38,809 nt of DNA from Bacillus sp. ISL-37. Lineage in GTDB: Bacteria; Bacillota; Bacilli; Bacillales; Cytobacillaceae. The notes under the pieces were generated by a model. It did no database searches. It was not told where the DNA came from and was given only the letters and a program-made list of their open reading frames with translations. Position 1 is the first letter of the stretch; each line of letters opens with the position of its first letter. The translations under genes and the position numbers were made by a program. Shown here in pieces: positions 1 through 38,809 of this stretch. The stretch covers positions 28,966-67,774 of the forward strand of contig NZ_JAGGQL010000042.1 of the NCBI RefSeq assembly GCF_018613315.1. The letters run 5' to 3'.

Positions 1-24
1 GAGTTTCTAGGAGGCGACACTAGA

Positions 25-100
25 CAAGCGACTTGAGGGGCTAGGCGCTGGAGCTAGATTAAGAATACTACAAGTATTTATCCAAAACCAAATAATTTTT
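25..100 (+). repeat. Dispersed intergenic repeat, copy 1 (left part missing)
   Basis: The core AAGCGACTTGAGGGGCTAGG, followed by CGCTGGAGCTAGATTAAGAA and an AT-rich tail ending in AAATAATTTTT, recurs at 14076-14165 and 22883-23047 in the same orientation. The left GCGCAAGCG portion of the other copies is not recognisable here. It lies just downstream of the brxA 3' end, so a plus-strand gene probably ends close to the left edge of the window (inference). Confidence 0.75.
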
Positions 101-112
101 ATAGCTTCCTGA

Positions 113-150
113 ACGACAAAGAAAAGGACGTCCGTAGACATCCTTTTCGA
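113..150 (-). terminator. Probable terminator of brxA
   Basis: Read on the minus strand, AAAAGGATGTC, the loop tacg, then GACGTCCTTTTC form an 11-pair stem with one T-G wobble, followed by a T-rich stretch. It lies about 80 bases beyond the brxA stop codon. There is no other obvious minus-strand gene to serve. Confidence 0.55.
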
Positions 151-226
151 ACTTTTGCTTTTTGTTATAAATATAATACACTTAAAAGTTGTCCATAGTT
201 TTCCCGTTGTTGAAACCATCAAGTGT

Positions 227-661
227 CTAGCAATGAGAATCAAAGGCGGATGTTAAGTTATCCATGATTGCTTCCATTGGCTGTCCTTCGATATCATGGC
301 GAGGAATGAAGTGAACAACTTCTTTGCCTTTCAATAAAGCCATTGAAGGTGAAGATGGCTCAAGATCTGTAAAGTACTCACGCATTTTTGCAGTCGCTTC
401 CTTGTCCTGGCCAGCAAACACAGTCACAAGATGGTCTGGTTTCTTTTCACTTCTTAATATTGCTTGAGTTGCTGACGGACGAGCAAGACCTGCAGCACAG
501 CCACAAACAGAGTTAACCACCACAAGTGTCGTTCCTTCAACATTCTCCATGAATTCCACAACTTCATCCGCAGTAAGCAATTCCTTGAAATCTGCACGTG
601 TCAATTCCTCACGCATCGGCTTTACCATTTGTCTCATATATTCTTCATATGCCATTGACAT
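227..661 (-). CDS. brxA: BrxA/BrxB family bacilliredoxin
   Basis: The 144-residue product matches the YphP/YqiW family. These cytosolic thioredoxin-fold proteins remove bacillithiol from S-bacillithiolated proteins during oxidative stress. The family CGC motif is at Cys53-Gly-Cys55, inside VVVNSVCGCAAGLARP, which is the strongest identifier. The ATG is placed by GGGAGG nine bases upstream. ilvD ends only 82 bases upstream on the same strand, so the two may be co-transcribed. This is of interest because IlvD carries an oxidant-sensitive Fe-S cluster and is a known bacilliredoxin-type client in Bacillus (family knowledge). The choice of BrxA over its paralogue BrxB rests on the MSMAYEEYMRQMV N-terminus and the ilvD neighbourhood. 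Confidence 0.93.
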   Translation of the reverse strand: MSMAYEEYMRQMVKPMREELTRADFKELLTADEVVEFMENVEGTTLVVVNSVCGCAAGLARPSATQAILRSEKKPDHLVTVFAGQDKEATAKMREYFTDLEPSSPSMALLKGKEVVHFIPRHDIEGQPMEAIMDNLTSAFDSHC

Positions 662-743
662 AAATAATTCCCTCCCAAACGATAGTTTGCAGTGTTAGCA
701 TACTATATTATTTATACCAAACGCAATAAAAGAACGTCTTACT

Positions 744-2456
744 CTAGGAGTGTACAGACTCCTGGACTGTTTTCCCTTCGAAAAAATCCGTTACAGCGCC
801 TTTGGACGAGCAGGATACAAGTCTGGCGTATTTCGCCAGTGCTCCTCTTATAGGAAGTGATGGCGGTGTCCATTTTTGTTTGCGGGCAGCTAGCTCTTCC
901 TCACTTAAGGCAACCGAGATCAGCCTCTGTTCACTATCAACCGTAATCCTATCCCCATCTTTTATCAATGCAAGTGGACCGCCTACCTGTGCTTCAGGAG
1001 CAATGTGGCCAATAACCAGTCCGTGGCTCCCCCCGGAGAATCTTCCATCTGTCAGCAATGCGACACTTTCTCCAAGGCCTTTACCAACAAGTATCGCTGA
1101 TAAGCTCAGCATTTCTGGCATTCCTGGTCCGCCTTTTGGTCCCTCATAACGGATCACCAATACATCTCCAGCGACAACTTCATCAGACATTACTGCTTTG
1201 GACGCCGACTCCTCATCATTAAAAACCTTTGCAGGACCAGTCATGGTTTTGACCTTCAAGCCAGATACTTTCGCTACGGCGCCGTCTGGTGCAAGATTTC
1301 CTTTTAAGACAACTAGTGGGCCGTCCTTTCTAAAAGGCTGATGTGCAGGTCGGATTACTTTTTGGCCAGGTTTTAAGTCCGGAAAATCCATAAGGTTCTC
1401 TTCTATTGTTTTTCCCGTAACTGTGAGGCAATTACCGTGCAGCATTCCCTCTTTTAAAAGCAGTTTCATGACTGCCGGAACCCCGCCAGCCTCAAAAAGG
1501 TCTTGCATGACATATTTACCGCTTGGCTTTAAGTCAGCGAGATGAGGTACCCTTTCCTGGATTCTGTTGAAATCTTCCAGTGTCAGGTCGACTTCAGCAG
1601 CATGGGCGATAGCCATTAAATGCAGGACGGCATTTGTGGAACCGCCAAGAGCCATAACGACTGTAATCGCATTTTCAAATGCTTCCTTCGTTAAAATCTG
1701 TCTTGGGCGAAGATCCTGCTCAAGCATCTGATAGACCACTTCTCCTGCCATATAGCAATCCTCTCGCTTTTCATCGGTTTCAGCTGGATGCGATGAACTC
1801 CCCGGCATGCTCATTCCGAGCGCCTCGATTGCGCTGGCCATTGTATTGGCTGTGTACATCCCTCCACAGGAACCGGATCCTGGGCAAGCATGACATTCAA
1901 TCTTATGAAGCTGTTCATCTCCGATTGCACCCTTATTATATTGGCCAACCCCTTCGAACGCTGATACTATGTCAATATCCTTGTCATCAAGCTTGCCAGG
2001 CTTGATTGTACCTCCATAAACAAAAACAGAAGGAAGGTCCATTCTGGCAATTGCCATCATACAGCCAGGCATATTTTTATCACAGCCGCCAATTGCGACG
2101 AACCCATCAAGGCTTTCCCCCTGGACCACTGTTTCTATTGAATCAGCGATTAAGTCGCGGCTCGGAAGTGAATAGCGCATTCCGTCTGTCCCCATCGATA
2201 TTCCATCTGATACAGTGATCGTGTTGAAAATCAGGGGCGCACCACCTGCGGCCCGAGCACCCTCTTTCGCTTTCACTGCCAGCTTATCTATATGTATATT
2301 ACAAGGCGTCACCTCACTCCAGGTACTCGCAATCCCAATCATCGGCTTTCTGAAATCATCGTCACTGAATCCAACCGCCCGAAGCATGGCCCTGTTCGGC
2401 GCCTTTCTGGCATCATCGCTGAATACATGGCTCTTGATTCTTAAATCTTTCTCCAT
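744..2456 (-). CDS. ilvD: Dihydroxy-acid dehydratase
   Basis: IlvD dehydrates 2,3-dihydroxy-3-methylbutanoate and its isoleucine-pathway homologue to the 2-keto acids that precede valine, leucine and isoleucine. The 570 residues are full length for the IlvD/Edd family. Candidate Fe-S ligands are Cys52, Cys125 ([10 protein letters not shown]) and Cys197 ([12 protein letters not shown]), with spacing typical of the family. The ATG has GGGAGGA at a good distance. The other ilv-leu genes are not nearby, so this is a detached pathway gene. The roughly 140-base leader holds no T-box motif. Control by CodY is common for this pathway, but I could not identify a convincing CodY box. Confidence 0.98.
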
Positions 2457-2592
2457 TCAATATTCCTCCCGATTTTTTATTCACTACAATAACTCTTTTT
2501 CGGGACAAATACAATCATTATCTAAATATTTTAATTATTACAAATAAGTAAGCGGATACATTTTCAAATTACCGAGTGAACATCATTTTTTT

Positions 2593-2634
2593 TAAAAAAC
2601 ACTCTGGACGTATAACTTAAGATCCAGAGTGTCT
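2593..2634 (-). terminator. Terminator after the CvfC/YpgR-like gene
   Basis: The perfect 10-bp inverted repeat ACACTCTGGA / TCCAGAGTGT has a 14-base loop and, on the minus strand, is followed by TTTTTT. It sits just past the stop codon at 2645. Confidence 0.85.
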
Positions 2635-2644
2635 TGATAATTTT

Positions 2645-3772
2645 TTATTGTTTTCTGGCTTCCGTCATCTGTTTCCAGACAGAGCCTTTTGCTTCCTCAC
2701 CATGCTCAATACGGGCAATCGCCAGTTTCACCTGCATGCTAACTTCGAATTCAGAATCATCTTGCGCGTCTTTTAATGAAGGCAGTGCTCTTTCATCCCC
2801 AATTTCGTACAGGAACATAGCGGCCCTCCAGCGGACAAGCTTACTTGAGTCCTTAAGCGCCTCCATCATTTCATCCATTGCTTCTGAAAAACCAAGGTCA
2901 GATAAGCAGTCACCTGCTGTCCTGCGAACAGTAACCGTTTTGTCATTCAAAGCTTTGTACAGCAATGGCAGGACCTTTTTGTCCTCAATCATTCCCAAAT
3001 ATACTGTGGCCAAGCGGCGAATGGAAGCTTTCTCATCTTGTAAAGCTTTTTCAAGCACCTGCAAGTCTTCAATAGTTGGATCTTCCATTTGCTCAAGCAA
3101 CTGGTACCTTATCCGCCAATCCGGATTCTCCAAGTCGGCTTCTGTTACCCTGATTTTTTTCTTTGCTGCTTTGATCTGTGCTTCCTGACCAGGATTCTTA
3201 GCAAGCTTCACAAGCTCCTCCAGCCTCTCAGGAGGATATGCCGCTAAAAGCTCTTCCACTACATCATTTCCTACCTGATCGAAATCTCCGTAACGGACTC
3301 CGAGTTCCTTCCACCGGCGGACCATCACGACATTATCCTCCGGTGTCTGTACCTCACCTACTTTTGTCACGAATGATTCTGGCAGTCCAAACCGCTTCTC
3401 TTCAGTGCCGTCGGTAAGTTTCACCTGCATAGGAATTCCTTTATAAACTTGCACAAGAACTTTTACTTCCCCAAAATGCTCATTGATATCAGGTGCATCA
3501 TCTGGTTCTTCTGCATCTTCTCCGAACGCCTTCCTCACCTCAGGAAGGATTACTTTCCAGTCATATTTTACATTTCTTTCAACTGCAAGGAAATCAGCAA
3601 CATGGTAGACCCCTTTTACACCTTCAATATCCAGTATGTTCAACACGACTTCAGGTGCCCCGGCCGCTGAGTCCTTTTTATAATTATTGCTCTTGCCCAT
3701 AGGAAGTTCTTCATCCAGGTTGATCTTCATCGTATTCGGGCTTGGCGTTGGTTCAATTGATACAATTTTCAC
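2645..3772 (-). CDS. CvfC/YpgR-like protein: NifU-N domain plus HEAT repeats
   Basis: The 375-residue protein begins with a scaffold-like NifU/Nfu N-terminal domain (about residues 1-90: EPTPSPNTMKI and VKGVYHVADFLAVERN). It ends in five or so HEAT-type helical repeats (about 190-360, with repeating VRR/IRR-A positions). This order matches Bacillus YpgR and staphylococcal 'conserved virulence factor C'. Its biochemical role is unsettled; an Fe-S or protein-scaffold role is only suggested by the first domain. A GTG start is chosen because AAAGGGG lies seven bases upstream. The gene sits next to ilvD, as I recall it doing in B. subtilis. Its upstream region carries a 52-bp repeat array. Confidence 0.85.
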   Translation of the reverse strand: MKIVSIEPTPSPNTMKINLDEELPMGKSNNYKKDSAAGAPEVVLNILDIEGVKGVYHVADFLAVERNVKYDWKVILPEVRKAFGEDAEEPDDAPDINEHFGEVKVLVQVYKGIPMQVKLTDGTEEKRFGLPESFVTKVGEVQTPEDNVVMVRRWKELGVRYGDFDQVGNDVVEELLAAYPPERLEELVKLAKNPGQEAQIKAAKKKIRVTEADLENPDWRIRYQLLEQMEDPTIEDLQVLEKALQDEKASIRRLATVYLGMIEDKKVLPLLYKALNDKTVTVRRTAGDCLSDLGFSEAMDEMMEALKDSSKLVRWRAAMFLYEIGDERALPSLKDAQDDSEFEVSMQVKLAIARIEHGEEAKGSVWKQMTEARKQ

Positions 3773-3871
3773 ATTCCCACCCCTTTATATTTTTCAGGAA
3801 TGATGCCATTTTAACATAGTGGAGAATAGATAGCATTTCGAAGCCCTTCACACCGAAGTCGTCGTGGGTTC

Positions 3872-4017
3872 AGACAGCTTTTCCTCTTTTTCCTCTGAAC
3901 CTGTCCGAAGTTGCTCCGGCTTCTGATAGCTTTTCTGCTTTTTCCTCTGAACTTGTCCGAAGTTGCTCTGACTTCTGACAGCTTTTCTGCTTTGTCCGCT
4001 GAAATTGTCCGAAGTTG
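3872..4017. repeat. 52-bp tandem repeat array A (about 2.7 units)
   Basis: Units begin at 3876, 3928 and 3980, exactly 52 bases apart. TGTCC occurs at 3902, 3954 and 4006. AGACA, TGATA and TGACA occur at 3872, 3924 and 3976. Every step fits TGTCC, 17 bases, TGACA, 25 bases. The array fills the gap between the yfmR-like terminator and the start of the YpgR-like gene. Short ORFs across it are products of the repeat and look non-coding. Confidence 0.9.
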
Positions 4018-4039
4018 TAATGAGGTCCGTTTATAGATA

Positions 4040-4073
4040 AAAAAATAAGACCTGGGATTCCAGGTCTTATTCG
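4040..4073 (-). terminator. Terminator of the ABC-F gene, overlapping its stop codon
   Basis: AATAAGACCTGG, gatt, CCAGGTCTTATT is a perfect 12-bp stem with a four-base loop. On the minus strand it is followed by TTTTTTT. The 5' arm includes the TAA stop at 4067-4069. Confidence 0.92.
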
Positions 4074-5950
4074 TTTTCGGCGAGCTCTGATAAATAGCTC
4101 CATCTTTCAATTAGATACTCTAGCTGCTCATTCAACTCTTTCTCTTCATTCACCAGAGCCTCACCCTTTTCAAAATCACTCCCGATACTGGCCATTTCCC
4201 CCTGCACTTCCTCAAGGCGGGTTTCTGTACCAGCAATCTTATCTTCAATTTCTGCCCATTCTTTTTGCTCCTTGAAGCTCAGTTTCTTTTTCTTCGGTTT
4301 TTCTGTCTGCTCTACCTTTTCCTTCTTTGGCACTGAAGGGGCAGATTCAAGATTCGGCCGCTTTTCAAGGTACTCTGAGTAATTGCCGTAATGCAGGTCT
4401 GTCTGCCCATTGCCTTCCAGTACAAGCAGCAAATCGACAACCTTATCAAGGAAGTAACGGTCATGGGATACCGAGATAACGACACCAGGGAAGTCTTCCA
4501 GGTAATCTTCCAATACAGTTAATGTCTGTGTGTCCAAATCATTGGTTGGCTCATCCAGCAGCAGGACGTTTGGTTCTTCCATTAACAGCTTTAACAAATA
4601 GAGTCTGCGCTTTTCGCCTCCGGAAAGCTTCCTGATTGGAGTTCCATGTGCATAAGGCGGGAACAGGAATCTCTCGAGCATTTGTGCAGCTGAAATTGTC
4701 TTGCCATCAGTAGTTTGGACGATTTCTGCCGTTTCTTTCAGGTATTCAATTACCCGCTTATTTTCGTCCATATCTTCATTTTCTTGAGTATAGTAAGCTA
4801 TCTTTACGGTTTGTCCGGTGATGATTTCACCGTCATCAAGCATGATCCTGCCTGCGAGAATATTCAGCAAAGTCGATTTCCCTGTCCCATTTCGGCCGAT
4901 GATTCCCAGCCTGTCCCCAGGTTTCACAAGAAGATTGAAGTGATCCAGAATCACTTTATCTTCGTATTTTTTGGTTGCATCCTTCAGTTCAAGCACCTGT
5001 TTGCCCAGCCTGCTGCCACTCAAAGAGATGTCGAGTTTTTCAGAAGACTTCACATTTGACACTTCATCATCCAGTTTGTCAAAACGCTGGATGCGAGCCT
5101 TCTGTTTGGTTGTCCTCGCCTTAGCCCCGCGCCTGATCCACTCGAGTTCCTGTCTGAACAAATTCTTCTTCTTTTCAAGTGTTGCGGCTTCGTTCTCCTC
5201 TCGCATCGCCTTGGCTTCGAGGAAACTGGCATAGTTGCCTTTATAGCTATAAAGATTTCCACCATCAAGTTCAAAAATCCTATTCGTCACTCTGTCAAGG
5301 AAATAACGGTCATGGGTAACGAGCAGAAGTGACCCCGAATATCTGGATAGATAATCTTCAAGCCATTTTACTGTCTCATAATCAAGATGGTTCGTGGGCT
5401 CATCCAGAATCAGCAAATCTGGGGATTCAATCAAAACCTGAGCGAGTGCGACACGTTTTTTCTGGCCGCCGGATAGCTCCCCCATTTTTTTGGTGAAGTC
5501 AGAAATCCCAAGCTGCATGAGTATGGATTTGGCGGCAGTATTCGCATCCCAGCCATCAGAACTATCCATTCTCCGCTGCAAGTCATAAAATCTTTCCTGA
5601 AGTCCTGGATCATCAGGGTTTTTGCCCAATTCAGAGAGAATAATCTCATAATCTCTCATCAGCTTCAAGATTGGAGCGTCACCGCTGAAAACCTGATCAA
5701 GAACCGTTTTGTCATGTTCCATTTCAGGCTGTTGGGATAAAAATGAAATTTTATAGTCTTTCGCAAAGATAATCTCACCTGAATCAGCCTGGTCGATGCC
5801 TGCCACAATTTTAAGCAAAGAAGATTTTCCTGTTCCATTTACACCTAGTAAACCGACTCTTTCACGCTCGCCGATTGTAAAAGAAATCCCATTAAAAAGC
5901 TCTTTTTCTCCGTATGTTTTCGTCACGTTTTCAATCGTGATCATTTTCAT
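4067..5950 (-). CDS. yfmR: ABC-F family ATPase (YfmR/Uup-like)
   Basis: The 627 residues hold two ABC ATPase domains and no membrane segment, as expected for ABC-F proteins that act on ribosomes. Walker A motifs are GVNGTGKSS (residues 36-44) and GRNGTGKST (near 350). Signature motifs are LSGGQKKR and LSGGEKRR. Walker B is LLILDEPTNHLD and LLLDEPTNDLD. The charged C-terminal tail (about 540-627, rich in K and E) looks like the Uup coiled coil. Length and tail fit B. subtilis YfmR, reported to relieve stalling together with EF-P. The ATG overlaps the upstream HD gene stop as ATGA, giving translational coupling; a second ATG two codons in is possible. The choice of YfmR over other ABC-F members is moderately sure. 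Confidence 0.9.
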   Translation of the reverse strand: MKMITIENVTKTYGEKELFNGISFTIGERERVGLLGVNGTGKSSLLKIVAGIDQADSGEIIFAKDYKISFLSQQPEMEHDKTVLDQVFSGDAPILKLMRDYEIILSELGKNPDDPGLQERFYDLQRRMDSSDGWDANTAAKSILMQLGISDFTKKMGELSGGQKKRVALAQVLIESPDLLILDEPTNHLDYETVKWLEDYLSRYSGSLLLVTHDRYFLDRVTNRIFELDGGNLYSYKGNYASFLEAKAMREENEAATLEKKKNLFRQELEWIRRGAKARTTKQKARIQRFDKLDDEVSNVKSSEKLDISLSGSRLGKQVLELKDATKKYEDKVILDHFNLLVKPGDRLGIIGRNGTGKSTLLNILAGRIMLDDGEIITGQTVKIAYYTQENEDMDENKRVIEYLKETAEIVQTTDGKTISAAQMLERFLFPPYAHGTPIRKLSGGEKRRLYLLKLLMEEPNVLLLDEPTNDLDTQTLTVLEDYLEDFPGVVISVSHDRYFLDKVVDLLLVLEGNGQTDLHYGNYSEYLEKRPNLESAPSVPKKEKVEQTEKPKKKKLSFKEQKEWAEIEDKIAGTETRLEEVQGEMASIGSDFEKGEALVNEEKELNEQLEYLIERWSYLSELAENE

Positions 5951-6591
5951 GCCTTACCATTCCATTCACTGTAAAATTGATCTAGGAAAGTCTCCATGAA
6001 CTGGTGTCTTTCCTTAGCAAGTTGTCTCGCTTGCTCCGTATTCATTTTATCTTTAAGCTTCAATAGCTTCTCGTAAAAATGATTGACCGAGGAACTGTCG
6101 CCATTCCTGTATTCTTCCAGCGTCATTTTCCCCCTGACATTAAGGTCAGGCTCGTAGATCGGATGGCCCTTCTTTCCGCCGAAGGCAAACGTCCTTGCAA
6201 TCCCGATCGCACCAAGGGCATCGAGACGGTCAGCGTCCTGAACAATCTCCGCTTCGATACTATCGAGCTCAATCACCCTGCCGCCTTTATAGGAAACTGT
6301 TCCGATACAACCTTTTATCCTTGAAGAGATTTCACTATCTAATTGTATGCTTTGAAAAAATGAATCTAGTTTCATCCATCCGGCTTCTTCCGATTCATTC
6401 AATTTATCATCTGGAATGTCGTGGAGCAAGGCGGCCATTTCAATGATGAACCAGTCACCCTGCTGTTCTTTGCTCCATATCAGTCTGGCGTTCTTCCTGA
6501 CTCTGTCAATATGGTGCCAGTCATGTCCCGAAGAATCCTTGCCAAGCTCATTTTTGACAAACTCCTCAGCCATTGCTATTTTATCTCTCAT
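5947..6591 (-). CDS. HD-domain hydrolase, YpgQ-like
   Basis: This is a 214-residue HD-superfamily metal-dependent phosphohydrolase. GHDWHHIDRVRKNA supplies the first His, LLHDIPDDK the HD pair, and DADRLDALGAIGIART the last Asp. This resembles B. subtilis YpgQ, a Mn-dependent enzyme acting on nucleotides. The substrate here is inferred from family only. I chose the ATG at 6591, which has AGGTG six bases upstream. A GTG three codons earlier (6600) is open but sits too close to its possible SD. The gene overlaps the ABC-F gene by four bases, so the two form an operon. Confidence 0.88.
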   Translation of the reverse strand: MRDKIAMAEEFVKNELGKDSSGHDWHHIDRVRKNARLIWSKEQQGDWFIIEMAALLHDIPDDKLNESEEAGWMKLDSFFQSIQLDSEISSRIKGCIGTVSYKGGRVIELDSIEAEIVQDADRLDALGAIGIARTFAFGGKKGHPIYEPDLNVRGKMTLEEYRNGDSSSVNHFYEKLLKLKDKMNTEQARQLAKERHQFMETFLDQFYSEWNGKA

Positions 6592-6713
6592 ATTCTGCAC
6601 CTACTTTCCTACCGAACTCATTTTACCATATATAGTGAGGAGAGATAGCTGGATAAATATTAGGAAGCGTAAAATGCAGTCAGTACTATTACGTTTGTTT
6701 AATAACAGCCTGT

Positions 6714-6971
6714 CTATCGGACACTTTCTTCAGATTCTCCTCTCTGTTTGTCCATTAGAGACCTTCTATCGGACACTTTCTCCAGATTCTCCTCTCTGTT
6801 TGTCCATTAGAGACCTTCTATCGGACACTTTCTACAGATTCCGCTCTCTGTTTGTCCATTAGAGACCTTCTATCGGACACTTTCTCCAGATTCTGCTTTC
6901 TGTTTGTCCGTTAGAGACCTTCTATCGGACACTTTCCTAGATTCTTCTCTTTGTTTGTCCGTTAGAGGCTT
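6714..6971. repeat. 52-bp tandem repeat array B (5 units)
   Basis: Units start at 6714, 6766, 6818, 6870 and 6922. Each has GGACA, 25 bases, TGTCC, then 17 bases to the next GGACA; the last unit is two bases short. Units are 85-98% alike to the eye. The array lies between the degV terminator and the HD gene start. The rest of the 6592-7035 gap shows no gene. Confidence 0.95.
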
Positions 6972-7033
6972 ACTATCCAAACATTCTCTATAAATTACCG
7001 AAGTAAGTCGATTGGATCTTTTTTACCGGACCA

Positions 7034-7060
7034 AAAGAAAAAGTGCCAAATCGGCACTTA
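7034..7060 (-). terminator. Terminator of degV, overlapping its stop codon
   Basis: AAGTGCC, a five-base loop and GGCACTT, followed on the minus strand by TTTTTCTTTT. The stem takes in the TAA at 7058-7060. Confidence 0.88.
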
Positions 7061-7906
7061 TGCATCTGCATTATTCCAGCTAATCCCTATTGTATGTTCA
7101 CCAGCATGTACTCCGATTACAGCTCCAATAGGACAGCTGAGGAAACGGATATCCGGAAATCTTGCTTCGAGCTGGCTTTGCCATTCGTCTGCAGCCTCTT
7201 TATGCAGGCCGTAAAGAATGTACACTTCCTTAACTCCATATTTCTCGTGAGATTGGTTCAAATAATTGAATATTTTCTCGCGGGCTTTATTATCACTGCG
7301 GACCTTTTCCTTTGTATTCAAAACGCCATCTTCAATACTGATGATAGGTTTGATATTTAGCATGCTTCCGAGATAGAATTGCATGCCTGACATACGGCCG
7401 CTTCGATGCAGCTGCTCAAGGCTCCCGATCATGACATAGGTTTCATTGGATTCACGGATGATTTCCAGCTTCTCCTTGATTTCATCGACTGATGCTCCCT
7501 GGTCAGCTAATGCTATTCCTTTTTTTAATAGAGACGTCAATGGATATGTGAGAATTTTAGAATCAAAGGTAATGACAGGAATGTTAACATCTTGTTCAGC
7601 CTGTACACTTGAGGCGACAGTTCCGCTTAGTTTGGATGAAATCAGGACTGAGAATACGAGGTCATACTCTTTTTCAAGTTTCTTATAAAGTTCCATAAAG
7701 ACTCCCACAGGCGGCTGTGAGGTTTTAGGAGGTGTTTTGACCGATTTTAATCTTTTATATAGCTCTTCTGCAGTCAGATCTTTTCCATCAAGGTATTCTA
7801 CATCATCCAAAACAATGGTCATTGGTACTTGATATACATCAGGATGGTTCTTTAACTCTTCATCCAGATAGGCTGTACTATCAGTAACCCAGGCGATTTT
7901 CTTCAA
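7058..7906 (-). CDS. DegV family protein
   Basis: The 282 residues match the DegV (EDD) fold. These proteins bind a fatty acid and, in Firmicutes, present it to the FakA kinase for incorporation into phospholipid. Typical blocks are VTDSTAYLD at the N-terminus, the KTSQPPVG loop and SLEQLHRSGRMSG. A TTG start is used, with GGGGGAG five to six bases upstream. It appears monocistronic: it has its own terminator and a 215-base upstream gap in which I see nothing definite. Which fatty acid it binds cannot be told from sequence. The B. subtilis regulatory gene degV and this paralogous family share the name, so I give no symbol. Confidence 0.93.
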   Translation of the reverse strand: MKKIAWVTDSTAYLDEELKNHPDVYQVPMTIVLDDVEYLDGKDLTAEELYKRLKSVKTPPKTSQPPVGVFMELYKKLEKEYDLVFSVLISSKLSGTVASSVQAEQDVNIPVITFDSKILTYPLTSLLKKGIALADQGASVDEIKEKLEIIRESNETYVMIGSLEQLHRSGRMSGMQFYLGSMLNIKPIISIEDGVLNTKEKVRSDNKAREKIFNYLNQSHEKYGVKEVYILYGLHKEAADEWQSQLEARFPDIRFLSCPIGAVIGVHAGEHTIGISWNNADA

Positions 7907-8089
7907 ACAATCTCCCCCTATTTCACTTTTTCAGTTCTATTGAATATCGTGGTTTTTAGTTATCCGCCAATTCCCCTTTAATAAGTGACAGAAATGCTTG
8001 TACAAATCATGCGATACCTTCACCACAATTAGAACTTTTATATTATATGTTTAAATCTATCTGTTAATAGACTATTCTGAAAACAACAC

Positions 8090-8120
8090 AGAAATTCCTG
8101 CCTCGGAGACAGGAATTATT
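8090..8120 (-). terminator. Hairpin after the 176-residue gene
   Basis: AATTCCTG and CAGGAATT flank CCTCGGAGA, giving a nearly perfect 25-base palindrome a few bases past the stop at 8123. The T-run on the minus strand is poor, so termination is likely but not certain. Confidence 0.5.
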
Positions 8121-8122
8121 AT

Positions 8123-8653
8123 TCACTCAATAATTTTTTTGATTTTTTCCAGTGAAGCTATCATATAATCCACCATTTCTGATAAATCGTCAATCTGTTC
8201 TTCATACACAAGACGGTTGAAGGAAACCTGCACACGGCTTTTGATAGTTGGTTTATCTCCCAATGGGTCAAGCAAGGCGGTTTGCACTATCGCCCGATTT
8301 CTTCCCCATATTTCTTCAAGCCCTTTATTAACTTCCTTAAAAACAACCATTTCATTTTTATGATGAATTGAGAAAGAAATATTCACTTTACACCCTGCAA
8401 GCTGTTTGGCTTTCACACTTTCCAATAGCTCCGCAGAGAGGTTCTCCAATCCGGCCTCAATGGTCATCATTGCCGATAAAAGATCCGGTTCATAACCTGT
8501 TTTAGTGAATGAAATTTCATATTTACGCGACAGCTTGGCGGCATTAATCCAGTCATTGCGGTCAATCACAATAATTTCTCCGCTCAAATCCCTGTCATAT
8601 ATATCGCCTTCGATTACGACTTTAATGTTTTCATAAGCGGTCGGGTCAAACAA
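8123..8653 (-). CDS. Uncharacterised 176-residue protein
   Basis: I do not recognise this gene. It has clear coding character and an SD of AAAGGAG about ten bases before a TTG start. The protein is soluble with no signal peptide. It has mixed alpha/beta character with an acidic N-terminus (IEGDIYDRDLSGEIIVIDRNDW) and a helical C-terminus ending in KIKKIIE. Two blocks, KVNISFSIHHKNEMVVFKE and SRVQVSFNRLVYEEQ, look like related beta hairpins, hinting at an internal duplication. It lies downstream of fhs on the same strand, but a structured element with a T-run separates them. That makes an independent or attenuated transcript possible. Confidence 0.8.
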   Translation of the reverse strand: MFDPTAYENIKVVIEGDIYDRDLSGEIIVIDRNDWINAAKLSRKYEISFTKTGYEPDLLSAMMTIEAGLENLSAELLESVKAKQLAGCKVNISFSIHHKNEMVVFKEVNKGLEEIWGRNRAIVQTALLDPLGDKPTIKSRVQVSFNRLVYEEQIDDLSEMVDYMIASLEKIKKIIE

Positions 8654-8699
8654 AAGTTACCACTCCTTTCACCAGCCGTAATCATGCCTTTTTACCAAA

Positions 8700-8787
8700 T
8701 TAAAAAATGGTCAGCCCAATCTGCACAACGTCGCACCTGATAGAAAAAACAATCTCACGTCGACACTATGCCTGGCAAGACTGACCA
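8700..8787 (-). ncRNA. Candidate structured RNA / terminator between fhs and the 176-residue gene
   Basis: On the minus strand an outer stem TGGTCAG (8781-8787) / CTGACCA (8708-8714) encloses an internal loop. Inside it an 11-pair stem forms from GCATAGTGTCG (8761-8771) and CGACGTTGTGC (8723-8733), with three G-U wobbles and a 27-base apical loop. TTTTTTA follows the outer stem. The G-U pairs make it a structure only as minus-strand RNA. It could be the fhs terminator, a 3' UTR element, or an attenuating leader of the gene downstream. I cannot assign it to a named RNA family. Confidence 0.45.
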
Positions 8788-8801
8788 AGGTTTTGTATTA
8801 C

Positions 8802-10496
8802 TTAGAACAATCCAACAGCGTTGCCCTCTTCATCAACATCCATATTCAATGCTGCCGGAAGCTTCGGTAAGCCAGGCATTGTCATGACTTCACCTGTCAA
8901 TGCAACGATGAATCCTGCACCTACTGATGGCTTCAGTTCCCTTACTGTGATGGTGAAGCCTGATGGCCTGCCAAGTTTTTGCGGATCATCTGATAAAGAA
9001 TATTGAGTTTTTGCCATACAAACTGGCAGCACACCCCAGCCAAACCCTTCAAAGTCAACGAGCTGCTTCTTCGCTTTCGGTGAAAACTCGACTCCGTCAG
9101 CACCATAAACCTGTGTGGCAATCGTCTTGATTTTGTCTTCAAGTGAATCAGACAGGTCATATAGGTGGGCAAAGGTGTTTTCACTTTTTTCAATTACATC
9201 AAGAAGTTTCTCTGCTAGCTCTACTCCTCCGTTGCCGCCGTTTTCCCATACTTCAGTCAAGGCAACCGGGATTCCTGCATCCTCACACATCTCTTTCAAT
9301 GTATTTGTTTCAAGCTCTGTATCTGTAATGAATCGATTAATCGCAACTACATATGGCAAGCCAAAGCTTGCAATCGTCTCGACATGCTTTTTCAAGTTTG
9401 TGAAACCATCTCTTAAAGCTTTAACATCCTCGTTGACCAATTCCGTTTTCTTCATGCCACCATGCATTTTCAGAGCGCGGATGGTTGCCACAATCACCAC
9501 AGCTGAAGGATCAATTCCTGCAGTTCTTGCTTTGATGTTCAAGAACTTTTCAGCGCCAAGATCAGCACCGAACCCTGCTTCCGTAACGACAAAGTCAGCA
9601 AGCTTTGACGCAGCCTCTGTCGCGATGACACTGTTGCATCCATGTGCGATATTAGCAAATGGACCACCATGGATCAATGCTGGAGTGTGTTCGATTGTCT
9701 GGACAAGATTTGGCTTGACTGCTTCCTTTAATAAAAGAGTCAAAGCCCCTTCTACTCCTAGGTCGCCCACCGTAACAGGCTGCTTGTCATAATTATAAGC
9801 AACAACCATCTTTGAAAGACGCAGTTTCAAATCCTTCAGGTCACTCGCAAGGCAAAGGACAGCCATAATCTCAGACGCAACCGTAATATCGAAGCCATCC
9901 TCACGAGGAACTCCCTGCATTGGCCCGCCAAGTCCAACGATCACTTTTCTTAGTGCACGGTCATTCAGGTCTAGCGCACGCTTCCAGACAATCCTGCGCT
10001 GGTCAATGTTCAGCTTGTTTCCTTGCTGCAGATGATTATCAATCAAAGCAGCCAGCGCATTATTCGCTGTAGTAATTGCATGCAGGTCACCTGTGAAGTG
10101 AAGGTTGATATCCTCCATCGGAAGCACCTGTGCAAAACCTCCGCCTGTTGCGCCTCCTTTGATCCCCATAGTTGGTCCAAGAGATGGCTCACGCATAGCA
10201 ATCATTGTTTTTTTACCAAGCTTGTTCAATGCATCTGCAAGTCCGACCGTTACTGTAGATTTCCCTTCCCCTGCAGGAGTAGGATTAATCGCAGTTACAA
10301 GTACCACCTTGCCACTTTCTTTTGTTTTCAATTTAGCCAAAGCTTCTGAAGACAGCTTCGCTTTATACTTACCAAACAGCTCAATTTCATCGGCATCCAG
10401 GCCAATGCTTGCTGCAATATCAACAATCGGCTTCATTTTACTGTCACGAGCAATTTCAATATCTGACTTAACTTGAATATTTGTTCCCATTTCCAA
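8802..10496 (-). CDS. fhs: Formate--tetrahydrofolate ligase
   Basis: Fhs joins formate to tetrahydrofolate using ATP, giving 10-formyl-THF for purine and one-carbon metabolism. At 564 residues it is full length. The P-loop TPAGEGKST is at residues 73-81, and [19 protein letters not shown] and [15 protein letters not shown] are family signatures. The ATG at 10496 follows GGGGGGA by six to seven bases; ATG two codons later is a weaker alternative. It diverges from metA across about 170 bases. I found no riboswitch ahead of it. Confidence 0.98.
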
Positions 10497-10601
10497 TCCC
10501 CCCAGATATTCTCTATATGCTTACCAACTTATATTTTACCATCAGAGAAATACTATCAGGTAAAAAATATTTATTTGTCATAAAATTTCCTCTTTAGCCA
10601 A

Positions 10602-10630
10602 TTGCTCCGCAAAAGAATTCAGACTATAAT
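10602..10630 (+). promoter_or_regulatory. Sigma-A type promoter of metA
   Basis: TTGCTC (10602-10607), 17 bases, then a perfect TATAAT (10625-10630). Transcription would start about 35 bases ahead of the metA TTG, leaving no room for a SAM riboswitch. Confidence 0.6.
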
Positions 10631-10670
10631 AAAAATTATTGATTTTAGTTTAATAAAGGGAGGTTACACA

Positions 10671-11579
10671 TTGCCAATAAAAATCCCGCTGCATCTGCCA
10701 GCGAAAGAAATACTTGAAAAAGAAAATATTTTTATCATGGATGACAGTCGTGCTGCCAAACAGGATATCCGACCGTTGAATATATTGATTTTGAATCTGA
10801 TGCCCGAAAAAGAAAAAACAGAGAGACAGCTGCTGCGGCTGCTTGGCAATACGCCACTCCAGGTGAACATAACTTTTTTAAAGACCGCTACCTATGATTC
10901 AAAAAATACATCAAAATATCATCTGGATGAGTTTTATCAAACCTTCGATCAAGTAAAAGAAAAGAAATATGACGGCATGATCATAACCGGTGCACCAATC
11001 GAACTATTGGAATTTGAGCAAGTAAACTACTGGGATGAACTGAAGGAAATCCTTGACTGGACTGAACGGAATGTCACGTCCACCTTGCACATATGCTGGG
11101 GAGCACAGGCTGCTTTATATCATCACTATGGCATAAATAAATTCGTCCTTGCCAGGAAGTGCTCAGGCGTATTCACCCACAGAGTCCTTGACCATACCGA
11201 AAAGCTTCTAAGAGGGTTCGACGATGAATTCATTGCTCCTCATTCAAGGAATACTGATATTTCCAAAGAGGCATTGCAAAACCATCCACAACTTAAGCTA
11301 TTGGCCTCATCAGATGAAGCAGGCGCCTTGATAATTTCCAGCAAAGACAGCAGAAGAATCATGATTACCGGCCACCTTGAATACGAAGCCACAACACTTG
11401 CGGAAGAATACTTAAGAGATAAGGAAAAAGGCATAGAAATTGTCATGCCAGAAAACTATTTCCCACAGGATAATCCTGATATAAAACCGACAAACCGCTG
11501 GAGGTCACATGCCCATCTGTTCTTTTCCAATTGGCTGAATTATTATGTATATCAGGAAACTCCATATGAGTGGGATTAG
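10671..11579 (+). CDS. metA: Homoserine O-acetyltransferase, MetA family
   Basis: MetA acylates the homoserine hydroxyl in methionine synthesis. The open frame extends upstream to 10602, but the start is the TTG at 10671, which has GGGAGG seven bases before it and gives 302 residues. This numbering puts the catalytic Cys at 142 (HICWGAQ) and Glu at 111 ([10 protein letters not shown]), exactly as in characterised Bacillus MetA. Glu111 marks acetyl-CoA-using enzymes, whereas Gly111 marks succinyl-CoA users such as E. coli. The gene is alone on the plus strand with its own promoter and terminator. Mechanism of methionine control is not visible here. Confidence 0.95.
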
Positions 11580-11612
11580 AAAAGGCATCGACAGCTCGAT
11601 GCCTTTTCCTTA
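11580..11612. terminator. Bidirectional terminator between metA and the convergent gene
   Basis: AAAAGGCATCGA, cagc, TCGATGCCTTTT is a perfect 12-bp stem with A and T runs on its two flanks, placed between two converging stop codons. Confidence 0.9.
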
Positions 11613-12308
11613 TGTTCTATCATAATTAAAATAGGTGCATTGATGATTTTCCCAAATGATCGGCGTTTCTTTTTCAAGATACACACCTTCAAAAGTAGTG
11701 CCTTTGAAGCAATTGAAATCACCTTCTTTCGTAAAAAAAACCATTGATGCTTCATCAAAAAAGCATGTAAATACAAATTGCTCTTTTTCGTCCATAAGGA
11801 GAGTAGGGCCTGAACAGAGGTATAGTTTTTGTTTCAGATCGATTTCACTGAGCAATAACTCACCATCGCCATCTAATTTATTGTATAAGACTTTTTCAGC
11901 TCCTCTTGAACCTAAAACAGCCAACATATCATCAATTAAAAGTATTGGTAATTGGTCTGGATGCGGAAAAAACATACCAGGATCAAACTTGTCATTTATT
12001 TTTTCAACTAATTCTTTCTTTTGATATAATTCTCTAACCAATCCACCATTGACATAATTTTTTACTGCCTTTGATACTTCTGAGATGCTTCTCAAGTTGC
12101 TTATAGTTTCAATTTCCTTCCAGCTCATCCTATCAGCAAACTGGTAAACTTCCTCATCGCTAGGTCCATCCGGTGAATCCCAGCCATCAGGCATTTTAAA
12201 AAAAGGAGAAAAAATGACTGCAGCCGACTTGTATCCATCGGGCAACAGATCGATGACTGGATCCTTTTCGGGTTCTTTTCCAATAGGGTAAAAAAAATTC
12301 AAAGACAT
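11610..12308 (-). CDS. Uncharacterised 232-residue protein, perhaps DUF2711-like
   Basis: The start is clear: ATG with GGAGG seven bases upstream. The protein is soluble, has no signal peptide and is aromatic-rich. It opens with MSLNFFYPIGKEPEKDP, then FSPFFKMPDGWDSPDG, with a middle segment LLIDDMLAVLGSRGAEKVLYNKL. The opening FYPIG and MPDGW blocks remind me of Bacillus DUF2711 proteins, but I am not sure and propose no function. It ends against the metA terminator. It follows the AIM24 gene by 11 bases on the same strand, so it is probably the last gene of the methyltransferase - AIM24 operon. Confidence 0.8.
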   Translation of the reverse strand: MSLNFFYPIGKEPEKDPVIDLLPDGYKSAAVIFSPFFKMPDGWDSPDGPSDEEVYQFADRMSWKEIETISNLRSISEVSKAVKNYVNGGLVRELYQKKELVEKINDKFDPGMFFPHPDQLPILLIDDMLAVLGSRGAEKVLYNKLDGDGELLLSEIDLKQKLYLCSGPTLLMDEKEQFVFTCFFDEASMVFFTKEGDFNCFKGTTFEGVYLEKETPIIWENHQCTYFNYDRT

Positions 12309-12319
12309 GTTCTCGCCTC

Positions 12320-13012
12320 CTAACTTTGAGGAGCATAATAGACTTCTTCAAAAGGCTGGACGACAACGAAACCATCCCCGCTGAATTTCATCTGGATGGA
12401 CTCGCCGCTTCCACGGCCGAGGAATGTTTTGAATGAAATATCTGTTACGAATTCCGGCTGGAGATTTCCAGACCAGGCTACTGTTGCGTTCGGGTCTGTA
12501 TAAACCGGATTATCCGGACTGACAAGCAGGGTCAGCGGCTCATAATGAGATGTGATTGCCACCATACCCGTACCCTCGAGACGGACATTGAACAACCCAC
12601 CTGACAACATACCGGCGACTCGGCGCATCAGTTTGATATCCCAGCTGATGGAAGGCTCAAATGCCAGCAGGTCATTACCGTTTACGAAAATTGCCTCATT
12701 CTGCAAATGCAAGATTGATATTTTCTTTCCCTGATCTGCCAAATAAAGCTTTCCATTGCCGTTTGCTTTCATGAGTGAAGTACCTTCACCTGTCAGTGCT
12801 TTCTTGAACATCTTGCCGATCCCGTGTTCAAGCACTCCCTCGCGTTCAAATTTGATCTGGCCACGATAGGAAACCATCGCTCCAGCTTTCGACCATACCT
12901 GGCCATTCAAATTGATTTCCAGCATTCTCGGTGTTTCCAACTCAAATAGCCCTTCCCCTTTATCCTGCTGCTTTGTATTGCTCACAAACTCCTCGATAGA
13001 ATAACGACTCAT
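12320..13012 (-). CDS. AIM24 family protein
   Basis: The 230 residues fit the AIM24 (formerly DUF124) beta-rich fold. Glycine-rich strand repeats are visible, for example [38 protein letters not shown] and [22 protein letters not shown]. No signal peptide or membrane segment is present. The name comes from a yeast mitochondrial protein, and the bacterial function is unknown. An SD of AAGGAGG sits seven bases before the ATG. It starts 12 bases after the methyltransferase stop, so the two are co-transcribed. Confidence 0.9.
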
Positions 13013-13024
13013 GATTATGCCTCC

Positions 13025-13708
13025 TTATTTTATAACCTGGAACATGAAAACCCACATAAATGACAATGCCTGCTGAAGCTCTACTGGCAATGAACCAAGC
13101 GGAAGCTGCTCAGCCGCTTTTTTATACACTCCGAATTCACCCGCTTTTTTCCAGCCACTTTCCAGCGCCAGCCTCTCAAACTCCCATGGCATGATCGTAT
13201 TACAGATTACCTCTTCTCCATAAAGTCTCCTGAAACTGTTCGCCCTTGGGCCTGCGGTTGGTCCAAGGATGCCTATGCAAACATAACCATTTGGCTTAAG
13301 GATTCTGCCGGTTTCTTTTAAAGAATCATAGGGTTTGTCCGTCCACTCTATTGAATTGATTGCCATAACGGCATCAAAATGGTTATCAGGACTTCCGCAA
13401 TCTGATAGGTTAGCTTTACAGAAAGTACTTTGCTCATTCCGTGGATTCTGTCTGGCTCTCTCCAGCATCTCCTCAGATACATCAATTCCGGTCACATCAT
13501 AGCCTGCCTCAACCAACTTTTCCGAACCTGTTCCATCGCCACAGCCTAAATCACAAACCATGGAACCTGTTGGCACAAACCGCTTGATGAACGGCACTAT
13601 ATCCTTCCTGCTTCCAGATTCCCACATTGCCCTGCTCCTGGAATTCCAAGATGCAGCCATACTGTCCCATTGCTTTTCAGATTCCACTTTCCAATCAAAT
13701 GTATCCAT
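13025..13708 (-). CDS. Class I SAM-dependent methyltransferase
   Basis: The 227-residue protein has the Rossmann motif I VCDLGCGDGTGS (about residues 53-64), the acidic ribose-binding strand VTGIDVSEEML, and a UbiE-like middle part FDAVMAINSIEWTDKPYDSL. The substrate cannot be read from sequence; small molecule, tRNA or quinone are all possible in this superfamily. The ATG has AGGTGA four bases upstream. It heads the minus-strand cluster with AIM24 and the 232-residue gene. It is divergent from the small DUF3892-like gene, separated by 122 bases. Confidence 0.88.
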   Translation of the reverse strand: MDTFDWKVESEKQWDSMAASWNSRSRAMWESGSRKDIVPFIKRFVPTGSMVCDLGCGDGTGSEKLVEAGYDVTGIDVSEEMLERARQNPRNEQSTFCKANLSDCGSPDNHFDAVMAINSIEWTDKPYDSLKETGRILKPNGYVCIGILGPTAGPRANSFRRLYGEEVICNTIMPWEFERLALESGWKKAGEFGVYKKAAEQLPLGSLPVELQQALSFMWVFMFQVIK

Positions 13709-13830
13709 CAGCTCACCTGCCTAGTTTTTTATTCTTATAATAGTTATTTCGTTATGAAAAAGGGAATTCCTCTTAAGTTTATTTTTACGGAAAAAGTGCA
13801 AGACTAGGAGGGTGAAAGGAGAGATCAAAT

Positions 13831-14055
13831 TTGGAACAAGAACAAGAACAATTAGTTGCTATACATAAAAATACCGCTGGTGAGATCATCAGTTTCCAGA
13901 CATCGAGCGGAAGGATAATTTCCTATCGCAAAGCCTTGCTGGAAGCCAACACAGGTACGATTTCCGGAGTCAATATCTTTGAAGGTGCAGATGGTACGAC
14001 TTCTTTAATTTCAACAGATGGATCTGGCTTTGAGCAATATCCAGATATATATTAA
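13831..14055 (+). CDS. DUF3892-like small protein
   Basis: The 74 residues start at TTG, supported by GAAAGGAG seven to eight bases upstream. The sequence EQLVAIHKNTAGEIISFQTSSGRIISYRKAL has the two-strand plus helix look of DUF3892, a family of unknown function common in spore formers. It is acidic and lacks Cys and signal peptide. It stands alone, followed by a dispersed repeat and the convergent mntR terminator. A weak sigma-B-like GTTATT, 13 bases, GGGAAT lies upstream at about 13743-13767; I would not rely on it. Confidence 0.8.
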   Translation: MEQEQEQLVAIHKNTAGEIISFQTSSGRIISYRKALLEANTGTISGVNIFEGADGTTSLISTDGSGFEQYPDIY

Positions 14056-14075
14056 GGATTGAAAAAAGTACGAAC

Positions 14076-14165
14076 AAAAAGCGCAAGCGACTCGAGGGGC
14101 TAGGCGCTGGAGCTGGATTAAGAAAACCACATGCAGTTAGCACACCTAAATAATTTTATAATTTC
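14076..14165 (+). repeat. Dispersed intergenic repeat, copy 2 (short form)
   Basis: AAAAAGCGCAAGCGACTCGA runs directly into GGGGCTAGGCGCTGGAGCT and an AT-rich tail. Compared with the copy at 22883, the hairpin-bearing middle is missing, and the junction falls between two AAGCG direct repeats. It lies between convergent genes, 20 bases past the DUF3892-like stop. Confidence 0.85.
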
Positions 14166-14173
14166 TTTAACAC

Positions 14174-14205
14174 TGAAAAAACACCTGACAGCAGTCAGGT
14201 GTTTT
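14174..14205 (-). terminator. Terminator of mntR
   Basis: AAACACCTGAC, agca, GTCAGGTGTTT forms a perfect 11-bp stem, with TTTTTTC following on the minus strand. Confidence 0.92.
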
Positions 14206-14208
14206 GAT

Positions 14209-14631
14209 TTATTCTTCGTCATTCTGTTTTTGGATTGCTCTTAATTCTTGAACCCGGGATTTATCTTCTTCAAAGAACTGGACAAGGTCTCCAATCCTAT
14301 CGATAGCATCCCAGCTTAGATGATGTTCAATACCTTCTACATCATTATAGATATTTTCATCTTTTACGCCGATCACCTTCAGCAATTGCTCAAGCAATTC
14401 ATGACGGTCTACCAGCCTCTTGCCAGTTTTGTATCCTTTTGGAGTCAGTACTAGCCCACGATATTTCTCGTAAACCACGAACTGGTCTTTATCAAGTTTC
14501 TGAACCATTTTTGTTACTGAGGAGGGATGGACCGATAATGCCTCTGCGATATCCACTACTCGGGCATATCCTTTTTGTTCTATTAAAATAAATATTTGTT
14601 CTATATAATCTTCCATACTAGGTGTTGGCAT
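14209..14631 (-). CDS. mntR: Manganese-responsive transcriptional regulator MntR
   Basis: The 140 residues match the DtxR-family Mn(II) sensor that represses manganese importers. The winged helix is at about residues 20-65. Every metal ligand known from B. subtilis MntR is at its expected number: Asp8, Glu11, His77, Glu99, Glu102 and His103. The dimerisation helices are complete, and no C-terminal SH3 domain is present, as usual for MntR. The ATG follows GGAGG by seven bases. The gene is monocistronic. No transporter target is nearby, so it must act elsewhere in the genome. Confidence 0.97.
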
Positions 14632-14701
14632 CCCATGACCTCCAATGCTTAAACAATAGCCATATTAAAGTTTACTATAGAAGGACAGGGGTGACAAGGC
14701 G

Positions 14702-16879
14702 CTATCCACCTTGATTGACTGGCTGTCCAGCTATATCGAACTTCAGCTTATTTTCTTCTCCATCCCAATATAGCTTCGCGTTGAAGGTTTTTTCCTTGCT
14801 CTGGAACCCTTCAATCACATCCGTGCTGCCTTCTGCCAGCAGCATCTTGATATTCTTTTGCGTTACTGTCTTGCCAAGGATTTGTTTGGAGAGAGTGAAA
14901 TTACATTTTGTTTTCTGATAGTTTGAACAACCATAGAATGTTCCTTTGTCTACAACCATGCCATCACACTTTTTACATTTACCAAGGTTTGTACTCCGTC
15001 TTGAACGGCCGCCCTTTTTCCCGGGCACGAAGGCGTTTGTAAGTTCTTCGGAAAAAGTCCAGCCTGAGGAGCCTTCAGAGGTTTCAGACACTAGATGTTT
15101 AATCATTTTTGAAGTCTGCTCGATGAACTGCTTGGGCGAAGCCTCTCCCTGCCCTATTTGATGCAGCCTCTGCTCCCATTTCGCTGTCATTTCCGGTGAT
15201 GCAAGGACTTGTCCACCTACGGCCGTGACGAGTATTTTTGCTTTGGCTGTCGCATATACGAGGTTTTTGCGGACTTCAATATACGCCCTGTCCTTAAGCA
15301 TCGTAATGATGCCCGCTCTCGTCGCTTCAGTTCCTAGTCCTTCAGCTTTCATCAGAACCTTTTCAAGTTCCTTGTCTTCAATATGCTTTCCTGCCGTCTT
15401 CATTAAGGTAATCAACTGGCCTTCTGTCAGCCTTTTTGGCGGCTGTGTCTTGCTTTCCTTTACCTCGGACTTCAAGACAGTTCCGGTTTCACCCTGCTGG
15501 ACAGCAGGCAGCTCCGGTTCTTTATCTGAGTCTTTTTGCGGGAGCACCTTCTTCCAGCCCTCATCCAGCTGGACTTTCCCCTTAGATATAAACTCAGCTC
15601 TTCCCTCCACGACTGTCTTGATCGTTGTATATTCCGCGATGTATGGTCCGTAATGGGCTGCAATCAGTGTCCTTGCCAGCAAGTCATATAATTTCAGCTC
15701 ATCTCCAGACAGCCTGCTTAGATTTGGAACTTGTTCAGTCGGGATGATTGCGTAGTGATCTGTGACTTTTTTTTCATTCACATAGCGTTTATTATTTTCA
15801 ATCGATGAATTTGGTAATGGAAAAAGTGGCTGATAATCAGGATTAGCCTGAAGTTTATTCAAAATCGCAGAAAAGCCCTCTGCTTCTCCTGGCGTTACAT
15901 ACCTCGAGTCAGAACGCGGATAGGATACAATTCCCCTTTGATATAATCCTTGTAAGATGTCCAGCGTCTTTTTTGGCGACATTTTAAAACGGCGATTTGC
16001 TTCCGCCTGGATTGCAGAAAGATTATAAAATAGGGGCGGCATGAATTCTTTTTTCTCAGAAGTAACTTCTGCGGCTTCCGCAGTTTTCCCGTCGCAAAAA
16101 GCAGCAATTTTCTCAGCCATTTCCTTCGTTTTGATCCGTGAATCACCGTCTTTTTCCCATTTGCCACTGTATTTCTTGCCATTGATATTAAATTTTGAGA
16201 GTACTTCCCAAAATGGTTCCGATACGAAATTTTCGATTTCCAGCTCTCTTTTCACAATCAAAGCAAGAGTAGGTGTCTGTACCCTTCCGACAGAAAACAC
16301 ATCTGAATAGCCTTTCTTCTGAAGCAGAAGCGTGTACAGCCTGGATGCGTTCATGCCGACAACCCAGTCAGCACAAGCGCGGGTATATGCTTCAAAATAC
16401 AAATTCTTTGTATCTGATTCATTCAAAAGGTTTTGGAAGCCCTCCTTTATCGCTTTCGGCGTCAGCGAAGAGATCCACAGTCTTTTCATCGGCTTCATAC
16501 AATCGGCAAGGCGGAGGATGTTCCTGATGATTAGTTCACCTTCACGTCCGGCATCGCCTGCATGAATGATTTCAGAGACCTGCGGATCGGTAGCAAGCTT
16601 TTTTATGATTTGGAATTGCTTTGCTTTAGATTTGACGACTTCATACTTAAAATTTTCCGGTATGATCGGCAATGTATCCAGCGACCATTTTTTCCAGCCC
16701 GGATTGTATTGCTCGGGCGCTGACAATTCTGTTAAATGGCCGATTGCCCAAGAAACGTAAGCACCTTTAGGGAATATTTCATTGGGAAGGATTTCGATAA
16801 ATCCATCCCTTTTTTTCATTTTAAATACGGAGGCCAGCGTTCTGCCCTGGTCAGGCTTTTCCGCAACAATCAATTTCAT
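14702..16879 (-). CDS. topB: DNA topoisomerase III
   Basis: This is a type IA topoisomerase of 725 residues that cuts one strand through a tyrosyl-DNA link and decatenates intermediates. The Toprim domain opens with MKLIVAEKPDQGR and holds HAGDAGREGELI (about 106-117). The catalytic Tyr lies in GIVSYPRSDSRYVTP, near residue 313. A C-terminal zinc-ribbon-like CKKCDGMVV...YGCSNY...C segment (about 630-655) is followed by a basic and aromatic tail. The ATG follows AGGAGG. A possible promoter, TTTACG, 18 bases, TAAAAT, lies about 50 bases upstream. It appears to be a single-gene unit. Confidence 0.97.
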   Translation of the reverse strand: MKLIVAEKPDQGRTLASVFKMKKRDGFIEILPNEIFPKGAYVSWAIGHLTELSAPEQYNPGWKKWSLDTLPIIPENFKYEVVKSKAKQFQIIKKLATDPQVSEIIHAGDAGREGELIIRNILRLADCMKPMKRLWISSLTPKAIKEGFQNLLNESDTKNLYFEAYTRACADWVVGMNASRLYTLLLQKKGYSDVFSVGRVQTPTLALIVKRELEIENFVSEPFWEVLSKFNINGKKYSGKWEKDGDSRIKTKEMAEKIAAFCDGKTAEAAEVTSEKKEFMPPLFYNLSAIQAEANRRFKMSPKKTLDILQGLYQRGIVSYPRSDSRYVTPGEAEGFSAILNKLQANPDYQPLFPLPNSSIENNKRYVNEKKVTDHYAIIPTEQVPNLSRLSGDELKLYDLLARTLIAAHYGPYIAEYTTIKTVVEGRAEFISKGKVQLDEGWKKVLPQKDSDKEPELPAVQQGETGTVLKSEVKESKTQPPKRLTEGQLITLMKTAGKHIEDKELEKVLMKAEGLGTEATRAGIITMLKDRAYIEVRKNLVYATAKAKILVTAVGGQVLASPEMTAKWEQRLHQIGQGEASPKQFIEQTSKMIKHLVSETSEGSSGWTFSEELTNAFVPGKKGGRSRRSTNLGKCKKCDGMVVDKGTFYGCSNYQKTKCNFTLSKQILGKTVTQKNIKMLLAEGSTDVIEGFQSKEKTFNAKLYWDGEENKLKFDIAGQPVNQGG

Positions 16880-17028
16880 ATATTCCTCCTGAAAATCTTT
16901 TATATGAGCGTACTTTTTAAACCTCGCATTCTATTTTATCTTTTTTTCGACAAAAGCGTAAAGGACTTTTATTGCTGCTTCCCGTACATTTAATAATGGA
17001 ACGGATATTAGTACCAGCCTTAAAAAAA

Positions 17029-17060
17029 TTAAACAGGCAGCTGAATGATCAGCTGCCTTA
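17029..17060 (-). terminator. Terminator after the 95-residue gene
   Basis: GGCAGCTGA, atga, TCAGCTGCC (17036-17057), with a T-rich stretch (TGTTTAATTTTTTT) following on the minus strand. Confidence 0.85.
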
Positions 17061-17066
17061 AAGATA

Positions 17067-17354
17067 TTAATTCTCGAATGGCTCAACGATGTTGTTGTCA
17101 TTAATGTACCACCGATTCCTGTTAACGACTGCTGAAACGGTTAAGATCAGCGAAGGAACCTTTTCTATCCGGACCACGATTGCCCCGACCAGCTGCTGGA
17201 AAATCACGAAGGATTCCCCATGGCTGAATCCCGCCCACTGGGGACCCATGATGGCAATGGAACGGATAATTTCTTCCTTTTCTGTTTGCTCAAGTGAAAG
17301 ATGCGGAGAAAAAATGATAATCCAATCCTCATCACCTATTGAAAAGCGGTACAT
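17067..17354 (-). CDS. Uncharacterised 95-residue protein
   Basis: I do not recognise this protein. It begins MYRFSIGDEDWIIIFSPHLS and ends NRWYINDNNIVEPFEN. It appears to be a small soluble alpha/beta protein. The middle block SIAIMGPQWAGFSHGESFVIF, followed by a strand-rich VVRIEKVPSLILTVSAV, has no motif I can name. The ATG has AAAAGGGTGAGGGC upstream, a good SD. It lies 60 bases downstream of the HD-GYP gene on the same strand and ahead of a strong terminator, so it is probably the second gene of that unit. Confidence 0.75.
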   Translation of the reverse strand: MYRFSIGDEDWIIIFSPHLSLEQTEKEEIIRSIAIMGPQWAGFSHGESFVIFQQLVGAIVVRIEKVPSLILTVSAVVNRNRWYINDNNIVEPFEN

Positions 17355-17414
17355 GCCCTCACCCTTTTAATTCATCATCATTGACTATTAAAAGATATGA
17401 ACGACGTCTGTAGA

Positions 17415-18401
17415 TTATACCCCTACGATTGAATCATTTAGAACTCGAGAGATCCTTAACCCGCGATTCAGCCGCAAATCGACAAGTGTATCCCCGGTTT
17501 TAATCAATGCCCTTAACGGCTCGAATGGGTCAACCATCAAGATTGTCCCCTCTTCACCGTCGCTAAGGAGAACACGCCTTCCGACAAGGTTGTCCATGAT
17601 CCTGTACAGGAAAACGAGTATGATTTTGGGATCAAATTTTCCGAATACATCGTTTTGCATCTGGGATATGACAATATGGAAAGGCTCTGCCTGATGATAA
17701 ACCCTTGAGGATGACATGGCATGGTATACGTCTGCTATTGCGACGATCTTTGCAAGCTCGTCTATCTTTTCGCTGCGAAGGCTGAACGGATAGCCTCCAC
17801 CATCCTCACGCTCATGGTGTTGGAGAGCAATCAGTGCGACTCTTTCATTTAGTTCCGGAATATCCTTTAACATCCGGTATCCGTATACTGTGTGGCGTTT
17901 CATTTCGATGTATTCTTCCTGTGTCAGCCTGCCTGGCTTGTTCAGGATGTTGGCAGGGATACGAGCTTTCCCAATATCATGGAGTGTCGCTCCCAGAGTT
18001 AGATCATTCAATTCTGTTTGGTCTAGATTGAGCCATTTCCCTATCAATGTGGAGATGATGCCCACACAGACTGTGTGTCTGTAGGTATACTCATCTTGCG
18101 CCTTCAGCTCATAGAAAAGATGATAGATATGGGGAATTTCCGCCGCCTGCCTGATCACAGGCAAGATGTCATTCTTGATTTCACCAACAGGGACAACTCC
18201 TGTCTTTGCAACAACATCGAATATCTCTTCCATTTGCCTGGAGGCATCATCGATTTTCTTTGAAATATCAACAAGCTTTTTATTTACTGCTATCTGAGGT
18301 GTATGGTCCTGAATGGCATTGCCATTCCTGATTGTATCCAATAATGCATCGATTTGATGATCAGTTAAGGACGTGAACGCGGATGGAGTGGTCTTCTTCA
18401 T
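17415..18401 (-). CDS. HD-GYP domain protein, probable cyclic-di-GMP phosphodiesterase
   Basis: The 328 residues carry a complete HD-GYP core. HDIGKARIP (about 146-154) supplies the HD pair, HTVYGYRML follows, then ALQHHEREDGGGYP with the GYP triad, and ADVYHAMSS. The first 100 residues are helical without a receiver or other known sensor. The last 60 (VGRRVLLSDGEEGTILMVDP) look like a small beta-barrel, an arrangement typical of Bacillaceae stand-alone HD-GYP proteins. HD-GYP enzymes hydrolyse cyclic-di-GMP to pGpG or GMP; activity here is inferred. The SD GAGGAGGG precedes the ATG. No membrane segment is seen. Confidence 0.92.
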   Translation of the reverse strand: MKKTTPSAFTSLTDHQIDALLDTIRNGNAIQDHTPQIAVNKKLVDISKKIDDASRQMEEIFDVVAKTGVVPVGEIKNDILPVIRQAAEIPHIYHLFYELKAQDEYTYRHTVCVGIISTLIGKWLNLDQTELNDLTLGATLHDIGKARIPANILNKPGRLTQEEYIEMKRHTVYGYRMLKDIPELNERVALIALQHHEREDGGGYPFSLRSEKIDELAKIVAIADVYHAMSSSRVYHQAEPFHIVISQMQNDVFGKFDPKIILVFLYRIMDNLVGRRVLLSDGEEGTILMVDPFEPLRALIKTGDTLVDLRLNRGLRISRVLNDSIVGV

Positions 18402-18605
18402 TAGTACCCTCCTCTGAGCTTTAATAGACTTGTAGATTTAATATCTTTTTGCTCTCTATTTACATTTCAAGCAAAATTAAATAGAGTATTATTAAGAAAA
18501 TAATAACAAATTTTTCCGGAAATAGGAACAAAAGCGAAATGATTTTCAATTTATTTTAAATTAACAAAATTTTAAGATTATTTAGTTTGTAATGCGCTTA
18601 CATTC

Positions 18606-18635
18606 TTGACTGATTGAATCCCAATATTGTATATT
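18606..18635 (+). promoter_or_regulatory. Promoter of cspD with a long 5' leader
   Basis: TTGACT (18606-18611), 18 bases, TATATT (18630-18635). The transcript would have a leader of about 110 bases before the ATG at 18756. Long leaders that fold differently in the cold are characteristic of csp mRNAs. The remainder of the 18402-18755 gap is AT-rich and shows no gene. Confidence 0.6.
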
Positions 18636-18755
18636 TAAGACATCATTTAATAGAATATATTTGTCATTTCAAAATTGCGGGTGTATCGATTAGATGATAA
18701 TATTCAACTTTGGCACATATTTTGTGTCGCGAAAGACATGGGAGGAAAGTTTAAC

Positions 18756-18956
18756 ATGCAAAACGGTAAAGTAAAATGGTTCAACAATGAAAAAGGTTTC
18801 GGTTTCATCGAAGTAGAAGGCGGAGACGATGTATTCGTTCACTTCTCAGCTATCCAGGGCGACGGATTTAAGTCACTAGAAGAAGGTCAAGAAGTTTCTT
18901 TTGAAATCGTTGAAGGAAACCGTGGACCACAAGCTGCTAACGTAGTAAAACTATAA
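18756..18956 (+). CDS. cspD: Cold-shock protein
   Basis: This is a 66-residue single cold-shock domain that binds single-stranded RNA and DNA and melts RNA structure. Both RNA-binding motifs are present: KGFGFIEV (RNP1) and VFVHFSAI (RNP2), plus the opening [11 protein letters not shown]. The open frame runs upstream to 18675, but the real start is the ATG with GGAGG ten bases ahead (18741-18745); the extra 27 residues lack family homology. The name cspD is chosen because ypeQ and ypeP follow in the same order in B. subtilis as I recall it. By sequence alone CspB, CspC and CspD are hard to separate. Confidence 0.95.
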
Positions 18957-18967
18957 TTAAAAAAGTT

Positions 18968-18998
18968 GAAGGCTGGCGCCAGGCGCCAGCCTTTTTTG
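18968..18998 (+). terminator. Terminator of cspD
   Basis: GGCTGGCGCC, one base, GGCGCCAGCC (18971-18991), followed by TTTTTT: a very GC-rich stem just past the stop codon. Confidence 0.95.
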
Positions 18999-19029
18999 AT
19001 TTTATGTTTTTCTCGTAAAAACCATCCAG

Positions 19030-19342
19030 TGTCCATTTGAATTGGCTTTTTTGGACATTTCATTTTCCCTCATCCACTGAAATGTCCATTAAGTTCACTT
19101 TCTTAGACATTTTGGCTTCATCCTTCCGCTGAAATGTCCATTAAATTCACTTTCTTAGACATTTCGCCTTCATCCTTCCGCTGAAATGTCTATTAAAAGC
19201 ACTTTCTTAGACATTTCGCCTTCATCCTTCCGCTGAAATGTTTATTAAAAGCACTTTCTTAGACATTTCGCCTTCGAACTCATGCTGAAATGTCCATTAA
19301 ATTACGTTCATGGACTTTTCGGCTTTGAATGTCTTTAACCGT
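19030..19342. repeat. 52-bp tandem repeat array C (about 6 units)
   Basis: TGTCC or its variants TGTCT and TGTTT start at 19030, 19083, 19135, 19187, 19239 and 19291: one step of 53, then four of 52. GGACA or AGACA follows after 17 bases (18 in the first unit). The arms extend to GACATTTC / GAAATGTC, giving a possible 8-9-bp hairpin across the 25-base side. The array lies between the convergent cspD and ypeQ genes. Confidence 0.92.
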
Positions 19343-19350
19343 GAATCACA

Positions 19351-19524
19351 CTAAAGTTTTTGTCCGCACTTTTTTATTTTTTCGCCAACGGTGCATTCAT
19401 TTATGCAGAACCGGTGGGCAGATCTTTTTCCGTGTTCTTGCCGATGATGCTTTTTCAGGAAGCATCCATTGCAATATGTATTTAGCAATGTCTCTACCTC
19501 AGCAAGGATTTTAATACGCGTCAA
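19351..19524 (-). CDS. ypeQ: YpeQ-like zinc-finger protein
   Basis: The 57-residue protein is read from the TTG at 19524 and ends in TAG at 19351. Its blocks TYCNGCFLKKH, SAHRFCINECTVG and KKCGQKL carry a Cys-X2-Cys, a His-X2-Phe-Cys and further Cys. These match the small zinc-finger family represented by B. subtilis YpeQ, in sequence as well as position. The likely SD is AAAGGCGGG six bases upstream, with a stronger GGAGG about 16 bases away. The start follows the YpeP-like stop by 24 bases, so the pair is an operon. Function unknown; probable structural zinc. Confidence 0.85.
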   Translation of the reverse strand: MTRIKILAEVETLLNTYCNGCFLKKHHRQEHGKRSAHRFCINECTVGEKIKKCGQKL

Positions 19525-19548
19525 GCTATTCCCGCCTTTCCCTCCTGG

Positions 19549-20205
19549 TTATAATATCTGCATCTTACTGTTGATCATTTTACCCTGTAATGCCTGTGTG
19601 GCCAGTTTATCCGCTTCTTTATTTTCTTTCCTGCCTACAGGATTGTATTTCGGATACAATCCAAGTTCCTTGATCTTATTCTCGATTCTGTCGAGCCAAC
19701 GGTTGAGGGTTTCTTCATAGCAAGGCCACTCCCCTTCGAGCTGCTTCAAAACAACCTGGGAATCACCTTTTATATCGCAGGTCATGTTCCGGACACCCAT
19801 TTCTTCAAGGATGGTAAGGGCAAAATATAGAGCGGCGTATTCTGCTTCATTATTCGTTTCAAGTTCATCGAAAACTTCATTGGCACGCAGTCTGTACTTC
19901 TTCTTTCCTTGTTTGAAGTAGATTATGGTCCCGAGTCCTGCTTTAAGATTAAAGTTATCAAAACCACCGTCAAAAAAAACGGTAAGGTCATGAGGTTCTT
20001 CTTCTACTTCTTCTAGGAGCTTTCGCATTTCCTTTAATGTCCACGAAGTACCGATTTCATCTATGAAAGAAATTTCACCAGCTCTACCCGATTTTTCTAA
20101 TTCTTCACCAGCCTGCAGCGCATGCTCGCCATCAAGGAAATCAGAGCTGAATAGGATGGGATCAATGCCTTTAGCTTTGTATTCCCACTCCAATTTATAT
20201 TTCAT
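19549..20205 (-). CDS. YpeP-like RNase H-fold protein with an N-terminal extension
   Basis: The protein has 218 residues. An N-terminal domain of about 70 (LEWEYKAKGIDPILFSSDFL...EEVEEEP) precedes an RNase HI-type domain. The catalytic acidic set is visible: Asp in VFFDGGFDN, Glu in TNNEAEYAAL, Asp in IKGDSQVV and Asp in KENKEADKLA. All four are kept, so hydrolysis of RNA in RNA-DNA hybrids is possible. Bacillus relatives are annotated 'reverse transcriptase-like', reflecting the RNase H domain only; no polymerase domain exists here. The ATG follows GGGGGAG by five to six bases. It is divergent from the second RNase H gene. Confidence 0.88.
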   Translation of the reverse strand: MKYKLEWEYKAKGIDPILFSSDFLDGEHALQAGEELEKSGRAGEISFIDEIGTSWTLKEMRKLLEEVEEEPHDLTVFFDGGFDNFNLKAGLGTIIYFKQGKKKYRLRANEVFDELETNNEAEYAALYFALTILEEMGVRNMTCDIKGDSQVVLKQLEGEWPCYEETLNRWLDRIENKIKELGLYPKYNPVGRKENKEADKLATQALQGKMINSKMQIL

Positions 20206-20400
20206 GACTTCTCCCCCGCTTTCTGATCTGTTTTTTCACTCCGCCAAATGGGTTATTTTTAGTTATCTTACCCATTTTCCGAGCACGTTACAATGAAAAA
20301 GGGACGATGATACTGAAATGGTCCTTGTATATTTTTATAAATTTTTAGTGCTATTATGATACACTAACTATTATCTGTACAAACCAACTGGGAGTGATCT

Positions 20401-20811
20401 TTGTTGTTCGAAGTGTATATTGATGGTGCAAGTGCTGGCAACCCTGGTCCAAGCGGTGCTGGCATTTTTATTAAAGGTGAAGGGGAAGTTTTTAGATATT
20501 CCATTCCTCTTGGTGTCATGTCCAATCATGAAGCTGAATATCATGCATTTATAAAAGCATTGGAAATCTGCCTTGAAAAAGGTTTTAAAGTTGTCTCCTT
20601 CAGAACCGATTCACAGCTTGTTAATGCAGCGGTTGAGAAAGAGTTCGTCAAAAATAAACTATATGCCCCCCTTTTGGAAAAAGCATTAATGCTTGCCAGT
20701 CAATTCGACCTCTTCTTCATGAAATGGATTCCATCGAGTGAAAATAAGACAGCTGACGATCTGGCAAGAAAAGCGGTAAGGGACAACAACATGAAAGGAA
20801 CCGAAAACTAA
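20401..20811 (+). CDS. Ribonuclease HI-like protein (YpdQ-like)
   Basis: This is a 136-residue single-domain RNase HI. All four catalytic residues are recognisable: Asp8 (VYIDGASAGNPG), Glu46 (NHEAEYHAF), Asp70 (FRTDSQLV) and Asp119 (ENKTADDLAR). The basic protrusion of E. coli RNase HI is absent, as in many Firmicute versions. The start is TTG at 20401 with GGGAG six bases upstream; a second TTG follows directly and could be used. The DMT transporter begins two bases after its stop, so they are co-transcribed. Together with the YpeP-like gene it makes a divergent pair of RNase H-fold genes. Confidence 0.9.
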   Translation: MLFEVYIDGASAGNPGPSGAGIFIKGEGEVFRYSIPLGVMSNHEAEYHAFIKALEICLEKGFKVVSFRTDSQLVNAAVEKEFVKNKLYAPLLEKALMLASQFDLFFMKWIPSSENKTADDLARKAVRDNNMKGTEN

Positions 20812-20812
20812 C

Positions 20813-21751
20813 ATGAAAGCATCAACCTTCGCGGATTTAAGCTTACTATTCGTAGCCCTCATCTGGGGCGCAACTTTTGTTCTTGTACAAAATGCAATTT
20901 CTTTTCTCGAGCCACAATCTTTCAATGCTGTCCGCTTCACCCTGGCAGCAATCCTATTAGGGCTTTGGCTTATGTTTTTTGAACAAGATCAGCTAAAAAA
21001 GCTGGATCGAAAATTAATTTTATCAGGAATAATACTGGGCTTTTTTCTGTTCATCGGCTATGCATTCCAAACATTAGGCCTGTTGTATACAACCTCATCC
21101 AAGGCCGGCTTTATAACTGGTTTAAGTGTAGTCCTGGTACCATTGCTGATGATCGGGATTTTAAAACAGCGTCCTAGCATCAACTCTATAGCGGGTGTCT
21201 CTGCAGCAACTGCAGGCCTTTATCTTTTAACAATGTCAGATGTTACAAGTCTTAACATTGGAGACGGCTTTGTCCTCATATGCGCAGCCGGTTTTGCTTT
21301 GCACATCGTTTTTACCGGAAAATACAGCAACAGCTATCCAACGCTCCTTTTAACGACAGTCCAAATCTCAACTGTTGCTGCCCTATCTGCAGTATCTTCT
21401 GTCCTATTCGAGGATTGGAAAAGAGCATTCACCCCTGAGGTCATTTTTTCAGCGAATGTCATGATTGCCCTGTTAGTTACATCTATACTTGCAACTGCAC
21501 TGGCGTTTTTCATCCAGACCAATTTCCAGAAACATACGACGGCTACTCGAGTTGCCTTAATTTTTGCAATGGAGCCAGTCTTCGCGGCCATTACGGCTTA
21601 CTTCTGGGCCAATGAACGTCTAACATACAGCGCCCTGGTTGGTTGTGCGCTAATTTTTGCCGGGATGGTTTTCGCGGAATTACCCTCTGGCAAATTCGAA
21701 AGTTTTATTCGTAAGGTCTTCCCAAAAAAAGAGGCTGATTTCAAAGCTTAA
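20813..21751 (+). CDS. DMT (EamA) family transporter
   Basis: The 312-residue membrane protein has about ten hydrophobic helices arranged as two EamA repeats. The first opens ADLSLLFVALIWGATFVLVQ; the second ends near residue 290 (FAGMVFAELPSG). A short charged C-terminal tail follows. These drug/metabolite exporters move small metabolites or amino acids across the cytoplasmic membrane; the substrate is not predictable. The start lies two bases after the RNase HI stop, with AAAGGAACC about 12 bases upstream. The 3' end of the gene forms part of its own terminator stem. Confidence 0.92.
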   Translation: MKASTFADLSLLFVALIWGATFVLVQNAISFLEPQSFNAVRFTLAAILLGLWLMFFEQDQLKKLDRKLILSGIILGFFLFIGYAFQTLGLLYTTSSKAGFITGLSVVLVPLLMIGILKQRPSINSIAGVSAATAGLYLLTMSDVTSLNIGDGFVLICAAGFALHIVFTGKYSNSYPTLLLTTVQISTVAALSAVSSVLFEDWKRAFTPEVIFSANVMIALLVTSILATALAFFIQTNFQKHTTATRVALIFAMEPVFAAITAYFWANERLTYSALVGCALIFAGMVFAELPSGKFESFIRKVFPKKEADFKA

Positions 21752-21777
21752 CGCTTTGGAATCAGCCTTTTCTTTTC
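21731..21777 (+). terminator. Terminator of the DMT gene, overlapping its 3' end
   Basis: GGCTGATT-CAAAGC, ttaac, GCTTTG-AATCAGCC (21733-21767) with one mismatch, followed by TTTTCTTTTC. The TAA stop (21749-21751) is in the loop. Confidence 0.9.
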
Positions 21778-21782
21778 TTATC

Positions 21783-22064
21783 TTACACAGCCAAAAGCTC
21801 GATTTTTTTAACGTACTGCAATGCTGCTTTGCGGGAATGAATTTTATTAGAAGCGAACGTCTCCAGCAACGAGATATAAAAGCTTCCATCAAAACCTTTT
21901 TGGGCCTTAAGGGTAATTTCAATGGCTGTATTGGTAAGTTCATCGGTGGAATTCGTATATTGCTGACCGAAATAAATAAAGCCGATGGCATCCTCTCGCA
22001 ACTGGAACCCTTTGCTTTTCAAATGAAGCAAGTAATCTTCAACTGTCCGCACTGACTGAATCAA
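21783..22064 (-). CDS. Small conserved protein, perhaps DUF6123
   Basis: The 93 residues include RTVEDYLLHLKSKGFQLREDAIGFIYFG, then helices ending KKIELLAV. It is soluble with no Cys. I associate the VEDYL..L..KGF..REDAIGFIYFG pattern with Bacillus DUF6123, without certainty; function unknown. The start is ambiguous. TTG at 22064 is only one base from GAGAGG, while GTG at 22052 (MRTVEDYL) has it 13 bases away. The C-terminus meets the convergent DMT terminator. Confidence 0.7.
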   Translation of the reverse strand: MIQSVRTVEDYLLHLKSKGFQLREDAIGFIYFGQQYTNSTDELTNTAIEITLKAQKGFDGSFYISLLETFASNKIHSRKAALQYVKKIELLAV

Positions 22065-22119
22065 TCCTCTCTCTTCAAGGCGTCTCTAGTAAAATTTTAC
22101 CGCAATATCCGAGCTTTTT

Positions 22120-22581
22120 CTACCGTTTTTTCGTTAAAAGATATCCAGCAAATCCCATAGCCATGCCAAAAAGGGCTCCGCCAAGTACTTCTTTCGGCTG
22201 ATGGCCAAGCATTTCCTTCAATGGATCTGGAGACTTTTCTTCAAACTCTACAGGGTCATCCTCATGGATCTTATCAATTAATTCATCGAGGTCATTTACT
22301 TTTAAAGTGAGTTCTCCAGTTTGTCTCCTTATCCCCTGGGCATCGTACATGACAATAATGCCGTATACGAGGGACAATGCGAAGTCAACTGATCGTACCC
22401 CTTTTGTAAGAGCAACATATGTCGTTAAAGATGACACACCTGCTGAATGGGAGCTGGGCATTCCGCCGCTGGCCAAAAATAGATCTGGTTTCCACTCCTG
22501 TGTCTTTGCGTAATGAAACGGTATTTTTAAGGCCTGAGCAAGGCCAATACTTGAAATAGCAATAACTGCGCCTTTATTCAT
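22120..22581 (-). CDS. Divergent PAP2 family membrane protein (YuiD-like)
   Basis: The 153-residue protein carries the 'divergent PAP2' signatures GGMPSSHSAGVSSL (about 39-52), YDAQGIRRQTGE (about 79-90) and LGHQPKEVLGG. The Ser-His and Arg residues correspond to the phosphatase motifs of the PAP2/acid phosphatase superfamily. Three or four hydrophobic segments place it in the membrane. A lipid-phosphate phosphatase role is a family inference and has not been generally shown. The ATG follows GGAGGTGA. It is divergent from sspL across 157 bases. Confidence 0.9.
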   Translation of the reverse strand: MNKGAVIAISSIGLAQALKIPFHYAKTQEWKPDLFLASGGMPSSHSAGVSSLTTYVALTKGVRSVDFALSLVYGIIVMYDAQGIRRQTGELTLKVNDLDELIDKIHEDDPVEFEEKSPDPLKEMLGHQPKEVLGGALFGMAMGFAGYLLTKKR

Positions 22582-22738
22582 TATCCGTCACCTCCATGTT
22601 ATTTTGAAGAAAAATGATTGCTTTTATTCTTGCCTGTTCATAATAAGGATTAAGCTGTAATAAGCAGACCACCTATAAAGGTTATTTCTCATTTCTGAAC
22701 ATTTTTAAACAAAAAATTTTCTGGAGGGATCACGGATA

Positions 22739-22870
22739 ATGAGCAAAAAAGGAAACAGAGGAACAAAGGCGCCCGGGGTAAATCCGCAAGGCTACGGACA
22801 AGATGCTGAATTTGCTGAAGAGCCAAAGTCAAAGCTTGAAAATGCCGCTAAGAAGAAGAATACAAAATAA
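22739..22870 (+). CDS. sspL: Small acid-soluble spore protein, SspL type
   Basis: This 43-residue frame was found by hand. It reads MSKKGNRGTKAPGVNPQGYG, continues with an acidic GQDAEFAEEPKSKLENA stretch and ends KKKNTK. The G-V-P-Q-G core and the KSKLENAAKK..NTK ending match SspL, a minor spore-core protein made in the forespore. GGAGG precedes the ATG by 11 bases. Its place between the ypeP/RNase H genes and ypcP agrees with B. subtilis as I recall it. A sigma-G promoter is expected, but I could not pick one out convincingly. Confidence 0.85.
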   Translation: MSKKGNRGTKAPGVNPQGYGQDAEFAEEPKSKLENAAKKKNTK

Positions 22871-22882
22871 CTAACCAAAGAC

Positions 22883-23047
22883 AAAAAGCGCAAGCGCCTT
22901 GTTCAGCCCCGACAAGCGCTGGAGGGCCTGCCAGTGAAGTCGTTCTTTGACTTCATTGGCAGGACCGAAGCGACTCGAGGGGCTAGGCGCTGGAGCTAGA
23001 TTAAGAATACTACATGTATTTATCCACAACTAAATAATATAATTTCC
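22883..23047 (+). repeat. Dispersed intergenic repeat, copy 3 (long form with hairpins)
   Basis: This is the full version: AAAAAGCGCAAGCGCC; a segment with CCTGCCAGTGAAGTC (22927-22941) and GACTTCATTGGCAGG (22949-22963), which pair over 15 positions with one G-U around a seven-base loop; then the shared AAGCGACTCGAGGGGCTAGG core and AT-rich tail. It lies between sspL and the convergent ypcP, 12 bases past the sspL stop. Confidence 0.88.
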
Positions 23048-23053
23048 TACACG

Positions 23054-23088
23054 AAAAAAATAACGGCTGGTATAAAACCAGCCGTTTC
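23054..23088 (-). terminator. Terminator of ypcP
   Basis: AACGGCTGG, seven bases, CCAGCCGTT (23062-23086), followed on the minus strand by ATTTTTTT. Confidence 0.92.
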
Positions 23089-23090
23089 CT

Positions 23091-23978
23091 TTAAGCGTGC
23101 ATTTCGTATTCGAACAAACGGTGCAGCCCTTTAAGTTCAACTTCATTGAACTTATCAAGCAGCTTTTCCCTGTCAATTTTGAATCTGGCGTCGTCGATCT
23201 TGCATTCAACAGGTACATCACATTTAATTTCTGCAAGTTGCCTGCTTAAATGAAGCATTTCAATGTCTGCCTCGATTTTTGCTCGCTGTGATTTTGTCAG
23301 TTGATGCAGATTAGCGATGACACCTTCTACATCCCTATGTTCCTGAAGCAGCTTAATCGCCGTCTTTTCACCAATCCCACGGACTCCAGGATAGTTATCA
23401 CTTGGGTCTCCCATGAAGGCCTTCAAATCGATCATCTGCTCAGGCCAGATACCCTTTTCAGCATAAAGGCTATTGCGATCGTGGACTTGATAATTGCCGT
23501 AACCCTTCTGGAGCAGAATGACAGAAACCCTGTCGTCAATAAGCTGCAGGATATCCTTATCACCTGTCAAAATCGTAACCGAATCCACTTCCTTAACCGT
23601 CCTGGCAATCGTGCCGATACAGTCATCCGCTTCATAGCCCCGCAAGCCAATGTTTGGTACATCCAAGGCTTCCACTACCTCTTTGACAAGGTCAAACTGT
23701 GGCAGCAGCTCAACAGGTGCCTCAGGTCTATTCGCTTTATAATTGTCGAACATTTCCGTACGGAAGGTTTTACTGCCCATATCCCAGCAAACAGCCGTAT
23801 GGGTAGGCTTGAAATTTGCAACTGCAGTCGCAAAGTGTTTGATGAAACCGTGGATCGCATTTGTAGGGACCCCTTTGGAATTTATCATGAACTGTCCGGA
23901 AACAGCTGTTGCATAGAATGCTCTGAACAACAAAGCCATCCCGTCAACTAGCATTAGAGAAGTTTTATTATTTTCCAA
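23091..23978 (-). CDS. ypcP: 5'-3' exonuclease / flap endonuclease (YpcP-like)
   Basis: At 295 residues this is a stand-alone relative of the DNA polymerase I 5'-nuclease domain, expected to cut 5' flaps and RNA primers. The metal-binding carboxylates sit in LVDGMALLFRAF, CWDMGSKTFR, GYEADDCIG, LTGDKDILQL and GDPSDNYPGVRGIG. The last runs into the helix-hairpin-helix GEKTAIKLL. The start is TTG, with GGAGG seven bases upstream. In B. subtilis the homologue backs up PolA and RNase H in primer removal. Having two RNase H-fold genes within 4 kb is therefore suggestive, though no operon links them. Confidence 0.93.
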   Translation of the reverse strand: MENNKTSLMLVDGMALLFRAFYATAVSGQFMINSKGVPTNAIHGFIKHFATAVANFKPTHTAVCWDMGSKTFRTEMFDNYKANRPEAPVELLPQFDLVKEVVEALDVPNIGLRGYEADDCIGTIARTVKEVDSVTILTGDKDILQLIDDRVSVILLQKGYGNYQVHDRNSLYAEKGIWPEQMIDLKAFMGDPSDNYPGVRGIGEKTAIKLLQEHRDVEGVIANLHQLTKSQRAKIEADIEMLHLSRQLAEIKCDVPVECKIDDARFKIDREKLLDKFNEVELKGLHRLFEYEMHA

Positions 23979-24168
23979 GTTGGTACCTCCATTGGTAAAA
24001 TTTGAGCCATAGCTCTATTTTAAAAGCTTGAAGCCTTAATTTAAAAAGTCAACTTTGATATTATAACATAACTCTCGGAGTTCCCTTTTATATTCCGAAA
24101 ATAACGATTCTTCAATTAGTGAACTGAAGCTGTGGAAGTGAATCAAAGAGCCCGCTTTTCTTAAAACA

Positions 24169-25005
24169 TTATTCACTCCTTAAGACTGGATTTTCTTTGT
24201 AGGAAACCCAATCGCTGTAGCTTCCGGCATAAAGCCTGACATTCTTGAATCCAGCTTCTTTTAGAGCGATAAAATTCGGCGTAGCAGTTACTCCAGATCC
24301 GCAATAAACAATGATAGGCTGATTAGGATTAAGTTCTGCAAATCTCTTTTTCTGTTCAGCACTAGGCTTAAAAGATCCATTTTCATAGCCTTCCATCCAC
24401 GGCTTATTGATCGCTGTTGGAATATGGCCTGGAACTCGATCGATTGGCTCCTCGATCCCCAGGTACCTTTTACTTTCTCGCGAATCAATAAGGACCGGAC
24501 TACCCGCCCCTTTTAGTGCGATATCTTTCACCTCTTCATAGGAAGCCAGCATTTCATGATTTTCTGCAACGGTGTATTTTGCAGTCTCATAATGTGGTAC
24601 GGAATGATCAACTGGATAGCCAGACTTCTCCCATGCATCGAAGCCTCCGTTCAGGATATAGACTTTTTCATGCCCAACGTATTTAAGAAGCCACCACAAC
24701 CTTGAGGCGAACGCTCCTTCCTTTCCGTCGTAAACAATAACTGTTGTATTATTATCAATCCCGGCATCTTGCAGCCTTTCTTTAAACTGAGTTGTTTCCG
24801 GGAGCGGATGTCTGCCTCCATGTTCCCTGACTGTACCGGACAGGTCTTTTTCCAGATCGAAATAAACTGCACCAGGAATATGACTACGTTCATATAGAAG
24901 CCTGCCCTCGTCAGGACGCCCAAGCTTGAAACGGCAATCAACAACTCTTGTATTCCCGTCTCCAAGATGGTCATTAAGCCATTCAGAATCTACATGATTT
25001 TGCAA
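24169..25005 (-). CDS. Sulfurtransferase (3-mercaptopyruvate / thiosulfate)
   Basis: The 278-residue protein has two rhodanese domains. The active loop CGSGVTA (in IVYCGSGVTATPNF, about residue 234) is the form usual in 3-mercaptopyruvate sulfurtransferases rather than the CRKGVTA of rhodaneses. The inactive N-terminal domain carries SRLWWLLKYVGHEKVYILNGG. The frame opens at a GTG at 25014 that abuts the SD, so I choose the TTG at 25005, which has GAGGAG eight bases upstream. It lies 12 bases after the small Cys-rich gene and is probably co-transcribed with dynA and that gene. It may donate sulfur or detoxify cyanide; substrate preference is inferred. Confidence 0.9.
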   Translation of the reverse strand: MQNHVDSEWLNDHLGDGNTRVVDCRFKLGRPDEGRLLYERSHIPGAVYFDLEKDLSGTVREHGGRHPLPETTQFKERLQDAGIDNNTTVIVYDGKEGAFASRLWWLLKYVGHEKVYILNGGFDAWEKSGYPVDHSVPHYETAKYTVAENHEMLASYEEVKDIALKGAGSPVLIDSRESKRYLGIEEPIDRVPGHIPTAINKPWMEGYENGSFKPSAEQKKRFAELNPNQPIIVYCGSGVTATPNFIALKEAGFKNVRLYAGSYSDWVSYKENPVLRSE

Positions 25006-25017
25006 GGAAACCACTCC

Positions 25018-25197
25018 TCAGATAGTTTTTTTGGACATCAATTTTTTCACGTGTTCTTTAGGGTCCCAGCAGGAAAATTTATAATGGCTCTTCGTTTCGT
25101 AGCCAAGCCTGCCACAATGGTAGTTCATTTTGCCATTCAGCTTTTCAGCCTGAAAATTAACACAAGTAGCACATGCATGAAATCTATTAATCGTCAT
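25018..25197 (-). CDS. Small cysteine-rich protein (possible zinc ribbon)
   Basis: The 59-residue basic protein begins MTINRFHACATCVNFQAEKL. Cys-Ala-Thr-Cys, then YHCGRLG and FSCWDP give four Cys that could bind zinc; many Lys residues suggest nucleic-acid contact. The frame can start at a TTG (25209) that overlaps the dynA stop as TTGA. The ATG at 25197 has AAAGG 12 bases upstream and is preferred, since the SD abuts the TTG. It sits tightly between dynA and the sulfurtransferase on the same strand. I cannot name a family. Confidence 0.75.
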   Translation of the reverse strand: MTINRFHACATCVNFQAEKLNGKMNYHCGRLGYETKSHYKFSCWDPKEHVKKLMSKKTI

Positions 25198-25205
25198 CTT
25201 TGCAC

Positions 25206-28200
25206 TCAACCTTTATTGAAGTTTTTAATATTTAACAGTGCCCTTTTAACGGTATCAATAGAGAAGTTATCATCAAGTGCAGACGTAATCCCTTCAAAAT
25301 ACTCTGTGATCTGCTCTGAAAAATCCTCCTGGACTTTTACAAACTCCCGAACCAATTCAGGCTGATAATGATTTTTCAGCCTAGCATTCTCTTCTTCAAG
25401 ATACTCACCTGCAGGTCCATGTAAAAGTTTTTCAAGTTCATCCGCCATTAATTTCTTTTCATTCTTCTCAAAGAAGGATTTAGGATTCTTAAACATACCA
25501 AGGGTTTTCCTAAACTTGGTACGATCAATGTTTTGATATGCTGTTTCAAATTCTATGCCAGCAAGTGGACCACTATCTGTTGCAGAAATGGAAACCGAAG
25601 AGTTAATTTTCAATAGTTCACTTAACAGAGCTTCCTGGAACTCTTTTAATACCCGGATAATAAACGCTTCGGTCCTTAAAGACGTTGCTCTCATCTCCTG
25701 AGCCAGGTCATATCCAATGCTTTCAATCAACTCATCGAGCGCTGCTTCAAGGGCCTTCTTCATATTGCGTCCATCATCCTTTAATAGCGCAGGATTGAAT
25801 GCCTCCCTGAAAAAGTCACCGAAACGGATGAATAAACGCTGACGAATGTAATAAGTCAATTCATCGGCCTCGAGGTTCAAGCGTTCCTCAAGTACTGCTG
25901 ATTTCTTTTGTGATAAAATACGCAGCATTTCTTCCTTTTCAGATAGAAGTTTTCGTCGTCTATCAGCTTTCGCTGCCTTGTCTTCTTCTGCAGAGCTGAT
26001 CATTTCCTCGATCGTACCCACAGCCTGGCGCCATTTTGCCTCAGCGGCCTCGACAGCCATATTCATCAGGTCATTGGCGATGAATGTATAAAACGCCTTT
26101 TCAAATTGATTAAATAGGTGGTCTCCGCCAGACTCATTTTCCAGCTTCCCATTAAGGCCCTTTAAACTGGAAACAGGAAATAGATGCGGATTCCTGATGC
26201 CGTATTGGACAAGCTGGCCCTCAACATACTCTAAAACGGCTTCCTGTTCTTCCTCCGAATTCGCTAAATCAACGGCATTGACAATGAAGAACATTTTATC
26301 AAGTTCAAAGGTATCCTTGACCCTGCCAAGCTGAATCAGGAACTCGCGATCAGCTTTTGAGAACGCGTGGTTATAGTAGGTTACAAATAAAATAGCATCT
26401 GAATTCTTGATATAATCAAAAGCTACCCCAGTATGGCGGGCATTGATTGAATCAGCACCTGGTGTATCAACAAGGGTTATCCCCTCTCTCGTAAGATCAC
26501 AATCATAATAAACCTCAATCCACTCAACAAAACAGGATTTCTCTTCTTCAGCAACATACCCTCGGAATGATTCAAAATCCACCAAAAGCTTTTCTCCGAA
26601 ACTGTTTTTAAAATCGCTGAATCCCTTGGCAAAGGCCTGCAGGAATGAGTAATGCGTCTTTTCTGCCGCACTGTAACCGCTATCCTCGGATTTGAGACTA
26701 TTGATTTGATCGATCGCTCGCTCGAAATCAGATGTGTTCTTGCCGAATAATCCTAGAGATCGGTCCAGTTCTTTCAGCAATTCGTCGGAACTTTTGATTT
26801 TGACAATTACCGTTCCATGAGGATACTCAGTTGTGACCGGTTTAATTTTATTAATAGCAGCAGTTGTCGGATTTGGAGATACCGGCAAAATCCGCTCCCC
26901 TACCAGAGCATTCGCGAAAGAAGATTTTCCAGCACTGAATGCGCCAAACAAGGCAACAGTGAATTCTCTTTCTTTTAACCGTGCAGCTTTATCCTTCAAT
27001 TCACGGGCGATTTTTTTCAAGCCAGGTATAGCTTCAATCTGTTCAGATGTAAAATTCATTTTCCCGACCAGCTGCTGTTGTTCTTCGTGAAATTGCTCTA
27101 TACCATTCCCCACTTGCTCGACAGGAGCTTCTACTGATGGAACGGTTTTTTCTCTGGTGGTGTTGGCAGAAACAGAATCACTATTTATAATCACTTCCGG
27201 CTCATCTTCGGCAACTTTAAAAATAAGGAAGTCTTCCTCTTTATATTCTGCAGGTTCGCCATAGAGAATTTCCGATACAAGTCTACGTTGCTGGGAAAGG
27301 TTTTCCTGTGTTGAATCCAACGCTTTCCACGCGGATAAAAGCTTCTCGAGGTTTTCTTCTTTTTTGAGAAGTTCATTTACCTCCTCATCATCATGACCTT
27401 TTACATGGTCGATGAACTGTCCCTTAATTGGCTCAAGCCTTCTTCTTGCGAGATTCTTCAATGCCTCAGCGACATCATTTGTATAGTTGAGGACATAGTC
27501 CCCAGATAGTCTCGCACCAGGTTTAACGGCATCTGAGAGCAGCTCTTTTTGGAACTCAATCTTGAAACCATTTGCTGCTGCCTGCAGCTCTGTCTGGGAA
27601 AGATTATGCTTCTTGATCAGCTTTGATAGAAAATCCTTGATATGCCAGTCGAGCTGGGATTGTACTTTATCCTCCAGTTCCCGGTAGAAATTGTCTAATC
27701 TAGCTGAGCGTTCCTGTTCTGTTTTTTGTTTTGAAAATAACAAGCCCACTTTAAAGTCTGGCTGCCTTGACTGCAGATAAGCCTCTGCCAACTCCCTGGT
27801 CTGGAATGGCATTAGATAGGCGTTTTTTAAGATATCATTGAGTCCATCACGGAATTCCCGTTCAGGGTCCCGTTCAACCTGGATTTTTTCAATATGCTTT
27901 CTTATGTCATCAAGATCTACTGACAGCTGTTGTCGCTCACTGTCAGAGATTCCTTCCAGGATCGTCTCAAATTGATCTATTTCTTCAGCAACATTCTGAT
28001 GAAGACTCGCCAAATGGTCCTCCGACAGCTTTTCTAACGACTTAAAAATTGAAACTGGCAGTATTTCTTTTCTCTTGCCCTTTCGCTCCATGATAAATGA
28101 TCGAAGCTCTTGAAACTGGTTATGTGGTGATTCAGGGTATTTCAACGACGTATAAAAAATCCCTGCATGCTTTACTCCCCAGTCAGCAAAGGAATCTTCA

Positions 28201-28862
28201 ACACTTTGCTTAAACTGATTAAAAGACAATTCTGCATCCTGATGTTTGTCAACCTGGTTGATAATCAAGTAAAGTTCTTTTCCTGCGTCCGTTAATTCCT
28301 TTGTAAAAAGGAAATTAAGTTCTGATTGAACATGGTTATAATCCATCATATAAAAAACGATGTCTGACAGATGGAGAGCAGATTCAGTCGCTATGCGGTG
28401 GGCATCATCAGTAGAATCAATTCCCGGTGTATCCATGATGACTGCCTGTTCCAGGAACTCGGCCCCATTATGGCTGATTTCAATAGCCTGGATTTGTTCA
28501 CCATCCTTACAGTACGTCTTGACGGTTTCATAATCATACGGAGCCGGATACAGACGAGACCCGCCGTCTTTAAAGATGACCTTAGCATATTCAGAGCCTG
28601 ATTTGATCCTCACCAGATTCGCACTGGTTGGGATTGGGCTTGACGGCAGGATGTTGTCACCGATCAATTTGTTGATCATGCTCGATTTCCCTGCAGAAAA
28701 GTGTCCGCAAAAAGCGATTGAAAATTCTTCTTCAACTGCTTTCCTACCCAATTCCTTTGCTTTTTCTGCTGTATCTTCGTCGTTATTTGTATTCATTAAA
28801 TTATATAAAGATAAAATCTTTCCAAGAAGCTTTTGATCTTGCTGTGTAATAGTCTGGCCCAT
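25206..28862 (-). CDS. dynA: Bacterial dynamin-like protein DynA (YpbR)
   Basis: At 1218 residues this is a fused double dynamin. Each half has a GTPase and long helical stalk. The first GTPase has G1 GHFSAGKSS (residues 53-61), G3 DTPGIDS and G4 NQVD. The second has G1 GAFSAGKSS (near 645), G3 DTPGADS and G4 NAVD. The two-headed layout and size match B. subtilis DynA, which tethers and fuses membranes and helps cells survive membrane stress and phage release. The frame opens seven codons earlier at a TTG, but AAGGGG lies eight bases before the ATG at 28862, so that is the start. It leads an apparent operon with the two genes downstream. Confidence 0.96.
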   Translation of the reverse strand: MGQTITQQDQKLLGKILSLYNLMNTNNDEDTAEKAKELGRKAVEEEFSIAFCGHFSAGKSSMINKLIGDNILPSSPIPTSANLVRIKSGSEYAKVIFKDGGSRLYPAPYDYETVKTYCKDGEQIQAIEISHNGAEFLEQAVIMDTPGIDSTDDAHRIATESALHLSDIVFYMMDYNHVQSELNFLFTKELTDAGKELYLIINQVDKHQDAELSFNQFKQSVEDSFADWGVKHAGIFYTSLKYPESPHNQFQELRSFIMERKGKRKEILPVSIFKSLEKLSEDHLASLHQNVAEEIDQFETILEGISDSERQQLSVDLDDIRKHIEKIQVERDPEREFRDGLNDILKNAYLMPFQTRELAEAYLQSRQPDFKVGLLFSKQKTEQERSARLDNFYRELEDKVQSQLDWHIKDFLSKLIKKHNLSQTELQAAANGFKIEFQKELLSDAVKPGARLSGDYVLNYTNDVAEALKNLARRRLEPIKGQFIDHVKGHDDEEVNELLKKEENLEKLLSAWKALDSTQENLSQQRRLVSEILYGEPAEYKEEDFLIFKVAEDEPEVIINSDSVSANTTREKTVPSVEAPVEQVGNGIEQFHEEQQQLVGKMNFTSEQIEAIPGLKKIARELKDKAARLKEREFTVALFGAFSAGKSSFANALVGERILPVSPNPTTAAINKIKPVTTEYPHGTVIVKIKSSDELLKELDRSLGLFGKNTSDFERAIDQINSLKSEDSGYSAAEKTHYSFLQAFAKGFSDFKNSFGEKLLVDFESFRGYVAEEEKSCFVEWIEVYYDCDLTREGITLVDTPGADSINARHTGVAFDYIKNSDAILFVTYYNHAFSKADREFLIQLGRVKDTFELDKMFFIVNAVDLANSEEEQEAVLEYVEGQLVQYGIRNPHLFPVSSLKGLNGKLENESGGDHLFNQFEKAFYTFIANDLMNMAVEAAEAKWRQAVGTIEEMISSAEEDKAAKADRRRKLLSEKEEMLRILSQKKSAVLEERLNLEADELTYYIRQRLFIRFGDFFREAFNPALLKDDGRNMKKALEAALDELIESIGYDLAQEMRATSLRTEAFIIRVLKEFQEALLSELLKINSSVSISATDSGPLAGIEFETAYQNIDRTKFRKTLGMFKNPKSFFEKNEKKLMADELEKLLHGPAGEYLEEENARLKNHYQPELVREFVKVQEDFSEQITEYFEGITSALDDNFSIDTVKRALLNIKNFNKG

Positions 28863-29007
28863 TCCTCTAACCCCTTGTGACAAAATTGTGAATAACTTTA
28901 TTTTATATGATTTTTCGGTCTTTTCCTATAATTTCATTTTCGTCCCTTAGAAAAAGTAATGAAAAGCACATTAATTGCTCCAGTAAAGCACAAACAGGGA
29001 CAAAAAG

Positions 29008-29036
29008 AAAAAGCCCGAACCTAAGCCCGGACTTTC
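29008..29036 (-). terminator. Minus-strand terminator upstream of dynA
   Basis: AAGTCCGGGC, ttag, GTTCGGGCTT pairs over ten positions with G-U wobbles, then TTTTTCTTTTT on the minus strand. It ends the transcript coming from bpsA-bpsB and the short remnant, so dynA has its own promoter. Confidence 0.75.
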
Positions 29037-29059
29037 AATCTAAATGAGAATATAGTTTA

Positions 29060-29197
29060 TTAATGAGGTTTTAGTACATTGCTCAATACATATTTCATAA
29101 GTAAGGAATAAGCAGCTATAGTCGAAACAACTAACATGGAAACCATTGGTACGACACCATCCTTAAGGTTCTTTTTTAACTGAGAATTATTTTCATC
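29060..29197 (-). pseudogene. Short membrane-peptide frame that has lost its start codon
   Basis: A 45-codon open frame reads DENNSQLKKNLKDGVVP, then a hydrophobic segment VSMLVVSTIAAYSLLMKYV, and ends NVLKPH. A stop codon sits directly before it and there is no ATG, GTG or TTG at its head. One base out of frame is ATGAAAATAATT (start at 29196), which stops after six codons. Adding a single G (ATGGAAAATAAT) would join the two as MENNSQLKK. A one-base deletion, or a sequencing error, is the simplest reading. Alternatively a 28-residue peptide starts at the internal ATG near 29146. It lies between bpsB and a terminator; no family is recognised. Confidence 0.35.
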
Positions 29198-29244
29198 TTA
29201 AGAAAAGTGTAGCACTATTGATTATCATTTTCAATGGAAGGAGA

Positions 29245-29814
29245 TTAATTGTCACACTTATTTAACAAATTCGGGACGAAACGCCCCTGATTGGAGAATT
29301 CAGATTCATATTTTGTCAACTCTCTCAATGCCTTCTCCTCTGCAGGAATTCTGATAGATAAAATAAGGATATTCAACAAAGTAAAGACCGCCATTGTGAT
29401 ATAAGCATTGAACATCAATGGAATCACAATCAACTCGATCGCAACAATCAAATAGTTTGGATGCTTGATGATCTTATAAGGACCTCTTTTTACGACATTA
29501 GCCCCGGGAAGAATGATGATCTTTGTATTCCAGAACCTACCCAAAGAAGCTAGTGCCCAAATTCTCATTGCCTGTGTAAAAATAAACAGAGCAAGCAAGA
29601 CAGGCCAATAATCTGAAAGGTTTTTATCCAATAGGATCACTTCCAGAATAAAAGATATGAAAAAAGCTGTATGGATCGACACCATCGCAGGATAATGCCC
29701 CTGGCCGAATTCTACGGCTCCCTGATCTTTCATCCAGGCCTCATTTTTTCTGGCGATGACCAGTTCTGTTATCCGCTGAAAGATAATCAATCCGACAAAT
29801 ATGAGGAACACCAC
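29245..29814 (-). CDS. bpsB: Alkylpyrone methyltransferase BpsB (YpbQ), ICMT family
   Basis: The 189-residue integral membrane protein belongs to the isoprenylcysteine carboxyl methyltransferase family. It has about five hydrophobic segments and the SAM-binding block VVKRGPYKIIKHPNYLIVAIE, followed by IPAEEKALRELTKYESEF. In B. subtilis BpsB O-methylates the alkylpyrones made by BpsA. It starts (GTG at 29814 or the adjacent GTG at 29811) one base past the bpsA stop, with GGGAG a few bases upstream, so the pair is translationally coupled. Confidence 0.92.
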   Translation of the reverse strand: MVFLIFVGLIIFQRITELVIARKNEAWMKDQGAVEFGQGHYPAMVSIHTAFFISFILEVILLDKNLSDYWPVLLALFIFTQAMRIWALASLGRFWNTKIIILPGANVVKRGPYKIIKHPNYLIVAIELIVIPLMFNAYITMAVFTLLNILILSIRIPAEEKALRELTKYESEFSNQGRFVPNLLNKCDN

Positions 29815-29815
29815 G

Positions 29816-30901
29816 TTACTCCCACCTCATCAATAGCAATTCCGAGCTAAAACCTGGACCAAGTGCAGCACCCAGTCCAAGATCTCCTGCCTTCGCTGTC
29901 TCCATGAACCTTCTTAATACATATAGTATGGTCGCAGAAGACATATTCCCGTATTCTTTTAAGACGTCCAGGGAAGTCTCGGTCATTGTTTCAGGAAACT
30001 TCATGGCAGAAACGTAGGCTTCCAATACTTTCTTACCTCCTGGGTGCGCAATAAAATGATCAAGATCTGGAACATCAAGACCATTGGTATTTAAAAACCT
30101 TAAGACATTTGGCTGAAGCCAGTTTTGAATGATCGTCGGTATATCCTTCGAAAATACGACATACAATCCCTCATTCTTCACTTCCCATCCCATAACATCT
30201 TCAGAATCAGGCATCGTTGTGGACTGTGTCCCGATAATATTAGGTGCAGCATCTTTTTTCATTATATTTTCATAGCCAGAATCATCACCACAGACCAGGG
30301 CACAGGCAACCCCGTCTGCAAACAATGAAGTTCCGATCAGGTTGCTCTTTGATCGATCGTTCCGCTGGAAGGTTAAACTGCATAATTCAACGGATAGCAC
30401 AAGTACTTTCGCCTTCGGGTAGGCCAGGCAGTACTCATAAGCACGCGAAAGCCCGCTTGCCCCTCCTGCACACCCGAGGCCCCAAATCGGAATCCTTTTA
30501 GTGTATTGTGATGATGGCAATATATTCATTATTCTCGCATCAATACTAGGAGTCGACACACCTGTGCTGCTGATGGTAAAAATAGCATCGATCTCTTCAA
30601 GGGGGACTTCGTCTTTTAAAAATACATCACTCTTCAGGCAATTAGAGATCGCTTTTGCCCCAAGTTCCACAGCTGCCTCGATATAGGCATTATTCTTCTC
30701 TTCAAAAGTATGGTCACTTTCAAACCAATCAAGATCTTTGGCAAAATGGCGTTTCTCGATTTGGCCGTTCTGGAAAACGGTGAGCAGCCTATTTATATCC
30801 TTAAAGGATTCCTTGAATAGCTTTTCTGCGAAATCCATTACCTTTTCTTGTTCTATTGTAAATGGCGGCAATGCTTCTGCAATGGATATGACTCTTGGCA
30901 T
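29816..30901 (-). CDS. bpsA: Type III polyketide synthase BpsA (BcsA), alkylpyrone synthase
   Basis: This is a 361-residue chalcone-synthase-fold enzyme that extends long-chain fatty acyl-CoA with malonyl-CoA to tri- and tetraketide alkylpyrones. The catalytic triad is Cys144 (WGLGCAGGASGLS), His286 (DHFIAHPGG) and Asn319 (EYGNMSSAT), and the C-terminal GLGAALGPGFSSELLLMRW is typical. The ATG follows GAGGAGAG. That SD is inside an inverted repeat with an upstream partner (see 30904-30958). The older name bcsA is misleading, as it has nothing to do with cellulose. The biological role of the pyrones is uncertain; membrane or spore lipids have been considered. Confidence 0.95.
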   Translation of the reverse strand: MPRVISIAEALPPFTIEQEKVMDFAEKLFKESFKDINRLLTVFQNGQIEKRHFAKDLDWFESDHTFEEKNNAYIEAAVELGAKAISNCLKSDVFLKDEVPLEEIDAIFTISSTGVSTPSIDARIMNILPSSQYTKRIPIWGLGCAGGASGLSRAYEYCLAYPKAKVLVLSVELCSLTFQRNDRSKSNLIGTSLFADGVACALVCGDDSGYENIMKKDAAPNIIGTQSTTMPDSEDVMGWEVKNEGLYVVFSKDIPTIIQNWLQPNVLRFLNTNGLDVPDLDHFIAHPGGKKVLEAYVSAMKFPETMTETSLDVLKEYGNMSSATILYVLRRFMETAKAGDLGLGAALGPGFSSELLLMRWE

Positions 30902-30903
30902 GT

Positions 30904-30958
30904 TATACTCTCCTCACATCTATGTACGGTTACTTTTTCCATTTACCCAGAGAGTATA
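30904..30958 (-). promoter_or_regulatory. Inverted repeat that could hide the bpsA ribosome binding site
   Basis: On the minus strand TATACTCTC (30950-30958) is the exact complement of GAGAGTATA (30904-30912). The second arm overlaps the bpsA Shine-Dalgarno GAGGAGAG, five bases before the ATG. If both are on the mRNA, a 9-bp stem with a 37-base loop would block initiation. It could instead be a two-site operator. Confidence 0.35.
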
Positions 30959-30983
30959 CAGTCAAACTAGCTTAGACTAAAAC

Positions 30984-31019
30984 GAAAAAAAAAGCTTTCC
31001 CCACAATCGGGGAAAGCCT
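30984..31019 (-). terminator. Terminator downstream of the SDR gene
   Basis: GCTTTCCCC, six bases, GGGGAAAGC, followed on the minus strand by nine T. It isolates bpsA from the SDR gene upstream. Confidence 0.9.
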
Positions 31020-31228
31020 AACGTTTTGAAGGAGTTGCTGTGCAAGTTCATTATACAATGCTCTCTTGCCTTATACATTATAAAATCTTTACCAGTTGAC
31101 AATCGATAGGTCTTTAACAAAATCATTCATGTCAGTGACCTTTTTCGGGTAAAAGCTCCTTCCTTTAAACCGTAAAGATGCTATTCGGATTAAGAAGAGC
31201 TCCTTTGAGTAATTCTACCTTCTCTTGA
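31020..31228 (-). other. Long 3' region after the SDR gene, with a possible 13-codon ORF
   Basis: Between the SDR stop and its terminator lie about 210 bases with no standard gene. On the minus strand AAAGG, eight bases, ATG opens a 13-codon frame (31089-31130, MNDFVKDLSIVNW). Just upstream another frame reads SDQEKVELLKGALLNPNSIF before a stop. Both look somewhat protein-like and could be decayed coding sequence. Two TATAAT-like hexamers (minus strand, near 31080 and 31055) lack good -35 partners. Confidence 0.25.
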
Positions 31229-32002
31229 TCAGAATCCGTGAATCGTCATACCTCCGTCGACGAATAAAGTTTGGCCTGTCACATAGTTTCCTGCGTCAGA
31301 ACTTAGGAAGACAACTGGTCCTACCAGCTCAGGCAATTCCCCAATTCTCTTCAACGGCGTTACTGCAAGGATGTCTTCAACATACGCTTCATCTGCCAAT
31401 AGCTTTTCAGTCAGAGGTGTTTTGAAATACCATGGACCAATTGAATTCACATTAATACCGTATTGTCCCCATTCCATCGCGAGCACCTTTGTCATCTGCA
31501 TTAGGGCTGCCTTAGTTGCCGCATAGACGACACCGGTCCTAAGGGCTACTTGCCCCGCTACAGACGCGATATTGATGATTTTGCCTCCTGATTGCTGTCC
31601 CTTCATGACTTTCCCGGCTTCCTGAGACATCATGAAGGCTGATTTTAAATTGGTATCCATGATCGTTTGCCATTCTTCATCCGTCGCCTCTAATGCCTTG
31701 GAACGGATATTCATGCCAGCATTATTGACAAGTATATCAATCTTTCCCCATTCAGTGCGTACTGCTGAAATTGATTTATGTACTTGATCCCTATTTGTTA
31801 CATCTGTTGGGAGCACGAGAGTTTTATTCCCTAATTTTTCAATTACCGATGAAGTTTCCTTAAGATCCTCCTCCGTTCGTGCAAGTAAGGCAACATTTGC
31901 TCCAGCTTCAGCAAGTCCGATCGCAATCGCCCTGCCAATCCCTCTTCCCGCACCAGTCACTACTGCCGTTTTACCCTTCAAATCAAAAGATGGCAAAAAC
32001 AT
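31229..32002 (-). CDS. Short-chain dehydrogenase/reductase (SDR) family
   Basis: The 257-residue classical SDR has TGAGRGIGRAIA (about 15-26) for cofactor binding and NNAGMNIRS. The catalytic Ser is in NIASVAGQ, and VYAATKAAL gives Tyr-X3-Lys. The ending TGQTLFVDGGMTIHGF is typical. ALLARTEEDL after strand 2 lacks a clear Asp, so NADP may be preferred (inference). Relatives are often annotated 3-oxoacyl-ACP reductase or gluconate 5-dehydrogenase; the substrate is open. Three ATGs are in frame at the start. The one at 32002 has GGAGG nine bases upstream and is chosen over 32011 and 32008. It may follow the zinc-ribbon gene at 32104, but a terminator intervenes. Confidence 0.9.
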   Translation of the reverse strand: MFLPSFDLKGKTAVVTGAGRGIGRAIAIGLAEAGANVALLARTEEDLKETSSVIEKLGNKTLVLPTDVTNRDQVHKSISAVRTEWGKIDILVNNAGMNIRSKALEATDEEWQTIMDTNLKSAFMMSQEAGKVMKGQQSGGKIINIASVAGQVALRTGVVYAATKAALMQMTKVLAMEWGQYGINVNSIGPWYFKTPLTEKLLADEAYVEDILAVTPLKRIGELPELVGPVVFLSSDAGNYVTGQTLFVDGGMTIHGF

Positions 32003-32079
32003 ACACATCATCCTCCTGCTCTAAATTGACTTAATTTTAACATAATACGCAGGAAAATTAGGTTTACTCGCCTGGCAAA

Positions 32080-32104
32080 AGAAAAAGCACCAAACCAGGT
32101 GCTC
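32080..32104 (-). terminator. Terminator of the 41-residue zinc-ribbon gene
   Basis: AGCACC, six bases, GGTGCT, then TTTTTCTTTT on the minus strand, starting directly after the TAG stop. Confidence 0.85.
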
Positions 32105-32229
32105 TATTTCTCGTTGGACTGATTTTGCACCTCAATCCAGATTTGTTTTTCTGCTGCTCCGCCACATTTTTTACATAATCGCACTTCATCATATATGAGG
32201 CGGCAATGTTCACAATAAAACTTTTGCAT
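32104..32229 (-). CDS. 41-residue zinc-ribbon protein
   Basis: This frame was found by hand: MQKFYCEHCRLIYDEVRLCK, then KCGGAAEKQIWIEVQ and NQSNEK. Two Cys-X2-Cys pairs (Cys6/Cys9 and Cys19/Cys22) spaced by nine residues form a classic rubredoxin-like zinc knuckle pair. AGGAAGTGG lies upstream of the ATG. It has its own terminator and reads as a complete gene. I do not know a named family; such tiny ribbons may bind RNA or another protein. Confidence 0.75.
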   Translation of the reverse strand: MQKFYCEHCRLIYDEVRLCKKCGGAAEKQIWIEVQNQSNEK

Positions 32230-32439
32230 ATTTACCACTTCCTGAAAGATCCATTTTCTATTAGTTTATTAGCTTTGCGCAGAATGGTGATACCTGTTTT
32301 TCATAAAACCTAATGATGTTAAAAGAGGTAGCTAATTACCTTTGATCCTAGTTAGATTTAAAGTTTTTTAATTTCTGGATGATTATGGTCGCTAGTTTTA
32401 GGACTAAGCATTTAGACGTCAAAAAGATCACTGTTATTT

Positions 32440-33064
32440 TGACAGGTTTGATGATGAAGTGGACAAAGCTGTCATGATTAATCTGTTTTTTTGACAGCTT
32501 TGATGGCGAATTGGACAAAGCTGTCATGATTCCTCTGCTTTTTTGACAGCTTTGATGGTGAAGTGGACAAAGCTGTCAAAATTACTCTGCTTTTTTGACA
32601 GCTTTGATGGTGAAGTGGACAAAGCTGTCATGATTCCTCTGCTTTTTTGACAGCTTTGATGGTGAAGTGGACAAAGCTGTCAAAATTACTCTGCTTTTTT
32701 GACAGCTTTGATGGTGAAGTGGGCAAAGCTGTCATGATTCCTCTGTTTTTTTGACAGGTTTGATGGTGAAGAGACCAAAGCTGTCATGATTCCTCTGTTT
32801 TTTTGACAGCTTTGATGGTGAAGAGACCAAAGCTGTCATGATTCCTCTGTTTTTTTGACAGGTTTGATGGCGAATTGGACAAAGCTGTCAAGATTACTCT
32901 GTTATTTTGACAGGTTTGCAGGTGAAGAGACCAAAGCTGTCATGATTCCTCTGTTTTTTTGACAGCTTTGATGGTGAAGAGACCAAAGCTGTAATGATTC
33001 CTCTGTTTATTTGACAGGTTTGCAGATGCAGAGACCAAAGCTGTCATGATTCCTTTGTTCTCCA
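32440..33064. repeat. 52-bp tandem repeat array D (12 units)
   Basis: TGACA occurs at 32440 and every 52 bases up to 33012, twelve times with no insertion or deletion. TGTCA (one TGTAA, one or two other changes) follows each after 25 bases, and the next TGACA after 17. The arms extend to TGACAGCTTTG / CAAAGCTGTCA, an 11-bp inverted repeat with a 13-base loop, in the best units. Two unit subtypes (AAGTGGACAAAG and AAGAGACCAAAG) are clustered, suggesting block duplication. The array lies between the divergent zinc-ribbon gene and oxidase operon. 32230-32439 shows no gene. Confidence 0.97.
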
Positions 33065-33101
33065 ATGTCAAGTCGATCTATCACATTCTAATCCGTTAGT
33101 T

Positions 33102-33117
33102 TGTGATTTTGCTCACT
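33102..33117. promoter_or_regulatory. CRP/FNR-like (or Rex-like) palindrome, site 1
   Basis: TGTGA, six bases, TCACT differs from the Bacillus FNR consensus TGTGA-N6-TCACA only at the last base. With its flanking T it also fits the Rex half-site TTGTGA. It lies about 115 bases ahead of the likely oxidase transcript start. Confidence 0.45.
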
Positions 33118-33166
33118 TTTTCACAAGGTGATTTTCACAGATTATTCACAATTACCCCTCGTACCA

Positions 33167-33182
33167 TGTGACTTAAATCACT
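33167..33182. promoter_or_regulatory. CRP/FNR-like palindrome, site 2, in activator position
   Basis: TGTGA, six bases, TCACT again. If its centre (33174.5) is at -41.5, transcription starts at 33216 and the -10 element is TAACAT at 33204-33209, which agrees at four of six positions. Extra TCACA half-sites lie between the two palindromes (33121, 33135, 33146). Confidence 0.5.
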
Positions 33183-33339
33183 GTATTGACGCGTTTTCAC
33201 CATTAACATAGTAAATATATCAGGTATGAACAATTTGTGAACTGTCTTAAACCGTATTTACGTTTCCAAATTGTTTTGTATTATGAGAATGTACTTATCA
33301 TTTATAAACGAACATTTTATACGAAGGGAGTGGACCGGA

Positions 33340-33489
33340 ATGGCTCAGCCTGGAATCGGGAAGAAAACACATACGAAGGTGGAAGACCAATCTTCCTTGA
33401 AAGGAACACTTGCATCCGTTTTCTTGTTAGGATTCTTTTTAATCGTTACTTGGGTAGGCGTTTATTTCTTATTTGTTGATCGTTTTTAA
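33340..33489 (+). CDS. Cytochrome c oxidase subunit IIa
   Basis: The 49-residue single-helix protein starts at the ATG at 33340 (AGGGAG nine bases upstream). The open frame upstream of it is not needed. A polar N-terminus (MAQPGIGKKTHTKVEDQ) leads into one transmembrane helix, LASVFLLGFFLIVTWVGVYF, and a short tail VDRF. This is the layout of the IIa subunit of ba3 oxidases, which supplies the helix missing from their subunit II. It is first in the operon, 27 bases before subunit II. Without the neighbours it would be hard to identify. Confidence 0.88.
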   Translation: MAQPGIGKKTHTKVEDQSSLKGTLASVFLLGFFLIVTWVGVYFLFVDRF

Positions 33490-33516
33490 GAGAGACCAAA
33501 AGGGGAGAAAGAAGCT

Positions 33517-33993
33517 ATGCACATTCATAAATTTGAAAAAATCTGGCTGATATTCGGGATTACGACCTTGATCGTATTCCTAAGTGTAATTGGGGTCAGC
33601 GCCTTCTATTTAGGCAACCAGCCACCAAGCTGTCTTGCAACAATCAATCCTGAAAAGGTAGATACTACAGCACCTTTCGATGAGCCGGGACTGAAGAAGG
33701 TTGAAGGAAAGGAATGGGATTACGAACTTGTTTTTGTAGCATCCGCATTTGCCTACAACCCTGGACAGGTAGAAGTTCCAAAAGGAGCTAAAGTAAAAGT
33801 GATCGCGACTACGAAGGATGTCATTCACGGCTTTCAGGTTGCAGGCACTAATATCAACATGATGCTAGAGCCTGGATATATCAGTGAGTACGTTACCACG
33901 TTTGACAAAGCCGGTGATTACCTGATTGTTTGTAATGAATATTGTGGTGTCGGCCACCACATGATGTCGTCTAAAATCGAGGTGGTAGAATAA
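33517..33993 (+). CDS. cbaB: ba3-type cytochrome c oxidase subunit II (CuA)
   Basis: The 158-residue protein has one N-terminal transmembrane helix (about 10-31) and an extracellular cupredoxin domain that takes electrons from cytochrome c. The CuA ligands are all present: His104 (VIHGFQV), Cys139, Cys143, His147 and Met150 (CNEYCGVGHHMM). The single helix and short length separate it from aa3-type CtaC and from quinol oxidases, which lack CuA. The SD is GGGGAGAAAG. Its stop and the subunit I start overlap as TAATG. Confidence 0.95.
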   Translation: MHIHKFEKIWLIFGITTLIVFLSVIGVSAFYLGNQPPSCLATINPEKVDTTAPFDEPGLKKVEGKEWDYELVFVASAFAYNPGQVEVPKGAKVKVIATTKDVIHGFQVAGTNINMMLEPGYISEYVTTFDKAGDYLIVCNEYCGVGHHMMSSKIEVVE

Positions 33994-35648
33994 TGAATAC
34001 ACAATCAGCAAAGACAGTTGTTGACCGCCGAGACGGCAAATTGGCAATGGCCCACTTTTATGTCGCTTTCATCGCTCTTGCAATCGGTGGTCTTGCAGGT
34101 TTGCTCCAGACACTTGTCCGTTCTGGAAAATTCGAATTACCTTCATGGACAGGATACTACCAGATCCTGACCATCCATGGTGTCGTACTTGGACTCGTGC
34201 TTACAACATTTTTCATTATGGGATTCCAGCTCTCTCTTGTGAGCAAAACATCCGGAACATTAACTGATAAACAGCGAAAGACTGGCTGGATTGGTTTCTG
34301 GACGATGACCATCGGTACTGTAATGGCTGCTATCATGATCCTGACAAACCAGGCTTCTGTTCTTTATACATTCTATGCACCATTACAAGCACACGCACTC
34401 TTTTACTTAGGACTTACTCTTGTTATCGTCGGAAGCTGGGTTGACGGTGCTGCAATCATCATGGCTTACTCTTCATGGAGAAAAGCTAATCCTGGAAAGC
34501 CTAGCCCGCTGTTGACTTTCATGTCACTCGTCAACACGCTTATGTGGATCGTAGCTACGATTGGTGTCGCTGCTACTGTATTATTCCAGCTGCTTCCTTG
34601 GTCACTTGGCCTTGTAGAGCGTGTAGATGTGTTGGTTAGCCGTACATTGTTCTGGTACTTCGGCCACCCGCTAGTATACTTCTGGCTGCTGCCTGCATAT
34701 ATGGCCTGGTACGCAATCGTGCCAAAGATCATTGGCGGAAAGATTTTCTCTGATTCATTGGCAAGGATGTCATTCATTCTGTTCCTGTTGTTCTCGATTC
34801 CAGTAGGTTTCCACCACCAGTTGATGGAGCCAGGTATTGATCCAGCATGGAAATTTCTTCAGGTTATTTTGACATTCCTTGTTGTCATCCCATCATTGAT
34901 GACCGCATTCTCATTGTTTGCGACCTTTGAAATGTTTGGACGTTCAAAAGGATCTACCGGCTTATTTGGATGGGTGAAAAAGCTTCCTTGGGGAGATGCC
35001 CGTTTCGCAGTGCCGTTCATCGGCATGCTTGCATTCATCCCTGCTGGTGCTGGCGGACTAATCAACGCTTCCCACCAGTTGAACCAGGTAGTACACAACA
35101 CCATCTGGGTTACAGGCCATTTCCATTTGACACTTGCGACTTCAGTCGTACTGACATTCTTCGGGATTTCTTATTGGCTGGTCCCTCACCTCACAGGCAG
35201 GGTACTGACAAAAGCTATGAATAAACTAGCAATCATTCAAGGTATCGTCTGGGCAATCGGAATGACATTCATGTCTGGCGCAATGCACGCAGCCGGCCTG
35301 CTTGGAGCTCCACGCCGTTCATCATTCTCAACCTATGGCGGTTCAGAGCAAGCTGCTGAGTGGATTCCTTACCAGATTGCACAGGCAGTTGGCGGATCGA
35401 TTCTTTTCCTTGGAATCATCCTGATGCTTTACATTTTCATCAACCTTGCTTTCTTCGCACCTAAAGGGGAAGAAGAATTCCCTGTTGGAGAAGTTGCTGA
35501 TCAAGCAGAAAAAACTCCGATGGTATTTGAAAACTGGAAACTGTGGCTAGGTATCACGGTTCTTTTAATCCTTTTCGCATACACAATACCGTTCATTGAT
35601 ATGATCGAAAATGCACCGATTGGATCGAAGGGATATAAGTTCTTCTAA
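33993..35648 (+). CDS. cbaA: b(o/a)3-type cytochrome c oxidase subunit I
   Basis: The 551-residue catalytic subunit has about 13-14 transmembrane helices. It reduces O2 to water and pumps protons. The low-spin heme ligands are His62 (IHGVVLGL) and His378; His376 binds the active-site heme (TGHFHLT). CuB ligands are His225, His274 and His275 (FGHPLVYF, FHHQ). Tyr229, four residues after His225, is the expected cross-linked tyrosine. This pattern is the B family (ba3) rather than aa3. Such oxidases usually have high oxygen affinity, which fits FNR-like sites upstream. Heme type (b, o, a) cannot be read from sequence. Confidence 0.96.
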   Translation: MNTQSAKTVVDRRDGKLAMAHFYVAFIALAIGGLAGLLQTLVRSGKFELPSWTGYYQILTIHGVVLGLVLTTFFIMGFQLSLVSKTSGTLTDKQRKTGWIGFWTMTIGTVMAAIMILTNQASVLYTFYAPLQAHALFYLGLTLVIVGSWVDGAAIIMAYSSWRKANPGKPSPLLTFMSLVNTLMWIVATIGVAATVLFQLLPWSLGLVERVDVLVSRTLFWYFGHPLVYFWLLPAYMAWYAIVPKIIGGKIFSDSLARMSFILFLLFSIPVGFHHQLMEPGIDPAWKFLQVILTFLVVIPSLMTAFSLFATFEMFGRSKGSTGLFGWVKKLPWGDARFAVPFIGMLAFIPAGAGGLINASHQLNQVVHNTIWVTGHFHLTLATSVVLTFFGISYWLVPHLTGRVLTKAMNKLAIIQGIVWAIGMTFMSGAMHAAGLLGAPRRSSFSTYGGSEQAAEWIPYQIAQAVGGSILFLGIILMLYIFINLAFFAPKGEEEFPVGEVADQAEKTPMVFENWKLWLGITVLLILFAYTIPFIDMIENAPIGSKGYKFF

Positions 35649-35689
35649 AAAACCACTTTACGTGAATCAGTTTTAGAAATAAGTTAACC

Positions 35690-35738
35690 AAAACAGGGTT
35701 TGAAATTGCAAAAGATTTCACACCCTGTTTTTTATTTA
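35690..35738 (+). terminator. Terminator of the oxidase operon
   Basis: AACAGGGT and ACCCTGTT flank TGAAAT / ATTTCA, giving a long, slightly imperfect stem followed by TTTTTTATTT, about 45 bases past the subunit I stop. Confidence 0.88.
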
Positions 35739-35754
35739 TAACAGCATTTACCAT

Positions 35755-35790
35755 AAAAAAATAGGATGCCTCGGCATCCTATTTTTCATT
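35755..35790 (-). terminator. Terminator of asnS
   Basis: AATAGGATGCC, tc, GGCATCCTATT with T-runs on both sides; it faces the convergent oxidase operon and can work in both directions. Confidence 0.88.
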
Positions 35791-35805
35791 TTTACTACTA
35801 TTTTA

Positions 35806-37197
35806 TTAAAAGTCTGCATTTCCTGGTGTACGAGGGAATGGAATGACATCGCGGATGTTCTTCATTCCTGTTAGATACATGACAAGTCGTTCGAACCCAA
35901 TTCCATAGCCAGAATGCTTTGTGCTGCCGTATTTTCTAAGCTCAAGATACCACCAGTAATCTTCTTCTGACATACCAAGTTCTTTAATTCGATTTGCAAG
36001 GACTTCTTCTCTTTCCTCACGCTGGCTTCCGCCGATTAACTCGCCAATACCGGGAACCAAGAGGTCGGTCGCGGCAACTGTCTTGCCATCCTCATTCGCT
36101 CGCATATAAAATGCCTTGATTTCTTTCGGATAGTCGGTTACGAAGACAGGTCGCTTGTAAATTTCCTCGCTAAGGTAACGTTCATGTTCCGTTTGCAAAT
36201 CCGTACCCCATTCAACAGGGTATTCAAATTCCTTACCTGAGTTCTTTAATAATTCAACAGCTTCGCTATAAGTAACCCTTCCGAAATCGGATTCTAATGC
36301 ATTCTGCAATCTTTCAATAAGCGTTTTATCAATAAAGCTGTTAAAGAAGGCCATTTCTTCTGGTGCATGCTCAAAGACGTAATCAATGACATACTTGACC
36401 ATTTCTTCTCCAAGGTCCATGATATCCGGTAATTCTGCAAAGGCAACTTCAGGCTCGACCATCCAGAATTCTGCGGCATGTCGTGCCGTATTTGAATTTT
36501 CTGCTCTGAATGTCGGACCAAAGGTATACACATTACGGAAAGCAAGAGCAAAGCTTTCCGCATTCAATTGACCGCTCACGGTTAAGTTGGTTTCTTTGCC
36601 GAAGAAATCTGCACCTTCATCCACTTTTCCGTCTTCGTTTTTTGGAAGCTGGTTCAAGTCCATTGATGTCACACGGAACATTTCCCCTGCTCCTTCAGTA
36701 TCGCTTCCAGTAATAATCGGTGTATGTACATATACAAACCCTTTGTCTTGAAAGAACTTATGAAGGGCATAAGATGCAAGAGATCTTACCCTGAAAACGG
36801 CTGAGAATGCATTGGCTCTCGGACGTAAATGAGCGATGGTTCTCAAATATTCAAGGGTATGTCTCTTTTTTTGTATAGGATAATCTGTATCGGACAATCC
36901 CTCGACGACAATTTTTGTCGCTTTAATTTCAAAAGGCTGTTTCATGTCCGGAGTTGGAACAAATTCACCTTCTACTAAAACAGAAGAGCTGATAGGCAAC
37001 TTTGTAATTTCTTTAAAGTTATCCAGAGTATCTTCAAAAACAATTTGTACACTCTTAAAGAATGTTCCATCGTTCAACTCCATAAAGCCAATCGTTTTGG
37101 AATCACGAAGAGTACGGATCCATCCTGTAATTTGAACAGTTTTGTCTTTAAAATTTTCTTGATTTCTGTATAAATCTTTTACTACGGTCTTAATCAT
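35806..37197 (-). CDS. asnS: Asparaginyl-tRNA synthetase
   Basis: This class IIb synthetase of 463 residues charges tRNA-Asn. The N-terminal OB-fold anticodon-binding domain covers about 1-115 ([21 protein letters not shown]). The catalytic core has motif 2 [21 protein letters not shown] and motif 3 [27 protein letters not shown]. The open frame runs back into the T-box leader, but the start is the ATG at 37197 with AAGGAGG six bases upstream. The protein is about 30 residues longer than my recollection of B. subtilis AsnS and resembles the longer E. coli-like type. Control by an upstream T-box means uncharged tRNA-Asn turns it on. Confidence 0.97.
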
Positions 37198-37224
37198 AAT
37201 TAGCCTCCTTATGGTAATTTTTCG

Positions 37225-37466
37225 CAATAAAAAAAAGCCTTTTATCCCCAAAAAAGGGACGAAAGGCTGAACTTCCGCGGTACCACCCAAATTGTCATAA
37301 AATGACCAACTTTACTACTGCTACCCAGTCTGTAACGTGCTGGAAACGTCTAAGCCTACTCACGATATCCCTTTCGGTTAGAACTCAAAGGTGTTCTTCA
37401 TTTATGCTTCATCACCAGGCTTCCACCGTCCCCGGCTCGCTATCGAATATAGCAAAAACTACTTTC
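37225..37466 (-). promoter_or_regulatory. T-box riboswitch leader of asnS
   Basis: The T-box GGGTGGTACCGCGG lies at about 37275-37288 on the minus strand. It is followed by the terminator AGCCTTTCGTCCC...GGGATAAAAGGCT and T8 (37228-37268). An AGTA motif near 37461 marks the base of stem I, and GGTGGAAGCC its distal part. The specifier is probably AAC (Asn) at 37393-37395 in GAAGAACACC, matching the gene. Binding of uncharged tRNA-Asn would switch the terminator to the antiterminator. The 37480-37640 stretch beyond it is AT-rich without a gene. Confidence 0.95.
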
Positions 37467-37623
37467 CTTTTCATCGATCTAAAATATGTAGTTTTCAAAA
37501 GGATTTTTACTGTAATAATTTATCACAAAAGATAATCCTTTGTCTAGTTGCCCCCTAATTTATCTACATTTTCCCCTAATTTTTTTTACAAGGTGTCCAA
37601 TCTAAAGTGAAACAATTTACTTA

Positions 37624-37641
37624 AACTAAAGAGCTTTAGTT
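37624..37641. promoter_or_regulatory. Palindrome AACTAAAG-AG-CTTTAGTT of unknown use
   Basis: Perfect 8-bp arms around two bases, in the gap between the asnS leader and the eamA terminator. It looks like an operator, but no promoter is clearly attached to it. A chance palindrome is possible. Confidence 0.3.
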
Positions 37642-37647
37642 CGAACA

Positions 37648-37680
37648 GTAAAAAGGAGCTTGGGTTTGACCAGGCTCCGT
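37648..37680 (-). terminator. Terminator of the EamA transporter gene
   Basis: On the minus strand GGAGC-C-TGG, six bases, CCA-A-GCTCC, then TTTTTAC. It lies about 70 bases beyond the stop. Confidence 0.7.
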
Positions 37681-37745
37681 TCTCATTTTATTGGTGCGTT
37701 TATAATTTTCTATTCTTTTTCATTCTCCACTTAAAAGAGATTGAA

Positions 37746-38651
37746 TCACACAGTGAAATTCTTTTTTTGCTTCCTGATGGGAAATGAGATATTGATAGAT
37801 ATTACAGATATGATAATCAACGCGGATCCGAGCATCTGAAGACCGCCCAGCCTGTCACCATACACCAGTATTCCAAGCATGGTGGCAACGAGGGGTTCCA
37901 GTGTAGCAACTACTGCAGCAGTACTGCTTTCCGTCCTTTCAAGGCCCCAAGAGTATGCAAAATATGCAACCACAGTCGGGAAAATCCCTAACCCTATCGC
38001 ATAAAGCCACACATTCCCAGATAAAAGGACAACCGCCTTGCTGACTATACCAGTTGTCGGAACCAGGGCAGCCGAAGCCACAAGGAAAGTATACAAAGTG
38101 ACCGTAAAAGGATGGTACCGTCTTAATGCAATCTTGCCAAAAATACTGTAAAGAGCGTAGCCGAACCCTGCCCCTAGGCCAATAAGGATACTTGAGACTG
38201 AAAATGACGTTCCCCCATGACCTGTAATGCCAGCGGCAAGTGTACAGCCGATGACTGTCATGGCAATCGCCAACATCTTCTTCCTGTTAATGCTTTCTTT
38301 CAGGAAAAGAAATGATAAAACCGCAACAAAAGCAGGAGAAGTATACAGTAAAGCTACAGCAATCGGGATGTTCATCAGGTTGATTGCCGTAAAATAAGAC
38401 CAATTAAAAAACACAATGCTTAAAATCCCTGTACCCACAAAAAGATACAAGTCTTTCACCCTGATTTTCAAATGACTTCGGTAAAAAGCAATTCCCACCA
38501 AAATCAAAATAATGGCTGCCGTCGACACACGTATGGCCACAATCTCCATGGCACCGAACCCGGCATCATTCAGGCCTTTAACAAAAAAACCAATCAGCCC
38601 CCACATCGCTGCCGCAAATGCAATCATTATATAAGGTAATTTCCTGGACAA
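37746..38651 (-). CDS. EamA (DMT) family transporter
   Basis: The 301-residue protein has ten predicted membrane helices in two EamA repeats, with MIAFAAAMWGLIGFFVKGL at the start and a second repeat opening GLGAGFGYALYSIFGKIAL. A basic tail (PIRKQKKNF) faces the cytoplasm. It is a likely metabolite or amino-acid exporter; the substrate is unknown. It is not closely similar by eye to the DMT gene at 20813. The start is taken as TTG at 38651, with GGTG seven bases upstream, a weak SD. An ATG nine codons later lacks any SD. Expression is probably low. Confidence 0.9.
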   Translation of the reverse strand: MSRKLPYIMIAFAAAMWGLIGFFVKGLNDAGFGAMEIVAIRVSTAAIILILVGIAFYRSHLKIRVKDLYLFVGTGILSIVFFNWSYFTAINLMNIPIAVALLYTSPAFVAVLSFLFLKESINRKKMLAIAMTVIGCTLAAGITGHGGTSFSVSSILIGLGAGFGYALYSIFGKIALRRYHPFTVTLYTFLVASAALVPTTGIVSKAVVLLSGNVWLYAIGLGIFPTVVAYFAYSWGLERTESSTAAVVATLEPLVATMLGILVYGDRLGGLQMLGSALIIISVISINISFPIRKQKKNFTV

Positions 38652-38669
38652 TAGTTTTCACCACACAGA

Positions 38670-38740
38670 AAAGATGGCAGAAATACTGCCATCAGCTTGT
38701 GGAGAAAGGGTACTATTTTTTCTTCCACAAGCTTTTTTAT
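38670..38740. terminator. Two abutting hairpins upstream of eamA
   Basis: GATGGCAG, five bases, CTGCCATC reads with TTTTCT on the minus strand and would terminate a gene entering from the right. Next to it AGCTTGTGGA / TCCACAAGCT (19-base loop) is followed by TTTTTTATTT on the plus strand, where no gene is seen. They could also form a leader ahead of eamA. Confidence 0.5.
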
Positions 38741-38745
38741 TTGGT

Positions 38746-38809
38746 TTAATCCCTCTTTTTAAACTGACTTTTTTCATAAAAAACACAGATCGCCACCATT
38801 ATCCTAGCT
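38746..38809 (-). CDS. Possible 3' end of a minus-strand gene cut by the window edge
   Basis: An open frame enters from the right edge and stops at TAA 38746-38748. It reads ARIMVAICVFYEKSQFKKRD, with a hydrophobic then basic character, and a minus-strand terminator follows. Twenty codons are too few to identify it. Confidence 0.3.
   Translation of the reverse strand, partial: ARIMVAICVFYEKSQFKKRD

Follow-up and report, generated by a model that had tools for sequence, protein, structure and literature searches.

Tandem arrays of constant 52-bp period in Mesobacillus share an inverted TGTC-N19-GACA skeleton and are candidate sites for a DNA-binding protein

Tandem repeats of constant length (52 nt) and variable sequence were described in Bacillus by Subirana and Messeguer 2021 (PMC8161180). 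According to the main text and tables of that paper, they have a period of 51-53, occur as several families per genome, lie in non-coding DNA and are found in Firmicutes; they show no sequence conservation between species, and their function was given as not known. Its Table 1 includes B. selenatarsenatis, with a repeat common to boroniphilus and subterraneus, and B. subtilis is reported to be without 51-53-nt repeats. Short signals and their reverse within one repeat were noted there, and a polymerising DNA-binding protein was proposed. The paper also describes intergenic Bacillus tandem repeats of 20-21 nt, whose constant length is near two helical turns. A literature search using words for the arrays gave nothing apparently related among the matches listed.

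The window analyzed here, a stretch of 38,809 nucleotides, contains four arrays of the 52-bp kind (Table 1). Judged by sequence, the source genome is a Mesobacillus near M. selenatarsenatis; the protein of the RNase-HI-like gene, which served as the anchor for fetching 80 relatives, is 99% identical to its M. selenatarsenatis counterpart. The sequence-only reading of this DNA knew of no named element with such a rule, but constant-52-nt, variable-sequence repeats had already been published for this species group.

Table 1. Arrays of the window and the genes and leader beside array C (arrays without strand are marked with a point)
Feature	Position	Strand	Copies or source	Sequence class	Setting
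Array A	3869..4017	.	2.9 copies x 52 bp, 0% indels (TRF)	TGTCCGAAGT..ACTTCTGACAGC	Between minus-strand 2645-3772 (repeat protein) and minus-strand ABC-F ATPase 4067-5950 (ORFs and families)
Array B	6697..6982	.	TRF 6713-6967, 4.9 copies x 52 bp, 0% indels	TGTCC[AG]TTAG..CTATCGGACA; final step 51 bp	Between phosphohydrolase-like 5947-6600 and DegV family 7058-7906, both minus strand (families)
Array C	19030..19342	.	TRF 19073-19325, 4.9 copies x 52 bp, 0% indels	TGTC[CT]ATTAA..TTAGACATTT	Convergent gap between cold shock gene (+) and RNase-HI-like gene (-)
Array D	32431..33064	.	TRF 32431-33059, 12.1 copies x 52 bp, 0% indels	TGTCATGATT..TTTTGACAG[CG]TTT..AAAGC	1.5-kb gap between SDR gene (-) 31229-32011 and cytochrome-oxidase-like genes (+) from 33517
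cspD-like cold shock gene	18675..18956	+	NCBIfam		Left of array C
cspA-type leader	18585-18996		Rfam RF01766		At cspD-like gene
RNase-HI-like gene (PRK07708)	19549..20205	-	NCBIfam		Right of array C

The 52-bp skeleton in the window and beyond

The four arrays do combine unlike sequence with a common 52-bp period, as first noticed, and reading the sequence confirmed TGACAGCTTT as common to A and D and TGTCCATTA as common to B and C. The strict form of the proposed rule, TGTC[CA]N17[GT]GACA, matches the window 15 times compared with a mean of 0.07 (maximum 1) in 100 dinucleotide shuffles; chance falls far short of explaining the common period and skeleton. Unit by unit, the strict form fits less fully than was first claimed. 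When all units are placed, degenerate end units included, the strict form is found in one of four units of array A (one unit has TGATA at 3924-3928, and both end units lack one arm), four of the seven placed in B, none of five in C and 10 of 11 in D, where the remaining one has TGTAA. It is in array C that the (C/A) and (G/T) positions fail: AGACA replaces (G/T)GACA in four of the five units, and two start with TGTCT or TGTTT. The better invariant is TGTC-N19-GACA-N25, the adjoining base being merely preferred.

Within the genus, 20 of 21 genomes carry this invariant; for the family the figure is 126 of 193 and for the order 61 of 397. The TGTC-N19-GACA skeleton occurs in 30 of the 135 genera of the order that were sampled. 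There were no matches in the 288 phylum and seven class genomes sampled outside the order, nor any to the two-unit pattern in viral contigs, and controls with the reversed pattern gave zero matches in the genus, family and order scans. Two-unit sites number 313 in genome G000, 36 in G019 and 347 in G020. One member of the genus, G012, lacks two-unit TGTC sites altogether, and 200 kb of its sequence contain no array of the 52 class, which indicates that the arrays are dispensable.

The spacing is exact on both sides of the arms in loci that were not chosen for the motif (135 loci, 2.56 Mb; pattern-fetched loci were left out and L020 was dropped as near-identical to L014, an earlier 3.15-Mb set having included pattern-fetched loci such as L001-L010 and some overlaps). 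TGTC-N19-GACA occurs 164 times in this set, where other gap lengths average 25.5 (maximum 44), and GACA-N25-TGTC 173 times (other lengths: mean 24.8, maximum 44). Among steps shorter than 120 bp, 63 of 66 are of 52 bp, two of 104 and one of 51. Other periods do not crowd out this one, since 54 of the 79 tandem arrays with a period of at least 25 belong to the 52 class; the next main class, at 39-42 bp, has 17. The window holds four unlike 52-bp classes, and further classes appeared in the other stretches examined (a TRF survey that took in the window and five G000:C3 stretches with known arrays).

The arrays are intergenic. ORFs were called by a simple longest-ORF rule, and on unmasked sequence only one of 86 arrays lay inside an ORF; array-masked calling used a stop-rich filler, because N-masking lets ORFs run through arrays. 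All family matches of the repeat protein beside array A are below the cut-off. Divergent gaps are poor in arrays (7/68 versus 286/1271 in the null, p 0.016 uncorrected), and in co-directional cases 33 of 48 arrays are closer to the 3' end of the upstream gene (p 0.013, uncorrected); eight of 76 array records had been dropped from the orientation count as orthologous or duplicate.

Half-site geometry, conservation and covariation

Within arrays, the mean pairwise difference between units is 0.072 in the inner arms, 0.22 in the middle of the spacer and 0.215 in the 7-bp centre (46 TGTC arrays; the footprint was measured on 48; arrays whose in-register units were too few or whose consensus core was broken had been dropped). 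The same contrast holds between species: in one orthologous array the inner arms differ at 4 of 120 positions and the spacer middle at 82 of 170, the core value of 0/80 being fixed by construction because units with a damaged core were kept out of the consensus. Conservation begins and ends sharply, 4 and 17 bp away from the dyad (48 TGTC arrays), and the half-site centroid in these arrays is at 10.67 (95% 10.27-11.28), which puts the centres 21.3 and 30.7 bp apart. These distances are about two and three helical turns and fit the earlier suggestion that every arm could be met on one face of the DNA. The footprint of seven non-TGTC arrays was noisy, with a centroid at 11.84 and no confidence interval.

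The two arms also change together. Covariation was scored on 49 rows (from 59 distinct 27-mers, ten having been removed by hand, mostly as near-duplicates), of whose 14 pairs four are invariant by design because all rows were selected for TGTC and GACA. Paired cells make up 77.3%, compared with 62.1% in shuffles and 34.8-43.0% when slid; the score is 0.402 (shuffles 0.157), and 131 cells have changed on both sides as against 61 in shuffles. Neither the number of pairs with two-sided changes nor that of pair types was above shuffles in these rows. Arms are conserved and co-varying, while centres and spacers drift at constant length.

The dyad is not confined to arrays with TGTC. The 34 52-class arrays without this core lean to a base-centred dyad like theirs (t 9.1, although the t values of the 60 TGTC and the 34 other arrays are too high because some copies are orthologous or overlapping). 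So do the published consensus repeats (t 9.7, n=25, some of them alike; 25 of the 27 in Table 1 of PMC8161180 were tested, and two of 54 nt left out), of which 14 of 25 have a dyad z of at least 2 and the four of 50-51 nt do not reach it.

A putative binding protein and other explanations

On the observed geometry, exact spacing, arm conservation, covariation, non-coding location, scarcity in divergent gaps and absence of G.U asymmetry (see below), we put at roughly one in two the probability that these are phased binding arrays for a putative dyad-recognising DNA-binding protein. In each 52-bp unit two inverted half-sites of ~14 bp flank a 7-bp centre, and a free spacer of 17 bp comes next; a half-site comprises four outer bases, the TGTC core and six inner bases. 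Since the centres alternate at ~21 and ~31 bp (~2 and ~3 helical turns), all half-sites lie on one side of the DNA. The arrays would then be tandem operators on which a dyad-symmetric protein, or protein family, assembles side by side on one face. Its half-site preference would drift among arrays and species, with both half-sites following. The predicted protein would oligomerise, and a bound array might act as a domain or insulator-like block, mainly in the 3' flanks of genes. Array D itself is in a divergent gap and G012 does without arrays, and both facts count against reading the arrays as binding sites.

Alternatively, the arrays may be a selfish minisatellite, with arms that are conserved as the targets of amplification: an activity that amplifies or recombines them would copy only units with intact arms, through a tyrosine-recombinase-like site (two arms and a 7-bp centre) or through hairpin-primed template switching. 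We regard this as an appreciable but lesser possibility. The conserved 14-7-14 bp block resembles recombinase sites such as lox, which is 13-8-13, and template switching is able to perfect palindromes without selection. Arrays also emerge and shrink. Array C has orthologues in other Mesobacillus: five of the fetched relatives carry it, in L013 and L015 it is reduced, and no TGTC-N19-GACA site occurs in 66 of the 74 gaps compared; in L032 an array of 3.5 units sits within the loop of another palindrome, and the same loop is empty in L031. Recombining sites, however, usually require matching centres, and here few parts vary more than the 7-bp centre (0.215), so that partner sites do not match as those of tyrosine recombinases do. 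Both mechanisms would work without a free spacer of fixed length.

Could the arrays instead work as RNA? Transcribed arrays of 27-nt hairpins might serve as small RNAs, sponges or protectors of mRNA 3' ends. An RNA role is a published option, and transcription of repeats has been reported from B. coagulans RNA-seq. Such a role would suit the position of co-directional arrays near the upstream gene, and fragments of the four window arrays are, on either strand, more stably folded than shuffles are on average (z -2.1 to -6.4), the minus strand of array A giving a folding z of only -0.7. Folding on both strands is nevertheless expected of any dyad, and an RNA hairpin has no need of an exact 25-base linker. 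Sense-strand mismatches show no excess of G.U (43, versus 56 A.C, in 29 co-directional arrays, of which nine lean to G.U and 15 to A.C, with five ties); in convergent gaps, where the sense strand is arbitrary, inner-arm mismatches are 12 G.U and 5 A.C (11 arrays). The Rfam matches at gathering score in the window are a T-box and the cspA leader, both outside the arrays. Around array D a scan gave two terminator-like and four promoter-like sites, counts near those of shuffles, and none of either kind within the array. Taken together, these data make an RNA-level function improbable.

The remaining candidates are much weaker. REP/RAYT-type elements moved by a Y1 transposase would also be intergenic palindromes in many copies, scarcer in divergent gaps, and 18 of the 21 genomes in the genus have Y1_Tnp matches. 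PF01797, however, has no match in the array-bearing G000, G019 and G020, whereas G012, which has no arrays, yields four, some of them interrupted by stops; its presence does not track the arrays, and the transposase link was rejected. We also know of no REPs that form exact 52-bp tandem arrays, and consider this origin very unlikely. Chance or simple replication slippage, with period and arms unconstrained, is less credible still: unit number does differ among related species, but the exact spacing in unselected loci, the arm-specific conservation within arrays and between species, and the order-wide recurrence against zero reversed-pattern controls bear out the earlier judgment that slippage alone does not explain the rule. 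The two outcomes named at first as able to refute it, many other periods and arms that mutate as fast as spacers, were both looked for, and both checks favoured the rule. Nor do the arrays behave as CRISPR arrays, as spacer middles differ by only ~0.22 per site among units of one array.

A real though less than even possibility is that the arrays belong to a hitherto unnoticed, genome-wide DNA-binding system of Bacillales, in which one predicted protein family would assemble on alternating inverted half-sites two and three turns apart and change its half-site specificity from species to species. Hundreds of site sequences would have been rewritten with the geometry retained, somewhat as with PRDM9, whose specificity turns over in mammals. 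Until now the repeats have been "enigmatic", being constant in length, without shared sequence and of function not known; a 2020 paper by Subirana and Messeguer in J Bacteriol is reportedly also on 52-nt Bacillus tandem repeats. The skeleton and the 14-7-14 footprint with its two- and three-turn spacing, along with the evidence against RNA, provide a definite bait for protein binding, and the array-free congener G012 a natural comparison for locating the gene. Should a protein be found, it would be a genome organiser of Bacillales that B. subtilis, reported to be without 51-53-nt repeats, could not have revealed.

Comparison with known systems

Core sites of tyrosine recombinases (lox, FRT, dif) have inverted arms ~21 bp centre-to-centre and a centre of 6-8 bp. 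The arrays are similar in having two inverted arms ~21 bp apart and a short centre, but differ in their hundreds of tandem copies, variable centre and exact distance to the next site. REP and BIME elements are, to our knowledge, likewise intergenic palindromes but lack an exact 52-bp tandem period, and Y1 transposase does not follow the arrays here. The 20-21-nt repeats are intergenic too and found in the array-bearing genomes; unlike the arrays, they are direct repeats of ~20.5 bp (TRF units) without alternating inverted arms.

The 52-nt Bacillus repeats are the closest match. The window arrays have the same period of 51-53, few indels, non-coding location and several families, and the species group of the host (M. 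selenatarsenatis) is in the published catalogue. The difference is that those repeats were published as unconserved, whereas TGTC-N19-GACA is seen here and also in five of the 25 table consensuses. Arm geometry, covariation and footprint are absent from the main text and tables of PMC8161180. Relative to those parts of the paper, the kind of array is already known, and the skeleton, dyad, covariation and footprint are added here.

The 52-bp skeleton and its exact spacing

The sequence-only reading had proposed that the four tandem arrays of the window, A to D, follow one rule, TGTC[CA]N17[GT]GACA followed by 25 bases. The shared 52-bp skeleton is real: the window holds 15 matches to the strict form TGTC[CA]N17[GT]GACA, against a mean of 0.07 and a maximum of 1 in 100 dinucleotide shuffles. 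The strict form is nevertheless not in every unit (base-by-base placement finds it in 1/4 units of array A, 4/7 of B, 0/5 of C and 10/11 of D); the (C/A) and (G/T) bases fail in array C, and TGTC-N19-GACA-N25 is a better invariant.

Features of the window and of fetched loci (L numbers)
Feature	Sequence	Position	Strand	Description
Array A	window	3869-4017		TRF, period 52, 0% indels; between co-directional genes
Array B	window	6713-6967		TRF, period 52, 0% indels; between co-directional genes
Array C	window	19073-19325		TRF, period 52, 0% indels; convergent gap
Array D	window	32431-33059		TRF, period 52, 0% indels; divergent gap
cspA-type thermoregulator leader	window	18585-18996	+	with cspD-like gene adjoining array C
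T-box leader	window	37252-37483	-	start of gene 35806-37290
52-bp array in palindrome loop	L032	10890-11069		3.5 units
Element of about 150 bp	L079	14387-14715		in tandem
20-21-bp direct repeats	L134	1-174
20-21-bp direct repeats	L115	200-308
20-21-bp direct repeats	L123	3332-3425, 9148-9264
20-21-bp direct repeats	L104	10874-10986

The period, too, held up in loci that were not chosen by motif (135 loci, 2.56 Mb). Of their 79 tandem arrays with a period of at least 25, 54 fall in the 52 class (periods 51-53, 102-106 or 153-159), 17 have periods of 39-42 and 8 have others; TGTC-N19-GACA is present in 25 of the 54. Within these loci, 400 kb sampled at even intervals from the single-contig genome G007 gave 16 arrays, eight of the 52 class and six of 39-42. 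TGTC-N19-GACA occurs 164 times in the unselected loci and GACA-N25-TGTC 173 times; the neighbouring gaps 18, 20, 24 and 26 occur 23, 26, 21 and 34 times, with gaps 19, 25, 71 and 77 set aside, the remaining gaps from 0 to 79 form a background with means of 25.5 and 24.8 that never exceeds 44. Gaps 71 and 77, which reach into the next unit, are elevated as well (134 and 154). Strict sites less than 120 bp apart are separated by 52 bp in 63 of 66 steps, by 104 in two and by 51 in one. A larger, partly motif-selected set agrees (447 and 470 occurrences; 210/234 steps of 52).

A second class of intergenic array in the same genomes, published as 20-21-nt repeats, consists of direct repeats spaced at 20-21 bp (period 40-42 in TRF); their cores include TATAGCGA, TCGACCAC and TCGCCAATAA. 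The tandem element of L079 contains CCTTTACGGGCAGT, and similar words occur in the L031 gap.

Dyad geometry and conservation

Arms were expected to be conserved while spacers drift, and this was borne out within arrays and between species. Comparison of 340 units within 46 TGTC arrays puts the mean pairwise difference at 0.022 for TGTC/GACA, 0.072 for inner arms, 0.215 for the 7-bp centre and 0.22 for mid-spacer. Arrays were found by their core, which biases the result toward it, but neither inner arms nor outer flanks played any part in the finding. Consensus units of array C from the window and four orthologous loci (L011, L012, L014 and L016) show differences of 4/120 in inner arms, 10/80 in outer flanks, 13/70 in the centre and 82/170 in mid-spacer, the core value of 0/80 being so by construction. 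Spacer length is thus kept between species and spacer sequence mostly replaced.

Folded on the dyad, the profile of 48 arrays has a sharp-edged conserved block 4 to 17 bp from the axis. With the centroid of this block 10.67 bp out (95% 10.27-11.28), the distance between half-site centres alternates between 21.3 and 30.7 bp, about 2.05 and 2.95 turns at the DNA helical repeat of 10.4 bp per turn. The folded profile of seven non-TGTC arrays is noisy and compatible with the same or another footprint.

The two arms also covary. Across 49 aligned 35-mers, standard pairs fill 77.3% of cells at 14 dyad pairs (62.1% in shuffles, 34.8-43.0% in slid versions), the covariation score is 0.402 against 0.157, and 131 cells against 61 are changed on both sides; none of 500 shuffles reached any of these three values. 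Pairs with two-sided change (10) and further pair types (33) showed no excess over shuffles in this alignment, because the columns are so variable.

Inverted-repeat geometries were also scored against shuffles on each array's consensus unit. Base-centred axes are preferred in 60 TGTC arrays and likewise in 34 arrays without TGTC; in the latter a window 4-13 bp off the axis scores best (t 9.1), and between-base axes reach at most 4.3. As a check on independently gathered data, 25 of the 27 consensuses published in PMC8161180 (Table 1) were scored too: windows starting 3 or 4 bp off a base-centred axis give t 9.7, and gap-centred axes no more than 2.2. All these t values are upper limits because some entries are related, in our arrays and in Table 1. 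In 14 of the 25 consensuses z is at least 2 at 4-13, the four of 50-51 nt falling below, and therefore the dyad is not clear in every 52-nt family. TGTC-N19-GACA itself is present in five of the 25 (four species).

Distribution, location and turnover

The RNase-HI-like protein beside array C is 99% identical to its counterparts in Mesobacillus selenatarsenatis SF-1 and Bacillus sp. ISL-55. The host genome (4.74 Mb, 62 contigs) has the single-unit pattern at 486 places (reversed control 15) and two units in tandem at 313 (controls 0). The two-unit pattern is found in 20/21 genomes of the genus, this one included (14 to 382 places in positive genomes), in 126/193 genomes and 16/25 genera of the family, and in 61/397 genomes and 30/135 genera of an order sample, with reversed controls at 0 throughout. 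Among 299 genomes sampled across the phylum it matched in the host alone, the others being 3 from its order, 7 from its class and 288 from elsewhere in the phylum; a viral contig scan gave no match, and 332 kb from outside the order had no 52-class array. The congener G012 (completeness 100) has no two-unit TGTC site genome-wide and no 52-class array in the 200 kb examined (L172-L182). It is a natural comparison toward identifying the responsible gene.

A called ORF contains 1/86 arrays. Of 76 arrays with both neighbours called, 68 remained after removal of 8 duplicates: 48 in co-directional, 13 in convergent and 7 in divergent gaps. Divergent gaps are under-used (7/68 against 286/1271, p 0.016), convergent enrichment (13/68) is not significant (p 0.20), and 33/48 co-directional arrays lie closer to the 3' end of the upstream gene (p 0.013).

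In 74 orthologous gaps array C has at least three units in L011, L012, L014, L016 and L020 and a single site in L015, L029 and L041, that of L015 looking like an array remnant; 66 have no site, L013 retaining about half a unit and L032 having an array with a related core. The L032 array (record titled Cytobacillus firmus) sits within the loop of a CAGTGGG..CCCACTG palindrome, and in the same gap of the closely similar L031 this loop is empty. It thus seems that arrays come and go as blocks. The palindrome is part of another dispersed element. Three record titles look wrong to judge by encoded proteins, which are Bacillaceae-like and resemble the window's: L015, Chryseobacterium sp. ISL-80 (90% identity); L031, Paenibacillus sp. 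FSL R5-0490 (72%); and L033, Pseudomonas sp. ISL-84 (70%).

Possible mechanism and published repeats

The best-supported mechanism, to which we give a probability of about one half, is that each array would be a phased series of half-sites for a putative DNA-binding protein. The main rival, that the arrays are a substrate for selfish amplification, we consider unlikely. An RNA-level role is less likely still. A selected transcript fold should give more G.U than A.C mismatches on the sense strand; 29 co-directional arrays gave 43 G.U and 56 A.C in inner-arm pairs (nine arrays leaning to G.U, 15 to A.C, five tied) and 104 and 118 across the 25-base side. An illustrative 3:1 preference for G.U is excluded in this set (p 2e-11, units within an array not being independent). 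Corresponding inner-arm and 25-base values are 12 vs 5 and 38 vs 45 in 11 convergent arrays, whose sense strand is arbitrary, and 9 vs 7 and 20 vs 27 in six divergent ones. Most pieces of the window arrays fold stably on both strands, as any dyad must. Membership of the arrays in REP/RAYT is not supported.

The sequence-only reading knew of no named element with this rule, but Subirana and Messeguer had already described Bacillus repeats of 52 nt and of 20-21 nt whose size is constant while their sequence varies (PMC8161180; PMC8625621, in part). The same sources list B. selenatarsenatis with 82 repeats, which fall into many families common to it, B. boroniphilus and B. subterraneus, remark on short signals accompanied by their reverse inside one repeat, and propose either a protein polymerising on DNA or small RNAs. 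The main text and tables of PMC8161180, and the parts consulted of PMC8625621, PMC6344855 and PMC6749651, describe no cross-genus skeleton, dyad geometry or footprint. The rule is real, and the regularity is stronger than reported in this literature. The window arrays belong to the published, still unexplained 52-nt kind of repeat, to which the cross-genus skeleton, the dyad geometry and the footprint are new additions relative to the text and tables examined.
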